Shown: piece by piece, positions 1 through 64,000 of the stretch
Position numbering within the stretch: position 1 is the first letter of the stretch
Layout: the number at the start of each line of letters is the position of its first letter
Made by a program: the position numbers and the translations under genes
Notes under the pieces: generated by a model
The model's database searches: none
What the model was told of the DNA's origin: nothing
The model's input: only the letters and a program-made list of their open reading frames with translations
Assembly (NCBI RefSeq): GCF_029948125.1
Contig: NZ_JASAMB010000001.1
Location: 186,001-250,000, forward strand
DNA: 64,000 bases
Source: Catellatospora sp. KI3
GTDB lineage: Bacteria > Actinomycetota > Actinomycetes > Mycobacteriales > Micromonosporaceae
Reading direction: 5' to 3'

Positions 1-2
1 GG

Positions 3-491
3 CTGCACTGGGTGTGGTCGCTGGACCGGCCGGACCCCGACCCCGACGCCGCCGACGTGTTCGTGCTCGACGGCTTCACCACCGACGCCGCCGCGGTGCA
101 GGACCTGCACCGGCGGCGCCGGCACGTGGTCTGCTACCTGGAGCTGGGCGCGGTCGGCGGCCAGCCCGACGCGGGGCGCTTCCCGCACGGGCTGACCGCC
201 GACCGGCTGATCCGCTGGGACGCCCCGGCGCGGGCCCTGCGCGACACGGTCGCGCCGATCCTGGCCGACCGGCTGCGCGTGTGCCGGGACAAGGGCTTCG
301 ACGCCGCCGCACTGGATCGGCTCGCCGGTGCGCCCGACGACGTGCTGGTGCGGGTGCTCGACGCGGCGCGCGAGCTGCGGCTGCCGGTCGGGCTGGTGGA
401 CCGCCCCGACGCGCGGGCCGACCTCAGGCTGCCGCCTTCGCGCGGGGGCGCGGCTGGCACTTCGGGCACGAGTACGAAGAGCGGTTCATGA
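3..491 (+). pseudogene. GH114-like (TM1410-type) domain protein, truncated at both window edge and C-terminus
   Basis: The frame is open from the window edge, so the N-terminus lies outside. Residues resemble the first half of the GH114/endo-alpha-1,4-polygalactosaminidase fold: a beta-strand with VFVLDGF, then VVCYLELGAVGGQPDAGRF, which matches the family pattern VICYxxxGxxxxxRPDxxxFP, then CRDKGFDAAALD. The family normally continues about 100 residues after the GLVDR strand, but here the frame runs into the antisense 3' end of mutM and stops after a Ser/Gly/Thr-rich tail. The 68-bp convergent overlap with mutM and the missing C-terminal half suggest a decayed or truncated gene; a short functional variant cannot be excluded. 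The family call rests on motif resemblance only. Confidence 0.5.
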
Positions 492-1281
492 ACTGCTCGC
501 GGCGGATCGCCGACCCGCACCGCCCGCAGGGCTCGCCCTCGCGGCCGTACGCGTTGAGCGAGCGGTCGAAGTAGCCGGACTCCCCGTTGACGTTGACGTA
601 GAGCGCGTCGAACGTGGTGCCGCCGACCTTGATCGCCTCGCCGAGCACCTCCCGCACGTGCTGGAGCAGCCTCGTCGCGGCCTGGGCCGACAGCTCGTCG
701 CAGGGCCGCTCGCCGTGCAGCTTCGCCCGCCACAGCGCCTCGTCGGCGTAGATGTTGCCGACCCCGGAGATGAGCGACTGGTCCAGCAGCGCCCGCTTCA
801 CGCCGGTGCGCCGCCGGCGCAGCGCACCGAGGAAGTCGGCCGGTCTGAACTCGGCGTCCATCGGGTCCCGGGCGATGTGCGCGATCTCGGCGGGCAGCTG
901 CGCGCCGCCCGGGGAGACGGCCAGGCCGCCGAAGGTGCGCTGGTCGACGAAGCGCAGCTGCGGACCGCCGTCGGTGAAGTCGAACCGGATGTGCAGGTGC
1001 TTCTCCTCCGGCGCGGCAGCGGGCTGCACCAGCATCTGGCCCGACATGCCCAGGTGGCCGACGATCGCGTCGCCGCTGTCCAGCGGCAGCCACAGGTACT
1101 TGCCGCGGCGGCAGGCCGCGGTGACGGTCCGGCCGGTCAGCACGGCGACGAAGTCGGCGGCCCCGGCGGCGTGGCGGCGGATCGCGCGGGCGTGGCGGAC
1201 CTCGACCGCGTCGATGGTCCGGCCGACCACCCACTGCGCCAGCCCGCTGCGCACGGTCTCGACCTCAGGCAACTCCGGCAT
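424..1281 (-). CDS. mutM: Formamidopyrimidine-DNA glycosylase (Fpg/MutM)
   Basis: A bifunctional base-excision repair enzyme that removes 8-oxoguanine and formamidopyrimidines and cleaves the abasic site. The 285-residue protein starts with [11 protein letters not shown], so the catalytic Pro2 and Glu3 are present. It continues with the family signature GKYLWLPL and GHLGMSGQ and ends with a four-cysteine zinc finger (CGRC near residue 255 and CPKC near residue 275). Length is normal. It is the last gene of a minus-strand group after rnc, as in many actinobacteria. Its 3' end overlaps a truncated ORF on the other strand. Confidence 0.97.
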
Positions 1282-1361
1282 GCTCCACCCTCTCCTCGGT
1301 CAACCCGTCAATTCTGCTACCGCCCCCCGACATGGGCGGCGGCGCGGGCGCCGGGCGGCGG

Positions 1362-2114
1362 TCACGCCTCCCGGGCCTCCGGGTGGTCCAGGTCGACGGC
1401 CCGGTTCGACAGCACCTGCCAGGCGTCCTCGGCCGCGCGCTGCTCCGCCTCCTTCTTGGTGCGGCCGGTCACGCCGCCGAAGCGCTCGGCGCTGACCACC
1501 GCCCAGGCGGTGAAGGTCTTGGCGTGGTCGGGACCCTGCTCCTCGATCACGTACTCGGGCACGCCCCAGCCGTGCTCGGAGGTCAGCTCCTGCAGGCTGG
1601 TCTTCCAGTCCAGCGAGGCGCCGCGCCGGGCCGACTCGGCCATCAGCGGGTCGAACAGGGTGCGGATGACCTCGCTGGCCCGGGGCATGCCGTGCTGCAG
1701 GTAGATCGCACCGAGCAGCGCCTCCAGCGTGTCGGCGAGGATCGACTCCTTGTCCCGCCCGCCGGTGGCCTCCTCGCCCTTGCCCAGCAGCAGGTGCGTG
1801 CCGATGCCCAGGGTGCGGGCCACCCCGGCCAGGGCGCGCGAGTTGACCACGCTGGCCCGCAGCTTGGCCAGCCGGCCCTCGGCCAGGTCGGGGTGGGCGT
1901 GGTACAGCGAGGCGGTGATCACCACGCCGAGCACCGAGTCCCCGAGGAACTCCAGGCGCTCGTTGGTGGGCAGCCCGCCGTGCTCGTAGGCGTACGACCG
2001 GTGGGTCAGCGCGCGTTCGAGCAGCTCGGGCTCGAACGGCACGCCGAACGCGGCGGACAGCTGGGCCGGATCCGGCGCCTCGGCCGGTTTCGGGTCATGC
2101 GATTTCGCTGCCAT
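1362..2114 (-). CDS. rnc: Ribonuclease III
   Basis: Double-strand-specific endoribonuclease for rRNA and mRNA processing. The N-terminal RNase III domain carries [12 protein letters not shown], the signature helix with the catalytic Glu and Asp. The C-terminal double-stranded RNA-binding domain covers about residues 165-235 and ends with [14 protein letters not shown]. The frame is open further upstream, but the ATG at 2114 with a GAGAGGG ribosome site gives the expected 250 residues, and the upstream part encodes nothing conserved. It lies 80 bp before mutM on the same strand and downstream of rpmF, from which it is separated by a hairpin. Confidence 0.96.
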
Positions 2115-2159
2115 CAGCGACACCCTCTCGGCGGCCGCGGGACGGCGCAGACATGGCGA

Positions 2160-2190
2160 CGTCGCCGACCGGCTGAACCGGTCGGCGACG
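2160..2190 (-). terminator. Hairpin between rpmF and rnc
   Basis: A perfect 13-bp inverted repeat (CGTCGCCGACCGG with its complement around CTGAA) lies 42 bp past the rpmF stop and 46 bp before the rnc start. It has no T-tract, as is common for actinobacterial terminators. It may terminate or attenuate transcription between the two genes. Confidence 0.55.
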
Positions 2191-2232
2191 CGACGAGTTG
2201 AACAACCCCGGCGGCACCGGGTCGACTCGGGA

Positions 2233-2406
2233 TTAGACCTCGAGCACCTGGCGGCCGTTGTACGTGCCGCAGACGGTGCAGGCGCTGTGCGGCAGCTTGG
2301 CCGACTTGCACTGCGGGCAGGCAACGGTCGCGACCGCGCTGACCTTCCACTGCGCCCGGCGGTGACGGGTGTTGCTGCGCGACATCTTGCGCTTCGGGAC
2401 TGCCAC
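2233..2406 (-). CDS. rpmF: 50S ribosomal protein L32 (zinc type)
   Basis: A large-subunit ribosomal protein of 57 residues. The sequence [17 protein letters not shown] is the invariant L32 start, and two CxxC pairs (CPQC, CTVC) form the zinc ribbon. Start choice: the GTG at 2406 is preceded by GAGGAG about 8 bases upstream. It follows the DUF177 gene, the widespread yceD-rpmF pair, and so is probably co-transcribed with it. Confidence 0.97.
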
Positions 2407-2492
2407 TGTATTACTCCTCAGTAGTAGTCGGCGGGTGCCGACCTTCTCTCGTTCGGCCGGCGGCCGACTGTCGTCTGACTCCGCTGGGCCGG

Positions 2493-3083
2493 TCAGGCTT
2501 GCGGATCTGCGGGCTGCTCCGGCTCCAGGCCGGTGAGCCCGCGCAACGCCGCCCAGCGTGCGTCGACCACCTCGTGCTTGTGGTCGTCGGGCAGCTCGTC
2601 CCAGCGGACCCCGCACTCGGGGCACAACCCTGGGCAGTCCTCCCGGCACAGCGGATTGACCGGCAGTGACAGCACCACCGCATCCCGCACGGCCGGTTCG
2701 AGGTCGACCAGGTCGTCGTGGATCCGACCGATCTCGTCCTCGTCGGTGGTCTCGTCCGTGGCGCTGTCCGGATACACGAACAGCTCCTGGACCCGGACGT
2801 CCACCTCGTCGTCGATCTCGACCAGGCAGCGGCCGCACTCGCCCACCAGTGGACCGGTCACGCTCCCGGAGACGAGCACACCCTCCGACACCGACTCCAT
2901 CCGCAGGTCGAGGACGAGGTCGGCGCCCTCCGGCACCGAGATCATCTCTACGCCCAGGTCCGCCGGGGCCGGGACCACCCGCTTGAGGGTACGCATCGCA
3001 CCCGCGCCGCGCGGCAGGTCCCGGATGTCCAGGACGAGAGGCGCTCGCGGATCGAGGTGCTGCTTCATCGAGTGATCAGGCAT
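2493..3083 (-). CDS. YceD/DUF177 family protein
   Basis: A 196-residue member of the DUF177 (YceD) family, which is nearly always encoded directly before rpmF. The bacterial family is linked to 23S rRNA accumulation and ribosome assembly. Visible features are the paired cysteines CGRC (about residue 88) and the later CREDCPGLCPECG cluster, which probably bind metal. The start may be the ATG at 3083 or the one at 3068; neither has a clear ribosome site. Confidence 0.88.
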   Translation of the reverse strand: MPDHSMKQHLDPRAPLVLDIRDLPRGAGAMRTLKRVVPAPADLGVEMISVPEGADLVLDLRMESVSEGVLVSGSVTGPLVGECGRCLVEIDDEVDVRVQELFVYPDSATDETTDEDEIGRIHDDLVDLEPAVRDAVVLSLPVNPLCREDCPGLCPECGVRWDELPDDHKHEVVDARWAALRGLTGLEPEQPADPQA

Positions 3084-3164
3084 GACTTTTCACAAAGAGG
3101 TGAGAGTTCACCGGGACAGCGGACGGTCGGCCGAGTTGTCGCAGGCCGACGTAGAAGGTTACCT

Positions 3165-3197
3165 GAACCGGCCCGACGCCGTCGAACGGGCCGGTTC
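3165..3197 (-). terminator. Hairpin after the sepIVA-like gene
   Basis: A 10-bp perfect inverted repeat (GAACCGGCCC with its complement) with a 13-base loop lies 30 bp after the stop of the sepIVA-like gene and before the DUF177 start. Probable intrinsic terminator on the minus strand. Confidence 0.5.
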
Positions 3198-3226
3198 ACC
3201 CGCGCGCCGAGGTCGGGCCGACCCGG

Positions 3227-3721
3227 TCAGAACGGAAGCGGACGATCGTCGTCGCCGGGGACGAACGAGCCGATCTCCCGCAGGGCGTGCATCTTGTCGC
3301 GGCCGCGCTCGATCGAGGCCAGCGCCCGGGTCAGGAACTGCTCGAAGTTGCCCAGCGCCGTGTCGACGTACTCGTCGACCTCGTCGCGCAGCCGCTGCGC
3401 CTCGGCGCGGGCCTCGGCGACGATGCGCGCGCCCTCGTGCTCGGCCGAGACTGTGATCTCGTTCACCGAGACCAGGCGGGCGTGTTCCTGCTCACCCTCG
3501 TGGATGATCCGGTCCGCCTCGCGCCGGCCGGCGTCGAGGATCTTGTCGCGCTCCTCCAGCAGAGCGGCAGACCGGCGCAGCTCGCCGGGCAGCTCTGCCC
3601 GCAGCTGGTCCAGCGTGCCGATCAGCTCACCGCGGTCGACCATGCAGTTGCGCGACATCGGCACCGATCGCGCGGCTTCCACCAGGGCGATGATGTCGTC
3701 GATACGGTCGAGTGGGTCCAC
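3227..3721 (-). CDS. sepIVA: DivIVA-like coiled-coil protein, SepIVA homologue
   Basis: A 164-residue protein that is mostly coiled coil from about residue 30 to 140 (heptads of E, R, A and L such as LRRSAALLEERDKIL and ARAEAQRLRDEVDEY). The start MDPLDRIDDIIALVEAARSVP and the position next to DUF177 and rnc match the mycobacterial septum-site protein SepIVA. In mycobacteria it is a DivIVA-family factor needed for cell division and envelope growth. It acts in the cytoplasm at septa and poles. Assignment is by synteny and sequence memory. Confidence 0.8.
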   Translation of the reverse strand: MDPLDRIDDIIALVEAARSVPMSRNCMVDRGELIGTLDQLRAELPGELRRSAALLEERDKILDAGRREADRIIHEGEQEHARLVSVNEITVSAEHEGARIVAEARAEAQRLRDEVDEYVDTALGNFEQFLTRALASIERGRDKMHALREIGSFVPGDDDRPLPF

Positions 3722-3830
3722 CGACGGTCACTCCTCAAACACGGTTGTTGTCCACACCATGATGCGTCCCGGCGCTACCCCTTGCGCAGACCGGTCCCGC
3801 TGCGGCGAGTCGCCGCAGGTAGTGCCTTTG

Positions 3831-4319
3831 TCAGGCCGCGCGGGCCGGCCGCAGCCGCTCCGCGAGCCTACGCTCGACCAGCTCCGGCACGTACGGCGAA
3901 ACGTCGCCGCCCCACTTGGCGACCTCCTTGACGAGACTGGAGGCGATGAATGAATACAGCGGGTTCGTCGGCATGAAGAGCGTCTCCACCCCGGCCAGAC
4001 CCACGTTCATCTGCGCCATCTGCAGCTCGTAGTCGAAGTCGCTGACCGCCCGCAGCCCCTTGACCAGTACCTGCGCCTGCCGGTCGCGGCAGAAGTCGAC
4101 CAGCAGACCCTGGAACGACTCGACCCGGACGTTGGCGTAGTCCTTGGTCACCTCGCGCAGGATCTCCAGGCGCTCCTCGACCGTGAACAGGCCCTGCTTC
4201 GACTGATTGATCAGCACCGCGACGATGACCTCGTCGAACAGCCGCGCCGATCGATCGATGATGTCCAGATGCCCCCGGGTGACCGGGTCGAAGGACCCGG
4301 GACAGACCGCACGCCTCAC
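3831..4319 (-). CDS. coaD: Phosphopantetheine adenylyltransferase
   Basis: Catalyses the penultimate step of coenzyme A synthesis, transferring AMP from ATP to 4'-phosphopantetheine. The N-terminal nucleotidyltransferase motif is [15 protein letters not shown] (T/HxGH type), with [19 protein letters not shown] and [13 protein letters not shown] further on. The GTG at 4319, with GGAAGGGTGAG upstream, gives the family length of 162 residues. The longer open frame to 4364 overlaps rsmD and is unlikely. It follows rsmD by 7 bp, the common rsmD-coaD operon. Confidence 0.96.
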
Positions 4320-4326
4320 TAGCTGC

Positions 4327-4920
4327 TCACCCTTCCGGTTCACTCGCTCCGCGACTCTGCGCAACGGCGCGACCGTACCAAAGGGTCGACTCCCCGTAGC
4401 GGCGGCCGCGATCGCCAGTGACGCCTTCCACCCAGGACGGCTCGGGCGAGCGGGTGGCCCGCTCCACCACCAGCACCGCGTCGGGCGCGAGCCAGCCGTG
4501 CCCGACCAGCGCGGCCAGCGCCGCGGTCAGCTCCGGCTCGGTCAGCGGGTACGGCGGGTCGGCGAAGACGACGTCGTACGGACCGCCCTGGGGCCCCGCG
4601 GCGAGCACCGTGCCGACCCGGCCCGCCGCCACCGCCGCCCCGGCCGCGCCCAGCGTCGCGATGTTCTCCCTGATCACCCGGACCGCCTTGGCGTCGGACT
4701 CGACCAGCAGCGCGTGCGCGGCCCCGCGCGACAGCGCCTCCAGCCCGACCGCGCCGGAGCCGGCGAACAGGTCGAGCACGCGGGCGCCGTCGAGGTCGGT
4801 CATGGACTCCAGCGCCGAGAACAGCGCCTCGCGGACCCGGTCGGAGGTGGGCCGGGTGTCGCGGCCGTCCGGGGTGCGCAGCCGCCGCCCGCCGTACCTG
4901 CCCGCCACGATCCTCGTCAC
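4327..4920 (-). CDS. rsmD: 16S rRNA (guanine-966-N2)-methyltransferase
   Basis: SAM-dependent methyltransferase of 197 residues that modifies G966 of 16S rRNA in the assembled small subunit. It has the family start [14 protein letters not shown], the SAM-binding loop [19 protein letters not shown] and the catalytic DPPY motif (FADPPYPL). It is followed closely by coaD on the same strand. Confidence 0.95.
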
Positions 4921-5123
4921 GCCCTCACGCTACGGGATCGACGCACGCTTACCCCCCGCGCGTGAGCGATCACCAGGCAGCGAGCGTCACCGGTATGCGA
5001 TAACGATTCGGCAACGGTTCATTCACCTGCCACCCGTAGCGTTTCCGTGCGACCGCGCGCCTTCACTAGGGTCAGTCGGTCTCAGACTTTCACTTTCGTC
5101 ACATCCATCCCCCTGGAGCACGT
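4921..5123. other. Divergent intergenic region between rsmD and the LPXTG gene
   Basis: About 200 bases with promoters expected in both directions. AT-richer patches occur near 4995-5045. I see no convincing operator, hairpin or small ORF. Confidence 0.4.
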
Positions 5124-6353
5124 GTGAATCGTCAGTTCACCCGACGCCTGCTCGCCTACGCGGGCAGCGCGCTGCTCGGCCTCGCGGGCGCGTTCGTACT
5201 GGCCAGCCCCGCCCAGGCCCACCACACGGTGATCACGGCCAAGGCCAAGTGCACCCCCAACGAGTGGGTCATCTCCTGGACCGTCGAGAACTGGGACACC
5301 GACATGTCGGCGACCCTCGATGTCACGGCCACTCCGGACACCCCGATCACCAACATCGTCGACGGGGCGACCCTGCCGGGCAAAACCAAGAACAACAAGG
5401 GCGGCAAGCTGTACGGCGACCAGACCGTCCCGCTGGGCACCGCCTCGGCCGACCTGAGCATCAAGGGCACCTGGACCAACGGCCGCTCGGCCACCAACAC
5501 CGGGCACATCGACCTCGACCGCACCAACTGCGGCAGGTACAAGGCCGACGTGACCGGCTCGGCCCGCTGCGACGCCGACACCGGCACCTGGCAGGTCACC
5601 TGGGCCGTCGTGAACAAGCACTACACCGACGCCGCCGTGGCGAAGATCGTGAACAACCCGGCCGACCTCAAGTTCACCGGCACGCTCACCGACGGCACCT
5701 GGACCCCGCTGGCCGACAAGACCCAGGTCGTGGGTCTGACCGACGGCCAGAGCGTCCCCGGTGGCGCGACGGTCAACGCCACCCAGAGCGTGCCCGGCAC
5801 CGCCACGGGCGCGCGCCTGAAGGTCAAGCTGAACTGGAACGGCAGCCCGGGCGACGCCACCCCGCAGCCCGGCGCGGCCGAGGACACCGACTCCAGCGAG
5901 CTCGCGTTCGAGGGCGCCTGTGTCAAGAACACCCCGAAGCCGTCGGTGACCTTCGCGGCCGACTGCACCGGCGTCGTCACCGTCACCCTGATCAACGCCC
6001 AGGGCGCGACCAAGGCCGCGACCTTCGAGGTCACCGGCACCGACGGCTGGACCAGCGGTCCCATCGTGGTGCAGGCCGGCGAGAACGCGCTGCCGGTGAC
6101 GGTGCCCGCCAAGAACGCCAAGAAGATCTCGGTCACCGAGGGCGGCGTGCTGCTGCCCGGCGGCGAGTACACCCCCGAGGTGCAGGAGTGCGAGGAGCCG
6201 TCGCCGTCCCCGTCGACGTCGCCGCGCCCCGAGCTGCCCACCACCGGCGCGAACACCATGCTGGCCGTGTTCTCGGGCCTGGCCCTGATCGCGGTCGGTG
6301 CCCTGGTCTTCCTGCTCGCCCGTCGCCGGCGGCTGAACCTGACCGACGTGTGA
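5124..6353 (+). CDS. LPXTG-anchored cell-surface protein
   Basis: A 409-residue exported protein. The signal peptide covers about residues 1-32 (RRLLAYAGSALLGLAGAFVLASPAQA), then come repeated beta-rich modules of about 110 residues that each begin near a cysteine (AKCTPNEWVISWTVEN; ARCDADTGTWQVTWAVVN; ADCTGVVTVTL). A Pro/Ser stalk precedes the sorting signal LPTTG, a hydrophobic helix and a RRRR tail, so sortase should link it to peptidoglycan. The GTG start at 5124 has GGAG upstream. It is single and is followed by a strong hairpin. The ligand is unknown. Confidence 0.85.
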   Translation: MNRQFTRRLLAYAGSALLGLAGAFVLASPAQAHHTVITAKAKCTPNEWVISWTVENWDTDMSATLDVTATPDTPITNIVDGATLPGKTKNNKGGKLYGDQTVPLGTASADLSIKGTWTNGRSATNTGHIDLDRTNCGRYKADVTGSARCDADTGTWQVTWAVVNKHYTDAAVAKIVNNPADLKFTGTLTDGTWTPLADKTQVVGLTDGQSVPGGATVNATQSVPGTATGARLKVKLNWNGSPGDATPQPGAAEDTDSSELAFEGACVKNTPKPSVTFAADCTGVVTVTLINAQGATKAATFEVTGTDGWTSGPIVVQAGENALPVTVPAKNAKKISVTEGGVLLPGGEYTPEVQECEEPSPSPSTSPRPELPTTGANTMLAVFSGLALIAVGALVFLLARRRRLNLTDV

Positions 6354-6378
6354 TCGTGAGCTGATCCACCGCACGAAG

Positions 6379-6409
6379 AAGGGCGGGCCCCCGCGGGGGT
6401 CCGCCCTTT
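6379..6409. terminator. Bidirectional terminator between the LPXTG gene and recG
   Basis: A long GC-rich inverted repeat (AAGGGCGG with its complement, extended by the CCCCCG/CGGGGG core) lies between two convergent stop codons. It has A and T runs at its ends and can serve both directions. Confidence 0.8.
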
Positions 6410-6418
6410 CGCTTCGGC

Positions 6419-8620
6419 TCAGCCCTTCTGCAGGTACTCCGCGCGGTCGGCGTCGACCAGGCGCGCCACCTGCGCCGCCAGCAGCGGGTGCGCCGTCAGC
6501 TCCGGGTCCTCGGCCAGCAGCCGGTCGGCCTCGGCGCGCGCTTCTCCGATCAGGTCCCGATCGCGCAGCAGCGACAGCAGCCGCAGGTGCGAGCGCCGCC
6601 CCGACTGCGCCGCCCCGAGCACGTCGCCCTCGCGCCGCTGCTCCAGGTCCAGCTCGGCCAGGCGGAAGCCGTCCAGCGTCGAGGCGACCGCGTCCAGGCG
6701 CTCGCGCGCCGGCGTGCCCTCCAGCGCCTCGGTGACCAGCAGGCACAGGCCCGCCGCCGAGCCCCGGCCCACCCGGCCGCGCAGCTGATGCAGCTGCGAC
6801 ACCCCGAACCGGTCGGCGTCGAGGATCACCATCGCGGTCGCGTTCGGGACGTCCACGCCCACCTCGATCACGGTCGTGGCGACCAGCACGTCGAGCTGCC
6901 CGGCCGCGTACGTCCGCATCACCGCGTCCTTCTCCTCGGCGGGCAGGCGGCCGTGCAGCACCCCGATGCGCAGGCCGCGCAGCGGCCCCTCGGCCAGCAG
7001 CGGGGCCACGTCCAGCACCGCCACCGGCGGGCGCTTCTCGTCCTCCTCGGCGCCCTCGACCGGCTCGACCTCGTCCTCGGTGCCGTTGTCACCGATGCGC
7101 GGGCACACGACGTACGCCTGGTGGCCCTGCTGGACCTCCTCGACCACGCGGCGCCAGGCCCGGTCCAGGAACGCGGGCTTCTCGGCCACCGGCACGACGT
7201 GCGAGGCGATCGGCGAGCGGCCGCCCGGCAGCTGCGACAGGCTGGACACCTCCAGGTCGCCGTACACGGTCATGGCGACCGTGCGCGGGATCGGCGTCGC
7301 GGTCATGACCAGCACGTGCGGCGGCTGCTCGGCCTTGGCCCGCAGCGCGTCGCGCTGCTCGACGCCGAACCGGTGCTGCTCGTCGACGACGACCAGGCCC
7401 AGGTCGGCGAAGTCGACGCCCTCGTACAGCAGCGCGTGGGTGCCGACGACCAGCCCGGCCGAACCGTCGGCGAGCTTGGCCAGCGCCTTTCGCCGCGCCG
7501 CGGCCCCCTGCGAGCCGGTGACCAGCACCACCTGGGTGCCGTCCGGGTCGCCGTCGAGCTCGTCGGCGCGGCCCTTCGGCCCGAGCAGCCTGCTGATGCC
7601 CCGCTGGTGCTGCGCGGCGAGCACCTCCGTCGGCGCGAGCAGCGCCGCCTGCCCGCCCGCGTCCACGACCTGCAGCATCGCCCGCAGTGCGACCAGCGTC
7701 TTGCCCGCGCCGACCTCGCCCTGCAGCAGCCGGTGCATCGGGTGCGGCCGGGCCAGGTCCTGCGCGATCTCCTCGCCGACGGCCAGCTGACCGTCGGTGA
7801 GCGTGAACGGCAGCGACCCGTCGAACCCGGCCAGCAGCCCGCCCTCGCGGCGCGGCCGCGGCTTCGCGGGCCACGCCGCCGCCTCCTGCTTGCGCCGCAC
7901 CAGCGTCAGCTGTACGGCGAACGCCTCGTCCCAGGCCAGCCGCCGCCGCGCTAGGTACAGCAGCTCCTTGGCGCTCGGGCGGTGGATCTCGCGCAGCGCG
8001 GTGGCCAGGTCCAGCAGCTTGCGCCCGGCGCGCAGCTCCGACGGCAGCGGATCGGCGGGCAGGTCCACCGTGTCGAGCACCACCCGCACGCAGCGGGCCA
8101 GCACCCAGGTCGGCACCGCCGCGGCGGCCGGATACACCGGGATCAGCGCCCCGGCGAACTCCTCCACCTCGGCGGCCACCTCGCCGTCGGCCGCGCCCGC
8201 GTCGAGCAGCACGTACTCGGGGCCGTTCAGCTGGCGGCGGCCGCGGAAGTCGCCGACCTTGCCCGCGAACAGGCCCCAGACGCCCGCGCGCAGCTCCCGC
8301 TCGCGCCACGCCTGCTGGAAGAACGTCAGGATGAGCTGGCCGCCGGAACCGTCGCCGACGACGACCTCGAGCATGCTGCCGCGCCGCTGGCGCATCGGGC
8401 GGGTGGTGGTGCGCAGCACCTGCGCCAGCACGGTCACCTGCTCGCCGATCTCCAGCGAGCGCATGTCGGTGTGCTCGCCGCGCTCGTCGTACCGGCGGGG
8501 GAAGTGGAACAGCAGGTCACCGGCGGTGTACAGGTCGAGGTGGGTAGCCAGGGCCTTGGCGGTCTTCTCCCCGACCAGCTTCTTCAGCGGGGTCTCGACG
8601 TCGGCGTCGCCCACGGTCAC
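6419..8620 (-). CDS. recG: ATP-dependent DNA helicase RecG
   Basis: Branch-migration helicase for stalled forks and Holliday junctions, 733 residues. The N-terminal wedge/OB part contains YTAGDLLFHFPRRY. The helicase core shows Walker A (LLQGEVGAGKTLVAL), DEQH (VVDEQHRFG), ATPIPRT, and the C-terminal RRGRVGRG-like LRGRVGRGSAAG. The start is GTG at 8620 or 8614. Its start overlaps the stop of the DAK2 gene by 4 bases (GTGA), so the two are translationally coupled. Confidence 0.97.
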   Translation of the reverse strand: MTVGDADVETPLKKLVGEKTAKALATHLDLYTAGDLLFHFPRRYDERGEHTDMRSLEIGEQVTVLAQVLRTTTRPMRQRRGSMLEVVVGDGSGGQLILTFFQQAWRERELRAGVWGLFAGKVGDFRGRRQLNGPEYVLLDAGAADGEVAAEVEEFAGALIPVYPAAAAVPTWVLARCVRVVLDTVDLPADPLPSELRAGRKLLDLATALREIHRPSAKELLYLARRRLAWDEAFAVQLTLVRRKQEAAAWPAKPRPRREGGLLAGFDGSLPFTLTDGQLAVGEEIAQDLARPHPMHRLLQGEVGAGKTLVALRAMLQVVDAGGQAALLAPTEVLAAQHQRGISRLLGPKGRADELDGDPDGTQVVLVTGSQGAAARRKALAKLADGSAGLVVGTHALLYEGVDFADLGLVVVDEQHRFGVEQRDALRAKAEQPPHVLVMTATPIPRTVAMTVYGDLEVSSLSQLPGGRSPIASHVVPVAEKPAFLDRAWRRVVEEVQQGHQAYVVCPRIGDNGTEDEVEPVEGAEEDEKRPPVAVLDVAPLLAEGPLRGLRIGVLHGRLPAEEKDAVMRTYAAGQLDVLVATTVIEVGVDVPNATAMVILDADRFGVSQLHQLRGRVGRGSAAGLCLLVTEALEGTPARERLDAVASTLDGFRLAELDLEQRREGDVLGAAQSGRRSHLRLLSLLRDRDLIGEARAEADRLLAEDPELTAHPLLAAQVARLVDADRAEYLQKG

Positions 8621-10212
8621 TCCACCCCCACCAGCAGCGGATAGTGCGGCTGGCCCCCGTCGTACACGTGGATCTCCACGAACGGCCAGCGGGCCGCGAC
8701 GTGCGCGTTCAGCGCGGGCACCAGCTCCTGCGGCGCCTGCGCCCCGACGATCAGCGTGACCAGCTCGCCGCCGCTGGCCAGCATCCGGTCCAGCAGCTGC
8801 ACGCAGACGGTGCGCAGGTCGTCGCCGATCAGGTTGACCTCGCCCTCGATCAGCGCGATCACGTCACCGGGGCGGCAGCGCCCGGCCACGGTCAGCGCCT
8901 CGCGGCTGGCCCAGGTCACCTCGGCCGACCGGCACGCACCGGCCGCCTCGGCCATCGCGATCACGTCGTCCTCGAACCGGCGCGAGGAGTCGCGCACCGC
9001 CAGCGCGGCCAGCGCCTGCACCGGCGAGCGCGTCGGGATGATCCGGACCTTGACCCCCTCGCCGAACGCCTCGTCGGCGGCGGCCTGCGCCACCGCGCGC
9101 AGATTGCCGTCGGTCGGCACCACCGCGACCCGGCCCGCACCCGTGGCCAGGATCGCGTCGAGCACCTCCGCCGTCGACGGGTTCGCTGGGACCGCGACCG
9201 CGCCCTCGGCCGTCAGCAGCTCCTCGATGCCCTCGCCCGCCGCGGTGACGACCACCGCGCGGGCCGTCGGGTCGGGCCGCCGCGGCGCGTGCTCGGCGGT
9301 CGGGCTGGTCAGGTGGGTGATCTGGATCTGGTACGGCCGCCCGGCCGCCAGCCCCGCCTCCACCGCCGCCCCGGCGTCGTCGACGTGCACGTGCACCCGC
9401 CAGGTCACCGGGCCGCCCACGACCACCAGCGAATCCCCGAGCCGGTCCAGCGCCCCGCGCAGCGTGGCGATCTCGCCCGCCCCGGTGTCGATCAGGAACT
9501 GCACCTCGTACGCCGGACCGCGGTACGCCGGGCGCACGTGCGCGTGGTCGTGCCCGCTGTGTTCCTCATCATCGGTGACGACGGCCACGGCACCCGGCGC
9601 CTGACTCTCGTCATGCTCGCCGGTCAGCGCCTCCAGCAGCGCCTCCAGCAGCAGCACCAGCCCGTGCCCGCCCGCGTCGACCACCCCGGCCGTCGCCAGC
9701 ACCGGCAACTGCTCCGGCGTACGCGCCAGCGCCCGCCGCGCCTCCAGCACCGCCTCGCGCACCGCCGCCACGCAGTCCTCGGTCCGGCAGCCCGCGGCCG
9801 CCTTCGCCGCGTCCCGCGCCACGGTGAGGATGGTGCCCTCCACCGGCCGCGCCACCGCCGCGTACGCCGACGTGGCCGCCGCGTCCAGCGCCGGCACCAG
9901 CCCGTCGGCGTCCACGCTGTCGGCCAGGCCGGACAGCCACTGCGCGGTGATGACCCCGGAGTTGCCGCGCGCGCCCAGCAGCGCGCCGCGCGCCATCGCG
10001 CGCAGCACCGAGCCCGCCGACGGGTCGTCGGACAGCACGTCGACCTGCGCGTGGTGCGCGGCGGTCAGCGTCAGCAGCAGGTTGGTGCCGGTGTCGCCGT
10101 CGGGCACGGGATAGACGTTGAGCTGGTTGAGCGCGTGTTCCTGCCGGCCGACGACGGCCACGGCGAGCGAACTCCAGCGCCGCACCGCGGCGGTGTCGAG
10201 GACCTCCAGCAC
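8617..10212 (-). CDS. DAK2 domain protein, FakA-like fatty-acid/dihydroxyacetone kinase family
   Basis: 531 residues. The N-terminal DAK2 (DhaL-like) domain covers about residues 10-200, with the metal- and nucleotide-binding signature NVYPVPDGDTGTNLLLTL and GARGNSGVI. The middle and C-terminal parts resemble the FakA/YloV family, which works with a DegV-type FakB lipid-binding protein to phosphorylate fatty acids. A histidine/acidic insert (EEHSGHDHAHV) lies near residue 220. The pairing with recG is conserved in Gram-positive bacteria. No fakB-like gene is present in this window. Confidence 0.85.
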   Translation of the reverse strand: MLEVLDTAAVRRWSSLAVAVVGRQEHALNQLNVYPVPDGDTGTNLLLTLTAAHHAQVDVLSDDPSAGSVLRAMARGALLGARGNSGVITAQWLSGLADSVDADGLVPALDAAATSAYAAVARPVEGTILTVARDAAKAAAGCRTEDCVAAVREAVLEARRALARTPEQLPVLATAGVVDAGGHGLVLLLEALLEALTGEHDESQAPGAVAVVTDDEEHSGHDHAHVRPAYRGPAYEVQFLIDTGAGEIATLRGALDRLGDSLVVVGGPVTWRVHVHVDDAGAAVEAGLAAGRPYQIQITHLTSPTAEHAPRRPDPTARAVVVTAAGEGIEELLTAEGAVAVPANPSTAEVLDAILATGAGRVAVVPTDGNLRAVAQAAADEAFGEGVKVRIIPTRSPVQALAALAVRDSSRRFEDDVIAMAEAAGACRSAEVTWASREALTVAGRCRPGDVIALIEGEVNLIGDDLRTVCVQLLDRMLASGGELVTLIVGAQAPQELVPALNAHVAARWPFVEIHVYDGGQPHYPLLVGVE

Positions 10213-10429
10213 GGGGCCAGCCTAACGGTGACGCACCCTGTTCTCACGCTCGGCGCCGCGGACGGTAGAGTGATGTACAGCCCGATCGTGCGCCCTCACC
10301 TCGAGGACCGGCATCGCGGGCTCGTTCCCCGATTGGGCATCCGCGGAGCCGGTCAGCTACCCTGGTCAGGTTCCCGGCACAGTGACGCTACGGTCGGGTC
10401 AGTGATCTAGACGAACTCAGGAGATTCCC
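10213..10429. promoter_or_regulatory. Divergent promoter region of rpmB and the DAK2-recG operon
   Basis: A 217-bp gap. On the plus strand two -10-like hexamers are visible, TAGAGT near 10267 and TACCCT near 10361. An AGGAGA ribosome site precedes the rpmB start. The exact transcription start is not determined. Confidence 0.4.
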
Positions 10430-10621
10430 GTGGCTAGCGTGTGCGACGTCTGTGGCAAGGGGCCGGGTTTCGGCCACAACGTTTCCCACTCGCACCGGCG
10501 GACCAACCGTCGCTGGAACCCGAACATCCAGTCGGTGCGCACCCCCGCCGGTGGCGGCAACACCCGTAAGGTGCAGGTCTGCACCTCGTGCCTGAAGGCC
10601 GGCAAGGTCACCCGCGCCTGA
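10430..10621 (+). CDS. rpmB: 50S ribosomal protein L28 (zinc type)
   Basis: A ribosomal large-subunit protein of 63 residues. It starts with [15 protein letters not shown], has the L28 core [16 protein letters not shown], and a second cysteine pair CTSC, so it is the four-cysteine zinc form. The GTG start at 10430 has AGGAGA 6 bases upstream. A hairpin follows. Confidence 0.97.
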
Positions 10622-10633
10622 CGCGAGACTTCC

Positions 10634-10664
10634 AAGGCCGCCGCGCTCCGGCGCGGCGGCCTTT
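10634..10664 (+). terminator. rpmB terminator
   Basis: A 13-bp GC-rich inverted repeat (AAGGCCGCCGCGC with its complement around a TCCG loop) starts 13 bp after the rpmB stop and ends in a TTTT run. Typical intrinsic terminator. Confidence 0.85.
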
Positions 10665-10710
10665 TGCCGTACCCCCGAACACGCCAAGCCACCCTCCCGC
10701 CGCACCGACC

Positions 10711-10796
10711 CCCGCCCTTACATAAACGCTGGCCTATCTAGAGGACGAATTTCGGAAAGTCGTCCTCTAGATAGGCCAGCGTCGATGCTAGGCGGG
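10711..10796. repeat. Palindromic repeat family A, copy 1
   Basis: A near-perfect hairpin. The core arm CGCTGGCCTATCTAGAGGACGA is repeated in inverted orientation around an 11-base loop (ATTTCGGAAAG). An outer CCCGCC/GGCGGG stem encloses CTTACAT and ATGCTA. It lies between convergent rpmB and the acetyltransferase gene. Other copies are at 15437, 31829 and 37161. Confidence 0.9.
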
Positions 10797-10863
10797 CGGT
10801 GACCCGGGGGTCGTCGCCGACCGGCAGGTCGGCGGTGCCGGTTGCCCCGACGGGCCGGACCGG

Positions 10864-11328
10864 TCAGAGGTCGCGGCCGAAGCTGCGGCAGCCGGGCTCG
10901 TCGCGGTAGTGGCCGAAGTTCTCGATCAACTCCCAGCCGACCGCGTGGTACATCGCGATCGCCTCCGGCTGGGCGGTGCCGGTCTCCAGCACCGCGCGCT
11001 TGCGCCCGTGCGCCTTCGCGTCAGCCTCCAGCGCCGCCATGATCCGTCGACCGAGACCCCTGCCGCGCGCCGCAGGCGCGGTGTAGACCCGCTTGATCTC
11101 CGCGACATCCTCGGTCTCGCTCCAGCTGCGCCATCCGCCGCAGGCCACGGGCGCCCCGTCGAGGTACGCGACGAAGAAGCCGCCGTCCGGCGGGTCGAAC
11201 TCGACAGCCTCGATCGGGGTGGCGTCGCCGCCGCCGTACCGCTCGGTGAGGTCAGCCATCAGTTCGGCGATCAGCTTGCGCGCGACCGGCGCACCGTAGC
11301 GCGTCGGCCGGATCTCGATCTCGGTCAC
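10864..11328 (-). CDS. GNAT family N-acetyltransferase
   Basis: A 154-residue single-domain acetyltransferase of the GNAT superfamily. The acetyl-CoA binding motif A is clear (KRVYTAPAARGRGLGRRIMAAL), followed by AVLETGTAQPEAIAMY and the C-terminal WELIENFGHYRDEPGCRSF. The substrate is unknown; small amines or amino acids are typical. GTG at 11328 is chosen because residues before TEIEIRP look non-coding; an upstream GTG or ATG to 11373 is open. Confidence 0.85.
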   Translation of the reverse strand: MTEIEIRPTRYGAPVARKLIAELMADLTERYGGGDATPIEAVEFDPPDGGFFVAYLDGAPVACGGWRSWSETEDVAEIKRVYTAPAARGRGLGRRIMAALEADAKAHGRKRAVLETGTAQPEAIAMYHAVGWELIENFGHYRDEPGCRSFGRDL

Positions 11329-11419
11329 GCGCCAGAGAATACGGACTTCCACGCATTGGCACCACTTGTCCATTACGTAACCAGCCCACTACTCGCCGGT
11401 ACCTTACCGCGCACCCGTC

Positions 11420-11474
11420 GATCATGAAGTTATGGCCGCGACACACCGTCGAACCCGCCCATAAGTTCATGATC
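11420..11474. repeat. Palindrome after thiL
   Basis: GATCATGAAGTTATGG is repeated in inverted orientation with one mismatch around a 23-base loop. It starts 26 bp beyond the thiL stop on the minus strand, so it is placed like a terminator. Only this copy was seen in the window. Its design resembles the repeat families at other gene ends here. Confidence 0.7.
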
Positions 11475-11499
11475 AACGGGAAGGGGGCGGTGGGGTGGG

Positions 11500-12441
11500 T
11501 CAGGCGCGGAAGTGGTCCCAGCCTTTGGGGCCGTACCAGGGGCGGGAGTCGACGGTGACGGTGGTGCCGTGGACGACGTCGCCGATGGGGTGCCAGCCGT
11601 CGGGCAGCGGGGTGCCGGGCGGGAAGGTGGCGACCAGGGCGTGGTCGTCGCCGCCCGCGAGCAGCCACTGGTACGGGTCGACGCCCAGCGCCAGCGCCGC
11701 GTCGCGCATCTGCTCCGGCACCGCGAACGTGTGCCGGTGCAGGTTGACGCCGACCTTGCTGGCCTGCGCGATGTGCCCCAGATCGGCGATCAGCCCGTCC
11801 GACACGTCGATCATCGAGGTGGCCCCGGCCCGTCCTGCCGCCGGGCCCGCCGCGTACGGCACGATGGGTCGCCGATACGCCTCCACCAGCACCTTCGGCG
11901 TACGGAAGCCGCGCGACAGCACCGTGTAACCGGCTGCGGCGTACCCGACCCGGCCCGCCAGCGCCACCACGTCGCCCTCGCGCGCCCCCGACCGCAGCAC
12001 CGGCGACAGCCCGTGCAGGTCCCCCAGCGCCGTCACCGCGATGGTCAGCGTCGGGCTGGCGGTCATGTCCCCGCCGACGACGCTCGCGCCGACCAGCGCC
12101 GCCTCGGCGGCCAGGCCGTCGGCCAGCTGCTCGGCCCAGGCGACGTCCAGATCGGGCGGTGCGCACAGGCCCACCAGCAGCGCGGTCGCGGTGGCGCCCA
12201 TCGCCGCGATGTCGGCCAGGTTGGCCGCCGCCGCCCGGCGGCCGATGTCCTCGGCATCGGCCCAGTCGCGCCGGAAGTGGCGCCCCTCGACCAGCACGTC
12301 GGTCGAGGCCACGACGCGCCCGTCCGAGGCGATCACGAGCGCGGCGTCGTCGCCCGGACCGAGCAGGGTGGCCGGGCCCGTGCCGAGCCGGGCCACCACC
12401 CGCTCGATCAGCCCGAACTCACCCGTACGCGCGACGCTCAT
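11500..12441 (-). CDS. thiL: Thiamine-monophosphate kinase
   Basis: Makes thiamine diphosphate from thiamine monophosphate with ATP. 313 residues of the AIR synthase/PurM fold with GEFGLIERV, LGPGDDAAL, the STDVLVEGRHF segment, ASVVGGDM and the C-terminal SDGLIADLGHI and AGGDDHAL motifs, all expected for ThiL. ATG start at 12441. It is transcribed divergently from the Lrp-like gene. No TPP riboswitch is seen upstream. Confidence 0.95.
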   Translation of the reverse strand: MSVARTGEFGLIERVVARLGTGPATLLGPGDDAALVIASDGRVVASTDVLVEGRHFRRDWADAEDIGRRAAAANLADIAAMGATATALLVGLCAPPDLDVAWAEQLADGLAAEAALVGASVVGGDMTASPTLTIAVTALGDLHGLSPVLRSGAREGDVVALAGRVGYAAAGYTVLSRGFRTPKVLVEAYRRPIVPYAAGPAAGRAGATSMIDVSDGLIADLGHIAQASKVGVNLHRHTFAVPEQMRDAALALGVDPYQWLLAGGDDHALVATFPPGTPLPDGWHPIGDVVHGTTVTVDSRPWYGPKGWDHFRA

Positions 12442-12533
12442 AGCACCTCTTTTCGCTTGTGGCGCGCCTCCTGCCGCTGCCCGCAGCCCACCCGTGAGGT
12501 AGTTTCACAGCGGTACGTACAAAGGAGTCGTCC

Positions 12534-12767
12534 GTGGTTCACGCTTATATCCTGATCCAGACGTCGGTCGGCAAGTCGGTCGACGTCTCTGCTGCCATCG
12601 GCGACATCCAGGGTGTCACCCGGGTCGACGCGGTCACCGGGCCCTACGACGTGGTCGCCATGGTGCAGGCGCACACCGTCGACGAACTCGGCAAACTCGT
12701 CCTGTCACAGATCCAGTTGATCCCGAACATCACCCGTACGCTGACATGCCCGATCATCCACATATGA
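12534..12767 (+). CDS. Stand-alone Lrp/AsnC ligand-binding (RAM) domain protein
   Basis: 77 residues that make one alpha/beta sandwich domain of the Lrp/AsnC C-terminal type (VHAYILIQTSVGK, VTGPYDVVAMVQAHTVDELGKLVL, TRTLTCPII) without any DNA-binding helix-turn-helix. Such domains bind amino acids and assemble into rings. The GTG at 12534 is preceded by AAAGGAG. Its stop overlaps the start of the DUF3515 gene (ATGA). Confidence 0.9.
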   Translation: MVHAYILIQTSVGKSVDVSAAIGDIQGVTRVDAVTGPYDVVAMVQAHTVDELGKLVLSQIQLIPNITRTLTCPIIHI

Positions 12768-13342
12768 GTAACGACCAGGCGGCCCGTCCGGCCGACCGCT
12801 CCGCCAAGCTCATCGCCGCCGCGATCGCGCTGCCCGTCGCCGCCCTCGCCGGCTGGGGATTCTTCCAGGTCATGCGCCCCGCTGAGGCGCCCGCCGCGGC
12901 CCCCAAGCCCAGCACCAGCGCCGCCGCCAGCCCCCAGGTCATGCCGACCGCACCGGTGCAGATGGCCGCTCCCGCCCTCGGCGAGCGCCAGGCCACCGTG
13001 TGCCGCGCCCTGCTGTCGCAGCTGCCCGAGCAGGTCCGCGGCCTGCCCCGGCGCGAGGTCTCCGGCGGGTTCGAGCAGAACGCCGCCTGGGGCGACCCCG
13101 CCCTCACCCTGACCTGCGGCGTGACGAGCCCCACCTTCCCGCCCACCGACGACGTGTACAAGCTGAACGGCGTCTGCTGGCACGTGTCCACCGGCACCTG
13201 GACCACGGTCGACCGCGAGGTCCCCGTCTCCGTCACCGTCCCGGCCGGCCTGGACGGCCCCGGCGAGTGGGTCAGCGAGTTCTCCAAGACCTTCATCGAG
13301 ACCGTCCCCTCCGCCGAAACCATGCCCACGGGTTGCCGTTGA
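12764..13342 (+). CDS. DUF3515 membrane-anchored protein
   Basis: 192 residues. One N-terminal membrane helix (LIAAAIALPVAALAGWGFF, about residues 14-32), an Ala/Pro linker, then an extracytoplasmic domain with three conserved cysteines (VCRALLSQLP, LTCGV, VCWHV) of the DUF3515 family, which in actinobacteria is encoded next to thiL and ddl. Function is unknown; the location suggests a cell-envelope role. It starts inside the stop of the Lrp-like gene, so translation is coupled. Confidence 0.82.
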   Translation: MSNDQAARPADRSAKLIAAAIALPVAALAGWGFFQVMRPAEAPAAAPKPSTSAAASPQVMPTAPVQMAAPALGERQATVCRALLSQLPEQVRGLPRREVSGGFEQNAAWGDPALTLTCGVTSPTFPPTDDVYKLNGVCWHVSTGTWTTVDREVPVSVTVPAGLDGPGEWVSEFSKTFIETVPSAETMPTGCR

Positions 13343-13432
13343 GCAACCCCCGGGGGTTCGCGTGCCCGCGGCGGTGTCTGGACTGAGGAGCGTGACCGGG
13401 CCAAAGGCCCGGCAGCGACGAGGGAAGACACC

Positions 13433-13530
13433 GCCTGCGAGCGGGCACGCCGCGCCCGCGAAGGCGGGCGCCAGCAACTCAGCCTGCGAGCGGGCACGCC
13501 GCGCCCGCGAAGGCGGGCGCCAGCAACTCA
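13433..13530. repeat. Perfect tandem duplication of a 49-bp unit at the ddl 3' end
   Basis: Two identical 49-bp units run from 13433 to 13481 and 13482 to 13530. Each contains a small hairpin (CGCCCGC/GCGGGCG). The second unit ends exactly on the ddl stop codon (13528-13530). It lies between convergent DUF3515 and ddl genes. Confidence 0.9.
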
Positions 13531-14637
13531 GTGCAGGCCGGTGCCGCGGTGGAGGGCGGTGCGGATGAGGCGGGAGACGAGTTTCGGGTACTCCAGGCCG
13601 CTGGCGGCCCACATACGCGGGAACATGCTGGTCGAGGTGAAACCGGGCATGGTGTTGATCTCGTTGAGGTAGACCTCGCCGTCGTCGGTCACGAAGAAGT
13701 CGACCCGGCCCAGCCCGGCGCAGTCCAGCGCGGTGAAGGTGCGCACGGCCAGGTCCCGCACCCGGGCGGTCAGCTCCGGGGACAGGTTCGCGGGCAGGTC
13801 GTACTCGCAGTCGTCGCCGAGGTACTTGGCCTCGAAGTCGTAGAACTCGTGGCCGCCCGCGACCACCCGGATCTCGGCGAGCACCGACGCCTCGGGCTGG
13901 CCCCCGGCCTCGCCCTCCAGCACGCCGCACTCCACCTCACGGCCCACGATCCCGGCCTCGACCAGCACCTTCGGGTCGATCGCGCGCGCCTTGGCCAGCG
14001 CCGCGTCGAAGTCGTCCCAGTCGCTGACCTTGCTGATGCCGAACGACGAGCCGGCCCGCGACGGCTTCACGAACACCGGCAGGCCGAGGCGGTCGCGGTC
14101 GGCCTGGGTGAGCTCCTGGCCGTTGCGCAGCACCACGTACGGCCCGACCGGGATGCCCTCGGCGGCCGCCAGCTTCTTGGTGAACTCCTTGTCCATGGCG
14201 GCCGCGGAGGCGAACACGTTCGCCCCGACGTACGGGATGCCCGCCATCTCCAGCAGCCCCTGGATCGTCCCGTCCTCGCCGTACGCCCCGTGCAGGGCGG
14301 GGAAGACGACGTCGACCTCGGCCAGCGCCGCGGCCGCACCCTCGGCGGGCTCCAGCACCACCAGGTCGTGGCTGGTCGGGTCGGCGGGCAGGACCACCGC
14401 CTGCCCCGAGGCTGCGGTGATCTCCGGCATGGCGCCGCCCTCGATCGCCAGCGGGGACTCGCCCGAGGCGAGCACCCAGCGCCCCTCGCGGGTGATGCCG
14501 ACCGGCACCGCCTCGTACTCGTCGGGGTCGAGCGCGCCCAGGATGCTGCCGGCGCTCACGCAGGAGACGCCGTGCTCGGTGCTGCGCCCGCCGAAGACGA
14601 CGGCGACGCGGATCTTGCGCTGGCTGCTTTCACTCAC
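13528..14637 (-). CDS. ddl: D-alanine--D-alanine ligase
   Basis: ATP-grasp ligase that makes the D-Ala-D-Ala end of peptidoglycan precursors. 369 residues with [15 protein letters not shown] at the N-terminus, [32 protein letters not shown] and the C-terminal metal site [20 protein letters not shown]. The frame is open further upstream, but the GTG at 14637 gives the family start; the upstream part would overlap the divergent gene. Confidence 0.95.
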
Positions 14638-14719
14638 GCGGCTGACCCTACCGTGCCCTGTGATGAACCGGTGAAGAGCACGTCGTACGGAACCCGAGGT
14701 GGCGATAGGGTCTCGCACC

Positions 14720-15262
14720 GTGACCCCGCACGCGCGCCTGCGGCGCATCCGTATCTGGCTCGTCCTGTTCATCATCTGCCTCATCCTCAGCGGCGTGACG
14801 GCTTTTCCACTGCTCACCGAGGTCCGCTGGGTCGACGGGCTGCTGCGCGAGGCCTGGTCGCCCGCGCCCCAGGCGCTGGTCGACTTCATCGGCGAGGTCC
14901 GGCGCGGGCTGGAGGCCGCGAACCAGGACTACCCCTTCCTCGCGTACGGCACGGACTGGCTGGCCTTCGCGCACCTGGTCATCGCGGCCGCCTACTGGGG
15001 GCCGCTGCGCGACCCGGTCCGCAACCTCTGGGTGATCCACTGGGGCATGTTCTGCTGCGTGGCGGTGATCCCGCTGGCGCTGATCGCGGCACCGACCAGG
15101 GGGCTGCCGTGGTGGTGGATCCCGATCGACTGCTCGTTCGGGGTGGTGGGCATCATCCCGCTGCTGGTCGTACGCCGCCATACCCTGGCCCTGGCCGCCA
15201 CCGTCACCGACCCCGCCCCGGCACCCGTACCCGCCCCGGCCGCAGCCCCGACCGCCGGGTAG
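14720..15262 (+). CDS. Small integral membrane protein
   Basis: About 180 residues with three to four hydrophobic segments ([63 protein letters not shown]) and a Pro/Ala-rich tail. No family is recognised. An in-frame GTG at 14699 would add seven residues; neither start has a good ribosome site. It is divergent from ddl. The region after its stop is filled with repeats. Confidence 0.65.
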
Positions 15263-15278
15263 CCCGCTTCGGCCCGGC

Positions 15279-15436
15279 AAGATCGCCATCCCGGGTCGGA
15301 ACAGGGGGTTCAGCAGCCTGTTCTGACCGCAGGCAGCGATCATCGAGCCCGATCGAGCGAAAGATCGCCGTCCCCGGCCAGAACCTCCACTCCCCCGGCC
15401 TCCGCTGACCGGAGAGTGACCGCCAGCAGCGATCTT
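15279..15436. repeat. Two diverged palindromic copies in tandem
   Basis: Copy one (15279-15342) and copy two (15361-15436) both begin AAGATCGCC and end GCGATC(TT), so each has inverted ends and a variable middle. They fill the 3' gap after the membrane-protein gene and abut family A copy 2. Together these repeats occupy most of the otherwise empty 15263-15565 gap. Confidence 0.65.
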
Positions 15437-15523
15437 CGCCCCGTCTTTCATAAACGCTGGCCTATCTAGAGCAGTTTTTTGAGATCATCTTCCTCTGGAT
15501 AGGCCAACGTCTATGACAGGGCG
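15437..15523. repeat. Palindromic repeat family A, copy 2
   Basis: Core arm AACGCTGGCCTATCTAGAG pairs imperfectly with CTCTGGATAGGCCAACGT; the loop is diverged and T-rich. The outer CGCCCCGTC/GACAGGGCG stem encloses CAT and ATG as in copy 1. It lies between the convergent membrane-protein gene and the PLP-enzyme gene. Confidence 0.88.
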
Positions 15524-15565
15524 TGGGGTGGCTCGCCCCGCCACGGGTCAGGCGGTGATCATGGG

Positions 15566-16663
15566 TCAGGCGGTGGTGGACAGGGCGGTGCTCAGGTCCG
15601 TCAGCAGGTCTTCGGTGTCCTCGACACCGCAGGACAGCCGTACGAAGCCCGGCGCCACGCTGTCCCCCCACTGGTGCCGCCGGTCCGCGCTCGTGTGCAG
15701 CCCGCCGAAGCTCGTCGCCGCGGCCACCAGCTTCGACGCCCGCAGGAACGCCGCCACCTGCTCCGCCGACCCCAGCTCGAACGACACCAACCCGGGCACG
15801 ATCTTCATCTGCCGCGCGGCCAGCGCCGAGTCCCCGGCCCAGCGCACCCCCGACACCGCCGGGTGCGTACGCAGGAACTCCGCCACCGCGGCCCCGTTGG
15901 CCGACTGCTGCCGCAGCCGCAGCGCCATCGTGCCCATGGACCGCCGGGCCAGCCAGCAGTCGAACGCCGACGGGATCGCGCCGGTGAGCGCCCGCCACTG
16001 CCGCATGCCGTCGAGCAGTTCGGGCGAGCGGGTGGCGACGTACCCGAGCAGCAGGTCGGAGTGGCCGGACAGGGCCTTGGTGCCGGACGCGACGACCACG
16101 TCGGCGCCGAGGTCCAGGGGGCGCTGCGACAGCGGAGTGGCGGTGGTGTTGTCGACGGCGACCAGGGCGCCCGCGGCGTGCGCGGCCTCGGCCACGGCGG
16201 CGATGTCGACCAGGTCGAGGCCGGGGTTGGCCGGGGTCTCCAGTAGCACCAGCCGTACGCCCTCGAAGGACGGGTACGGGCCGGCGGTGGGCACCTCGAC
16301 GGTCTTGATGCCGAGGCCGGCGAGCGTACCGGCGGCCAGCGCGCGGACCTGGTAGTAGCCGTCGGCGGGGATCATGAGGGTGTCGCCGGTGCGCAGCACG
16401 GTCAGCAGCAGCGCGGTGATGGCCGCCTGGCCGCTGCCGAAGGCGAGGCAGTCGCCGCCCTCCAGCCCGCCGATGGCCGCCTCCAGCAGTCGCCGGGTCG
16501 GGTTGTCGCCGCGCCCGTAGCCGTCGAGGTCGGGGCGGTAGCCCTCGGGCGGCAGGTGGTAGGGGGCGGCCAGCACGGGTCCGGGGAGCAGCGGTGCTCC
16601 GGGGACGGGCTCGGGCATGCCGACGTGGACCGACAGGGTGCTGTCGCCGTACTGCGTTGTCAT
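15566..16663 (-). CDS. Cys/Met metabolism PLP-dependent enzyme (cystathionine gamma-lyase/synthase-like)
   Basis: 365 residues of fold-type I, in the trans-sulfuration family. Visible features are the PLP-phosphate segment FGSGQAAITALLL, the tyrosine of DGYYQVRALA, VDNTTATPLSQRPLDLGADVVV, and the PLP lysine in SGTKALSGHSD. The C-terminus has LSCGVEDTEDLLTDL, typical for the family. Lyase versus synthase cannot be told from sequence alone. It lies 32 bp before gpsA's stop region and may follow gpsA in one transcript. Confidence 0.85.
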   Translation of the reverse strand: MTTQYGDSTLSVHVGMPEPVPGAPLLPGPVLAAPYHLPPEGYRPDLDGYGRGDNPTRRLLEAAIGGLEGGDCLAFGSGQAAITALLLTVLRTGDTLMIPADGYYQVRALAAGTLAGLGIKTVEVPTAGPYPSFEGVRLVLLETPANPGLDLVDIAAVAEAAHAAGALVAVDNTTATPLSQRPLDLGADVVVASGTKALSGHSDLLLGYVATRSPELLDGMRQWRALTGAIPSAFDCWLARRSMGTMALRLRQQSANGAAVAEFLRTHPAVSGVRWAGDSALAARQMKIVPGLVSFELGSAEQVAAFLRASKLVAAATSFGGLHTSADRRHQWGDSVAPGFVRLSCGVEDTEDLLTDLSTALSTTA

Positions 16664-16694
16664 GAACGAACCGTAACCGGCCCGCCTGGTGGGA

Positions 16695-17687
16695 TCACTC
16701 GGGCTTGGTCGACCGTGACATGAGCGTGCTGAGCGCGACGCGAGGGTTGACGCCCTCGTGGCAGACCCGCTCGACCTGCTCGGTGATCGGCATCTCGACC
16801 CCGTGCGAGTGGGCCAGGTCCCGGATCGCCAGGCAGCTCTTGACGCCCTCGGCGGTGTACCGGGTGGCGGCCTGCGCCTGCTCCAGGGTCTTGCCCCGGC
16901 CCAGGTGCTCGCCGAAGGTGCGGTTGCGCGACAGCGGCGAGCTGCACGTGCCGATGAGGTCCCCCATCCCGGCCAGGCCGGAGAAGGTGAGCGGGTCGGC
17001 GCCCAGCGCCACGCCGAGCCGGGCGGTCTCGGCCAGGCCGCGGGTGACCAGCATCGCCTTGGTGTTGTCGCCCAGGCCCATCGCGTGCGCGATGCCGAAC
17101 GCGAGCGCGATCGCGTTCTTGACGGCGCCGCCGAGCTCGCACCCGATGACGTCGTCGTTGGTGTACGGCCGGAAGTACGGCGTGGTGGTGGCCCGCTGCA
17201 CGGTGGTGGCCCGGTCGATGTCGGTGCACGCCACGACGGTGGCGGCGGGCTGCTCCAGCGCGATCTCTGGGGCCAGGTTGGGGCCGCTGACGACCGCGAC
17301 GCGGTCCGGGGACACCCCGGCGGCCTCGGTGATGACCTGGCTCATCCGCTGGGTGGTGCCCAGCTCGATGCCCTTCATCAGCGACACCAGGGTCGCGTCG
17401 GGGTGCACGGTGGCGGCCCAGTCGGCGAGGTTGGGGCGCAGCGTCTGCGACGGCACGGCGAGCACCACGATCTCGGCGCCGTCGATCGCCTCGTACGCCG
17501 AGGCGGTCGGGGTGATCCGCGCGCCGACGTACATGTCCTCCAGGTACTCCGGGTTGCGCCCGGTGCGGCGGATCGCGTCGACGATCTCGGGGCGGCGCGC
17601 CCACAGCATCACGTCGTTGCCGGCATCGCCGAGGATCTTGGCGAACGCGGTTCCCCAGGAACCGGCGCCGAGCACTGCGACCTTCAT
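16695..17687 (-). CDS. gpsA: Glycerol-3-phosphate dehydrogenase [NAD(P)+]
   Basis: Reduces dihydroxyacetone phosphate to sn-glycerol-3-phosphate for phospholipid synthesis. 330 residues: N-terminal Rossmann motif [12 protein letters not shown], then [18 protein letters not shown], and the catalytic-lysine helix [13 protein letters not shown] with [10 protein letters not shown]. It starts 4 bases before the acyltransferase stop (ATGA overlap), which links glycerol-3-phosphate supply with acylation. Confidence 0.97.
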
Positions 17688-18409
17688 CGGCCTGCTCCTT
17701 CAGCGGGGCGAGCGGCGGGTGTCCAGATCGGCGGCGGGGACGGGTCGTGCCGGATCTCGGCGAGCATGTCGCGCAGGCGCAGCATCACCGCGTCGGTCAT
17801 CTCGTTGAGCACCGCCGCGGTCGGCTCGGCGCCCTCCCAGCGGGACAGGTCGACGGGCTCGCCCGCCCAGACCGACACCGGGATCTTCGGGATGAGCCGG
17901 ACCTTCTTGGTACGCGGGTCGAAGATGCGCTCCGGACCCCAGGTGACCACCGGGATCACCGGCGCGCCGGTGAGCAGCGCCAACCGGGCGGTGCCGGTCT
18001 TGCCGCGCATCGGCCACAGGTCGGGCTCCTTGGTGGTGGTGCCCTCGGGGTAGATCACCACGCAGCCGCCCTGCTCGACCGCCTCGACGGCGGCGTCGAG
18101 GGCCTTGACCGCGTCGGCGGTGCCGCGGTGCACCGGGATCTGCTTGCACCAGTGCAGGATCTTTCCGGCGAGCGGGATGCGGAAGACGCTCTCCTTGCCC
18201 AGGAACTGCGGCCAGCGGCCGGAGTCGTACACGTAGTGGGCGGTGGTGAACGGGTCGGCGTGCGACACGTGGTTGACGGCCAGGATCACGCCGCCCTCGG
18301 CCGGGATGTGCTCGAAACCGCGCCAGTCCCGCCGGGTCAGCAGGATCATCGGCGGCTTCACCAGCGACACCGCGAACCGCTGCCAGAAGCCCAGCCTGCG
18401 CCGCGCCAA
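17684..18409 (-). CDS. plsC: 1-acylglycerol-3-phosphate O-acyltransferase (PlsC family)
   Basis: 241-residue membrane-associated acyltransferase in phosphatidic acid synthesis. It contains the HX4D box in [11 protein letters not shown] (about residue 45) and the glycerol-phosphate binding [12 protein letters not shown]. Start choice: a perfect AAGGAGG lies 5 bases before TTG at 18409, so the start is an unusual TTG, giving [11 protein letters not shown]. The frame is open far upstream, but that part is low-complexity shadow of the cofC region. Confidence 0.88.
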
Positions 18410-18568
18410 CGTAGCCTCCTTCAACACGCCCGCCGCCCCGGCGGACGCCACCGCCGTCGTGGCGCACCAGGGTACGTCACGACCACGTGAGCGCATCATG
18501 TCACGTCCCGGCATACCCGGAACCCGCCCGCCGGTACCGCGACCGGTGCGCCGGGGCGCCAGAATGGC

Positions 18569-19168
18569 ATGGTGCCCGCCCTGCCCGTGACCGTCCTGGT
18601 TCCGCTGAAGCCGCTGGCCGAGGCGAAGACCCGGCTGCGCGGCGCCGAGGCCGACCACGAGGGCCTCGTCCTGGACCTGGCCCGCCGTACGGTCCGCGCC
18701 GCCCGCGCCGCCGCCGGGGTGGCCCGGGTGTACGTGGTCACCCGCGACCGCACCGCCGCCCGCGAGCTGCGCGGCTGCGGCGCCGAGATCGTCGGCGACA
18801 CCGGGCGCGACCTGAACCAGGCCCTGAGCCGGGCCGCCGCCCTGCTGGCCGGGGCCGGGCGGCTGGCGGCGCTGCCGGCCGACCTGCCCGCGCTGCGCCC
18901 CGACGAGTTGGCGCAGGCGCTGGCGCAGGCGGGGCCGGACCGGGCGTTCGTGCCCGACGCGGCCGGGGTCGGCACGGTGCTGCTGGTCAGCGCGGTCGGC
19001 GGCCGCCTGGATCCGAGGTTCGGGCTGGGCTCGGCGGCCGCGCACGAGCTGTCGGGGGCGCGGCGGCTGACCGGGGCGTGGCCGACGCTGCGCCGCGACG
19101 TGGACACGGCCGAGGACCTGGCGGCGGTTCGGGCCTGGGGCCTGCCGTACGCGCGCCCGGCGGCGTAG
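18569..19168 (+). CDS. cofC: 2-phospholactate/phosphoenolpyruvate guanylyltransferase (CofC/FbiD)
   Basis: Activates the phospho-three-carbon acid with GTP in coenzyme F420 synthesis (phosphoenolpyruvate in mycobacteria). 199 residues: VLVPLKPLAEAKTRL at the N-terminus is the nucleotide-binding signature, followed by VVTRD, LPADLPALRPDELAQAL, and FGLGSAAAHELSGA near the C-terminus. An F420-dependent NADP reductase at 37280 shows that the cofactor is used. It is divergent from plsC. Confidence 0.9.
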   Translation: MVPALPVTVLVPLKPLAEAKTRLRGAEADHEGLVLDLARRTVRAARAAAGVARVYVVTRDRTAARELRGCGAEIVGDTGRDLNQALSRAAALLAGAGRLAALPADLPALRPDELAQALAQAGPDRAFVPDAAGVGTVLLVSAVGGRLDPRFGLGSAAAHELSGARRLTGAWPTLRRDVDTAEDLAAVRAWGLPYARPAA

Positions 19169-19178
19169 GTTGGCATCC

Positions 19179-19373
19179 ATGCAGGGCACTGTCGCGACCT
19201 TCGACCCAGATACCCGTTCCGGCACGCTGCTGCTCGACGACGGGACGCCGGTGGCGTTCGACCGGGCCGCGTTCGACGCGTCCGGCCTGCGGCTGCTGCG
19301 GCTGGGTCAGCGGGTCCGGCTGGAGTGGGACGGCGAGCGGCTGCACCGGGTCGCCATACCCACGATGCCGTGA
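19179..19373 (+). CDS. Cold-shock-domain-like small protein
   Basis: 64 residues that follow the cold-shock beta-barrel outline (GTVATFDPDTRSGTLLLDDG, then VAFDRAAF, RLGQRVRLEWDGERL). The aromatic RNP1/RNP2 residues of true Csp proteins are mostly absent, so nucleic-acid binding is uncertain. ATG at 19179 is preferred over TTG at 19170. It lies 10 bp after cofC on the same strand. Confidence 0.75.
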   Translation: MQGTVATFDPDTRSGTLLLDDGTPVAFDRAAFDASGLRLLRLGQRVRLEWDGERLHRVAIPTMP

Positions 19374-19462
19374 CCGACGCCACGGGTTAGGCGGCCCGCG
19401 CGACGGCCGTACGCTGCCATGAGTTCACCCCTCGTTCATGTCGGTCGGGACAGAATTACAGA

Positions 19463-21703
19463 GTGAGCCAGACTCCGCCCCGCCGCCCGCGAAAGACCTC
19501 GGCGTCCGATTCCGTGCCCGCCCAGACCGGGCCGACCATCGCCGAGACGACGACGCCGGACCTGATCGCGCAGGCACAGGCGCCTGCGGATCCGGCCGCG
19601 GTCGCACTGCCCGAGGACCGGTACTTCAACCGCGAGGTCTCCTGGCTCGACTTCAACGCCCGGGTGCTGGCCCTGGCCGAGGACGCCCGGCAGCCGCTGC
19701 TGGAGCGCCTCAAGTTCATGGCGATCTTCGCGAGCAATCTGGACGAGTTCTACATGGTCCGGATCGCGGGGCTGCGCCGCCGCCTGGAGACCGGCCTGCC
19801 GACCCGCGGCGCCGACCAGGTGCCGACCCGGCTGCAGCTGGAGATGGTCGCCGAGCGCAGCTCCGAGCTGGTCGGCGAGCACGCGACCGAGTTCGCCAAG
19901 GTGCTGCGCCCGGCGCTGGCCAAGGCGGGCGTGAGCATCGTCGGCTGGTCTGATCTGGACCGGGGCGAGCGCGAGCAGCTGCGCTCGTACTTCCGCGAGC
20001 ACATCTTCCCGGTGCTGACGCCGCTGGCGTTCGACCCGGCGCACCCGTTCCCGTACATCTCGGGGCTGTCGCTGAACGTGGCGGCGGTGGTGCGCGACCC
20101 GGACACGAACGAGCAGCTGTTCGCCCGGGTCAAGGTGCCCAACAACGTGCCCCGGTTCGTGCAGGTCGACAGCGGTGCCGGCCGGGTGCTGACGGCCGAG
20201 GGCAAGACGGCGTACCGGTTCCTGCCGGTGGAGGAGCTGATCGCGGGCGAGCTGGGGCAGCTGTTCTCCGGCATGGAGGTGGTGGAGCAGCACCTGTTCC
20301 GGGTGACCCGCAACGCCGACGTCGAGATCGACGAGGACCGCGACGAGGACCTGCTGCAGGCGATGGAGCGGGAGCTGGCGCGGCGGCGGTTCGGGCCGCC
20401 GGTGCGGCTGGAGGTGTCGGCGGAGATCTCCGACCACCTGCTGGCCACGCTGGTCACCGAGCTGGAGGTGGACTCACGGGACGTGCTGCGGGTGCCGGGC
20501 CTGCTGGACCTGTCGGGGCTGTGGCAGCTCTACGACGTGGACCGGCCCGACCTCAAGGAGGCGCCGTTCGTCCCGGCCACGCACCCGCGGCTGCGCGACG
20601 GCGAGTCGACCCGCAGCGTCTTCAACATCCTGCGCGACGGCGACATCCTGCTGCACCACCCGTACCACTCGTTCTCCACCAGCGTGCAGCGCTTCATCGA
20701 GCAGGCGGCGGTCGACCCGCACGTGCTGGCCATCAAGCAGACGCTGTACCGCACCTCCGGCGACTCCCCCGTCGTGGACGCGCTGATCACCGCCGCCGAG
20801 GCGGGCAAGCAGGTGGTGGTGCTGGTCGAGGTGAAGGCGCGCTTCGACGAGCGGGCCAACATCGGCTGGGCCCGGATGCTGGAGCGGGCGGGCTGCCACG
20901 TGGTCTACGGCCTGGTGGGCCTGAAGACGCACTGCAAGACGGCGCTGGTGGTGCGCGAGGAGGCCGGCCAGCTGCGCCGCTACTGCCACATCGGCACCGG
21001 CAACTACCACCCCAAGACCGCCCGCATGTACGAGGACTTCGGCCTGCTCACCGCCGATCCGGAGGTCGGCGCCGACCTGACCGACCTGTTCAACACCCTC
21101 ACCGGGTACAGCCGCCAGACGTCGTACCGGCGGCTGATGGTGGCGCCCAACGGGGTCCGGTCGGGCATCATCGAGCGCATCGAGCGCGAGGCGGAGCTGG
21201 CCCGGCAGGGCAAGCCCGCGCTGGTCCAGATCAAGGTGAACTCGCTCGTCGACGAGCAGGTCATCGACGCGCTCTACCGGGCGTCGCAGGCCGGGGTGCG
21301 GGTGGACCTGTTCATCCGGGGCATGGTCGCGCTCAAGCCGGGGGTGCCGGGCCTGTCGGACAACATCCGGGTGCGCTCGGTGCTGGGCCGGTTCCTGGAG
21401 CACTCGCGGCTGTTCCGGTTCGGCGCGGGCGACCCGCGTACCGGCCGGGGCCGCGCGGAGTTCTGGATCGGCTCGGCCGACATCATGCACCGCAACCTGG
21501 ACCGCCGGGTGGAGGCGCTGATCCAGGTCACCGACAGCGCGGCCCGCAACGAGCTGGCCGACCTGATGGACGCCGCGATGTCCGACGGCACGGAGACGTT
21601 CGAGCTGGCGCCCGACGGCGCCTGGACCCGCCACATCTCCACTTCGGAACACCCCCGCGTAGACCTCCAGCTGGCCCTCCTCAACCGCGTCCTCAAGCGC
21701 TGA
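19463..21703 (+). CDS. ppk: Polyphosphate kinase 1
   Basis: Makes and uses inorganic polyphosphate from ATP. The 746-residue protein has a variable Ala/Pro N-terminus, then the PPK N domain ([20 protein letters not shown]), and two phospholipase-D-like catalytic domains. Active-site features are [26 protein letters not shown], the histidine of [29 protein letters not shown] and the second-site [14 protein letters not shown] start at 19463. It is followed by a CHAD-domain gene. Confidence 0.97.
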
Positions 21704-21717
21704 AGCGCCGGGTCGAC

Positions 21718-21770
21718 TTGCCGGGCAATCGGGCGTAACCGGCCCCAAGATTCGCCCGACTGCCCGGCAA
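21718..21770. repeat. Palindrome after ppk
   Basis: TTGCCGGGCAATCGGGCG and its inverted copy (one mismatch) flank a 17-base spacer, beginning 14 bp after the ppk stop. Likely a transcription-terminating hairpin of the same general design as families B and C. Only this copy was seen here. Confidence 0.7.
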
Positions 21771-21815
21771 CTTCGGCGGCGCGGGGGCACCGGGCTCACG
21801 GGCTAGGCTTGGCGC

Positions 21816-22682
21816 ATGGCCGGTGAGGCCGCAGCGGGGCTGGTCACGGCGGCCGTGCGCAGGTCCGTGGCGCAGATCCTGACCCACGAGCCGCTGGTAC
21901 GGCTGGACGCGCCGCTGCCCGGCGGGGACTCCCCGGTGCACCGGATGCGGGTCGGCTGCCGTCGGCTGCGCTCGGATCTGCGTACCTTCGCACCGCTGCT
22001 GGACCAGCGCTGGTCCAGCCCGCTGCGCGCCGAACTGCGCTGGCTGGCCGGGCTGCTCGGCGGTGCCCGCGACGCCGAGGTGCAGCGGGCCCGGCTCTGG
22101 TCGACCGCGGCCGCCGATCCGGCGCACCCGCTGGACCCGGCCGACGTGGCGGCCCTGGACAGGCTGCTGGCGGCCCGGCGGGCGGCCGCCTACGACGAGG
22201 TGCTGGCCGGGCTGGACACCGCCCGGTACGCGGCGCTGGCCGAGCGGCTGGCCGCCGCGAGCGCGCACGTCCCGCTGTCCGACGCCGCGTTCGTGCCGGT
22301 CAGCCCGGCGAAGTCGGTCCGGCGCCCGCTGCGCCACCTGCGCCGCGGCCGCCACGGTGCCCCCGCCGCCCGGGACCTGACCGCCTCCTCGCCCGATGTG
22401 GACTGGCACGGCGTACGCATCAGCGCCAAGCGCGCCCGCTACGCCGCGGAGGCCGCCGGACTCCGCCGCCGCGCCAGGGTGCTCGCCGAGCTGCAGGACC
22501 TGCTCGGCGAGCACCAGGACGCCGTCGTCGCCGCGGCACTGTGGCAGCGGCTGGGGCGCGAGCATGGCGCGCTGGCGGTGGCGTGCGGGCGCCTCGCGGA
22601 GCGCGAGTTCGCCGCCGCCCGCGCCGTCCGCACCCGCTACCTGCGTAAGGAAGGGACCCTTCTTATCGCTTTCCGTAGGTGA
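21816..22682 (+). CDS. CHAD domain protein (polyphosphate-binding)
   Basis: 288 residues of the alpha-helical CHAD domain, rich in conserved His, Arg and Lys (PVHRMRVGCRRLRSDLRTF; WHGVRISAKRARYAAEA; LAELQDLLGEHQDAVVAA). CHAD domains bind polyphosphate granules, which fits the position directly after ppk. The last residues (RKEGTLLIAFRR) and the stop codon are encoded by repeat family B copy 1, so the natural C-terminus was replaced or extended by the repeat. Confidence 0.88.
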   Translation: MAGEAAAGLVTAAVRRSVAQILTHEPLVRLDAPLPGGDSPVHRMRVGCRRLRSDLRTFAPLLDQRWSSPLRAELRWLAGLLGGARDAEVQRARLWSTAAADPAHPLDPADVAALDRLLAARRAAAYDEVLAGLDTARYAALAERLAAASAHVPLSDAAFVPVSPAKSVRRPLRHLRRGRHGAPAARDLTASSPDVDWHGVRISAKRARYAAEAAGLRRRARVLAELQDLLGEHQDAVVAAALWQRLGREHGALAVACGRLAEREFAAARAVRTRYLRKEGTLLIAFRR

Positions 22683-22697
22683 AGGGACCCTTCCTAA
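22646..22697 (+). repeat. Palindromic repeat family B, copy 1 (inside the CHAD gene end)
   Basis: Two short dyads, GAAGGGACCCTTC, are separated by an asymmetric spacer that contains TTATCGCTTTCCGTAG. The arms can also pair with each other. It overlaps the last 12 codons and stop of the CHAD gene and lies between it and the convergent doxX gene. Other copies are at 36130, 52443, 55203, 61086 and 62266. Confidence 0.92.
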
Positions 22698-22725
22698 CCG
22701 CCGGAGGCGGGCGTGGCCGCAGCCG

Positions 22726-23085
22726 TCAGAAGCGGCCGACGGCGACGAAGACGGCCAGCGCGGCCAGCACGATGTTGAACACGATGGCCGGGTACTCCTT
22801 GCGGCGCAGGTGCGCCAGGGCGGCGCCGACCATCACGGCGGCCAGGGCGACGGCGGCGATGGGGGTCAGCACCGGCGCGATCCCGGTGGCCCACGGCGCG
22901 ATCAGGCCGATGCCGCCGAGTATCTCGCTGACGCCGATGAGCTTGACCATGCCGGCCGAGTAGTCGTCGACCCAGTTGAGGTTCTTGGCGCGCAGCGCCT
23001 CCTTGGGCTGGGTGGCCTTCAGCAGGCCGGCGGCCAGGAAGGCCAGGCCGAGCAGGATCTGCACGATCCAAAGGGCGATGTTCAC
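22726..23085 (-). CDS. DoxX family membrane protein
   Basis: 119 residues with four transmembrane helices (ALWIVQILLGLAFLAAGLLKA; MVKLIGVSEILGGIGLIAPWA; VLTPIAAVALAAVMVGAALAHL; IVFNIVLAALAVFVAVG), the layout of the DoxX/SURF4-like family. The function of single-gene DoxX proteins is unclear; some act in redox stress complexes. GTG at 23085 has GGAGAG 5 bases upstream. It is divergent from a TetR regulator that may control it. Confidence 0.82.
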   Translation of the reverse strand: MNIALWIVQILLGLAFLAAGLLKATQPKEALRAKNLNWVDDYSAGMVKLIGVSEILGGIGLIAPWATGIAPVLTPIAAVALAAVMVGAALAHLRRKEYPAIVFNIVLAALAVFVAVGRF

Positions 23086-23179
23086 AGGGGCTCTCCTAAA
23101 CGGTGGATCTCCTCCACTTACTGCTCCGGGACGGTAGCACCAACCGGAGGCCGGCCTCCAGTCCTGTACCCTGGTGATC

Positions 23180-23842
23180 ATGGAGAGCAATCCGCTGCGC
23201 GCCGACGCCGCCCGCAACCGCGAGCGCATCGTCACCGCCGCCTGCGAGCTGTTCGCCGAGCGGGGGCTGGACGTGCCGCTGGAGGAGGTCGCGGGGCGGG
23301 CCGGGGTCGGCATCGCCACGCTGTACCGCCGCTTCCCCACCCGCGACGAGCTGACGGCCGCCGCGGCGAGCACGAAGATCGAGCAGTACGAGCAGGCGCT
23401 GCGCGAGGCCCGGACCGCCCCCGACGCCTGGACCGGCTTCAGCGCGTACGTCACCGCGGTCTGCGCCATGCAGGCGGCCGACGGCGGACTGGCCGATGTG
23501 CTCACCATGAGCTTCCCCGGTGCGCGGGAGTTCGAGCAGCGCCGGATCGCGCTGCACCGCGGCTTCACCGAACTCGTGGCGGCCGCCAAGGCCGAGGGCA
23601 CCCTGCGCGAGGACTACGTGGCCGAGGATCTGCCGCTGCTGCTGATGGCCAACGCCGGGGTGCTGCGCGGCACCGCCGGGGCCGCCCCGAAGGCGTGGCA
23701 GCGACTGGTGGCCTACCTGCTGCAGGCGTTCCGGGCCGGGGACCGGGTCGATCCCCTGCCCGCGCCGCCGACCCCGCGCCAGACGTACCGCGCCATGCTG
23801 CGCATCTCCGGCTGCCAGGGCAGATCCCAGCCGCCGCGGTAG
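23180..23842 (+). CDS. TetR family transcriptional regulator
   Basis: 220 residues. The N-terminal helix-turn-helix covers about residues 10-56 (RNRERIVTAACELFAERG, VAGRAGVGIATLYRRFPTRDEL), followed by an all-helical ligand domain. ATG at 23180 is preferred to the in-frame GTG at 23174. The gene lies divergently next to doxX with a 94-bp gap, the usual layout for autoregulation and control of the neighbour. The ligand is unknown. Confidence 0.88.
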   Translation: MESNPLRADAARNRERIVTAACELFAERGLDVPLEEVAGRAGVGIATLYRRFPTRDELTAAAASTKIEQYEQALREARTAPDAWTGFSAYVTAVCAMQAADGGLADVLTMSFPGAREFEQRRIALHRGFTELVAAAKAEGTLREDYVAEDLPLLLMANAGVLRGTAGAAPKAWQRLVAYLLQAFRAGDRVDPLPAPPTPRQTYRAMLRISGCQGRSQPPR

Positions 23843-23852
23843 CGGCACGGAA

Positions 23853-23892
23853 AGGCGAGCGCCCACCCGGGGGTCCGGGCGGGCGCTCGCCT
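23853..23892. terminator. Bidirectional terminator between tetR and hupB
   Basis: A long stem (AGGCGAGCGCCC paired with GGGCGCTCGCCT, extended by an inner CCGG-rich stem) sits 11 bp after the tetR-type stop and 19 bp from the convergent hupB stop. Confidence 0.8.
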
Positions 23893-23910
23893 GTGGTCGT
23901 ACGCGTCGGG

Positions 23911-24486
23911 TCAGCTCTTCTTGGCGGCCTTCTTGGCCGGCGCCTTCTTCGCGGTCGCCTTGGCGGTCACGGTCTTCTTCGCCGCCGCCGTGGTCTTCGC
24001 CGCCGCCGCCGTCTTGGCCGGGGCCTTCTTGGCCGTGGTCGCCTTCGCGGCGGCGGTCGCCTTGGTCGCCGTGCTCTTGGTCGCCGCCTTCTTGGCCGGA
24101 GCGGTCTTCGCGGCGGCGGTGGCCTTGCTGGCCGGGCGGGTCGCGGCGGCGGTGGTCTTCTTCGCCGCGGCCTTGGCCGCCGTCTTCTTGGCCGGAGCGG
24201 CGACCTTGCCGACCGCCACGGTGTCCTTGAAGCCCGCGCCGGGACGGAATGCCGGGACCGACGTCTTCTTCACCTTGACGGCCTCGCCGGTACGCGGGTT
24301 GCGCGCCATCCGCGCGGCACGGGCCCGCTTCTCGAAGACACCGAAGCCGGTCAGCGAGACCTTGTCGCCCTTGGTGACCGCGTTCTGGATCTCGGTGAGC
24401 GTGGCCTCCAGCACGGCCGCGGCGGTCCGCTTGTCGGTGACGTTCGGGTGAGCGGCGATCGCGTCGATCAGCTCTGTCTTGTTCAC
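23911..24486 (-). CDS. hupB: HU-family DNA-binding protein with Lys/Ala-rich C-terminal tail
   Basis: 191 residues. Residues 1-90 are a normal HU domain ([63 protein letters not shown]). From about residue 100 the tail is made of AAKKT/PAKKA repeats like histone H1, the actinobacterial HupB form. It compacts and protects the nucleoid. GTG at 24486 has GGAGGA upstream; the frame open to 24528 lacks family sequence. Confidence 0.95.
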
Positions 24487-24604
24487 GGATTCCTCCCGTA
24501 TAGGTACTACTGGACTTATAACAGTCATTCTGTGCGCACAGTAGGCCCAACGTCAGCAATATGCCAACAGGAGGGTGAAAAACCACCTATGTGTCGCAAC
24601 GCAG

Positions 24605-24640
24605 AAATGCCCCCGACCGTGTAACCGGTCGGGGGCATTT
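24605..24640 (-). terminator. Terminator after leuD
   Basis: A perfect 15-bp inverted repeat (AAATGCCCCCGACCG with its complement around a 6-base loop) lies 68 bp past the leuD stop and before the hupB promoter region. Confidence 0.8.
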
Positions 24641-24707
24641 CCCGTTGCTGTCACTCTTCATCACCCGGGTACGACCCGGAAAACGCCCTGATTAAGGGCC
24701 TATGGCC

Positions 24708-25295
24708 TCAGCCGACCAGCACTCCGAAAGAGGGACGCCGGGTCTCGAACTCGGCGATCGCATCCTCGTGCCGCAGCGTGAGTCCGATGTCGTCCAAGCC
24801 TTCCAGCAGGCGCCAGCGGCTGAAGTCGTCCAGCGCGAACGCCCACGAGTGGCCGCCCGCCCGGACCTCCCGCGCCTCCAGATCCACCTCGATCTGGACC
24901 GCCGGGTCGGCCTCGACCAGGGCCCACAGCGCCTCCACCGCCTCCTGCGGCAGCTCCACCGTCAGCAGGCCCTGCTTGAGGGAGTTGCCGCGGAAGATGT
25001 CGCCGTAGCGCGGGGAGATGACGACCCGGAAGCCGTAGTCGTTCAGGGCCCAGACCGCGTGCTCGCGCGACGACCCGGTGCCGAACTCCGGCCCGGCCAC
25101 CAGGATCGAGGCCCCGGTGTAGACCGGGTTGTTGAGCACGAACGACGGGTCCTCGCGCCAGGCGCTGAACAGGCCGTCCTCGAAGCCGGTCCGGGTGACC
25201 CGCTTCAGGTACACCGCCGGGATGATCTGGTCGGTGTCCACGTTGGACCGCCGCAGCGGCACCGCGGTGCCGGTGTGCACGGTGAACTTCTCCAT
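24708..25295 (-). CDS. leuD: 3-isopropylmalate dehydratase small subunit
   Basis: Swivelling-domain subunit of isopropylmalate isomerase in leucine synthesis; it pairs with LeuC. 195 residues with [44 protein letters not shown] and [11 protein letters not shown], all diagnostic. It lies 15 bp after leuC in one operon. Confidence 0.97.
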
Positions 25296-25310
25296 GGTCA
25301 GCCTCTCGGA

Positions 25311-26720
25311 TCAGGCCGCGGCGGGCGCGAGGTCGGCGGGCGCGGACAGGTGGCCGGTCACGGCGGTCGCCGCGGCCACGGCCGGGGACACCAGGTGGGT
25401 ACGGCCGCCCTTGCCCTGCCGCCCCTCGAAGTTGCGGTTCGAGGTGGACGCCGACCGCTGCCCCGGGGACAGGGTGTCGGGGTTCATGCCCAGGCACATC
25501 GAGCACCCGGCGAAGCGCCACTCCGCTCCCGCGGCGGTGAACACCTCGTGCAGGCCCTCCTGCTCGGCCTGCTCGCGCACGGCCGCCGAACCGGGCACCA
25601 CCAGCATCCGTACGCCGTCGGCGACGTGGCGGCCGCGCAGCACCTCGGCGGCGGTGCGCAGGTCCTCCAGGCGGCCGTTGGTGCACGAGCCCACGAACAC
25701 GACGTCGACGTTCACGTCGCGCAGGGCCTGGCCCGGCTGCAGGTCCATGTACTCCAGGGCCCGGCGGGCCGCGGCGCGCTCGGACTCGCTGCCGAACGAC
25801 TCCGGGTCCGGCACGCTGCTGTCCAGCGAGGCGCCCTGGCCGGGGTTGGTGCCCCAGGTCACGAACGGCGTCAGCGACGAGGCGTCGAGGAAGACCTCCT
25901 TGTCGAAGACCGCGTCCGGGTCGGTCGCCAGCGTGCGCCAGTAGGCCACCGCGTCGTCCCAGGCCTGGCCCTTCGGCGCGAAGGTGCGCCCCTCCAGCCA
26001 GGCGAACGTGGTCTCGTCCGGCGCGATCAGGCCGGCCTTGGCGCCCCACTCGATGGACATGTTGGAGACGGTCATCCGCCCCTCCATGCTCAGCTTCTCG
26101 ATGGCCGGGCCGCGGTACTCCACCACGTAGCCGCGGCCGCCGCCGGTGCCCTCCTGGGTGATCAGGGCCAGGATCAGGTCCTTGGCCGAGACGCCCTCGG
26201 GCAGCTCGCCGGTGACGGTGACCGCCATCTGCTTGGGCGTGGACTGCGGCAGCGTCTGGGTGGCCAGCACGTGCTCCACCTCGGAGGTGCCGATGCCGAA
26301 CGCCAGCGCGCCGAAGGCGCCGTGGGTCGAGGTGTGCGAGTCGCCGCAGACGATGGTCATGCCCGGCTGGGTCAGGCCCTGCTGCGGTCCCATCACGTGG
26401 ACGACGCCCTGCTGCGGGTCGCCGAGCGGGTGCAGTTTCACGCCGAATTCGGCGCAGTTACGGCGCAGGGTCTCGATCTGCGTACGCGACACCGGGTCGC
26501 TGATGGTCAGCAGATTGTCGGTCGGCGTGTTGTGGTCCTCGGTCGCGATCGTCAAATCGGGCCGGCGCACCGCACGTCCGGCCAGCCTGAGGCCGTCGAA
26601 GGCCTGCGGGCTGGTCACCTCATGCAGCAGATGAAGATCGATATAGAGGAGGTCCGGCTCGCCACTGGCTTGGCGTACCACGTGTGCGTCCCAGACCTTC
26701 TGGGCAAGGGTCCTGCTCAC
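25311..26720 (-). CDS. leuC: 3-isopropylmalate dehydratase large subunit
   Basis: Iron-sulfur aconitase-family subunit of 469 residues that isomerises 2- to 3-isopropylmalate. Cluster cysteines are in GSCTNGR and [25 protein letters not shown] and [30 protein letters not shown] are family signatures. GTG at 26720 has GGGAGA upstream. The open frame extends far upstream, but only as a shadow of the iclR gene. Confidence 0.97.
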
Positions 26721-26786
26721 TGGGTGTCTCCCACCATCTGGACATCCCGCATCTTGGGAGGTATGTTTCGGTCTGTGGGACACAGT
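26721..26786. promoter_or_regulatory. Divergent promoter/operator of leuCD and the IclR regulator
   Basis: A 66-bp gap shared by two divergent starts. It contains CTCCCACC and TTGGGAGG, which form an interrupted dyad, and AT-rich TATGTTTCGG. The known NdgR-type regulators bind the leuC upstream region, so this gap is the expected operator. Confidence 0.55.
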
Positions 26787-27473
26787 ATGTCTGGCGTGGG
26801 CGTCCTTGACAAGGCGGTAGTGATCCTCGCTGCCTGTGTCGACGGCGCGAGCCTCGCGGAACTCGTCGATCGCACCAAGCTGCCGAGAGCAACGGCGCAC
26901 CGGCTGGCGCAAGCGCTGGAGATTCATCGGATGCTGGTACGGGACACGCAGGGCCGCTGGCGCCCGGGTCCCCGATTGGGCGAGCTCGCCAACGCCGCCC
27001 CCGACGTCCTGCTGACAGCGGCAGAGCCGCTGCTGTCCGCATTGCGGGACGCCACTGGCGAGAGCGCGCAGCTGTACCTGCGCCGGGCCGACGAGCGCAT
27101 CTGCGTCGGCGCGGCGGAGCGGGCCAGCGGGCTGCGCGACACCGTGCCGGTCGGCGCGATACTGCCGATGACGGCAGGCTCGGCCGCGCAGATCCTGCTC
27201 GCGTGGGAACCCCCGGAGGCGGTCATGCCCCTGCTGCCTCGCTGCAAGTTCACCGGCCGCACGCTGGCCGAGGTACGGCGGCGCGGCTGGGCCCAGTCGG
27301 TGGCCGAGCGGGAGGCGGGCGTGGCCTCGGTCAGCGCCCCCGTCCGCGACCGCACCGGCCGGGTCATCGCGGCGATCAGCGTGTCGGGCCCGATAGAGCG
27401 CCTGGGCCGCCGCCCCGGCGACCGCCACGCGATGGCGGTAGTACGCGCCGGCCAGCGCCTGTCCGGCCTCTGA
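26787..27473 (+). CDS. IclR family regulator, NdgR/LtbR type
   Basis: 228 residues. An N-terminal winged helix covers about residues 5-65 ([34 protein letters not shown]), followed by an IclR effector domain with [40 protein letters not shown] and [14 protein letters not shown]. It closely follows the Streptomyces NdgR pattern, a regulator of leucine and other amino-acid genes. ATG at 26787 follows family usage. It is divergent from leuCD. Confidence 0.92.
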
Positions 27474-27498
27474 CGACCTAGACCCCCGGCGCCTTTTC

Positions 27499-27560
27499 GT
27501 GCAGTTTCGGGGAGAGTGCAGCAATCCGGCCCAGGATTCCCGCACTCTCCCCGAAACTGC
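27499..27560 (+). repeat. Palindromic repeat family C, copy 1
   Basis: GTGCAGTTTCGGGGAGAGTGC pairs with its inverted copy around a 22-base spacer that contains CCAGGATTCC. It lies 25 bp after the IclR stop. Other copies are at 29529 and 38070. The conserved spacer gives the element an orientation, here following the plus-strand gene. Confidence 0.92.
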
Positions 27561-27669
27561 CGAGTGGGCGGCGGCCCTGTGACGCGCGGCGCAGGGTTCG
27601 GGGCAGCGCGGGTTGCTCGTCGTACCTACGATGAGCAGCCTTGACTCCCCTCGAAAGGGAACGACTCCC

Positions 27670-29463
27670 ATGTCTGACCCAGCGGCGCCGACGGACCCCA
27701 CGTCCGCCGGCGCTCCCGCTGAGCCGGTGGACACCGGCTCCCCCGCCCCGGCCCCGGCCGAGCCCGGCGCGGTGATCACCCTCGACGCGACCGGCGCCGA
27801 GACCCCGGCCCCGACCCGCCCCCGCCGTACGCCGGTGCTCATCGCGGCCGTGGCCGCCGTGGTGCTGCTGCTCGGCGTCGGGGCGTACGCCGTCTACCGG
27901 TTCGCGTTCGGCGACGGGCGGCGCGTCGAGGAGGCCATGCCCGGCACCGCCGCGCTGTTCGCCTCGATCGACCTCGACACCGGGCTGGAGCAGCAGATCC
28001 GCCTGCTCCAGCTGGCCCGGGACCTGCCCGGGTCCACCAAGGGCGACGCCGACGCCGACCAGCGCGACGAACTGCTGACCCAGGTGCTCAAGGGCATGGG
28101 ACTGCCGGGCGTCGACCTCGAACGCGACCTGCTCAGCTGGGCCGGCCGCCGCGCGGGCCTGAGCCTTTGGCAGGACGGCGGCAAGACGTACGCCCTCATC
28201 GCGGTGGCCAGCACCGACAGCGACGCCGCCACGGCCGGACTGGGCCGGATGCGCGAAGCCGCCCGCAAGGACGACGGCGACCTCGGCTTCGTCGTCCGCG
28301 ACGGCATCGCCCTCATCGCGCTCGGCTCCGACGGCACGCAGGCGGCCGCCGAGAAGGCGTTCGCCGAATCCCAGCGGGCACCGCTGTCGGCCGCGGGCGA
28401 CTTCTCATCCGACCGTGCCTGGCTCGAAGGCGACCAGCTCGTCGTGGTCTGGGCCGACATGGGCCGGGTCAGCAAGCTGATGAGCGAGTTGATGATGGGC
28501 GCGCTCAGCGCCGACCCGGAACTGCGGTCCGGCCTGCCCGACACCCCGCAGCAGCAGGGCCGGATGATCCTCGGCGTACGGGCCACCGACAGCGGCCTGG
28601 AGGCGCGCTACCGCCAGACCGGTGCCGCGAAGGCCGCCCCGGCCCGCACCGACGCCCTGGCCCGCCTCGGCGCACTACCCGACAACTCGCTGCTCGGGGC
28701 CGTGGTGCAGCTGCCCGCCGACACCATCGACGGCTCGTCCGCCCTGCCCCTCGGCATGTCCGGCCTGTCCGGTCTCAGCACGTTCCTCTTCGGCCTGCCC
28801 GGCCTGACCGGCGGGATGGGGCTCGACCCCGACGAACCGCACCCCGTCTCCGTCGTGCCGAGCACCGAACCGGGCGTCGAGGTACCTGAGCTCACCGCAG
28901 CCGAGCTCAAGGAGCTCGACAAGCTGATGGCCAAGGACTTCGACAAGCTCACCGACGCCGAGCGCAAGCGGGTCGCCGAACTGCTCGGCATGCCCGCCGG
29001 CGCGATGGGCGAGCCGGGCGGCCTCGGCAGCCTGGGCGGCCCCGGCTCCTTCGGGCCCGACCTCGACCAGTTGGCCGGGCTCAACGGGGCCCAGATCACC
29101 GTCAGCCTCAACAAGACCGAGCCCAAGGCCGAGCTGCGCGTCGACGTGGCGGCGACCACCCCGGCCGCCGCCGACGGCCTGGTCAACCTGCTGGAGTCGC
29201 TCGGCGCGTGGTTCAACGCCACCGCCGACGGCAGCTCGGTGACCGCCATCACCCCCGGGTACGTGGCGTCGGCCAGCCCGCTGTCGGCACAGCCGGCGTT
29301 CCAGTCCGCCACCGCCGGATTGCCCGCCAACGCCGACACCGCCCTCTACCTGGACCTGGCCGCGCTCGGCGCCTCAGCGGACCTGCCGCTGCGCACCGTC
29401 GTCCTGGCCCAGTCCACCGAGAACGGCGCCCAGACCGGCACCCTCCGCCTGCTGTTCCGCTGA
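27670..29463 (+). CDS. DUF3352-like single-pass membrane protein
   Basis: 597 residues. A Pro/Ala-rich cytoplasmic N-terminus (about residues 1-55) precedes one transmembrane helix ([21 protein letters not shown]). A large outer domain follows with [15 protein letters not shown], which matches DUF3352 proteins, and repeated modules in which regions near 300-360 and 460-590 echo each other. An acidic-basic linker ([20 protein letters not shown]) and Gly/Leu stretches lie between. ATG at 27670 is chosen over upstream starts. Function unknown. Confidence 0.75.
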
Positions 29464-29528
29464 CACCCCACCCGCCCGGGGCGGTGGGCCGATCCCTCGG
29501 GACGGCCCGCCGCCCCGGCGGGTTTTCC

Positions 29529-29592
29529 GTGCAGTTTCGGGGAAAGTGCAGCATTCGACGCCAAGATTCCTGCACTTTCCCCGAAACTGCAC
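29529..29592 (+). repeat. Palindromic repeat family C, copy 2
   Basis: GTGCAGTTTCGGGGAAAGTGC and its perfect inverted copy flank a spacer with GCCAAGATTCC. It starts 65 bp after the DUF3352-like gene, in the same orientation as that gene. Confidence 0.93.
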
Positions 29593-29626
29593 GCCCCTCG
29601 CACAGGTCCCAGGGGGCGTATGGGTG

Positions 29627-29670
29627 AACGAAAGCGGCTCACCGGCGAATGCCGGTGAGCCGCTTTCGTT
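29627..29670 (-). terminator. Terminator of the tRNA-Gln/Glu unit
   Basis: A perfect 20-bp inverted repeat (AACGAAAGCGGCTCACCGGC with its complement around GAAT) begins 4 bases after the 3' end of tRNA-Glu on the minus strand. Confidence 0.88.
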
Positions 29671-29674
29671 GTTG

Positions 29675-29747
29675 TAGCCCCGAAGGGATTCGAACCCTCG
29701 CTACCGCCTTGAGAGGGCGGCGTCCTAGGCCGCTAGACGACGGGGCC
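29675..29747 (-). tRNA. tRNA-Glu (anticodon CTC)
   Basis: A 73-nt cloverleaf read on the minus strand. The acceptor GGCCCCG pairs with CGGGGCT, the D-loop is GTCTAGCGGCCTAGGAC, the anticodon stem CCGCC/GGCGG surrounds loop CTCTCAA, and the T-arm contains GGTTCGAATCC. CCA is not encoded. It decodes GAG. Confidence 0.96.
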
Positions 29748-29869
29748 AGGACTTTCCGTTTTCATTTTTCGACCGCCTCTGCTGATTTCTCAGCTCGGCG
29801 GCCTGCCGAAACTCTAACAGTTCCAGCTCCCCCGCGCTAATCGGGCTCTCGCTCGATCAGGCTTGGAAG

Positions 29870-29941
29870 CTGGGGTACCAGGACTCGAACCTAGACTAAC
29901 TGAACCAGAATCAGTTGGGCTGCCAATTACCCCATACCCCA
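29870..29941 (-). tRNA. tRNA-Gln (anticodon CTG)
   Basis: A 72-nt cloverleaf on the minus strand. Acceptor TGGGGTA pairs with TACCCCA, the anticodon stem ACTGA/TCAGT surrounds TTCTGGT, and the T-arm contains GGTTCGAGTCC. It decodes CAG. CCA is not encoded. It is upstream of tRNA-Glu on the same strand and probably shares its transcript. Confidence 0.95.
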
Positions 29942-30030
29942 TCGGCACCGTTACCGCTGCCGGGAGTGAACTTTACCTGACACCCCCGGCACCGCCAAAT
30001 CGATACCCGCCCGCGCGTCGCGGACGCTGG

Positions 30031-30819
30031 TCACACCACCGGTTTGACCGGGTTGCGCAGCTCGCCGAGCCCGGCGATCCGCACCTTCACCACGTCCTCG
30101 GCCGTGATCGGCGAGACCCCGGCCGGGGTGCCGGTCAGGATGACGTCGCCGGGCAGCAGCGTCATCACGTGGGAGATGTACGAGATCAGCGTCGGCACGT
30201 CGAACACCATGTCGGAGGTCCGCCCCAGCTGCCGTACCTCGCCGTTGACCTCGCACCGGACCTCGAGGTCGCTGACGTCGGCCCCGGTGGTGATCCACGG
30301 CCCGAGCGGGCAGAACGAGTCGAAGCCCTTGGCGCGGGTCCACTGGTCGTCGGAGCGCTGCAGGTCGCGGGCGGTCACGTCGTCGGCTACGGCGTACCCG
30401 AAGATGGCCTTCTCGGCCCCGGCCCGGTCGACGCGGCGGGCGCCCGTGGCACCGATCACCACGGCGAGTTCTGCCTCGTGCTCGACCTGCCGGGACTGCT
30501 CGGGCAGCCGGATCACGTCGTACGGCCCGATCACCGAAGTGGACGGCTTGAGGAACAGCAGCGGCTCCTTGGGCACCTCGACGCCGTGCTCGGCGGCGTG
30601 GTCGGCGTAGTTGCGCCCGACCCCGATCACCTTGCTGGGCAGGATCGGCGACAGCAGCCGGACGTCGTCGACGGCGTACCGCTGGTCGGTGAGGTCCAGC
30701 TCACCGAAGGGGTGGCCGTTGATGACGCGTACGGTGAGGCCCTTCGATCCCGCGTCCGGGTCGCCCTCCACGACCCCGAACGACATGCCTCCCGGATGAA
30801 CAAAGCGTGCGATCCGCAC
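30031..30819 (-). CDS. Fumarylacetoacetate hydrolase family protein
   Basis: 262 residues of the FAH fold. Family features are VIGVGRNYADHAAEHG, LFLKPSTSVIGPYD, the metal ligands in VEHEAELAVVIG and GYAVADDVTARDLQ, and VILTGTPAGVSP. Members hydrolyse or decarboxylate beta-keto acids (for example oxaloacetate or acylpyruvates); the substrate here is unknown. GTG at 30819 is the likely start. In mycobacteria this gene lies beside gltX, which is absent here. Confidence 0.9.
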   Translation of the reverse strand: MRIARFVHPGGMSFGVVEGDPDAGSKGLTVRVINGHPFGELDLTDQRYAVDDVRLLSPILPSKVIGVGRNYADHAAEHGVEVPKEPLLFLKPSTSVIGPYDVIRLPEQSRQVEHEAELAVVIGATGARRVDRAGAEKAIFGYAVADDVTARDLQRSDDQWTRAKGFDSFCPLGPWITTGADVSDLEVRCEVNGEVRQLGRTSDMVFDVPTLISYISHVMTLLPGDVILTGTPAGVSPITAEDVVKVRIAGLGELRNPVKPVV

Positions 30820-30940
30820 CACAGCCCCCAGCTGTCGACACAACGTTTTCTCGTGCCCAACCTAACGCGGGCGCTCAGGGCACGAAGCGGAGGTGGTGAC
30901 GGCGGCGCAGCCGCACCGCCGAGCTGGCTAACCTTGGCCG

Positions 30941-31843
30941 GTGACCACCGCGACCGCCACCCGACTGAGCGAGCCGGTCTGGCGTGCCCGCCGCGCGGCC
31001 CACGAGCAGCGCGTCGACGGCTGGATCGAGCACCACCTGCACCGCCGCCGCAGCGGCGTGAAGCACCCGGTGCACGACTTCCTGTTCACGTACTACTCGC
31101 ACCGGCCCGCCCAGCTGCGCACCTGGCACCCGGGCGCGGGCGTGCTGCTGGACGGCGGCGAACCAGCCCGCGACTACGTGCCGGCTGACGGCGGCACGAT
31201 CCTCGACCCGGGCCTGCCGGCCAAGCGGACCGACTCGGTGCGCTGGATCCGCGACCTGCTGGCTGCCACCGCGTCCCGGCCGCCGCAGTTCGGCTGCTTC
31301 GGGATGCACGAGTGGGCCATGGTCTACCGGCAGACGCAGGCCGAGGTGCGGCACAACTCCTGGCCGCTGCGGCTGTCACCGTCCGCGACGGCCGAGGTCG
31401 TGCAGGACCGGGGGGTACGCTGCACGCACTTCGACGCGTTCCGCTTCTTCACCGCCCCGGCCCGGCCGCTGAACGTGCACCAGCCGACGCGCGAGTCCCA
31501 GCAGGCGCTGGAGCAGCCGGGCTGCTTGCATGGAAACATGGATCTGTATAAGTGGTCGTACAAGCTGTCGCCGCTGGTCCCCAGCGAGCTGGTGGGCGAC
31601 TGCTTCGCGCTGTCCCGCGAGATCCGGGAACTGGACATGCGCGCGAGCCCGTACGACCTGGCCGACCTGGGCTTCCCGCCGGTGCTGATCGAGACGCCCG
31701 AGGGCCGCGCCCAGTACGCCGCCGAGCAGCGCGCCTTCGCCGACCGCGCCGCCCCGCTCCGCGCCGCCCTGATCACCGCCTGCGACGCGCTGCTCGCGAA
31801 CACCGCCAGCGTCCCCGATCGGGGCTCACCCCGCCCCCCTTAG
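30941..31843 (+). CDS. Conserved actinobacterial protein often annotated 3-methyladenine DNA glycosylase
   Basis: 300 residues with conserved VWRARRAAHEQRVD near the start, HPVHDFLFTYYSHRPAQLRTWHPG (about residues 42-65), FGCFGMHEWAMVYR and TRESQQALEQPGCLHGNMDLYKWSYKL. I recall proteins with this pattern labelled 3-methyladenine DNA glycosylase, but no HhH-GPD or AAG catalytic motif is visible, so the activity is doubtful. The last codons (about SPRPP) and stop lie in the outer arm of repeat A copy 3. Confidence 0.6.
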   Translation: MTTATATRLSEPVWRARRAAHEQRVDGWIEHHLHRRRSGVKHPVHDFLFTYYSHRPAQLRTWHPGAGVLLDGGEPARDYVPADGGTILDPGLPAKRTDSVRWIRDLLAATASRPPQFGCFGMHEWAMVYRQTQAEVRHNSWPLRLSPSATAEVVQDRGVRCTHFDAFRFFTAPARPLNVHQPTRESQQALEQPGCLHGNMDLYKWSYKLSPLVPSELVGDCFALSREIRELDMRASPYDLADLGFPPVLIETPEGRAQYAAEQRAFADRAAPLRAALITACDALLANTASVPDRGSPRPP

Positions 31844-31920
31844 CATCGACGCTGGCCTATCCAGAGGACGGATCTCGAAGAATCGTCTTCTGGATAGGCC
31901 AGCGTCAATAAAAGGCGGGG
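31829..31920. repeat. Palindromic repeat family A, copy 3
   Basis: Core GACGCTGGCCTATCCAGAGGAC pairs with GTCTTCTGGATAGGCCAGCGTC, and an outer CCCCGCC/GGCGGGG stem closes it. It contains the stop codon of the upstream gene and precedes the convergent glnA2 stop. Confidence 0.9.
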
Positions 31921-31953
31921 CGGGCGGGTGGGAGACGGTGTGCGAGTGGCCGG

Positions 31954-33306
31954 TCAGAGGGCGCCGAGGTAGCGGCGGCGCTCGAAGGGGGTCACCTCGC
32001 GGCGGTACTCCTCCCACTCCGCGCGCTTGTTGCGCAGGAAGAAGTCGAACACGTGCTCACCGAGCACATCCGCCACCAACTCCGACCCGGCCATCACGTC
32101 GATCGCCTCGGACAGGTTCTCCGGCAGGGCCGAGTAGCCCATCGCGCGCCGCTCCGCGTTCGACAGCGACCACACGTCGTCCTCGGCGCCCGGAGGCAGC
32201 TCGTACCCCTCCTCGATGCCGCGCAGACCGGCCCCGAGCAGCACCGCGAACGCCAGGTACGGGTTGCAGGCGGAGTCCATCGAGCGCACCTCGACCCGGG
32301 CCGAGTTCGGCTTGCCGTACGCGGGGACGCGGACCAGGGCGGAGCGGTTCAGATGGCCCCAGCAGACGTACGCGGGCGCCTCGGAGATGCGGTCCGGGAT
32401 CATCTGCGGGAACAGCCGCTTGTACGAGTTCACCCACTGGTTGGTGACCGCGGTGAACTCCCGCGCGTGGGTGAGGATGCCGGCGATGAACGCCTTGGCC
32501 GTCTTCGACAGCTTGTGCGGGTCGGCCGGGTCGTGGAACGCGTTGCGCTCGCCCTCGAACAGCGACAGGTGGGTGTGCATGCCGCTGCCGGGCTGGTCGG
32601 TGAACGGCTTGGGCATGAACGTCGCCTGCACCCCGTGCGACAGCGCGACCTCGCGCATCACGTGGCGGAACGTCATGATGTTGTCGGCCGTGGTCAGCGC
32701 GTCGGCGTAGCGCAGGTCGATCTCCTGCTGGCCGGGCGCGACCTCGTGGTGGCTGAACTCCACCGAGATGCCGATGCGCTCCAGGGCCAGCACCGCCTGG
32801 CGGCGGAAGTCGCGCGCGATGGCGTGCGTGGTGTGGTCGAAGTAGCCGCCGGAGTCGACCGGCGTCGGCAGCCCGCCGTCGGCCGGGGCGTCGGCGAGCA
32901 GGAAGAACTCGACCTCGGGGTGGGTGTAGAAGGTGAAGCCCTTGTCGGCGGCCTTGGACAGGGCGCGGCGCAGCACGTGGCGCGGGTCGGCCCAGCTCGG
33001 GGTGCCGTCGGGCATGAGGATGTCGCAGAACATGCGGGCGCTCTCGCCGGAGCCGCCGCCCTCGAACGGGAAGACCTGGAACGTCGTCGGGTCGGGCATG
33101 GCGATCATGTCCGACTCGTACACCCGGGCGAAGCCTTCGATGGCGGAGCCGTCGAAGCCGATGCCCTCCTCGAACGCCGCCTCGAGTTCGGCGGGCGCCA
33201 CGCTGACCGACTTCAGGGTGCCGAGCACGTCGGTGAACCAGAGGCGCACGAACCGGATGTCGCGCTCCTCAAGCGTACGCAGCACGAACTCCTGCTGACG
33301 ATCCAC
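31954..33306 (-). CDS. glnA2: Glutamine synthetase-family ligase, GlnA2 type
   Basis: 450 residues. It starts MDRQQEFVLRTLEERDIRFVRLWFTDVLG, the GlnA2 signature, with glutamate ligands in HPEVEFFLL, the catalytic histidine in GSGMHTHLSLF, and VRSMDSACNPYLAF. Streptomyces GlnA2 acts as a gamma-glutamylpolyamine synthetase rather than a true glutamine synthetase, so polyamine use is a plausible role. It has no adenylylation-type tyrosine segment that I can identify. It is divergent from the next gene. Confidence 0.92.
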   Translation of the reverse strand: MDRQQEFVLRTLEERDIRFVRLWFTDVLGTLKSVSVAPAELEAAFEEGIGFDGSAIEGFARVYESDMIAMPDPTTFQVFPFEGGGSGESARMFCDILMPDGTPSWADPRHVLRRALSKAADKGFTFYTHPEVEFFLLADAPADGGLPTPVDSGGYFDHTTHAIARDFRRQAVLALERIGISVEFSHHEVAPGQQEIDLRYADALTTADNIMTFRHVMREVALSHGVQATFMPKPFTDQPGSGMHTHLSLFEGERNAFHDPADPHKLSKTAKAFIAGILTHAREFTAVTNQWVNSYKRLFPQMIPDRISEAPAYVCWGHLNRSALVRVPAYGKPNSARVEVRSMDSACNPYLAFAVLLGAGLRGIEEGYELPPGAEDDVWSLSNAERRAMGYSALPENLSEAIDVMAGSELVADVLGEHVFDFFLRNKRAEWEEYRREVTPFERRRYLGAL

Positions 33307-33457
33307 GGCGGGCCTCTCTCGACTCTGATCTCCGGCCAGTCTGGCGCGGCCTCATTACGCGCACGTTACGCCATCCTCAAGCAGTACGCCCCGTGACGGT
33401 GATCCCGCAACCGGAACCCTTCTTACCCGTTTTAACGGTCAGTACGAAGGAGCGCCC
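33307..33457. promoter_or_regulatory. Divergent promoter region of glnA2 and the next gene
   Basis: A 151-bp gap between two divergent starts, with AT-rich TTACCCGTTTTAACGG before the plus-strand gene and GAAGGAG as its ribosome site. I could not recognise a convincing GlnR box. Confidence 0.4.
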
Positions 33458-34273
33458 ATGACCCGCCTGGACACCCTGTTTCCGGTGCGCCACCGCACCA
33501 TCGCCGGCGGCATCGCCCTCGGCGGCCTGCTCATCGCCGCGCTGATCATCGCCGGGGTGATGGGTGCCCAGCACACCCCCCGAACCCACGCGGCGCCACC
33601 GCGGGAGACCGACACCATCACCGCCTCGCAGCCCGAGCTGCAGGCGGCGCTGCTGGCCCCGGCCGACCTGTCCCCCAGCTACGCGCCCGCGCCCGCGACC
33701 AGGGCGCCGGACGTGCCGCGCGCCGAGCGCTGCGCCAGCCTGCTCGGCGCCCCGGACGAGCTGATCCGGCACACCGCCGCCACGCTCGCCCCGCACCCCA
33801 AGGCCGTGGTCCGTCCCAGCGCCCAGGCCGTGTCCCGCCAGTACGGGCCGACGCTGATCACCCAGGTGCTCACCACGTTCAGCGGGAACGGGGCGGCGAA
33901 CACGCTGGACGAGCTGCGCCGGGTCGGGCAGCGCTGCCGCGCCTTCGACGCGGTGCTCGAGGACGGCACGGCGGTCCGGGTCCGGGTCGACGACGTACCC
34001 CGCGACCACCTGCCCGCCGACCTGCTGAAACTGGAGGGCGACGCGTTCGCGCTGCGGTTCACCCTCACCGGGACGCGCAAGACGATGACCGGCTACCTTG
34101 CCCTGGGCCGGGTGGGCCGGGTGCTGTCGGTGCTGCGCGAGATGGAGTCGACCCAGCAGCACGGGGCCGTGGCCGACCTGGCCCACTTCACCGAGGTGCT
34201 GGGCCAGGCCGCACGGAAGCTGCTGCCGATCACGCTGGGCAGACTCGGCGCCAGCCCGGCCCCGCAGAGCTGA
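33458..34273 (+). CDS. Membrane-anchored extracytoplasmic protein (PknH sensor-like outline)
   Basis: 271 residues. A transmembrane or signal segment lies at about residues 15-36 (IAGGIALGGLLIAALIIAGVMG). The outer domain has two cysteines (AERCASLLG; GQRCRAFD) and begins with LQAALLAPADLSPSYAPAP, which resembles PknH/LppX-type sensor domains. The family call is weak. It may share a transcript with nadE, 95 bp downstream. Confidence 0.6.
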   Translation: MTRLDTLFPVRHRTIAGGIALGGLLIAALIIAGVMGAQHTPRTHAAPPRETDTITASQPELQAALLAPADLSPSYAPAPATRAPDVPRAERCASLLGAPDELIRHTAATLAPHPKAVVRPSAQAVSRQYGPTLITQVLTTFSGNGAANTLDELRRVGQRCRAFDAVLEDGTAVRVRVDDVPRDHLPADLLKLEGDAFALRFTLTGTRKTMTGYLALGRVGRVLSVLREMESTQQHGAVADLAHFTEVLGQAARKLLPITLGRLGASPAPQS

Positions 34274-34368
34274 GCCCGCGCCCGGCCGGGTGACTCGCGC
34301 GGCGGATGTGGCCGGGCACACGGGTGCCGGGACGGGCCCCGGCTGGGGCGATGCGCGAAGATGAGGGC

Positions 34369-36123
34369 ATGACCGCCACGCTGCGTCTCGCTCTCGCCCA
34401 GGTCAACCCCACGGTCGGCGATATCGCCGGCAACGCCGCGCTGGTGCGCGAGTGGTCCGCCCGCGCCGCCGAGGCCGGTGCCCACCTGGTCGCGTTCCCC
34501 GAGATGATGCTGACCGGCTACCCGGTCGAGGACCTGGTGTTCCGCCAGTCGTTCGTGGACGCCTCCCGGGAGGCGCTGGACCGCCTGGCCGCCGACCTGG
34601 CCGCCGACGGCCTCGGCGAGCTGGCCGTGGTCGTGGGCTACCTCGACGCCGACGGCCCGGCCCGCCTCGGTGCCGACAGCACGTCGGCCACCGGCCCGCG
34701 CGACTCGCTGGCGCTGCTGCACCGGGGTACGGTCGCGGCCCGCTACGACAAGCACCACCTGCCCAATTACGGCGTCTTCGACGAGGACCGCTACTTCGTG
34801 CCCGGCGACACCCTCACCGTGGTGCGGCTGGAGTGGGCCGACGGCAGCCAGGCCGACGTCGCGCTGACCATCTGCGAGGACATCTGGCAGGCGGGCGGGC
34901 CGTTCGCGGTCGCCGCCGCCGCCCGGGTCGGGCTGGTCGTCAACATCAACGGCTCGCCGTACGAGCTGAACAAGGACGACGTGCGGCTGCCGCTGGTGGC
35001 GCGGCGGGCCGCGGAGGCCAACGCGCCGGTGGCGTACGTCAACATGATCGGCGGGCAGGACGAGCTGGTCTTCGACGGCGACTCCATGATCGTGGCCGCG
35101 GACGGGACGCTGCTGGCCCGCGGGGCGCAGTTCGACCCGGCACTGCTCGTACACGACCTGCAGCTGCCCGAGGCGGACCCGGACGCGCCCACCGGCGACC
35201 TGGGCGCGATGAAGGCCGCGCGGCACCTGGTGCGCACGAACTGGGGCGCCCCGGTCGGCCCGCCCGCCGACGCCGGCATCGCCGACCGCCTCGCCGACGA
35301 GGCCGAGGTGTGGCAGGCCCTCGTCCTCGGCCTGCGCGACTACGTACGCAAGAACGGCGCCAAGTCGATCCTGCTCGGCCTGTCCGGCGGCATCGACTCC
35401 TCGGTGGTGGCCGCGATCGCGGTCGACGCCCTCGGCGCCGAGCACGTCGTCGGCGTCTCCATGCCCAGCGGCCACTCCTCGCAGCACTCGCGCGACGACG
35501 CCGCCGAGATGGCGCAGCTGACCGGCCTGGACTACCGGGTCGAGCCGATCCAGCACATGGTCGACTCGTTCCTGTCCAACCTGAACCTGTCCGGCCTGGC
35601 CGTGGAGAACCTGCAGGCCCGGGTGCGCGCGGTCATCCTGATGGCGCTGTCCAACCAGGAGGGCCACCTGGTCCTCACCACCGGCAACAAGAGCGAGCTG
35701 GCCGTCGGCTACTCCACCCTGTACGGCGACTCGGTCGGCGCCTTCAACCCGCTCAAGGACGTGCCGAAGACGCTGGTCTGGAAGCTGGCCCGGTGGCGCA
35801 ACACCGTCTCCCCCGTGATCCCGGTCAGCTCGATCGAGAAGCCGCCCAGCGCCGAGCTGCGGCCCGGCCAGCTAGACACCGACTCGCTGCCGCCGTACGA
35901 GCAGCTCGACGCGATCGTGGCGGGGTACGTCGACGGCGACCAGGGGCGTGACGAGCTGCTGGCCGCTGGGCACGACCAGGCGCTGGTGGACCGGATCCTG
36001 CGGCTGATCGACGGGGCGGAGTACAAGCGGCGGCAGTCGGCGCCTGGCACCAAGATCTCGTTCAAGTCGTTCGGGCGCGATCGGCGCCTGCCCATCACCA
36101 ACCGCTGGCGCGAGTCGCGCTGA
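34369..36123 (+). CDS. nadE: Glutamine-dependent NAD+ synthetase
   Basis: The last step of NAD+ synthesis with glutamine as nitrogen donor. 584 residues: the N-terminal nitrilase-type amidase has its Glu-Lys-Cys triad in FPEMMLTGYP, YDKHHLPNYGVFDE and LTICEDIWQ. The C-terminal synthetase has the P-loop LGLSGGIDSSVVAAIAVDALG and TGNKSELAVGYSTLYGD. ATG at 34369 fits the family start MTATLRLALAQVNP. Repeat B copy 2 follows after 6 bp. Confidence 0.97.
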   Translation: MTATLRLALAQVNPTVGDIAGNAALVREWSARAAEAGAHLVAFPEMMLTGYPVEDLVFRQSFVDASREALDRLAADLAADGLGELAVVVGYLDADGPARLGADSTSATGPRDSLALLHRGTVAARYDKHHLPNYGVFDEDRYFVPGDTLTVVRLEWADGSQADVALTICEDIWQAGGPFAVAAAARVGLVVNINGSPYELNKDDVRLPLVARRAAEANAPVAYVNMIGGQDELVFDGDSMIVAADGTLLARGAQFDPALLVHDLQLPEADPDAPTGDLGAMKAARHLVRTNWGAPVGPPADAGIADRLADEAEVWQALVLGLRDYVRKNGAKSILLGLSGGIDSSVVAAIAVDALGAEHVVGVSMPSGHSSQHSRDDAAEMAQLTGLDYRVEPIQHMVDSFLSNLNLSGLAVENLQARVRAVILMALSNQEGHLVLTTGNKSELAVGYSTLYGDSVGAFNPLKDVPKTLVWKLARWRNTVSPVIPVSSIEKPPSAELRPGQLDTDSLPPYEQLDAIVAGYVDGDQGRDELLAAGHDQALVDRILRLIDGAEYKRRQSAPGTKISFKSFGRDRRLPITNRWRESR

Positions 36124-36129
36124 GCGCGG

Positions 36130-36181
36130 TAAGGAAGGGACCCTTCTTATCGCTTTACATAGAGGAAGGGCCCCTTCTTCA
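36130..36181 (+). repeat. Palindromic repeat family B, copy 2
   Basis: Same layout as copy 1: TAAGGAAGGGACCCTTCTTATCG, spacer ending ACATAGAG, then GAAGGGCCCCTTCTTC. It starts 6 bp after the nadE stop, in nadE orientation, before panB. Confidence 0.92.
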
Positions 36182-36298
36182 CTCCTGCCGCAGTGAAATT
36201 CTGCACTGAACCCTGACATCGGCCGTTCAACAGGTGGAAACATCCTCCTCAGAGACCCGGGGACCGCGAGCGCGGCCTCGAGGTGAGAGGAGACAGTG

Positions 36299-37138
36299 AT
36301 GTCCGACAGCGTGGCGTCCCTCTACGGGGCGAAGGCCGGCAGCCGGGTACGCGCCCGGCACCTGCTGCTGGCCAAGGAGCGCGGCGAGAAGTGGGCCATG
36401 CTCACCTCGTACGACCAGTACACCGCGCAGATCTTCGACGAGGCCGGTATTCCGGTGCTGCTCGTCGGCGACTCCGCGGCCAACAACGTCTACGGCTACC
36501 CGACGACTGTGCAGGTCACTGTGGAGGAGATGATCCCGCTGGCCCGCGCCGTGGTCGGGGCGACCCGGCGGGCGCTGGTCGTGGCGGACCTGCCGTTCGG
36601 CTCGTACGAGGAGGGCCCGGCGCAGGCGCTGCGCACCGCCGTCCGGTTCATGAAGGAGACCGGCTGCCACGCGATCAAGCTGGAGGGCTTCCGGCCCGAG
36701 CAGATCGCGGCGATCACCGGGGCGGGGATTCCCGTCATGGCGCACCTGGGGTTCACCCCGCAGTCGGAGCACCAGCTCGGCGGGTACCGGGTGCAGGGGC
36801 GCGGCGACGACGCGGCCGCGGCGCTGGTGGCGCAGGCGCGGGCGGTCGCCGAGGCGGGGGCGTTCTCGGTGGTGCTGGAGATGGTGCCGGGGGAGGTCGC
36901 GAAGCGGGTGACGGCGGAGGTGCCGATCCCGACCGTGGGCATCGGGGCAGGGGCGGACACCGACGCACAGGTGCTGGTGTGGCAGGACATGGCCGGGATG
37001 CGACCGGCGTCGGCCGGTCCGACGCCGCGGTTCGTGAAGAAGTACGCCGATCTGCACAGCGTGCTGAGCGAGGCGGCGGCGGCGTTCGCGGCCGACGTAC
37101 GCGACGGCGCCTTCCCGACAGCCGAGCACACGTTCTGA
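36299..37138 (+). CDS. panB: 3-methyl-2-oxobutanoate hydroxymethyltransferase
   Basis: First step of pantothenate synthesis, transferring a hydroxymethyl group from methylene-tetrahydrofolate to ketoisovalerate. 279 residues of a TIM barrel with [56 protein letters not shown] and [25 protein letters not shown] at 36299 has GAGAGGAG upstream; the GTG 3 bases earlier is less likely. Confidence 0.97.
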
Positions 37139-37160
37139 CCCGTCCAGCCCCGGCGGGTGC

Positions 37161-37259
37161 CGCCCGGGCCTTTAATTGACGCTGGCCTATCCAGAGGACA
37201 GTTTCACGGAATCCGTCTTCTAGATAGGCCAACGTCGATGCTAGGTGCGCGGGTGGGCG
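37161..37259. repeat. Palindromic repeat family A, copy 4
   Basis: Core GACGCTGGCCTATCCAGAGGACA (from 37178) pairs with CCGTCTTCTAGATAGGCCAACGTC (to 37236), and CGCCC/GGGCG flanks close it loosely. It lies between convergent panB and npdG. Confidence 0.88.
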
Positions 37260-37279
37260 GCGCCGGGCAGGGTGAGCGG

Positions 37280-37960
37280 TCAGAGGTCGGTTACGCGGAC
37301 GCCGGCGTGGACCTTGTAGCGCTTGTTGATGGCGATCAGGTTCGCGGTGAACGCCTCGATCTGGCCCGCGTTGCGCAGCCGGCCCGCGTGCACCCCGCGC
37401 ATCCCCGCGATCCGCCCCGCCAACGCCTGCACCACCGCGACGGCCTCGCGGTCGTCCCCGAGCACCAGCACGTCCAGCTCCACCGACTGCACCGACGGAT
37501 CCGCCAGCAGCTCCGCGCTGACATGGTGGAACGCCGCCGTCACCCGCGAGTTCGGCAGCAGCTTCTCCGCCTGCTGCGCGGCGCTGCCCTCCGCGACCGC
37601 CAGCGCGTACGGCCCCTGCTTGTCGAAGCCGAGCGGGTTCACGCAGTCCACGATGATCTTGTCGGCGAGCAGCGGCGCCAGCTCGGTCAGCAGCTCGGCG
37701 TGCCCCGCGTACGGCACCGCCACGATCACCACGTCCGACCAGCCCGCGATCTCCGCGTTCGATCCGCCCTCGACCCGTCCGGCCGACGCCAGCTCACCCG
37801 CGGCCGCCGCGGCGCGCTCGGCGCTGCGCGAGCCGATGAGCACGTGCTGCCCGGCCAGCGCCAGCCGGTACGCCAGGCCGCGGCCCTGATCGCCGGTGCC
37901 GCCGAGGATGCCGACGGTCAGCGCGGTCACGTCGGGAAGGGAAGCCAGATCCAGTGCCAT
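37280..37960 (-). CDS. npdG: F420-dependent NADP reductase
   Basis: Moves hydride between reduced F420 and NADP+. 226 residues: the Rossmann motif VGILGGTGDQGRGLAYRLA and GSRSAERAAAAA set NADP binding, followed by AVPYAGHAELL, VDCVNPLGFDKQGPYAL, TAAFHHVSAELL and VLVLGDDREA, all typical of Fno/NpdG. ATG at 37960 fits the family. It fits with cofC at 18569 as part of F420 metabolism. Confidence 0.9.
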   Translation of the reverse strand: MALDLASLPDVTALTVGILGGTGDQGRGLAYRLALAGQHVLIGSRSAERAAAAAGELASAGRVEGGSNAEIAGWSDVVIVAVPYAGHAELLTELAPLLADKIIVDCVNPLGFDKQGPYALAVAEGSAAQQAEKLLPNSRVTAAFHHVSAELLADPSVQSVELDVLVLGDDREAVAVVQALAGRIAGMRGVHAGRLRNAGQIEAFTANLIAINKRYKVHAGVRVTDL

Positions 37961-38069
37961 GCGCCCGATCCTCGCACCTCGGACACCGTTCGCGCCCTGT
38001 GACATGACTCCCAACGATCGTTAAGGCCCCGCGCCGCCCCCTCCCGCCCCGTCCCGTGTCGGGTCCGTG

Positions 38070-38133
38070 GCGCAGTTTCGGGGAAAGTGCTGGAATCTTG
38101 GCCCCTATTCGTGCACTTTCCCCGAAACTGCAC
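38070..38133 (-). repeat. Palindromic repeat family C, copy 3
   Basis: GCAGTTTCGGGGAAAGTGC with its inverted copy. The spacer (GGAATCTTGGC) is the reverse complement of that in copies 1 and 2, so this copy points along the minus strand, 55 bp after the stop of the TauE-type gene. Confidence 0.92.
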
Positions 38134-38188
38134 CACCCCGCCGGGCGCGCGAGCGCGGTGGGCGGGGCGCGCGGCGGCGGGGGGCTGG

Positions 38189-38932
38189 TCAGGTGAGGGC
38201 GCGGATGAGGAGGAGGGCGGAGAGGGTGATGCCGAAGGCGACGACGACGCGGCGCAGGGTGCGCGCGGGCAGGCGGCGACCGAGGCGGGCGCCGGCGTAC
38301 CCGCCGAGCAGGGTCGTCGGGATGAGGATCGCGACGGCCGGCCAGTAGGCGGGGCCGAAGAGGGCGTACACGGTGGTGGTGACCGCGCCGACCGCGAGCT
38401 GGAGCACGTTCTTCACCGCCACCAGGCGGTTCAAGGTCTCGGCGAGCATCAGTCCGAGCACCGCCAGCAGGATCACGCCGAGGACCGAACCGAAGTAGCC
38501 GCCGTACACGCCGACGGCGAACAGGAGCAGCGCTCGCAGCCATACCGGATGATCACCGCCCAGGCGGACCGACAGCCGCCCCTGGAAGGCCAGGAGCAGC
38601 GAGGCCGCGAGGACCAGAAACGGCATGATCACCGCGTACGCGGTGGGCGGGGTACGCAGCAGCAGCACGCAACCGGTCAACGCCCCCGCGGCCGTCAGCG
38701 GCACCAGCGAGCGCAGCCGCGCCGACCGTCCCCGCAGGTCCGGCCACGTCCCGACCACGCTCGCCGAGTACCCGCCGATCACCGACATCACCGTCGTCAC
38801 GCTCGCGCCGACCGGCGGCACGCCCGCCGCCAGCAGCGCGGGCAGCACCAGCAGCGAGCCGCCCCCGGCGACCGCGTTCACGGCCCCGGCGAGCACCCCG
38901 GCCGCGGCGAGCGCGGGCAGCAGCACGTCCAT
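38189..38932 (-). CDS. TauE/SafE family sulfite/anion permease
   Basis: 247 residues with seven to eight hydrophobic helices. The internal duplication of the family shows in LAGAVNAVAGGGSLLVLPALLAAGVPP (first half) and LFAVGVYGGYFGSVLGVILLAVLG (second half). Such proteins are proposed exporters of sulfite or organosulfonates; the substrate here is unknown. ATG at 38932 is preferred to the longer frame that would run over the rnpB promoter. Confidence 0.88.
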   Translation of the reverse strand: MDVLLPALAAAGVLAGAVNAVAGGGSLLVLPALLAAGVPPVGASVTTVMSVIGGYSASVVGTWPDLRGRSARLRSLVPLTAAGALTGCVLLLRTPPTAYAVIMPFLVLAASLLLAFQGRLSVRLGGDHPVWLRALLLFAVGVYGGYFGSVLGVILLAVLGLMLAETLNRLVAVKNVLQLAVGAVTTTVYALFGPAYWPAVAILIPTTLLGGYAGARLGRRLPARTLRRVVVAFGITLSALLLIRALT

Positions 38933-39000
38933 CGATGCTGACCGTAACGGGTACGGCACGGTGATCATGCCGGTTGTGCCACGTATCATGGGTAGCGCGA

Positions 39001-39424
39001 CGGACGAGTCGACCGGGCGGTCGCGTCACCGCTGCGGCCTCGGCCCCGGCGGTGCCGAGGAACGTCCGGACTCCACAGGGCAGGGTGGTTGCTAACGGCA
39101 ACCCGGGGCGACCCGCGGGAAAGTGCCACAGAAAGCAGACCGCCCGCACTCCTCGGAGGAGCGGGTAAGGGTGAAACGGTGAGGTAAGAGCTCACCAGCA
39201 CCCCGGGTGACCGGGGTGGCTCGGTAAACCCCACCCGGAGCAAGACCAAGACTGGCCGCCGTGAGCCCTCGGGCGGGCGGTGGTCGCGCGGACGTTCGAG
39301 GGCTGCCCGCCCGATGTCCGCGGGTAGGTTGCTAGAGCCTGTCGGCGACGGCAGGCGTAGATGGATGGCCGCCACCGGCGCGCGAGCACCGGTACAAAAT
39401 CCGGCGTACAGGTCGACTCGTCCG
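39001..39424 (+). ncRNA. rnpB: RNase P RNA (type A)
   Basis: The catalytic RNA that matures tRNA 5' ends. The P1 stem is CGGACGAGTCGACC at 39001 pairing with GGTCGACTCGTCCG ending at 39424. Conserved core segments are present in order: GAGGAACGTCCGGACTCCAC, CAGGGTGG, AGAAAGCAGACCGCC, GGTAAGGGTGAAACGGTG, GGTAAGAGCTCACCAGC, GTAAACCCCACC, AGAGCCTGTCGG and ACAAAATCCGG. A -10-like TATCAT lies at 38984. Transcription probably starts a few bases before 39001. Confidence 0.96.
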
Positions 39425-39601
39425 TCGCCCTCATGGTCACGCCACCCGCCGCACCCTCTGAACTGCTGCTTCGCTCGGCCTTGTCGGGCAACGTTGGTGG
39501 TTGCTGGTCGCCGCTAGACGGCCTGGAGACGGCCTGGCGCTGAGGCTCCCGGGACGCGTCCGATGGGCCGCCGACCCGGTGATGGCGGCGACCCCTGGCG
39601 G
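39425..39601. other. Gap after rnpB
   Basis: About 180 bases between rnpB and a gene relic. An open frame ending at 39543 overlaps rnpB and is not believed. No clear terminator, att duplicate of the rnpB end or small gene was found. Confidence 0.4.
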
Positions 39602-39808
39602 CTACTTCGCGTCAAGCGCTGCCACCTTGGCGTACTCGGTCAGCTCCCAGTACTCGCGCGCCTCGCTGGGGATGCGGGCGACGAACTCGGCTCGCTCGTC
39701 GGTGGGCCACTCAGCGACCTCGTCGGCCGTGGCGGTCAGGAAGGTCAGACGCAGTCCGGTCCTGGACCTACGGTTCGCAGTAGCAACGACTTCGGCCCAC
39801 TCGTGGCA
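39602..39808 (-). pseudogene. 5'-truncated relic of an unidentified gene
   Basis: On the minus strand a frame of 68 codons reads like real protein (LRLTFLTATADEVAEWP, then RAEFVARIPSEAREYWELTEYAKVAA and a TAG stop at 39602). It has no usable start codon and is bounded upstream by an in-frame TAA at 39809. It looks like the C-terminal end of a lost gene. No family is recognised. Confidence 0.5.
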
Positions 39809-39887
39809 TTAGCCACAACGCGGATGGCACTCCATCGTTCTACATGACGTCGGACACCGACGGCATGGTGGCGTAATTGGGGTCCAT

Positions 39888-40412
39888 ATGAAACGAAGAA
39901 TCGGAATGGCCATCCTGGCGGGAGCGGCTGTAAGCACGGTGGTTACGGGCGCGACACCCGCCGCTGCCCAGGACAGCCTCTTGTCGCTGTCCGACCTTCT
40001 GGATCTTTCAAATCTGATCACCGTCAGCCCTTCCGTATTGACGTCCTGCTATCAACTTGGCCAGGGCAAGGACGACTATCTTTCGGGAACCCAAACGATC
40101 ACCTGCAACCAGAGTGCGACGTCCTCCTCGCCCACACCGCCATCGCCACCGACCGGTGGTGGCATAACCGGGTACGAAGTAGTGCAGGGCAATCTGGTGA
40201 CACTAGCCCCCAATGGGGCAGGGTTTTCGACGGCCAACTGTCCGGCAGGAAAGAAAGCAGTCGGGGGAGGCTTTAGCGCTTCTCAAGATATTGACGTCGT
40301 GAACAGCAATCCGCTACCCGATGGCAGTGCCTGGCAGGTATTCTTCACCAACCGCACGAACACGGACAAAGATGGGTTTGCTTTTGCGGTGTGTATCAAT
40401 GCCGCGAGCTAA
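39888..40412 (+). CDS. Secreted protein of unknown function
   Basis: 174 residues with a clear signal peptide (MKRRIGMAILAGAAVSTVVTGATPAAA), two domains joined by a Ser/Pro linker (SSSPTPPSPPTGGG), and four cysteines, of which STANCPAGKKAVGGGFSAS and FAVCINAAS are in the second half. That second half resembles secreted actinobacterial beta-rich domains with CPxGxxxxGGG. Its lower GC and relaxed codon use differ from the neighbours, which suggests transfer. It lies after rnpB in the accessory stretch. Confidence 0.75.
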   Translation: MKRRIGMAILAGAAVSTVVTGATPAAAQDSLLSLSDLLDLSNLITVSPSVLTSCYQLGQGKDDYLSGTQTITCNQSATSSSPTPPSPPTGGGITGYEVVQGNLVTLAPNGAGFSTANCPAGKKAVGGGFSASQDIDVVNSNPLPDGSAWQVFFTNRTNTDKDGFAFAVCINAAS

Positions 40413-40460
40413 CCAGCACCGCCCCAATAGGTGACGCATGCCCTAGTGTCGGAGGTTGCG

Positions 40461-40692
40461 GTGGGTATGCGGTACCCGCTTACTGATCTCAACGATCGCC
40501 TGGACGCGATCGACAGCCGCCTTGAGCAGATGGGCCAAGCTGCCGAGTGCGATCGGCGATCTGGCTGTGGGGCAGGGTGAACTGCGGTTAGACCTTCGAG
40601 AGATGCGCCAGGAGCAGACCAGGCAAGGCGCGCTCCTGGCCGCCATCGCACGGAAGCTCGGCGTCGAGGACCAGGGCAACGCGCAGCGCTGA
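40461..40692 (+). pseudogene. Small coiled-coil protein gene with a frameshift
   Basis: GGAGG lies 5 bases before GTG at 40461. The first frame reads VGMRYPLTDLNDRLDAIDSRLEQMGQ, then turns to non-coding and stops at 40580. From about 40540 another frame continues the same helical style (SAIGDLAVGQGELRLDLREM, then RQEQTRQGALLAAIARKLG) to a stop at 40692. One base gained or lost near 40535-40550 explains this. The intact protein would be about 76 residues of coiled coil. A terminator hairpin follows. Confidence 0.65.
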
Positions 40693-40705
40693 GTCCACGC
40701 AGCAT

Positions 40706-40737
40706 GAAGGCGCCGACTGTACGAAGTCGGCGCCTTC
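40706..40737 (+). terminator. Terminator after the coiled-coil gene
   Basis: A perfect 13-bp inverted repeat, GAAGGCGCCGACT with its complement around GTACGA, 13 bp after the stop. Confidence 0.85.
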
Positions 40738-40842
40738 CGTGTGTCCGCTGTCAGCCAGCGCTGAAAGCGTCCAGCGCGATGCGGGGCGATACGACGGGGA
40801 CCGTCACCCGCGGCGGCAGGATCGGGTTGAGCGGAGATCCTC

Positions 40843-41589
40843 CTAGACGCCTAGGCTCATTCGCGCGACTGCCACGAGTCTCCAGAGCGCAAGACCCAGG
40901 GCTCCACCAGCCACAGCCGCGAATACGACATGACCCATCATCATTCGAAGACCGAGCCGCCGCACCAGATACCCCAGCGCCAGCGCCGAGAGCGTGATCG
41001 TCAATATCGCGGACAGCAGAAGTCGCGCACTGAACTCGTCAGGGATCGGCCAGGGCGTCAGGAAGAGCAGTGTGTACCAACCCTGCCCGGAGAGTAGGCC
41101 TGCTGTCCCACCCGCCAGGACGGCGCTCTCCCGGTTGCCGCCTGTCGTCATTCGCCAGGCCACCACGCCGAGAACAGGACCGACGCCTAGCGATGCGACC
41201 ACCCAGAATGTTGCCGAGAGGCCGACGGAGTACAGGCCCAGCCTGTCGGCCGCTTCGCCGCTGTCGAGAAAGCCGCCGCGCCACCGCTGGCTCACTTCGA
41301 TGATCAGCAGGTAGTACACCGCCGTAGCACCGAGGAGCAGCGCCGTGCTCGCGACCGCGGCGCGTGCAGACGACCGCTGCCCAAGGCCGACGAGTAGTGC
41401 CGCGAAACACCAGGACAGGCCGGTGCTGAAGACCGCGATCATTGCGGTGCCCCACCTGCCCGGTGCGGCATCGCCCAGGAAGGCCGCAGTGCCCAGCGCT
41501 GTGGCGGACAGCAGAATCGTTACTCCGGTGCGTCGGACCGAAGTCTTAGCGACGCCCGGACCACGTAGCCCGCCTATCCTCATACCCAC
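40843..41589 (-). CDS. Multi-pass membrane protein of unknown function
   Basis: 248 residues (or 246 from the ATG at 41583, which has GAGGTG upstream) with six or seven hydrophobic segments, for example VTILLSATALGTAAFLGDAA, GTAMIAVFSTGLSWCFAALLVGL, AVYYLLIIEV and ATFWVVASLGVGPVLGVVAW. No family recognised. It lies downstream of a lipoprotein gene on the same strand. Confidence 0.7.
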   Translation of the reverse strand: MGMRIGGLRGPGVAKTSVRRTGVTILLSATALGTAAFLGDAAPGRWGTAMIAVFSTGLSWCFAALLVGLGQRSSARAAVASTALLLGATAVYYLLIIEVSQRWRGGFLDSGEAADRLGLYSVGLSATFWVVASLGVGPVLGVVAWRMTTGGNRESAVLAGGTAGLLSGQGWYTLLFLTPWPIPDEFSARLLLSAILTITLSALALGYLVRRLGLRMMMGHVVFAAVAGGALGLALWRLVAVARMSLGV

Positions 41590-41617
41590 CTCTTACCGGT
41601 TCCGTCCACTGGCGCCG

Positions 41618-42127
41618 CTAATCGCTTTCGCTCGGGCAGTTCAAGTCGATGACTACCCTCAACTGCTTGAGGTCGCCGGACTCGGCGAGCGCCAGCACCT
41701 TGTCGCGTGCGCTCTGATCCTCCGGCAACAGTCCGTAGCGGTAGAACGCCGACCCCCTGAGCCGGAGAACCTCCTTCAGCGCGGTGTCCCGCTCTTGAAG
41801 CGTCTCGGCCGCGAAGTACGTCCTAGCCCATGAGCAGTGCCAATACCACGAAGCGTCGACTCTACCGGTGTTGACACCGTAGTTGATCTTTTTTCCATCC
41901 GCCGCTCTAGGTTCGTACACGGGAGTCTCGGGCCACCGCCAGCCCGGTGCGAGTTCCAGGCTTTCGGCCTCGTCCACGTACTCTGCCGCAGCCTGGTCTG
42001 CGGAGATCCATTCTGATTCACCAGGTGGCGGACTGCTGCCGCAACCTGCCGCCGTCACCAGAACGAGAAGGAAGGCGACATGCGAGTTGCGGCGACGATT
42101 GGCCCTTGCCGGACGGTTGGCTGTCAT
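41618..42127 (-). CDS. Lipoprotein of unknown function
   Basis: 169 residues with a basic N-terminus, a hydrophobic stretch (HVAFLLVLVTAAGC) ending in a lipobox cysteine at about residue 29, and an outer domain containing WYWHCSWARTYFAAETLQERDTAL. The start ATG is at 42127. It lies 29 bp upstream of the membrane-protein gene, so the two may form one unit. Confidence 0.75.
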   Translation of the reverse strand: MTANRPARANRRRNSHVAFLLVLVTAAGCGSSPPPGESEWISADQAAAEYVDEAESLELAPGWRWPETPVYEPRAADGKKINYGVNTGRVDASWYWHCSWARTYFAAETLQERDTALKEVLRLRGSAFYRYGLLPEDQSARDKVLALAESGDLKQLRVVIDLNCPSESD

Positions 42128-42152
42128 GTGGTCTTACCGCCTCCGAGCTCAC

Positions 42153-42190
42153 GAAAGCCCCACGGATCAGCCGCGATCCGCAGGGCTTCC
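42153..42190 (-). terminator. Terminator between two secreted-protein genes
   Basis: GAAAGCCCCACGGATC pairs with GATCCGCAGGGCTTCC around a 6-base loop, with one mismatch inside. It lies 11 bp after the stop of the secreted-protein gene. Confidence 0.75.
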
Positions 42191-42200
42191 GCAGTCGCGA

Positions 42201-42650
42201 CTAGTAGTTCTGCGTACCGGCGAAGTGATGGTTGCAGCCCGGGTTAGTGCAGGTGGTCGTACGCGCGAACGAGTTTCTGAACTGGAAGCCGTTGGAGAGG
42301 TACCAGTGCGTGTACCACGTGTTCAGCGAGTACATGGAGAACTCGCTGCCGCCTACGACACTGCCGTTATTTGCGATATAACGCCATTTGATTCCATCGA
42401 CGGGTCGCGAACTGCCATCGAGAAGGGGCAGCTCACTGAATTTGATCTTCGCGTTCCCGTCACCCGACTTAGTCCGGTAAGTTGTTGATATGTACCACTC
42501 GGACGACCAGCTCCACGTGTCGCCCGAAACGGCATGGTCCGAGGCCGCATGTGCGACACCAGGCAGAGCGATGACCATGATCATCGCGATCGCGGATGTG
42601 ACGGCAGGCACCAACCGCCGCATCACCCCGCGCGCTGCGGTTCTCTCCAC
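42201..42650 (-). CDS. Secreted protein of unknown function
   Basis: About 149 residues from GTG at 42650 (AGAAGG upstream) or 140 from ATG at 42623. The signal peptide is RRLVPAVTSAIAMIMVIALPGVAHAAS. The mature part is rich in Trp, Tyr and Ser (TWSWSSEWYISTTYRTKSGD, RYIANNGSVVGGSEFSMYSLN) and ends with CTNPGCNHHFAGTQNY, a possible disulfide loop. No family recognised. It is an isolated small gene in the accessory stretch. Confidence 0.7.
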   Translation of the reverse strand: MERTAARGVMRRLVPAVTSAIAMIMVIALPGVAHAASDHAVSGDTWSWSSEWYISTTYRTKSGDGNAKIKFSELPLLDGSSRPVDGIKWRYIANNGSVVGGSEFSMYSLNTWYTHWYLSNGFQFRNSFARTTTCTNPGCNHHFAGTQNY

Positions 42651-42949
42651 TTTGTGCACCCTTCTGAAGGTGGCCGAGCCGGCCCGAGCGGGACGGCGGG
42701 CATGGATCAGAGCGACGCGCAGATGCATCCATATACTCAGGACTTCTGGCGCATCCCCCGACGATCGCAAGAACCCGGGAGGAACGGCCCCTCGTTCGGT
42801 GCCGACAACACGGCAAGCCAGGGCACAGTAAGGCCACACAGCGACGATCGTCCCACCGTAACCCTCCACAGGTCCGCGATCATGCAGCCAGAACCCTACG
42901 GTTGACGCACATACATGTCAATGGAGGGATGCGATCGCCCTCTCAGGAC
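42651..42949. other. Non-coding gap upstream of the secreted-protein gene
   Basis: About 300 bases. Long frames cross it on both strands, but none has family sequence, and I see no hairpin of note. It probably carries the promoter of the minus-strand secreted-protein gene. Confidence 0.4.
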
Positions 42950-43127
42950 CCCGCAGCCCAGACACCTGCGAGACCCGTGTTCGAACGGCTCCATCCGAAC
43001 CACTTCGTCCGAGTCGGGAGTTCGCGCTCGATGGGGTCCGAAGTAGCCGTCCTCCGCATCGAGGCAGCGCTCCGGGATCCCCAGCGGTTGTTGCCGGTCG
43101 CGGGGCAGCGCACCGAAAGGGTCATGT
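42950..43127 (-). pseudogene. DinB-domain relic
   Basis: The minus-strand translation contains ALPRDRQQPLG and then ERCLDAEDGYFGPHRARTPDSDEVV followed by MEPFEH. These align with LPRTETGTNLLGILKHCLNVEAGYFGP and the next 25 residues of the intact DinB gene at 44452-45048. The segment upstream (TLSVRCPATGNN) matches in another frame, so at least one frameshift is present. Only about 55 residues survive. It abuts a fragment of another gene on the opposite strand. Confidence 0.7.
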
Positions 43128-43130
43128 CGA

Positions 43131-43592
43131 CCGTTCAGTGGGAACCACTTCGCCCCCGGCAGGTCGCTGCACTGGGAGATGCACCTGCGGTTCGCCAAGA
43201 CCAACGTCAGCGCCTCGAGTGGAATGAGCCTGCTCGTCTCCGATCGCAGCGAAGACACCAACATGACCAACAGCTTCTTCGGCTTCGACGTCCGTCCGCG
43301 TGGCGTCGGCGCCGCCCCGTCCACCGGGCCGGACTCCGCGACCGCCCCCGCACCCACCTCGCTCGCGGGCTCGCCTTCCGCGTCGGTCCGGTCGTCAGCA
43401 ACTCCGGCATCGCCGACCCCGGCACAGTCGGAGTCGGCGCAGCCGGAAGCCACCCCGGGCGAGCCGGTCAACGCGGCCGTGTCGGAGTCGGGTTCCGGCT
43501 CGGCCGTACTTGTCCTGCTCGCAATCCTGCTGGTGCTGACCCTGGGCGCCTCGCTCGGTCTGTGGCGGCGTGCGCGGCGGACGCGCACGTAG
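43131..43592 (+). pseudogene. C-terminal fragment of a surface protein with membrane anchor
   Basis: The frame reads NHFAPGRSLHWEMHLRFAKTNVSASSGMSLLV and ends its first part with NSFFGFDVRPRG, a beta-rich ending that I recall from secreted actinobacterial proteins. A Pro/Ser/Ala stalk, one transmembrane helix (AVLVLLAILLVLTLGASLGLW) and RRARRTRT follow. The fold part is only about 50 residues long, and its upstream side is cut at the DinB relic. An internal ATG at 43179 could allow a 137-residue product. Probably a rearrangement scar. Confidence 0.6.
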
Positions 43593-43599
43593 GCTGCCC

Positions 43600-43620
43600 C
43601 GTCTGCCGAGTGAGCAGACG
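43600..43620 (+). terminator. Short hairpin after the surface-protein fragment
   Basis: CGTCTGC and GCAGACG form a 7-bp stem around CGAGTGA, 8 bp after the stop. Confidence 0.5.
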
Positions 43621-43750
43621 AGCCACCGTCCGTCGCCGCGTCGCAAAGAGCGGCGCCTGTCGCGCTGCTCACCTCGCTCCGCACCAGCTACGACGCCGCC
43701 GTGCTCCTGTGGAACACTGTGGCCTCTTCGCAGCTCAGCAAGGCAGGACG

Positions 43751-44233
43751 ATGATCACCCGCACCTCGCGCACCCTCGGCTACGCCGTCCTCGCCGCACT
43801 CGCGGCTCTGCAGGCCGCCGGGTGCGGCGACTCGTCAGAATCCGCACCCGGTACCGCCCCGGCAGCCAGCTCGCAGCAGCCCGCCGCAGTGGTCCAGCCC
43901 GCCGTCGACACCGCGGTACGCCAGGTCGTCACGGCCTACCTCAATGCGGTCCAGGACGGTGATTTCGCGGAAGGGCACCTGCTGGTCTGCGCGGATGTGC
44001 GCGAGCAGTACGACGCGGTCGCCCAGACCGACGCCGGAACCTTCGGCCCGCGCTTCAAAGTGACCTCCTACACGATCACCGAGACCCGGTCCGAGGGGTC
44101 GGCAGTCGAGGTCCGCGCGGCCCAGAAGGTCACCGTCGCAGGCCGGTCGGAGCCGATGGAGCTGACCGTGGTCTACACGATGGCCCAGGCGGCCGACGGC
44201 TGGTGCATCGCCCGGGAACTGCCCGCTCTCTGA
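43751..44233 (+). CDS. Lipoprotein with NTF2/DUF4878-like outline
   Basis: 160 residues. The signal sequence ends in a lipobox (ALAALQAAGC, Cys about residue 19), followed by an Ala/Gln/Ser linker and a compact domain (VVTAYLNAVQDGDFAEGHLLVCADVREQYDA, then VTVAGRSEPMELTVVYTMAQAADGWCIAREL), which follows the helix-then-beta-sheet order of NTF2-like lipoproteins. Two cysteines may pair. The function is unknown. Confidence 0.72.
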   Translation: MITRTSRTLGYAVLAALAALQAAGCGDSSESAPGTAPAASSQQPAAVVQPAVDTAVRQVVTAYLNAVQDGDFAEGHLLVCADVREQYDAVAQTDAGTFGPRFKVTSYTITETRSEGSAVEVRAAQKVTVAGRSEPMELTVVYTMAQAADGWCIARELPAL

Positions 44234-44451
44234 CCAGCGCGGCCCCACTGGCAGGGGCACGCCTCATGATTCGCCGCCTCCCCCACCATGCTGGCCACGG
44301 CCGGTCCAGGGCGAGGCCGGATGGGCAGGCAGATACCCGCCCCGTCCGATTCACGGCCTGCTACAGCCGAACGCAGGCGGACGAGGTGGCCACCGCCAGG
44401 CGGCCAGCCCGAGCACGAAGTCCCTGGCTGCGCCACAGTAAGAAGCTGGAG
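44234..44451. other. Gap between convergent lipoprotein and DinB genes
   Basis: About 220 bases without a supported gene. No strong hairpin or member of repeat families A-C was found. Confidence 0.4.
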
Positions 44452-45048
44452 CTAGCCTTCACCGAAGTGGTCGGCCAGCTTCGTGAGCCTGGTGACGTAC
44501 GCCGGCCAGTCGTAGCCGTCAGGGATGTTGGAGTTCTCCCGGCCCAGGCCGACCGCCGCGTCGTGCTGCTCGCGCAGGATGTCCGCGTGACCGGCGTGTC
44601 GAGCGAGGTCGCAGGTCACGTGGATGATGACCCGGTGCAGTGTCACGGCCTGGTTCTCCGGCCGCCACCACGGCACCAGCCCCGGCGCGCCGAGCGGCAG
44701 CCGCTCGATCGTCTCATCCGCGAACGCTGCGACCCGGCGGTACAGGTCGATCAACCCGTCCTTCGTCTCGTCCTCGCGCGCGTACCAGTCCGCCTGCGGG
44801 TCCTGTTCGAACGCCTCCGTCGGGACCAGTTCCCCGGGCGTCGGGAACTCGCGCCCGAATGTGGGTCCGAAGTAGCCGGCTTCCACGTTGAGGCAGTGCT
44901 TCAGGATCCCCAACAGGTTGGTGCCGGTCTCGGTGCGGGGCAGTCTCGCTTCGCGTTCGCTGAGCCCGTCGAGCTTCCAGATCAGGCCTTCGCGAGCCTC
45001 CCGGAGGTAGTTGTGCAGCGCGGCCTTCGCATCGTCCAAGTCAGCCAT
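44452..45048 (-). CDS. DinB-family four-helix metalloprotein
   Basis: 198 residues of the DinB/YfiT fold. The three metal-binding histidine positions are visible in LGILKHCLNVEAGYFG (about residue 50) and VIIHVTCDLARHAGHADILRE (about residues 142-158). Actinobacterial members include thiol-dependent enzymes that use mycothiol; the activity here is unknown. A frameshifted relic of a related gene lies 1.3 kb away at 42950. Confidence 0.88.
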   Translation of the reverse strand: MADLDDAKAALHNYLREAREGLIWKLDGLSEREARLPRTETGTNLLGILKHCLNVEAGYFGPTFGREFPTPGELVPTEAFEQDPQADWYAREDETKDGLIDLYRRVAAFADETIERLPLGAPGLVPWWRPENQAVTLHRVIIHVTCDLARHAGHADILREQHDAAVGLGRENSNIPDGYDWPAYVTRLTKLADHFGEG

Positions 45049-45240
45049 GCCGCCTAGTCTTCCTCACGGGCCCAGCCAGCATGTGCCCAGCCGACGCGTG
45101 GTCAGATGACGGGCTGCGGCGTACCGCGGATACCGCTTCGAGCTGATGCTGACCGCCGACCATCGGATGCGGCACCCACCGGCGGCATCCGACCCGTGGG
45201 TGCCGCGAGGTTGGTACGCGTGGCGCGACGTACGTCGGAG
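45049..45240. other. Gap without a supported gene
   Basis: About 190 bases between two minus-strand genes. Frames on the minus strand here have no recognisable protein character. Confidence 0.35.
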
Positions 45241-45456
45241 TTACCGGTCCGCTGATCCGTCGAAGTGCGCCGGATCGTACGGCCGCTCGCCCACCCGGCA
45301 GTGGTAGCAGTGCTCGACGACACCGTCGCCGGCGTACCAGTCGTGATCGCCGCAGTCCCGGCGCCCCTTGTCGGCGAAACCGAGATTGATCAGGAACCAC
45401 GGCAGTCTGGTGCGTATCCGCGTCCGGAGCCGGTACCGCCCGCGCTGCTCAGCCAC
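45241..45456 (-). CDS. Small protein with Cys/His motifs
   Basis: 71 residues. Basic N-terminus, RTRLPWFLINLGFADKG, then CGDHDWYAGDGVVEHCYHCR. The pattern CGDHxW and CYHCR suggests a small zinc site. I recall similar small hypothetical proteins in actinobacteria, but no function is known. GTG start at 45456. Confidence 0.6.
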   Translation of the reverse strand: MAEQRGRYRLRTRIRTRLPWFLINLGFADKGRRDCGDHDWYAGDGVVEHCYHCRVGERPYDPAHFDGSADR

Positions 45457-45522
45457 GGCCGCAGCATATGGCCATCAGCTTCGCCACCGCTGCCCCGCGA
45501 CGGGACATGCCCCTGCGCGGCT

Positions 45523-45562
45523 TCACACCTCATAGGGTGTACGTACAACCTGTGAGGTGTGA
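45523..45562. promoter_or_regulatory. Long dyad near the end of the amidohydrolase operon
   Basis: TCACACCTCA and TGTGAGGTGTGA surround a centre with a second dyad (TGTACGTACA). It sits 76 bp past the amidohydrolase stop on the minus strand and 66 bp upstream of the small Cys/His gene. It may be a terminator or an operator for a dimeric regulator. Confidence 0.5.
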
Positions 45563-45638
45563 GCCGCCGCAGCACATCCATACCCGCGGCGCACGAATCG
45601 GCTGGCCGCGAGCACGGCCAGGGTGCGCCGTGGTTCGG

Positions 45639-46739
45639 TTACAGGCCGTAGAGCCTGCGGGCGTTCGCGGAGCCGAGCTGGTCGGCGATCCGGAGCGCGT
45701 CGGTGGCGGGCAGGGCGCCGTCCGCGACGAAGCCGCCCAGGACCTGGCCGAGGCTGTGGCGGAACTGGGCGGCACCGATCAGGTACAGCTCGGGCAGGCC
45801 GAACGCGTCCGAGGAGTACAGCAGCTTGCCGAACGGGGCCAGTTCCAGGAACTCGGCGAGCACGGCCGTGAAACGGGCGCCCAGGTGCGCGACGGTGAGG
45901 CCGACGTCGGCGTAGACGTGCGGGTACACCTGGGCCAGCCACCCGGCCTGGCGGTGGTACGGGTAGCAGTGCAGCAGGACCAGCCGGGCCCCGGTGCGCA
46001 GCGTCGCCTCGCAGAACGGCTGCAGCAGCGCGGGGTCGGTGCGGGCCAGCAGCGCGTCGCGGTCGCCGAAGCCGGTGTGCAGCTGGATCGGCAGGCCCGT
46101 GTCGACCGCGCACCACAGCAGGTGGCGCAGCAGCACCGGATCGGTGAGGCGGCCGCCGTCGCGCAGCCAGCGCGCCGCCGCGACCCGCACCTCCTGCGGC
46201 TGCGGGCGGGTCGGGTCGAGGCCGAGCCCGTGCCGGTACGCGGCGATCGACTTGGTGGCGACCGCGCCGGGCAGGGCGGCGCGCAGCGCGTCGGCGAACG
46301 CGTCGGCGAACGCGTCCGGCCCGCTGACGGGCGCGACCGACTCGGCCAGCTGCTCCAGCCGTACCACCGCATGGGTCGGTGCCGCGGCCAGCGCGCCCAC
46401 CGCGGGCGCGGGCAGCAGGCCGCTCACGGCCGGGCCGGTGTCGACGAGCAGCGCGGACAGGCATGCGGCGCGCAGCAGCCGCCCGGCGGCCTCCTCGGGG
46501 CCCAGCCGCCGCCGCTGCCACAGGTAGTCCTCGACGCCCGCCCCGGCGTCCAGGCCGAGCAGTGGCGCGCACCAGCGGCGCAGCGCCAGGCCGACCTGGC
46601 TGTCCAGGTACGGGGCGCCGACCGGTGCCGGTTCGTCGGCCTCGGTGCACCACAGCTCGAACGCGGCGTCGTCCAGCGGCGTGGTGGTGATGCCGTGGCA
46701 GTGCCCGTCGACCAGGTCGAGCCCGCTGAGGTCGAGCAT
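45639..46739 (-). CDS. Amidohydrolase (FluG N-terminal-like, Amidohydro_2)
   Basis: 366 residues. Metal-binding motif VDGHCHG at the N-terminus, PIQLHTGFGDRD and VLLHCYPYHRQ in the barrel, and LLYSSDAFGLPELYLIG with the C-terminal aspartate, as in the amidohydrolase-2 family. It starts 2 bp after the stop of a glutamine synthetase-like gene. In FluG proteins these two domains are fused, so the pair probably forms and cleaves a gamma-glutamyl or related amide. Substrate unknown. Confidence 0.85.
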   Translation of the reverse strand: MLDLSGLDLVDGHCHGITTTPLDDAAFELWCTEADEPAPVGAPYLDSQVGLALRRWCAPLLGLDAGAGVEDYLWQRRRLGPEEAAGRLLRAACLSALLVDTGPAVSGLLPAPAVGALAAAPTHAVVRLEQLAESVAPVSGPDAFADAFADALRAALPGAVATKSIAAYRHGLGLDPTRPQPQEVRVAAARWLRDGGRLTDPVLLRHLLWCAVDTGLPIQLHTGFGDRDALLARTDPALLQPFCEATLRTGARLVLLHCYPYHRQAGWLAQVYPHVYADVGLTVAHLGARFTAVLAEFLELAPFGKLLYSSDAFGLPELYLIGAAQFRHSLGQVLGGFVADGALPATDALRIADQLGSANARRLYGL

Positions 46740-46741
46740 GT

Positions 46742-48097
46742 TCAGTACCGCCACCGGACGGCCTCCACCAGCTCGGCCTCGGGCAGCCTGCCCAGCGTGT
46801 CCGCCTCGGCCCGGTGCACCGCGTCGAACGCGTCCAGCAGCGGCGCCCCGAGCACGGCGCACAGCTCGCGGTCGGCGTGCAGGGCGGCGAGCGCGGCGGC
46901 GGGCGTGTCGGGCAGTCGCGGCGGCGGCGAGGCCAGCGTGTACGGGTCCACCCGCACCTCCTCCGGCAGCCGCAGCCCCGCGTCGACCGCGTCGGCGACC
47001 AGCGCGCACACCGCCCCGACCACCAGGTACGGGTTCGCCGCCGCGTCCACGCACTTGACCTCGGCGTTGGCCGCGCCGCTGCCGTTGCCGACGACGCCGG
47101 TGACGAAGCGCAGCCCCGCCTCCCGGTTCTCCCGCCCCCAGCACCGGTACGCCCCCGCCCAGCGCTGCGGCGCCTGGCGCAGCGCGCTCGCGGGGCTGGG
47201 CACGCCGAGCCCGGCCAGGGCGGGCAGCCGCGACAGCACCCCGGCCAGGGCGGATTCGCCACGGGCGGTCATGCCGTACGGGCCGTCGCCGTCGGCGAGC
47301 AGGTTGGCGCCGTCGGCCCATACCGAGAAGTGCAGGTGCATGCCGTTGCCGACCTGCCGGGCGACGGCGACGGGCGCGAACGAGGCGCGCAGCCCGTGCC
47401 GCAGCGCGGTGGCGCGGACGGTCTCGCGGGCGAGCACGACCCGGTCGGCGGCGTGCACGGGCTCGGCGTGGCCGACGGACAGTTCCAGCTGGCCGGTGCC
47501 GTACTCGGGGTGGAACTGCTCGACGGCGACGTCCTGCGCGGCCAGCGCGGCGAGCAGGTCGCGGCCGAAGTCGGACAGCTCGACCAGCCGGGTCATGCCG
47601 TAGGCGGGGCCGTCGGAGGCCGGGCCGCCGTCCGGGCGGGCCAGGTAGAACTCCAGCTCGAAGGCCATCCGCAGGGTGACTCCGGCGGCCGCGGCGCGGG
47701 CGGTCATGCGGCGGGCGAACAGGCGCTGGTCCGCCGGGTACGGCTGCCCGTCCTGGGTCCACCGGTCGACCGGCGCCCAGGCCCAGCCGGGCTGGGCGGC
47801 GAGCACGGTGAGCCGGTCCAGGTCGGGGTGCAGCCGCAGGTCGCCGACGGGGCCGCCGATGAGCCGCCCGGCGGTGATGGTGTCGTCGACGCAGAACACG
47901 TCGTGCACGGTGGACATGCCGACGCCCCACGCGGCCGCGCCGGGCAGCCGCGCCGTGGGCACGGCCTTCACCCTGGTCACGCCCGCGTTGTCGACCCAGG
48001 TCAGGGCGGTGCCGTGCACGCCTGACGCGGCGAGCTTGGCGGCGGCGTCGCGACCGGCGGCGGCCAGGGCGGTCCGGTCCAGCGCCGGGGTGGTCAC
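46742..48097 (-). CDS. Glutamine synthetase-like ligase (FluG C-terminal/GlnA4 type)
   Basis: 451 residues. Metal glutamates in FELEFYLARPD and FHPEYGTGQLELS, the catalytic histidine in GNGMHLHFSVW, and AEVKCVDAAANPYLVVG near the C-terminus, where a Lys stands in place of the Arg found in many true synthetases. Together with the divergent N-terminus (LTWVDNAGVTRVKAVPTARL) this suggests a gamma-glutamyl ligase for an amine, not housekeeping glutamine synthesis. GTG at 48097 overlaps the membrane-protein stop. Confidence 0.85.
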   Translation of the reverse strand: MTTPALDRTALAAAGRDAAAKLAASGVHGTALTWVDNAGVTRVKAVPTARLPGAAAWGVGMSTVHDVFCVDDTITAGRLIGGPVGDLRLHPDLDRLTVLAAQPGWAWAPVDRWTQDGQPYPADQRLFARRMTARAAAAGVTLRMAFELEFYLARPDGGPASDGPAYGMTRLVELSDFGRDLLAALAAQDVAVEQFHPEYGTGQLELSVGHAEPVHAADRVVLARETVRATALRHGLRASFAPVAVARQVGNGMHLHFSVWADGANLLADGDGPYGMTARGESALAGVLSRLPALAGLGVPSPASALRQAPQRWAGAYRCWGRENREAGLRFVTGVVGNGSGAANAEVKCVDAAANPYLVVGAVCALVADAVDAGLRLPEEVRVDPYTLASPPPRLPDTPAAALAALHADRELCAVLGAPLLDAFDAVHRAEADTLGRLPEAELVEAVRWRY

Positions 48098-48855
48098 CGG
48101 CCGGTTCCGGCGGGTACGGCCGGTGCGGTCTCCCGGGCCGCCTGGGCGGGTGCGGCCGCCGAGCCGGGACGCTGGTGCTGCTGCAGGTGGTGGGCGATCG
48201 CGTACACGAACAGGGTCGCGCCGGTCATCTCCAGCAGCTCCTCGAAGGAGGCCGACAGCACGTAGCGCATGCTGGCCCAGCCGGGGGTGAAGCCGATGTT
48301 CTCGCGGCCGGAGAACGCCCCGACGACCTCCATGCCCGCCGCGCCGCTGAGGAACAGCGCCGCCCCGACGAGCACGAACAGGCGCACCCGTCCCGGCAGC
48401 GCGAGCAGGAACCGCGTGTACGACACGGCCAGCACCAGCACGAACGGCGCGGCGAGGACCAGCCAGGACAGGTACGACGCCTGGCCCAGGTGCACCACGG
48501 CGACGGTGGCGCCGATCTCGTGGATCTGGGCGTACTCGTCGATCGACAGCAGCGCGAAGACGAAGCTGAGGATGCGCCAGTGCCGGGCGAAGCGGGCCCC
48601 GGACGCCTTGGCGCGGCTCGCCACCTGCCACAGCAGCAGCGCGGCCAGCAGCAGCACCCCGGAGGAGTACCACGTCGGCAGGTTGTCCTCCTTGTCGACG
48701 TAGAAGAACTTGACCAGGCGCCCGAAGTACGGGAACGGCGCGTACACGCCGAGCCCGTGGTAGACCAGGCAGAAGCCGAGGCTGAGCGCGTGCAGGGCGG
48801 CGATGCAGCACAGCAGGGTGCGCAGCAGGCGACCGGCGGAAATGTCGAGCTTCAC
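48094..48855 (-). CDS. Multi-pass membrane protein of the GS-like/amidohydrolase operon
   Basis: 253 residues with about six transmembrane segments (LLCCIAALHALSLGFCLVYHG; SSGVLLLAALLLWQVA; LSWLVLAAPFVLVLAVSY; LFVLVGAALFLSGAAGMEVVGAF) and a conserved acidic/His motif SIDEYAQIHEIGATVAVVHL. The tail is Ala/Pro-rich. No family with known function recognised. The 4-base overlap with the ligase gene makes it the first gene of a three-gene operon. Confidence 0.75.
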   Translation of the reverse strand: MKLDISAGRLLRTLLCCIAALHALSLGFCLVYHGLGVYAPFPYFGRLVKFFYVDKEDNLPTWYSSGVLLLAALLLWQVASRAKASGARFARHWRILSFVFALLSIDEYAQIHEIGATVAVVHLGQASYLSWLVLAAPFVLVLAVSYTRFLLALPGRVRLFVLVGAALFLSGAAGMEVVGAFSGRENIGFTPGWASMRYVLSASFEELLEMTGATLFVYAIAHHLQQHQRPGSAAAPAQAARETAPAVPAGTGR

Positions 48856-48959
48856 CAGGTCTACAACGATGGGTCCGGCCGATCTGACACGAGCCCCGGC
48901 CGGGTGGCCGCGACGTCGCCGAGTTTCCCGGCGGCGGCAGCTGTGCCATAGTCACCGCT

Positions 48960-49490
48960 GTGTCCGATCCGATCGCGCGGTTGGCCGCGCTCGCCGCCGC
49001 CGTGGTGGCGCTGGCGGCCCTCGTCGTGGCCGTGCTGGCGTACCGGCGGGGCGGGGCGCGCCCCAGCGCCCGGCTGTACCACATGAACAACTTCGGGCCC
49101 GGTGACGCCAAGGAGTTCCTGATCGCCACCACGGTCACCAACGGCGCGCTCGGCGCGGTGCAGGTGGTGACCGTCGAGCTGGAGGTGCAGGGCGTGCGCG
49201 GGCGGCACATGCTGGGCGGGCAGGGCCGGCGCGGGCCGGAGCTGCCGTTCCGGCTGGAGGGCCAGCAGAGCGCCACCTGGACCGTCCCGGCCGCCGACGT
49301 GGCCGAGCTGCTCCGGGTGTACGACAAGAACCCCGCCCGCATCCGCGCCGTGCTCGCCCTGGGCACCGGCCGTACGGTCAAGGGCGGCTGGTTCCGGTTC
49401 GACCTGGACAAGTGGGCCGCCGGAGTGATCCCCGCCCCGCGTACCGGCGGATCGAAGCAGGCGGCGGCGCCCGCCAAGGCGAAGGGCTGA
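48960..49490 (+). CDS. Membrane-anchored hypothetical protein
   Basis: 176 residues. One N-terminal helix (LAALAAAVVALAALVVAVLAY), then a beta-rich domain (RLYHMNNFGPGDAKEFLIATTVTNGALGAVQVVTVELE), ending in an Ala/Lys tail. Not recognised. GTG start at 48960. It lies 3 bp before a DUF1877 gene on the same strand. Confidence 0.7.
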   Translation: MSDPIARLAALAAAVVALAALVVAVLAYRRGGARPSARLYHMNNFGPGDAKEFLIATTVTNGALGAVQVVTVELEVQGVRGRHMLGGQGRRGPELPFRLEGQQSATWTVPAADVAELLRVYDKNPARIRAVLALGTGRTVKGGWFRFDLDKWAAGVIPAPRTGGSKQAAAPAKAKG

Positions 49491-49493
49491 GCC

Positions 49494-49994
49494 GTGACCG
49501 GTGTGGACATGTACTGGCACCGCGTGCCCGCGACCGCGCTGAAGGCGTCGCCGCGCGAGCTGTGGGAGTCGGTGCCGACCTTCGGTGACGACGGCTACCC
49601 GCTGGCGGTCGCCGAGGGCGTGGTGCTGGCCGTGGCCGAGGACTACCTGCTGCTGGAGGTGCTGTTCGCGGGCAGCACCGGGATGGCCGCCGACCCGGCC
49701 GGGCTGGTGGTGTCCGGAGGCGACTGGCGGGTGATCGGCGACTCCGACGACGAGGTCGGCGTGCTGACCCCGCAGCAGGTCGAGGCGGTCTCGGCGTACC
49801 TGTCCGACGCGGATCCGCTGGAGTGGATCGGGCGGCGGTCGACGGAGCTGGCGGCGGTGCTGCGCGGCTACTCGCCGAACCCGTGGTCCGAGCAGCGCGC
49901 GAGCCACCTGGCCCAGGACGCGGTCGAGCTGGTCGACTTCTACCACCGCGCCGCCGAGGCGGGCGAGGCGGTCGTGAAGATCCTGGTCGCCTAG
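49494..49994 (+). CDS. DUF1877 family protein
   Basis: 166 residues that follow the DUF1877 outline: MYWHRVPATALKASPRELW at the start, then EDYLLLEVLFAG, LTPQQVEAVSAYL and a C-terminal VELVDFYHRAAEAGEAVVKIL. Cytoplasmic; function unknown. Its stop overlaps the convergent HD-domain gene by 4 bases. Confidence 0.8.
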   Translation: MTGVDMYWHRVPATALKASPRELWESVPTFGDDGYPLAVAEGVVLAVAEDYLLLEVLFAGSTGMAADPAGLVVSGGDWRVIGDSDDEVGVLTPQQVEAVSAYLSDADPLEWIGRRSTELAAVLRGYSPNPWSEQRASHLAQDAVELVDFYHRAAEAGEAVVKILVA

Positions 49995-50560
49995 CGCGGG
50001 TACGACCCCTGCCAGGCCAGCCGCTCGTCCGCCCCGGTGGCGAGCCGCTCCAGCACCGTGTCCACCAGCAGGAACGCCTCCCAGTGGTCGGTCCCGGCGG
50101 CGGTGACCCGGTCGGCGAGCAGCTGCTCCAGCTCGGCGACCCGCTTGCCCTTCCACACCTTGTCCGCGACGGTGACCAGCAGGTCCTCGGTGCCGCTGCC
50201 CCGGTCCCACTGCGCGTGGCCGGCGGCGAAGCGGGCCAGCTCCGGGTCGATGCCGTGCGCCCGCAGCAGCCGGGCCCCGGCCTGCTCGTGCTCGTGCCCA
50301 GGGCCCGCCAGTTCGCCGGGGTGGAGCGTCTTGCCGATGTCGTGGGTGGCGGCGCCGAACAGGACGGCGTCGCGGTCGTACGCCAGCGCGGGGCAGCGCT
50401 CCGCCAGTTCGGCGGTCAGTCGCCAGGCGACGTCGTGCACCAGGCGCAGGTGGGCGGCCAGGCGCGGCGGCGCGGACAGGGTGCGCAGCAGGTCGGCGGC
50501 GGTGTCGGGCAGGGGCCGCAGCGGCGGGTCGGTCAGGGCACGCTCAAGGGCCGAGGGCAT
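49991..50560 (-). CDS. HD-domain phosphohydrolase
   Basis: 189 residues of the HD superfamily. Metal motif: LRLVHDVAWRLT, then the HD pair in FGAATHDIGKTLHPGEL, HEHEQAGARLL, and the later aspartate in VTVADKVWKGKR. Probably hydrolyses a phosphate ester or nucleotide; substrate unknown. ATG at 50560 is chosen, because further upstream lies the operator of the divergent ArsR gene. Confidence 0.82.
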   Translation of the reverse strand: MPSALERALTDPPLRPLPDTAADLLRTLSAPPRLAAHLRLVHDVAWRLTAELAERCPALAYDRDAVLFGAATHDIGKTLHPGELAGPGHEHEQAGARLLRAHGIDPELARFAAGHAQWDRGSGTEDLLVTVADKVWKGKRVAELEQLLADRVTAAGTDHWEAFLLVDTVLERLATGADERLAWQGSYPR

Positions 50561-50581
50561 CGGTTCAGTATAGGTCGACTG

Positions 50582-50597
50582 TTCAGCTGATGCTGAA
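50582..50597. promoter_or_regulatory. Operator-like palindrome upstream of the ArsR gene
   Basis: TTCAGCTGATGCTGAA is a perfect 16-bp dyad. It lies 28 bp before the ArsR start and 21 bp before the HD-gene start, with TAGAAT near 50611 as a possible -10. ArsR/SmtB repressors bind 12-2-12-like dyads of this kind, so metal-dependent autoregulation is likely. Confidence 0.6.
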
Positions 50598-50624
50598 GTC
50601 AGCTTCGGCTGTAGAATCGAGGGC

Positions 50625-50945
50625 ATGCTCGGTGCCGTTACTGACGTGGAAGTGCTGGCCAGGTTCGGCCAGGCGCTGTCCGACCCCACCCGCATCCGGC
50701 TGCTGCTGGCCCTGCGGGAGGGCCCGGCCTACCCGACGGAGCTGGCCGACCGACTCGGCGTGACCCGCACCAACCTCTCCAACCACCTGGCCTGCCTGCG
50801 CGGCTGCGGCCTGGTAGTGGCCAGCCCGCAGGGCCGCCGCAGCCGGTACGAGCTGAGCGACGCCCGCCTGGCCCACGCCCTGGACGACCTGCTCGGCCTG
50901 GTCCTCGCCATCGACCCGGCGGTCTGCGCCAGCGAGGTGGGCTGA
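50625..50945 (+). CDS. ArsR/SmtB family metal-responsive repressor
   Basis: 106 residues with a winged helix (ARFGQALSDPTRIRLLLALREG, ELADRLGVTRTNLSNHLACLRGCGLV, GRRSRYELSD). The cysteine at about residue 58 (ACLRGCG) and the C-terminal AIDPAVC could bind metal, as in CmtR-like proteins. It is followed 1 bp later by a cation diffusion facilitator, which it probably represses. Confidence 0.9.
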   Translation: MLGAVTDVEVLARFGQALSDPTRIRLLLALREGPAYPTELADRLGVTRTNLSNHLACLRGCGLVVASPQGRRSRYELSDARLAHALDDLLGLVLAIDPAVCASEVG

Positions 50946-50946
50946 C

Positions 50947-51924
50947 ATGGGACACGACCACGCCGAGCACGCCCACGGGCACGGCGGCCACGCGCACGGC
51001 GTGTCGGCCGACGCCGACCGGCGCTGGCTGAGCATCGCGCTCGCCCTGATCCTCGGGTTCATGGCCGTCGAGGTCGTCGTCGGCCTGCTCGCCGACTCGC
51101 TCGCCCTGCTGTCCGACGCCGCGCACATGCTCACCGACGCCGCCGCGATCGTGCTGGCCCTGGTGGCGATGCGCCTGGCCGCCCGCCCGCCCCGCGGCGG
51201 CTACACGTACGGGCTCAAGCGCGCCGAGATCCTGTCCGCCCAGGCCAACGGCATCACCCTGCTGCTGCTGGCCGCCTGGCTGGCGTACGAGGCGATCGGG
51301 CGGCTCATCGACCCGCCGGCCGTGCGCGGCGGGGCGGTGCTGGTCACCGCCATCGCGGGCATCGGCGTGAACCTGGTCGCCGCCTGGTGCCTGTCCCGGG
51401 CCAACCGGGCCAGCCTCAACATCGAGGGCGCGTTCCAGCACATCCTGAACGACCTGTTCGCCTTCATCGCCACCGCGGTCGCGGGCCTCGTCGTGCTCAC
51501 CACCGGCTTCAACCGGGCCGACGGCATAGCCTCGCTGGCCGTCGTCGTGCTGATGGTCAAGGCGGGCCTGGAGCTGCTCGCCGCCTCCGGCCGCATCCTG
51601 CTCGAAGCCGCCCCGGCCGGGCTCAGCCCCGACGCGCTCGGCGCGGAACTGGCCGGCGTCGACGGCGTGGTCGAGGTGCACGACCTGCACGTCTGGCAGG
51701 TGACCTCGGGCTACCCGGCCCTGTCGGCGCACATCCTGGTCCGGCCGCACGGCGACTGCCACGCCGTGCGCCGCGAGGTGGAGGGGCTGCTGCGCGGGCG
51801 GCACCACATCGCGCACACCACGCTGCAGGTCGACCACGCCGACGACCACGACACCCCGGCCGCGATCGCGGCCGCCCACTGCGCCGACCCGCACGGCGCC
51901 GTCTACCGCCCGCCGAACGCATAA
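50947..51924 (+). CDS. Cation diffusion facilitator (CzcD/ZitB type) metal exporter
   Basis: 325 residues. A His-rich N-terminus (HDHAEHAHGHGGHAHG), six membrane helices, the Zn-site motifs DAAHMLTDAAA in helix 2 and HILNDLFAF in helix 5, and a cytoplasmic ferredoxin-like C-terminal domain with VHDLHVWQVTSGYPALSAH and ending HCADPHG. It probably exports zinc or a related divalent cation by proton antiport. Operon with the ArsR repressor. Confidence 0.94.
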   Translation: MGHDHAEHAHGHGGHAHGVSADADRRWLSIALALILGFMAVEVVVGLLADSLALLSDAAHMLTDAAAIVLALVAMRLAARPPRGGYTYGLKRAEILSAQANGITLLLLAAWLAYEAIGRLIDPPAVRGGAVLVTAIAGIGVNLVAAWCLSRANRASLNIEGAFQHILNDLFAFIATAVAGLVVLTTGFNRADGIASLAVVVLMVKAGLELLAASGRILLEAAPAGLSPDALGAELAGVDGVVEVHDLHVWQVTSGYPALSAHILVRPHGDCHAVRREVEGLLRGRHHIAHTTLQVDHADDHDTPAAIAAAHCADPHGAVYRPPNA

Positions 51925-51932
51925 TCAGCGGC

Positions 51933-52436
51933 ATGCCGCACAGTGACCCGCACGTCGTGCACGACAAGCCGGGCCGCATCGCGATGATGCCCCGCCCGGC
52001 CCGCAACGTGAGGCTCGACGACGACCTGGCCCGGCTGCGCTCGGTCCACGGGGTCGACGTCCTGGTCTGCGCGCTGCCCGACGACGAGCTGGAGCTGCTG
52101 GGCATACCCGACGAGGGGGACGCGGTCCGCCGGGCCGGAATCCGGTTCGAGCACTTCCCCATCGGCGACCACGACGTCCCGGAGTTCTGGTCCTACCACG
52201 CCCTCACCGCCCGCCTGGCCGCCGACGTCACCGCCGGGGCGTACGTGGTGGCGCACTGCTGGGCCGGGATCGGGCGGTCGGCGCTCATCGCGGGCGGCAT
52301 CCTCATTCAGCTGGGCATGCCCGCGCAGCAGGCGGTAGACCAGCTGGTGGAGGGGCGGGGGCTGCCCTGCCCGGAGACGCCGGCGCAGCACCGGATCCTC
52401 CTGCGGCTGGCCGAAACGCTCGCCGCCGCCCGCTGA
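51933..52436 (+). CDS. Dual-specificity/tyrosine phosphatase-like protein
   Basis: 167 residues with the cysteine phosphatase loop HCWAGIGRSALIAGG (CX5R, about residue 108) and the general-acid loop candidate FPIGDHDVPEF. ATG at 51933. It lies 8 bp after the CDF gene and may be in the same transcript. Target unknown. Repeat B copy 3 follows after 6 bp. Confidence 0.82.
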   Translation: MPHSDPHVVHDKPGRIAMMPRPARNVRLDDDLARLRSVHGVDVLVCALPDDELELLGIPDEGDAVRRAGIRFEHFPIGDHDVPEFWSYHALTARLAADVTAGAYVVAHCWAGIGRSALIAGGILIQLGMPAQQAVDQLVEGRGLPCPETPAQHRILLRLAETLAAAR

Positions 52437-52442
52437 CCCCCG

Positions 52443-52494
52443 AAAGGAAGGGACCCTTCTTATCGCTTTCCGTAGCAGAAGGGCCCCTTCTTAA
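52443..52494 (+). repeat. Palindromic repeat family B, copy 3
   Basis: AAAGGAAGGGACCCTTCTTATCG, spacer with CTTTCCGTAGCA, then GAAGGGCCCCTTCTTAA. It starts 6 bp after the phosphatase-like stop, same orientation. Confidence 0.92.
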
Positions 52495-52769
52495 CCTGCG
52501 GGTGGCCGTGGCCGGTCGGCGCCGCGGAAAGCCGATGCGGCAGGCGATGGCGCGATAGGTGCACTGTGGAGTGCTTGCGCGACTGCGGATCGCTTTCGCT
52601 ATTTTATGGATTTCGCTCACACATGGGCTTTTTGCGGCGCACAGTGATGTCTGGAGCAGCAGTGCGCGGGATTCGCACCGGTGAACCACGTTCGCCGGGC
52701 AGGCCGGACACCGCTGTTCGCGGTTCCACCGGAGGCATGTCCGGTAGGACACACCCGTGAGGAGGAGCG
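52495..52769. promoter_or_regulatory. Upstream region of the histone H1-like gene
   Basis: A 275-bp gap. An AT-richer patch (CTATTTTATGG near 52600) may hold the promoter, and TGAGGAGGAGC precedes the start codon as a strong ribosome site. Other frames here have no protein character. Confidence 0.45.
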
Positions 52770-53675
52770 ATGGCCGTAGCCAAGGCCGCAGCGAAGAAGG
52801 CCCCTGCTAAGAAGGCCGCTGCCACGAAGGCGGCCGCCAAGAAGGCGCCGAGTCGGCCGGTTGCGGCGAAGAAGACCGCGACCGCCAAGAAGACGTCTCC
52901 GGCGAAGAAGACCGCCACCGCGAAGAAGACCAGCGCGGCCAAGAAGACCACCGCGGCGAAGGCCACCGCGGCGAAGAAGACCTCGGCGGCGGCGAAGAAG
53001 ACCACCGCGAAGAAGTTGACTGCGGCCGTGAAGAAGACCGCACCGGCGAAGAAGGCGACGGCGAAGAAGGCCATGGCTACCAGGAGCACGACGGCTCGCA
53101 AGACCACGGCGGCTCGCAAGACCACGGCGAAGAAGACCACCGCCGCCAAGAAGACGACGCCGATGAAGAAGGCCGCCGTCGCGAAGAAGACGTCGCCGGC
53201 CAAGAAGACCACCGCGGCCAGGAAGACGACCACGGCGAAGAAGACGTCCCCGGCCAAGAAGACCACGGCCCGCAAGACGACCGCCGCGAGGAAGACCACC
53301 GCCGTCAGGAAGACCACTGCCGCGAAGAAGACCACGGCGGCGGCCAAGAAGACCACGGCGGCCCGCAAGACGACCTCGGCGGCGCGCAAGGCCGCCCCGG
53401 CCAGGGGAATCACCTCGGCGGTCAGGAAGACGGCGGCGAAGAAGGCCACCACCGCGAAGAAGACGACCGCGGCCGCGCGCAAGACCACGCCTATGAAGAA
53501 GGCGGCCACCGCCCGCAAGACCACTCCGGCCAGGAAGACCGCCACCGCGGCGAAGAAGACCGCGCCCGCTCGCAAGACGGCGGTACGCAAGACGACCGTG
53601 CGCAAGACCGCGATGAAGTCCGCGGCCGCCAAGGCGACGACCCGCCGCGCGCCTGCCCGCAAGAGCATGCGCTGA
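52770..53675 (+). CDS. Histone H1-like Lys/Ala/Thr-rich protein
   Basis: 301 residues made almost only of A, K, T, R, P, S and V, in repeats such as AKKTT, ARKTT, PAKKT and KKTSPAKKTTA. No HU domain or other fold is present. It is similar in style to the C-terminal tail of HupB at 23911 and to eukaryotic H1 tails, so it probably binds DNA without sequence preference. ATG with GAGGAG 7 bases upstream. The repeat number probably varies between strains. Confidence 0.85.
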   Translation: MAVAKAAAKKAPAKKAAATKAAAKKAPSRPVAAKKTATAKKTSPAKKTATAKKTSAAKKTTAAKATAAKKTSAAAKKTTAKKLTAAVKKTAPAKKATAKKAMATRSTTARKTTAARKTTAKKTTAAKKTTPMKKAAVAKKTSPAKKTTAARKTTTAKKTSPAKKTTARKTTAARKTTAVRKTTAAKKTTAAAKKTTAARKTTSAARKAAPARGITSAVRKTAAKKATTAKKTTAAARKTTPMKKAATARKTTPARKTATAAKKTAPARKTAVRKTTVRKTAMKSAAAKATTRRAPARKSMR

Positions 53676-53730
53676 CCGGGTGACCAGCCGGACGGTGCCG
53701 CCGGAGGTCGGCTGCTGATAAGAATGACCA

Positions 53731-55137
53731 ATGGCACACCGCCGCCTGACCACCCAGGCCATCGACTTCACTCCCCTGCGCCGTGAGCTGGACCTGCCCG
53801 ACGGGTTCCCGCCCGCGGCGCAGGCGCAGGCCGAGCAGGCCGCGCGGGAGGTGAGGCTGCCCGACACCGACCTCACCGACATCCCGTTCGTGACCGTCGA
53901 CCCGGCCTCGTCGCGCGACCTGGACCAGGCCCTGTGCCTGCTGCGGCGCGACGGCGGCGGCTACCGGGTGCACTACGCCATCGCCGACGTCGCGGCGTAC
54001 GTCACGCCGGGCAGCGCCCTGGAGGCCGAGACCTGGCAGCGCGGGCAGACGGTGTACCTGCCCGACGGCAAGGTGCCGCTGCACCCCGCGGTGCTCAGCG
54101 AGGGTGCGGTGAGCCTGCTGCCCGAGGTGGAGCGGGCCGCGGTGGTGTGGACCGTCGACGTCAGCGCCGACGGCGACACCGAAGCCGTGACGCTGCGGCG
54201 GGCCCGGGTCCGCAGCCGGGCCAAGCTCGCCTACGAGGGCGTGCAGTCCGATGCCGACAGCGGCAAGCTGGCCGAACCGATCGCGCTGCTACCGGAGCTG
54301 GGCAAACTGCTGATCGCGCGGGCGCTCGAACGCGGCGCCATCAACCTGCCCATGCCGGAGCAGGAGATCGAGCCCGACGGCAAGGGCTGGCGGCTCAGCC
54401 TGCGCGCACCGCTGCCCAGCGAGGAGTGGAACGCGCAGATCTCGCTGCTCACCGGCCGGGCCGCCGCCGAGATCATGCTCAAGGGCCGGATCGGCCTGCT
54501 GCGCACCATGCCCGCGCCCGACCCGCACGCCGTGGCGCGGCTGCGCCTGGCCGGGCAGGGCCTGGGCATCGACTGGCCCGACGGGATGACGGTGGGCCAG
54601 GTCATCGCCCGGCTCGACTGCGCCGACCCGAAGGCCGCCGCGTTCGTCGACGAGGCCGCCGAGCTGCTGCGCGGCGCCGGATACACCCCGTTCGCCGGCG
54701 AGGTGCCGGCCGAGCCCGCCCACGCCGCGGTGGCTTCGACGTACGCGCACGTCACCGCCCCGCTGCGGCGACTCGCCGACCGGTACGCCACCGAGGTGTG
54801 CCTGGCCCTGCATGAGGGCCGGGACGTGCCCGCCTGGGCCGCCGAGGCGCTGCCGCAGCTGCCCGGCATCATGACCGGCACCGGCACGGTGGCCTCGGCC
54901 GCCGAGCGCGGCGCGATCGACCTGGTCGAGGCCGTCGTGCTCGCCGACCGGATCGGCGAGACGTTCCCGGCCGCCGTGCTGGACACCAACCACGGCAAGC
55001 CCGGCGGCACGGTGGCCCTGGACGAGCCCGCCGTCCGCGCCCGCTGCGACGGCGACCTGACCGCCGGGGACCGCGTCACCGTGCGGCTGACCACCGCCGA
55101 CCCGGCCAAGCGCCTGGTCCGCTTCGCGCTGGCCTAG
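53731..55137 (+). CDS. RNB-domain 3'-5' exoribonuclease (RNase II/R family), short form
   Basis: 468 residues. The RNB catalytic centre is clear (VTVDPASSRDLDQALCLLRRDGGGYRVHYAIADVAAYV with the acidic cluster) and STYAHVTAPLRRLADRYATEV matches the conserved YAHxTxPxRRYxD block. N-terminal cold-shock domains and the C-terminal S1 domain of RNase II/R are missing, so RNA binding must differ. ATG at 53731. Confidence 0.88.
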   Translation: MAHRRLTTQAIDFTPLRRELDLPDGFPPAAQAQAEQAAREVRLPDTDLTDIPFVTVDPASSRDLDQALCLLRRDGGGYRVHYAIADVAAYVTPGSALEAETWQRGQTVYLPDGKVPLHPAVLSEGAVSLLPEVERAAVVWTVDVSADGDTEAVTLRRARVRSRAKLAYEGVQSDADSGKLAEPIALLPELGKLLIARALERGAINLPMPEQEIEPDGKGWRLSLRAPLPSEEWNAQISLLTGRAAAEIMLKGRIGLLRTMPAPDPHAVARLRLAGQGLGIDWPDGMTVGQVIARLDCADPKAAAFVDEAAELLRGAGYTPFAGEVPAEPAHAAVASTYAHVTAPLRRLADRYATEVCLALHEGRDVPAWAAEALPQLPGIMTGTGTVASAAERGAIDLVEAVVLADRIGETFPAAVLDTNHGKPGGTVALDEPAVRARCDGDLTAGDRVTVRLTTADPAKRLVRFALA

Positions 55138-55202
55138 CCGCCTCCATCGCCTCGCGCCCGCTTCGCCCTCGCCCGGCCACCGCTGCGCGCCGCTACGCGA
55201 GG

Positions 55203-55254
55203 TTAAGAAGGGGCCCTTCTACATCGGATAGCGATAAGAAGGGTCCCTTCCTTA
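55203..55254 (-). repeat. Palindromic repeat family B, copy 4
   Basis: Reverse orientation: TTAAGAAGGGGCCCTTCTACATC, then AGCGATAAGAAGGGTCCCTTCC. It lies between the convergent RNB and RNase H genes, 41 bp after the RNase H stop and oriented with it. Confidence 0.92.
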
Positions 55255-55295
55255 CCTGCGGAGCGCGGCGGCGCGGGCGGGCAGGTGGGGGTTGT

Positions 55296-56405
55296 TCACA
55301 GGTCGTCGAGGTGGGCGGTGTCGTTGACGACGCGCACCGACACGCCGCCGTCAGGCCAGGTGTCCACGATGGACACCCCCGCCGGGTCGAGCAGCAGCCG
55401 GTGCAGGAACGCGTCCGAGGCGGCCAGGGCGTCGCGCAGGATCAGCTTGATCGGTGAGACGTGCGAGACCACGGCCAGCGTGCCGCCCTCGTACTGCGTC
55501 TGCAGCCGGCCGACGACGCCCCGGACCCGCTTGGCCACCTTCTGGAACGACTCGCCGCCGGGCGGGGCGACCGATGTGGACGCCAGCCAGGCCGACAGCT
55601 CGGCGGCGTACTGCTCGCGCACCTCGCCGAAGGTCAGGCCCTCCCACGCCCCGAAGTCGCACTCGATCAGCTCGGGCTCGAGTTCGACCGGCACCCCGCC
55701 CGCCGCCTTGGCGATGGCGCGGGCCGTCGCCTTGCAGCGCTTCAGCGGCGAGCAGACGACCCGGTCCGGCTTCAGCCCGGCGACGCGGCGCGCGGTCGCG
55801 GCCGCCTGCTGCTCGCCGCGCTCGGACAGCGGCACGTCGCCCCGGCCGGAGTAGCGCTTCTGCGCGGTCAGCGGGGTCTCGCCGTGGCGGACCAGGATCA
55901 GCCTGGTCGCGGGGGCGGTGCGCGGCGCCCAGTCCTGCTTCGGCTCGGTCACCGCGACGGCCGTGGCGACCGCCGCGTCGTGCTCGATGACGGCGCCGCC
56001 GGCCGCTGCGGCGTCCATGGCCGCGTTCGCCAGGGCGTCGGCGGCACGGTTGCGCTCGCGCGGGATCCAGCCGTAGGTGACCTGGTCGAACCTGCGTACC
56101 AGCGTCGCCGCCTGGGCCGCCAGCGGCCGCAGGCCCTGGTGCTTGATCTGCCAGCGGCCCGACATCTGCTCGACCACCAGCTTGGAGTCCATCCGCACCT
56201 CGACCAGGGTCGCGCCGAGTTCGGCGGCGGCCTCCAGCCCGGCGATGAGCCCCCGGTACTCGGCGACGTTGTTGGTGGCGACGCCGATCGCGGCGGCCCG
56301 CTCGGCCAGCACCTGGCCGCTGGCCGCGTCCCGGACCACCGCGCCGTATCCGGCCGGGCCGGGGTTGCCGCGGGCGCCCCCGTCCGCCTCCACCACGACC
56401 CGCAT
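55296..56405 (-). CDS. Bifunctional RNase HI / histidine-type acid phosphatase
   Basis: 369 residues. Residues 1-140 are RNase HI (EADGGARGNPGPAGYGAVV, NNVAEYRGLIAGLEAA, RMDSKLVVEQMSGRW, RNRAADALANAAMDAA: the DEDD residues are present). Residues 165-365 are a phosphoglycerate-mutase-like phosphatase with LVRHGETPLTAQKRYSG and VVSHVSPIKLI. Mycobacterial homologues combine RNase H and alpha-ribazole phosphatase (CobC-like) activity. ATG at 56405 follows the mycobacterial start; a GTG at 56411 overlaps the upstream stop. Confidence 0.93.
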   Translation of the reverse strand: MRVVVEADGGARGNPGPAGYGAVVRDAASGQVLAERAAAIGVATNNVAEYRGLIAGLEAAAELGATLVEVRMDSKLVVEQMSGRWQIKHQGLRPLAAQAATLVRRFDQVTYGWIPRERNRAADALANAAMDAAAAGGAVIEHDAAVATAVAVTEPKQDWAPRTAPATRLILVRHGETPLTAQKRYSGRGDVPLSERGEQQAAATARRVAGLKPDRVVCSPLKRCKATARAIAKAAGGVPVELEPELIECDFGAWEGLTFGEVREQYAAELSAWLASTSVAPPGGESFQKVAKRVRGVVGRLQTQYEGGTLAVVSHVSPIKLILRDALAASDAFLHRLLLDPAGVSIVDTWPDGGVSVRVVNDTAHLDDL

Positions 56406-56407
56406 GG

Positions 56408-57148
56408 TCACAGGCCCGATTCGTGGGTGCGCACCATGATCCGGCGGCACTCCTCGCAGCGGACGACCTCGTCGGGCGCGGCCGTCTTGACCCGGTTGCG
56501 GTCGGCGCCGAACAGCTCCAGGCGGCAGCCGCCGCAGCGGCCGTGCTGCACCAGGGCGGCACCGAGCCCGCCGGACTGCTCCCGGATCTTGTCGTACAGC
56601 TGGACCAGCTCAGCCGGGAGGTCGGCGGCGAGCGGACCGCGGGCGGTCTGCTTCCACTGCGCCTCCTTGTCGATCTCGGCGACGGTCTTGTCCCGGCGCT
56701 GCTCGGTGGCGATGCGGGTGTCGCGGGCGACGCCGATGCGCTCGTCCACCCCGTCGAGCACCGACTGCGCCGACTCGCGCTTCTCCATCAGCTCCAGCTC
56801 GGCGTCCTCGAGCTCGGACTGGCGCCGGGTCAGCGAGGCGATCTCGTGCTCAAGCGCGCTCAGCTCACGGGCGGGCAGCCGGCCGTCGTCGAGGCGCTGC
56901 TGGTCCTTGGCCCGGCGCTGGCGGACGGTGTCGACCTCGCGCTCCAGCTTGGTGATGTCGCGGTCCAGGTCGTCGACGTCGACCTCGGCGCGGACCCGCT
57001 CGTCCTCCAGCCGGCTGACGACCTTGGTAAGCGCGTCCAGCTCGGCGAGCTCGGGCAGCGTCCGGCGGCGGTGCGCCAGCTGCTGCAGCGTGGTGTCGAT
57101 CGCCTGCAGGTCGAGCAGCCGCTGCTGGTCCTTCGGGTCGGCCTTCAT
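56408..57148 (-). CDS. Coiled-coil C4 zinc-ribbon protein
   Basis: 246 residues: a long antiparallel coiled coil (about residues 10-170, for example LTKVVSRLEDERVRAEVDVDDLD) and a C-terminal zinc ribbon with CGGC and CEEC. It matches the actinobacterial family encoded between nif3-like and rnhA-like genes. It probably works as a nucleic-acid or protein chaperone; the exact role is uncertain. ATG at 57148 is preferred to the GTG-region start at 57199, which overlaps the Nif3 gene. Confidence 0.88.
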   Translation of the reverse strand: MKADPKDQQRLLDLQAIDTTLQQLAHRRRTLPELAELDALTKVVSRLEDERVRAEVDVDDLDRDITKLEREVDTVRQRRAKDQQRLDDGRLPARELSALEHEIASLTRRQSELEDAELELMEKRESAQSVLDGVDERIGVARDTRIATEQRRDKTVAEIDKEAQWKQTARGPLAADLPAELVQLYDKIREQSGGLGAALVQHGRCGGCRLELFGADRNRVKTAAPDEVVRCEECRRIMVRTHESGL

Positions 57149-57195
57149 AGGGCACTCCTTCTCTTGATCAGCGCTCTGCCGGGCAAGCACCGTGC

Positions 57196-58011
57196 TCACG
57201 TGGCAGGGTCAAGTGTCGCGCAGGCGTGGAACCGGAACGGATCGGTGTTCGCGTCGGAGACGATGATCTCAAGTCCGGTCCGGCTGCGCAGCCAGGCGGC
57301 CAGTGGTGTCAGCCAGGGCGCCTCGGTGGCGTAGTGACCGGCGTCCACCAGCGCGGGACCACCCTCGGCCAGGTGCTCGGAGACGCGGTGGTGCTTGAGG
57401 TCGGCGGTGAGGTAGACGTCGACGCCCGCGGCGACCGCGTCGGGGATGAAGCTGTCGCCCGAACCGCCGCAGACGGCGACGGTCCGCACGATCCGCGCGG
57501 GGTCGCCGCTGACCCGGACGCCCCAGCTCGCCACGGGCAGCGCGGTTGCGGCGAGGTGGGCGAACTCGCCCAGCGTCATCGGGTTGATCCGGCCGATCCG
57601 CCCGGCGCCCCGGCCGTCCTCGGTCGGGCGCAGCGGGCGCAGGTCGGTCAGGCCGAGCCGGGTCGCGAGCGCGTCGCTGACCCCGGGGTTGGCCACGTCG
57701 GCGTTGGTGTGCGCGACGAACAGGCCGACCCTGTTCTCGATCAGGTCGTGCAGGATGCGGCCCTGGTAGTCGACGGCGGCCACCGAGGAGACGCCCGACA
57801 GCAGCAGCGGGTGGTGCGCGATGATCATGTCGGCGCCCAGGTCCAGGGCCTGCGCGACGGTCTCGGGCAGCACGTCGACCACGGTCAGCACTCGGGTGAC
57901 GGGGTGCTCGGGCCGGCCGGCCACGAGGCCCACCCGGTCCCACGGCTCGGCCCAGCCGGGCGGGAACTCTTCATCGAGCAATCGCACGAACGAGGCGACA
58001 GTCCAGCTCAC
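57196..58011 (-). CDS. Nif3-like dinuclear metal centre protein
   Basis: 271 residues of the Nif3/YbgI/DUF34 family. Metal-binding histidines are seen in MIIAHHPLLLSGV, FVAHTNADVA and the C-terminal DAGHYATEAPW; AVCGGSGDSFIPDAVAAGVDVYLTADLKHH is the second family block. Members form toroidal hexamers; some have GTP cyclohydrolase-like activity, but the function is not settled. GTG start at 58011. Confidence 0.93.
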   Translation of the reverse strand: MSWTVASFVRLLDEEFPPGWAEPWDRVGLVAGRPEHPVTRVLTVVDVLPETVAQALDLGADMIIAHHPLLLSGVSSVAAVDYQGRILHDLIENRVGLFVAHTNADVANPGVSDALATRLGLTDLRPLRPTEDGRGAGRIGRINPMTLGEFAHLAATALPVASWGVRVSGDPARIVRTVAVCGGSGDSFIPDAVAAGVDVYLTADLKHHRVSEHLAEGGPALVDAGHYATEAPWLTPLAAWLRSRTGLEIIVSDANTDPFRFHACATLDPAT

Positions 58012-58020
58012 CCGGACAGC

Positions 58021-58620
58021 CTAGGGGGTCACCCGCCCGCCCGGCGCGGCGGTCGCGGACAGCGCCTCGTCGACGGCGCGCAGGGCCAGCTCCCACGGGA
58101 ACTCGTGGCGCATCGCGTCGCCGTTGCCCGGCTCCGGCAGGGCCAGCACCTCGTCGCCGTAGAGCACGCGCACGCCCCAGCTCCGCAGGCGGGACAGGTT
58201 CTCCTGGAACATCGGGTGCCGGGCCATCGCCCCGTTGGTGTAGGGGAAGGCGACGATGGGCAGGCCCTTGCCGTACCCCTCGATGAGCAGGCCGAGCGGG
58301 AGCGTGTCGGCGATGCCCGCGGCCCACTTGTTCACGGTGTTGACCGTCGCCGGGGCCACCACCAGCGCGTCCGCCGGCGGCAGCACGTCGGGGTCGCCGG
58401 GGTTCTTGAAACCGGTGCGCACCGGGTGGCCCGTCTGGGCGGCCAGCGCCGGGATGTCGAGGAACTTGCGCCCGTCAGGGGTGGCCACCACGCACACGTC
58501 GTAGCCGCGCCGCTGGGCCAGGTCCACGAGCCGGCCGACGTCGCGGGCCACCGGCGAGCCGCAGACCAGCACGTACAGCACCGGCCGCGGCCGGTCGTCG
58601 GCCGACGCCGCCTCGCTCAT
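58021..58620 (-). CDS. Flavoprotein (PPC decarboxylase-like HFCD family)
   Basis: 199 residues with a flavodoxin-like fold: VLVCGSPVARDVGRLVDLA, the PASANT-like block ADALVVAPATVNTVNKWAAGIADTLPL, and FPYTNGAMARHPMFQENLSRLRSWG. It resembles Dfp/EpiD-type FMN decarboxylases, but the substrate is unknown. Its start codon follows the XRE regulator stop with no gap, so the two are probably co-translated. An actinobacterial regulator-flavoprotein pairing. Confidence 0.85.
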   Translation of the reverse strand: MSEAASADDRPRPVLYVLVCGSPVARDVGRLVDLAQRRGYDVCVVATPDGRKFLDIPALAAQTGHPVRTGFKNPGDPDVLPPADALVVAPATVNTVNKWAAGIADTLPLGLLIEGYGKGLPIVAFPYTNGAMARHPMFQENLSRLRSWGVRVLYGDEVLALPEPGNGDAMRHEFPWELALRAVDEALSATAAPGGRVTP

Positions 58621-59847
58621 CTAGACCCCCACCCCCATCTGCTCGGCCAGCTCCGCCAGCGCCGCCGTCGGGGTGCCCCGGGTCCGGCGCAGCACGTCGC
58701 TGAGCACCTCGTGCGCGATCGGACGGCAGCGTATCTCGGCCGGGGCGAGCAGGTCGCCCTCCAGCAGCATCTCGCCCGCCTTCTCCACGTCGCCGATCTG
58801 GGTGTAGCCGCGGGCCATGTCCAGGTAGTGGTGGGCGCGGCGCTCGGGCAGCATCGCGTTGAACGCCGCCGGGTCCAGCGCGGAGTGGATGGCCACCGCC
58901 ATGCCGCCCTCGCCCAGCTCGACCGCGGCCGCGGCCCGGTGCACCTGCACGTTGGTGGGGCCGAAGCTGGTCCAGTAGTGGTTGCGGTCGCCGCCCAGCG
59001 CCGTCGCCGCGTCCTGGGCGCCGGTGAGCAGGTCGCGCATGGTGGCGCTGTCGCCGATGCAGGAGGCGGCCATGGCGCCCTGCAGCAGCAGGAAGCCGTA
59101 CACGGACAGGCGGTCGTCGGCGGTGCCGTCGCCGCTCGGGCACAGCCGGTTGGCGATGTTGACGTTGACCTCCAGCGCGGACCGGTGGCGGCCCAGCGCC
59201 CGCAGCGCGTTGGCGACCCGGGTGGTGGCCACCCCGGCCAGCAGCTGGTCGCCCGCCCGCTGGGACACCGCGATGGACCGGTCGGCGGCCAGCCAGGCCA
59301 GGTCGAGTTCGCCGAGCTTGCGCAGCACCGACGAGGCGATCTGGTACACCTGCCCGAGCAGGTGCGCGGCGTCGCGGGTGTCGTCGGTGCCCGCGTACGC
59401 CGTGTCGGCGGCCTGGGCGTCGCGCAGCAGCTTCGGCAGCGCGCGGGCCAGCACGCCGTAGCGGCCGTGCTCCCAGGTCTGCCACGCGTGCTGGGTGGCC
59501 TTGCGCATCTCGGCGATGGGCGGCGGCTCCGGCGGGGCGTAGAAGAACGCGCTGATCTGGTCGTAGCGCTCCAGGGCGGACCGGATCTCGGCGACCTCGA
59601 TCTGGTCGATGCAGTTCAGGCTGTCGGGGCGCCGCTCCGGGTCCTTACCGAGCAGCAGCGCCACGTCCAGCTGGAGCACGTCGGCTATCTCGTACACGAC
59701 GGAGAACTTGTCGAGCCGGCGCACGCCGCGCTCGACCTTGTCCACCCAGCTCTTCGACTTGCCCAGCCGGTCGGCGAAGACCTGCTGGGACATCTTGCGG
59801 CGGTTGCGCCAGTACGACACCCGCCGGCCTATGGGCAGCTCGTCCAT
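58621..59847 (-). CDS. XRE-family regulator with TPR-like C-terminal domain
   Basis: 408 residues. The helix-turn-helix covers about residues 5-62 (GRRVSYWRNRRKMSQQVFADRLGKSKSWVDKVERGVRRL). The remaining 340 residues are helical repeats of TPR type (LGELDLAWLAADRSIAVSQRAGDQLL; MARGYTQIGDVEKAGEML). Such proteins can sense peptides or small molecules. It is divergent from the PrimPol-like gene and abuts the flavoprotein gene. Confidence 0.88.
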   Translation of the reverse strand: MDELPIGRRVSYWRNRRKMSQQVFADRLGKSKSWVDKVERGVRRLDKFSVVYEIADVLQLDVALLLGKDPERRPDSLNCIDQIEVAEIRSALERYDQISAFFYAPPEPPPIAEMRKATQHAWQTWEHGRYGVLARALPKLLRDAQAADTAYAGTDDTRDAAHLLGQVYQIASSVLRKLGELDLAWLAADRSIAVSQRAGDQLLAGVATTRVANALRALGRHRSALEVNVNIANRLCPSGDGTADDRLSVYGFLLLQGAMAASCIGDSATMRDLLTGAQDAATALGGDRNHYWTSFGPTNVQVHRAAAAVELGEGGMAVAIHSALDPAAFNAMLPERRAHHYLDMARGYTQIGDVEKAGEMLLEGDLLAPAEIRCRPIAHEVLSDVLRRTRGTPTAALAELAEQMGVGV

Positions 59848-60077
59848 GTCACAACCCTCCCCTCATCGGGTCTGGGAAACGAGTCGCACAGGCTGTGCGC
59901 CCTCATCCGGTCCGTCACTCGTATCTTCTGTTGCAAGTTGCAGTTAGAAAATGCATCGAGACGTTTGCTTGCTGGACTGTTGTCGATGTAACGAGTGCAT
60001 GCGACCACAGATACGGTTAAGAGCGATGTCGATCTCTTTCCCGTCACGGCCGTACCCGGAAGAGGAGGTCGGACACC
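59848..60077. promoter_or_regulatory. Divergent regulatory region between the XRE regulator and the PrimPol-like gene
   Basis: A 230-bp region that is clearly AT-richer than its surroundings. It has a direct repeat GTTGCA-A-GTTGCA at 59930-59942, a candidate site for the XRE protein. AGAGGAGG precedes the plus-strand start. Confidence 0.5.
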
Positions 60078-60782
60078 ATGCGGTGGCGACACGGACCGTT
60101 CGCCCGGAACCTGCTCCGACACCGGATGCGACGCGCGGCACTGCGCTTCGCCGCCCACGGCTGGGCGGTCACCCCCGGCGGGTACTTCAACGGCCGGCGC
60201 ATGGCCTGCGACCGGGCCACCTGCCTGGCCACCAGCTGCCACCCGGTGCTCACCGACTGGGAGACGCAGTCCAGCACGTTCACCGCGCAGCTCGACGAGT
60301 GGTGGGCCCAGCACCCGCACGCGGTGCTGCTGCCCACCGGGCACACCTTCGACGTGCTGGAGGTCCCGGCACTGCTGGGCACCGCCGCCGTCTGCGGCCC
60401 ACCGCTGGGCAACGCCCGCCGCGTACGCGGACCCGTCGCGGTCACCGCCACCGGCCGGTGGATGTTCCTCATGCGGCCCGGCGCGGCGCTCGCACCCGAA
60501 CTCGACCACCGGGTCGACGTGCTGCGCCACAGCCACGGCTCGTGGATACCCGCCCCGCCGACCGTGCTGCCGGAGGGGCCCGTGCGCTGGCAGGTGTCAC
60601 CCGCACAGGTGAACTGGCACCTACCCGACGCCGAGGAACTGCAGCAGGCGCTCGTCCGCTCGTTGGTCAGTCTGGACGCGTCGTTCCTGGATCTGCCCCT
60701 CACCGCGCGGCGGCGGCTCGCCCCGCCCCCGCGCATCGGTCGCCCGCCGACCATGCAGGCCGCGCTGCGACGCGCCGGCTGA
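60078..60782 (+). CDS. Bifunctional DNA primase/polymerase N-terminal-like protein
   Basis: 234 residues with the actinobacterial Prim-Pol-like outline: ALRFAAHGWAVTPGGYF, a cysteine-rich start MACDRATCLATSCHPV, and WWAQHPHAVLLPTGHTFDVLEVP. The catalytic acidic motif of true AEP primases (DxE/D) is not obvious, and no helicase domain follows, so polymerase activity is uncertain. Strong ribosome site AGAGGAGG. It is likely controlled from the XRE region. Confidence 0.7.
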   Translation: MRWRHGPFARNLLRHRMRRAALRFAAHGWAVTPGGYFNGRRMACDRATCLATSCHPVLTDWETQSSTFTAQLDEWWAQHPHAVLLPTGHTFDVLEVPALLGTAAVCGPPLGNARRVRGPVAVTATGRWMFLMRPGAALAPELDHRVDVLRHSHGSWIPAPPTVLPEGPVRWQVSPAQVNWHLPDAEELQQALVRSLVSLDASFLDLPLTARRRLAPPPRIGRPPTMQAALRRAG

Positions 60783-60884
60783 ACGTCCACACCGGAGCCA
60801 TCCCTCGCCACCACCCCGTGACAGGCAGCACCGATCGACCGCCCAGCAGCGCGGTCGACGGTCGGGGTATCGAGGAGGTCCGAC

Positions 60885-61052
60885 ATGGCAACTGACAACG
60901 TAGAACGGGCCCTGGCACACGTCGAGTCCCAATTCGGGGTCATACGATCGTCATCGGCCCGATGGGCGGGCACACGGCCGTACGGCGCCCGCCCCGGCGG
61001 GTCCCGCCCGAGCGGCACCCGCCCAGCCAGCACCCACCGCCCGGTGCGGTAG
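60885..61052 (+). CDS. Small basic protein, 55 residues
   Basis: GAGGAGG lies 6 bases before ATG at 60885. The product starts MATDNVERALAHVESQFGVI, then is rich in Arg, Gly, Ser, Thr and Pro (RPYGARPGG, RPSGTRPAST, HRPVR) and stops with TAG at 61050-61052. The helical N-terminus and the basic tail could bind nucleic acid or a partner. The ribosome site and spacing are nearly the same as for the PrimPol-like gene 100 bp upstream, which suggests one operon. No family recognised. Confidence 0.55.
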   Translation: MATDNVERALAHVESQFGVIRSSSARWAGTRPYGARPGGSRPSGTRPASTHRPVR

Positions 61053-61085
61053 CGCGCGCCTCGCACTGCGCTCCGCGCCGCGGGG

Positions 61086-61137
61086 GAAGGAAGGGACCCT
61101 TCTTATCGCTTTGCGTAGCAGAAGGGCCCCTTCTTAA
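61086..61137 (+). repeat. Palindromic repeat family B, copy 5
   Basis: GGAAGGAAGGGACCCTTC, TTATCGCTTTGCGTAGCA, then GAAGGGCCCCTTCTTAA. It lies 33 bp after the small ORF stop, oriented with it, and 26 bp from the convergent AbiEi-like stop. Confidence 0.92.
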
Positions 61138-61162
61138 CTCCGCATCTCCGGCGGCGGGCGCG

Positions 61163-62113
61163 TCAGGGCAGGACGCGTACGTCGACTTCGACGCCGGCAC
61201 GGCGTGCCGCAGCCTCGGTGACGATCCGCCGAACCTCGTCCGGCCTACGCTCCACGAACGAGGGCACGAAGTGCAGCACCTGCACACCGACCCGGCCGAG
61301 GATGTTGTGGCGTTCCAGCGTCCGTGCCCAATCCTGCTGGTTGAAGTGGAACTCGCGCGAATCCACCTCGATCGCGAGTGCCGCCTCCGGCAGGTAGCCG
61401 TCCGGCGTCGGCAACGGCGTACCGTCGAGCCGAGCCAGGCGCGGGTTCCACAGCAGGCGACCGGCCAACGCCGGAACCGCCTCCAGCACCTCGCGGGTCA
61501 GCGCCTCGGGCGCCGACCGGGCCCCGCCGACAATCTCCGCCAGCACTCGTCGGACCAGCGCCGTGCGGCTGCGCGCCGCCCGCCGCACCTGCGCGTCGAG
61601 CGCGCCGGGCGACACCTCGAACCGCTGCACAGCCTCTGCCATGACCGCCCGGACCGTACGAAGTTCGCGCAGGTCGCGGCAGGCGTCCACGACCGCGCGG
61701 GCTGGTGAGCACACCCGGTAGAGCTCCGTATGGCGAGCGGACTCGTCGAGTTCCAACGCCCGCCGCACCGCCACGAAGCCGTGCGAGCGCCGGCGTTCCT
61801 CGTGCCGCACGAGCACGTGCACCTGCTCCGAGGAGGGGACCGCGCGGAAGCCGTACCAACTCAGCGCGCTCGTCCCCGTGAGCTGAGCGTTCGGTCCGGC
61901 GTAGAGCGCGGCCGCGATGCGGCGCTGCTCCTCGGTCAGGACCCCGCTGGTCACGCAGTAGATGCCGTTGAGCACGCGCTGCCAGGCGCCACTACGGATG
62001 CGGCGGTAGACGTACATGTCGCTGTGCCCGGCCGCGAGCACCTGCTCCCTGGTCAGCAACTGCCGTTGGCGTACCGCGACGGCGTCGAGCGTCGCGTCGA
62101 GTGCTCGTGTCAT
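61163..62113 (-). CDS. AbiEi-like N-terminus with DUF559/Vsr-like nuclease C-terminus
   Basis: 316 residues. N-terminal winged-helix part with LLTREQVLAAGHSDMYVYRRIRSGAWQRVLNGIYCVTSG, the AbiEi antitoxin-type start, then ALSWYGFR. The C-terminal domain has AIEVDSREFHFNQQDWARTLERHNILGRVGVQVLHF, the D/E-x(n)-D(S)-x-E-x-H order of DUF559/Vsr-type endonuclease folds. Such solitary genes are common in actinobacteria; no toxin partner lies beside it. ATG at 62113. Confidence 0.78.
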   Translation of the reverse strand: MTRALDATLDAVAVRQRQLLTREQVLAAGHSDMYVYRRIRSGAWQRVLNGIYCVTSGVLTEEQRRIAAALYAGPNAQLTGTSALSWYGFRAVPSSEQVHVLVRHEERRRSHGFVAVRRALELDESARHTELYRVCSPARAVVDACRDLRELRTVRAVMAEAVQRFEVSPGALDAQVRRAARSRTALVRRVLAEIVGGARSAPEALTREVLEAVPALAGRLLWNPRLARLDGTPLPTPDGYLPEAALAIEVDSREFHFNQQDWARTLERHNILGRVGVQVLHFVPSFVERRPDEVRRIVTEAAARRAGVEVDVRVLP

Positions 62114-62265
62114 GCCCGGCACGATCGCCGCGCGCCCCAGGCTCCGCCAGCCGCCGCCGACCCCGTCGGTGGACAGCCGGTGGCTTGGGGACGACGCCCG
62201 CCCCCGGTTCTTGATCTGGTATGGCCACAGCCGAGTCCCCCGCCCACCGCCCCAAGCGCCGGACG

Positions 62266-62318
62266 TGAAGAAGGGTCCCTTCTATATCGGAAAGCGATAA
62301 GAAGGGACCCTTCCTTAC
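62266..62318 (-). repeat. Palindromic repeat family B, copy 6
   Basis: Reverse orientation: TGAAGAAGGGTCCCTTCTATATC, then AAGCGATAAGAAGGGACCCTTCC. It starts 7 bp after the ilvE stop and is oriented with ilvE. Confidence 0.92.
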
Positions 62319-62325
62319 CTCAGGA

Positions 62326-63420
62326 TCAGATGGTGGTGGTCCAGCCGTGGGGGTCGGGGCGGCGGCCGTACTGGATGTCGACGAGGTGGGCGCGGAGGGC
62401 CGTGGCGACCTGGCCGGCGGTGCCGTCGCCCATCTGGAAGTCGCCCTCGGTGCCGCGGACGGTGCCGATGGGGGTCAGGACGGCGGCGGTGCCGCAGGCG
62501 AACGCCTCGACGATGTCGCCGGCGCGGGCACCGTCGCGCCACTCGTCGATCGAGACCGGGCGCTCCTCGACCGCGTAGCCCTGCTCCTTGGCCAGGGTGA
62601 TGACCGAGTCGCGGGTGATGCCGGGCAGGATCGCGCCGTTCAGCGGCGGTGTGATCATGGTGCCGTCCCGGCGCACCAGGAACACGTTCATGCCGCCGAG
62701 CTCGTCGATGTACTTGCGCTCCGCCGCGTCGAGGTAGACCACCTGGTCGCAGCCGTGCTCGGCCGCCTCGGCCTGGGCGGCCAGACCGGCGGCGTAGTTG
62801 CCGCCGCACTTGGCCGCGCCGGTGCCGCCGGGCGCGGCCCGGGTGTAGTCGTTGGACACCCAGATCGTGACCGGCTTGACCCCGCCGGCGAAGTACGGCC
62901 CGACCGGCGAGGCGATGAGCACGTACAGGTACTCGCGGGCCGGGCGCACGCCGAGGAACACCTCGCTGGCGTACTGGAACGGGCGCAGGTAGAGGCTGCC
63001 CTCGGTGCTGGTCGGCACCCAGGCGCGGTCGATGTCGACCAGCTGCCTGATCGAGCCGAGGAACAGCTCGGGCGGCAGCGGCGCCATCGCCATCCGGTTC
63101 GCCGACTCGACGAACCGGGCCGCGTTGGCCTCGGGGCGGAACAGGCCGACCTTCCCGTCGGCCCGCTGGTACGCCTTCAGCCCCTCGAATATCTCCTGGG
63201 CATAGTGCAGCACGGCGGTCGCCGGGTCCATCGGGATCGGGGCGCGTGCCTCGACCCGGGCGTCGTACCAGCCTTTGCCCTCGGCGTACCGAATGGTGAC
63301 CATGTGGTCGGTGAAGATCCGGCCGAAACCGGGGTTGGCCAGGAGCGCCTCGCGCTCAGTGGCCGATACCGGTTGCGAACTCGGACGGATCTCGAAGTCG
63401 ATCGTGCCACCGCCGCTCAT
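62326..63420 (-). CDS. ilvE: Branched-chain amino-acid aminotransferase
   Basis: PLP enzyme (fold type IV) for the last step of Leu, Ile and Val synthesis. 364 residues with ILHYAQEIFEGLKAY-like VLHYAQEIFEGLKAY, RPFQYASEVFLGV, the PLP lysine in TGAAKCGGNYAAG and GGMNVFLVRRDG. It lies 146 bp downstream of leuB on the same strand, so branched-chain synthesis genes are together. Confidence 0.96.
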   Translation of the reverse strand: MSGGGTIDFEIRPSSQPVSATEREALLANPGFGRIFTDHMVTIRYAEGKGWYDARVEARAPIPMDPATAVLHYAQEIFEGLKAYQRADGKVGLFRPEANAARFVESANRMAMAPLPPELFLGSIRQLVDIDRAWVPTSTEGSLYLRPFQYASEVFLGVRPAREYLYVLIASPVGPYFAGGVKPVTIWVSNDYTRAAPGGTGAAKCGGNYAAGLAAQAEAAEHGCDQVVYLDAAERKYIDELGGMNVFLVRRDGTMITPPLNGAILPGITRDSVITLAKEQGYAVEERPVSIDEWRDGARAGDIVEAFACGTAAVLTPIGTVRGTEGDFQMGDGTAGQVATALRAHLVDIQYGRRPDPHGWTTTI

Positions 63421-63514
63421 GCGCGCTGCCCTCCATCGTCAGGGGTCCGGGGAAAACTTACCTCTAACGTTCGTTAAACCCCAGCCCGTACGGTGTCCCA
63501 GGCAGAAAGCACGT

Positions 63515-63540
63515 CGCCCGGCCACCTCACGGACCGGGCG
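63515..63540 (-). terminator. Hairpin after leuB
   Basis: CGCCCGG and CCGGGCG form a 7-bp stem around 12 bases, extended by ACGT/ACGT. It lies 27 bp past the leuB stop and before ilvE. Confidence 0.55.
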
Positions 63541-63566
63541 AACGTGTCATTCTCGCGGCCGTGCGG

Positions 63567-64000
63567 TCATGCTACGAGTACGGATACTCGGTCGCCGACC
63601 TCGGCCGTGCGGATCGCCTGTCCGGGCGTACGGCCGGACAGTTCGGTCGAAACCGCCTCTTCGATCTTGCGGGCCTCGTCCGCGTAGCCCAGGTGGTCCA
63701 GGCACAGCGCCACCGACAGGATCGCCGCCACGGGGTCGGCCTTGCCCTGGCCCGCGATGTCCGGCGCCGAGCCGTGCACCGGCTCGAACATGGACGGGAA
63801 GGCGCGGGTCGGGTTGATGCAGCCGCTCGCGGCCAGGCCGATGCCGCCGGTCACGGCCGCCGCGATGTCGGTGAGGATGTCGCCGAACAGGTTGTCGGTG
63901 ACGACCACGTCGTAGCGCTGCGGGTTCGTGACCATGAACATGGCGGCCGCGTCGACGTGCTGGTACTCGGTGGCGATGTCCGGGAACTCGGTCGCCACCT
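63567..64000 (-). CDS. leuB: 3-isopropylmalate dehydrogenase, C-terminal part
   Basis: About 144 residues before the window edge; the N-terminal part lies outside. The sequence [46 protein letters not shown] contains the metal- and substrate-binding aspartates, and [25 protein letters not shown] binds NAD. It oxidises and decarboxylates 3-isopropylmalate, and so completes the leucine pathway seen with leuC and leuD. Confidence 0.95.

Follow-up and report, generated by a model that had tools for sequence, protein, structure and literature searches.

The gene-end repeat and its neighbours

The window analysed here is a 64,000-nt stretch of Catellatospora sp. KI3 (GCF_029948125.1, contig NZ_JASAMB010000001.1, positions 186,001–250,000, forward strand), in which six copies of a short repeat lie at the ends of genes. 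In window coordinates, the copies and adjoining genes are as follows.

21816..22682, + strand: CHAD-domain gene, whose frame terminates within copy 1
22645..22698, + strand: copy 1, overlapping the 3′ end of the CHAD ORF; convergent gap
34369..36123, + strand: NAD synthase gene (nadE-like)
36129..36182, + strand: copy 2, 5 nt past the NAD synthase gene stop
51387..52436, + strand: dual-specificity-phosphatase-like domain gene (Pfam CDKN3)
52442..52495, + strand: copy 3, 5 nt past the phosphatase-like gene
55202..55255, − strand: copy 4, 40 nt past the RNase H/His phosphatase gene, between converging genes
55296..56450, − strand: RNase H/histidine phosphatase fusion gene
61085..61138, + strand: copy 5, 32 nt past the end (61052) of a short ORF, between converging genes
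62265..62318, − strand: copy 6, 7 nt past the aminotransferase gene; codirectional
62326..63420, − strand: class IV aminotransferase gene (ilvE-like)

All six copies share the layout GAAGGGNCCCTTC, an 18-nt spacer and a second GAAGGGNCCCTTC, with a fixed length of 44 nt; the dyads start at 22650, 36134, 52447, 55207 (−), 61090 and 62270 (−), each 4 nt higher than the copy coordinate in the first-pass annotation. A scan permitting up to one mismatch found 12 dyads in the window, all perfect, against 0.13 expected (sd 0.37), a count reached in 0 of 100 window shuffles, which confirmed the six copies first described. The spacer of copy 2, TTATCGCTTTACATAGAG, is without the second CG, so that this copy falls outside the set of 144 copies.

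The gene identities first assigned (CHAD, nadE, phosphatase, RNase H, small ORF and ilvE) were all borne out. A stop codon had been placed upstream of every copy, which held for five (at 5, 5, 40, 32 and 7 nt) but not for the CHAD ORF, which runs into copy 1 and stops at a TGA at 22680–22682. Because genes converge at three of the six copies (22650, 55207 and 61090), either orientation would match some gene there. The gene at 61163–62122 is present in the ORF list and absent from the gene calls, so that the copies at 61090 and 62270 were both filed in one convergent gap, whereas 62270 is truly codirectional.

Genome-wide placement and orientation

Genome-wide, there are 164 exact copies (about 20 per Mb) and none of the reversed control. 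Placement was scored for 160 of 162 copies, leaving out those with more than two dyad mismatches or an ambiguous direction. The 5′ edge of the element lay between −5 and +15 nt from a same-strand stop codon in 100 of these 160, bearing out the closeness to stop codons seen in the window; random intergenic spots gave 8.4 ± 2.7 (maximum 16 in 300 draws). Of the 100 genes that adjoin a copy, 13 terminate at the element's own TAA. The copies avoid coding sequence and promoter gaps, as proposed: 75 are in convergent gaps, 68 in codirectional gaps, 10 in divergent gaps and 7 inside a called gene, and the last two classes may be caller errors, because the home-made gene caller, trained on the same stretches, missed low-scoring genes.

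The genome-wide listing of orientations was not random, and the refuting condition set in the first-pass annotation (random orientation, or insertion in coding regions and promoters at background rate) did not come true for the 160 copies. Codirectional copies run along the gene direction 51:17 (p 4e-5), convergent copies fit the nearer gene 61:14 (p 4e-8), and in all 11 cases where two copies lie less than 300 bp from one another they face each other. The first-pass annotation had every copy match the gene upstream; the tie to that gene stands, but as a strong bias and not a rule, given the 17 opposed among 68 codirectional copies, together with the divergent and in-gene cases of the gene caller. 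After subtraction of 54 nt, the codirectional gap is shorter than 30 nt at 2% of 63 element-bearing gene ends versus 42% of 454 without the element, the background gaps being no random sample because they come from 1.2 Mb taken around known copies.

The bias extends to other species. Among the 96 copies in the named Catellatospora and Micromonospora loci listed, the counts were 22:10 in codirectional gaps (p 0.05) and 36:8 in convergent gaps; a second set of 29 copies in relatives' loci gave 10:3 (p 0.09) and 11:3 (p 0.06), respectively. Congener orthologue loci by themselves gave 5:4 in convergent gaps, a point against the reading favoured below. The relatives' loci comprise at least 90 stretches, of which 80 were used (L285–L294 left out), and many are from C. 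tritici, that is, G091 itself.

Species dialects and inheritance in place

The exact pattern has no copies in eight of ten congeners and 1 and 74 in the remaining two. Loosened to GAAGGNNNCCTTC, the pattern matches all 11 genomes of the genus at 31–244 copies each (G000, 165; G083, 244; G090, 31; G091, 131; G092, 160), which rules out a patchy repeat left by a recent burst. In genus g23 the element is sporadic. Single loose-pattern matches in G037, G047, G058 and G072 are mutually alike and coding-sequence-like.

Species differ in dyad centre, GCA/TGC versus GNC, and the two dyads shift together from one species to another. When the related genomes were compared at the same loci, many copies were found at orthologous places, with other places filled or empty by species. 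Taking one relative per place, orientation is kept in 26 of 29 orthologous copies, and their spacers are alike at 14.54 of 18 positions versus 13.39 ± 0.27 when shuffled. The orthology count, which in its first version accepted a copy up to 150 nt from the junction, was repeated with tightly bounded gaps: G000 places then held a copy in G091 at 13 of 20 and in G090 at 1 of 9. The dialect has switched in place, with C. tritici (G091) in mid-switch, and a relic in G090 documents loss by decay. At one orthologous place a different double-dyad repeat sits instead. Inspection by eye of six aligned places found no target duplication and no precise empty site, although presence/absence differences do exist.

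Folding and the RNA-level pattern

The element is predicted to fold into a long hairpin of about 18–19 base pairs and about −31 kcal/mol. Two small hairpins or one large one had been envisaged; both folds are predicted, but the choice is lopsided: in every one of 146 copies, the whole-element fold is more stable than the pair of half-folds by over 3 kcal/mol. That the sense strand folds better holds in 105 of 116 congener copies and fails in this genome, where predicted stability is −31.0 kcal/mol for sense and −30.6 kcal/mol for antisense, with sense lower in 78 and higher in 67 of 146 copies. Because the two strands are about equally stable here, the fold itself leaves direction without explanation.

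Substitutions in the stem have an RNA-type wobble pattern. On the sense strand of the long stem, centre triplets excluded, the non-Watson–Crick cells are 122 G-U, 36 A-C and 17 other in this genome, 117, 8 and 19 in congeners, and 22, 2 and 1 in genus g23. A-C mismatches at the stem foot (pair −2/45, 34 cells) argue against a strict RNA-pairing rule. Standard pairing of the centre bases N6–N37 occurs in 72 of 155 copies (46.4 ± 4.5 when shuffled), and a mismatch in 83. Among the 91 GCA/TGC copies, arm 1 reads GCA in 91 and arm 2 the complementary TGC in 70, leaving 21 with direct, non-pairing centres. Positions 5, 7, 36 and 38 are 97–100% invariant in this genome, with 6 and 37 free. An inner spacer hairpin gained little covariation support beyond shuffles, and the local hairpin-2 pair 30–44 was rejected, being neither Watson–Crick nor G-U in about 48 of 146 copies and without clear covariation.

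The canonical intrinsic terminator is matched in its hairpin and not in its T-run: there is no U-tract in the 8 nt past dyad 2 (mean 1.8 T), and a simple terminator scan of 52000–64000 flagged none of four copies. Rfam 15 at gathering score matched nothing in the window beyond RNase P and two tRNAs, and gave no family for the element.

Relation to known systems

To our knowledge, how mRNA 3′ ends are made at terminators without a U-tract in high-G+C actinobacteria is not settled. In Neisseria and Haemophilus, pairs of uptake signals double as terminators; such signals occur at much higher density, within coding sequence as well. Like those pairs, the element is a hairpin repeated genome-wide at gene ends and has dialects, as described for Neisseriaceae uptake sequences (PMC3630211); unlike them, it is much rarer, longer and oriented. 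It also resembles the hairpin-cluster terminators, for which a U-tract is said not to be required, in placing one or two hairpins right past stops at operon ends (PMC8355165); those hairpins are unrelated, whereas the element is one near-invariant sequence family with species dialects.

With Enterobacteria and Pseudomonas REPs, as described in PMC2817692, the element shares a short, high-copy, extragenic palindrome, sometimes near stops, and a species-specific spelling in which stems are kept by paired changes; here, too, the 164 copies are extragenic apart from 7 of 160 in a called gene. The REP head is GT(A/G)G adjoining the palindrome (PMC2817692). GTAG occurs within the spacer of many copies, and the 5′ foot reads GTAAG, not GTAG. 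Unlike RAYT REPs, the element has two self-palindromic dyads in a 44-nt layout, is inherited in place with its direction tied to a gene, and lives in a genome without a Y1/RAYT gene, which rules out RAYT–REP membership. Searches for Y1 (PF01797) gave no match in G000, G083, G090, G091 and G092, and 1–3 in each of the remaining 6 of 11 genus members. By title or abstract opening, no paper describing the element was found, and the dyad letters matched unrelated work only.

Proposed role and alternatives

The stop-side placement and species-specific spelling suggest a gene-end signal read by a trans factor. On balance, we lean towards an element that acts in cis at gene ends, as an RNA hairpin that forms or protects mRNA 3′ ends and is read by such a factor. 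As polymerase passes the stop codon, the first dyad would emerge within about 15 nt and could fold into a small hairpin; with the second dyad transcribed, both arms would pair into the long hairpin, which would set the mRNA 3′ end close past the stop, either as a transcription end or as a block to a 3′–5′ exonuclease, in which case trimming back from a Rho-type stop downstream would halt at the hairpin. Converging genes may share one copy or each have their own, face to face. The copies, their placement and orientation bias, their conservation by place, the dialects and the RNA-type wobble pattern are observed; termination or 3′-end protection is inferred, and so is the reading factor, the latter from dyads that are near-invariant in each genome yet shift jointly from species to species. 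With 164 copies against roughly 7,000 genes (a number estimated from genome size), the element is not the general terminator.

It is rather unlikely that the element acts instead as DNA, each dyad binding a dimeric protein (roadblock, nucleoid or regulator) needed at gene ends. The invariant half-sites of this genome, with their centre base free, fit such a protein, as do arm pairs that are direct as well as inverted and dyads that change in concert; however, the excess of G-U over A-C in the oriented strand is hard to get from a symmetric site, as are the tight stop spacing and gene-direction bias. A REP/MITE-like mobile repeat preferring gene ends and passively inherited, a reading already weakened, seems improbable. 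A copy number varying from 31 to 244 within one genus, sporadic occurrence in genus g23, places filled in one species and empty in another, and the different repeat at one place would suit it. Against it stand the lack of Y1, the sole transposase family searched, in five genomes with 31–244 copies, the kept orientation and spacers of orthologous copies, a G090 relic that shows loss by decay, the absence of target duplications by eye at six aligned places, and non-random orientation and spacing.

We give little credence to a translation-termination device in which a hairpin within about 15 nt would stall the terminating ribosome, by analogy with E. coli REPs near stop codons, for which this effect is on record (PMC12306157): the element-to-stop distance fits, but some copies are 20–60 nt off or reversed, and a single copy shared by two convergent genes can stand at a different distance from each. 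Least probable of all is a role as species tag, on the model of the Neisseria DNA uptake sequence; the dialect-like spelling would fit, but not a density of only about 20 copies per Mb with 143 of 160 copies in convergent or codirectional gaps.

It might further be, though we regard this as doubtful, that the element is a clade-specific, sequence-read 3′-end code, one double-dyad signal marking well over a hundred gene ends in each genome, in which signal and dedicated factor co-evolve, the dialects of whole genomes passing in place from GGGCACC via GGGCCCC to GGGNCCC, and C. tritici standing half-way. Per genome, the element supplies about 160 natural sites for testing, and G090 with its few remaining copies, G091 in mid-switch and orthologous sites that have or lack the element serve as comparison material; with such sites and congeners, termination, stability and factor recognition are directly testable.

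C-rich 3′ coding ends, considered as special to element genes, are here mostly general to transcription-unit ends: C/G is 0.50/0.25 where the element is present, 0.465/0.287 at convergent ends that lack it (gap >80) and 0.36/0.37 where the codirectional gap is <20.

An oriented hairpin element conserved at gene ends

The six copies of an oriented double-dyad repeat reported in the first-pass annotation are all present in the window as described, where 12 dyads were observed versus 0.13 in shuffles. The consensus of 161 copies defines an element of approximately 54 nt (the GAAGGG element) that consists of G-T-A-A-G, dyad 1 (GAAGGGNCCCTTC), an 18-nt spacer (TTATCGCTTTCCGTAGTA), dyad 2 (GAAGGGNCCCTTC) and T-T-A-A-C. 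Across the whole genome (8.2 Mb, 96 contigs) we found 164 double dyads, 144 of which (54 + 90) fit the oriented spacer, and no match to a backward control pattern. Scanning 1.2 Mb of the genome (the window and 100 further stretches) with up to four mismatches allowed yielded 162 copies; because 145 of these were perfect at all 24 fixed dyad letters, degenerate copies are rare. An Rfam search of the window returned no family match for the element.

The element is real, oriented and conserved at gene ends. Using a home-made codon-usage gene caller, we placed 75 of 160 copies in convergent gaps, 68 in codirectional gaps, 10 in divergent gaps and 7 inside called genes; the corresponding totals for all gaps that span 30 nt or more in the same stretches were 165, 381 and 189. 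Copies in codirectional gaps pointed with the genes in 51 cases and against them in 17, and copies in convergent gaps followed the nearer gene in 61 of 75. The 5′ edge was positioned -5 to +15 nt relative to a same-strand stop codon in 100 of the 160 copies, versus 8.4±2.7 for random intergenic positions on a random strand, and the TAA of the element itself served as the stop in 13 of those 100. All 11 pairs of copies less than 300 bp apart were face to face, nine of them in convergent gaps. After subtraction of 54 nt, codirectional gaps were shorter than 30 nt in 2% of 63 with a copy versus 42% of 454 without one; copies almost never sit in operon-like gaps.

The same layout recurs in other species. 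Agreeing and opposing directions numbered 22:10 (codirectional) and 36:8 (convergent) for 96 copies in 80 named loci, that is, Catellatospora or Micromonospora stretches fetched for having the element. For 29 further copies (24 loci from genus g23, 3 from g8 and 2 from congeners) the counts were 10:3 and 11:3, and the 21 agreeing copies started at -4 to +8 nt. Orthologous loci in congeners were few and mixed (7:0 and 5:4).

Species-wise dialects of the dyad centre

Our scans found the element in Micromonosporaceae only, with at least 87 Catellatospora and at least 3 Micromonospora among the named stretches listed with it. The stricter oriented pattern matched the source genome alone among 396 phylum-wide genomes (one other from the family), and the exact pattern was absent or nearly so in 9 of 10 congeners, yet the element stands in orthologous gaps there with a different dyad centre. 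A loose pattern gave 31–244 copies per genome in every one of the 11 genus members; across the family it matched at least once in 93 of 354 genomes, from 10 of 44 genera, a few of these matches probably lying in coding sequence.

We call these species-wise spellings of the centre dialects, old (GCA/TGC) and new (GNC). Only GCA/TGC centres occurred in 91 of 116 congener copies, arm 1 reading GCA in all 91 and arm 2 reading TGC in 70 and GCA in 21. In C. tritici (G091), 100 of 109 copies comprised 29 with both arms old, 56 with both new, 10 mixed and 5 outside these classes; arm 2 had changed first in 9 of the 10 mixed copies. Copies in the source genome are nearly all in the new dialect, the centre base now being free. 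Direction was kept at 26 of 29 orthologous places (one relative per place; 16 of the 29 came from named loci picked for having the element), and spacer likeness in orthologous pairs was 14.54 of 18, versus 13.39±0.27 for shuffled pairs. Because direction is kept, spacers are alike and the relative has the old dialect at 14 of the 26 direction-keeping places, the dialect changed in place. This genome-wide switch is the surprising part of the finding, and it points to a putative reader of the element.

RNA or DNA

The two arms pair together: the whole-element fold was better than the separate halves in 146 of 146 copies (mean -31.0 versus -12.9 kcal/mol). Departures from Watson–Crick pairing in the stem (sense strand, centre triplets left out) were G-U in 122, A-C in 36 and other in 17 cells in the source genome, 117, 8 and 19 in congeners, and 22, 2 and 1 in genus g23; the outermost pair (-2/45) holds almost all A-C cases. 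Centre bases paired in 72 of 155 copies versus 46.4±4.5 when shuffled, an excess that persisted within each main spacer subtype (23/75 versus 15.2±3.0; 40/63 versus 22.0±3.1) and to which shared descent of the copies could contribute. However, more than half of copies have a mismatched centre, a free centre base flanked by fixed half-sites resembles a protein dimer site, and the two RNA strands, sense and antisense, are about equally stable in the source genome. We lean towards an element that works as RNA and is recognised by sequence and shape, most likely an mRNA 3′-end hairpin.

By what the element works like, the closest known systems are REPs and U-less terminators. A RAYT-REP in the strict sense is ruled out, as the source genome has no Y1/RAYT transposase gene, and so is a canonical U-tract terminator, as the T-run after the hairpin is absent.

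Turnover

Among source-genome places whose gap is closely bounded on both sides, a copy with at most two dyad mismatches was present in 13/20 cases in G091, 1/9 in G090, 2/4 in G089, 3/4 in other congeners and 17/22 in named loci (a biased sample); a looser count gave 14/21, 1/11, 5/8, 3/4 and 18/23, respectively. An insert interrupts one G091 copy. Small palindromic inserts are nested in the first dyad of the copies at the places of window 61090 (stretch L154, congener G087) and window 55207 (L146, G091). A relic (GAGGTAAGGAAGGGC) in G090 at one place shows that its copy there was lost by decay. At another, G091 and G089 have a different double-dyad hairpin with TTGCCNGGCAA twice in the position that the GAAGGG element occupies in the source genome, as if gene-end hairpins could replace one another.

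Other repeats and features

Window 10710-10799, 15438-15527, 31833-31922, 37163-37252: second palindromic repeat family (...GACGCTGGCCTATCTAGAGGAC...)
Window 27483-27560, 29513-29590, 38054-38131: third repeat family (GCAGTTTCGGGGAAAGTGC...GCACTTTCCCCGAAACTGC)
Window 21715-21731; L101:2238-2296 (a fetched stretch): fourth double-dyad family, TTGCCNGGCAA
Window 39005-39424: RNase P RNA, bacterial class A

In the 1.2 Mb, the second family occupies 22 places, 14 of them in convergent gaps, with stops typically 40–100 nt away, and the third approximately 41. The third-family arms are quasi-palindromic and mutually complementary, and one copy sits between two facing GAAGGG elements (stretch L130). 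The fourth is again an odd palindrome whose centre is free, its two units lying approximately 30 nt apart, or single in places. In the same sample, the last 40 coding nt of genes are much richer in C than in G where a transcription unit ends (C/G 0.50/0.25 or 0.465/0.287) but not in tight operons (0.36/0.37), a pattern expected of a Rho-type loading region.
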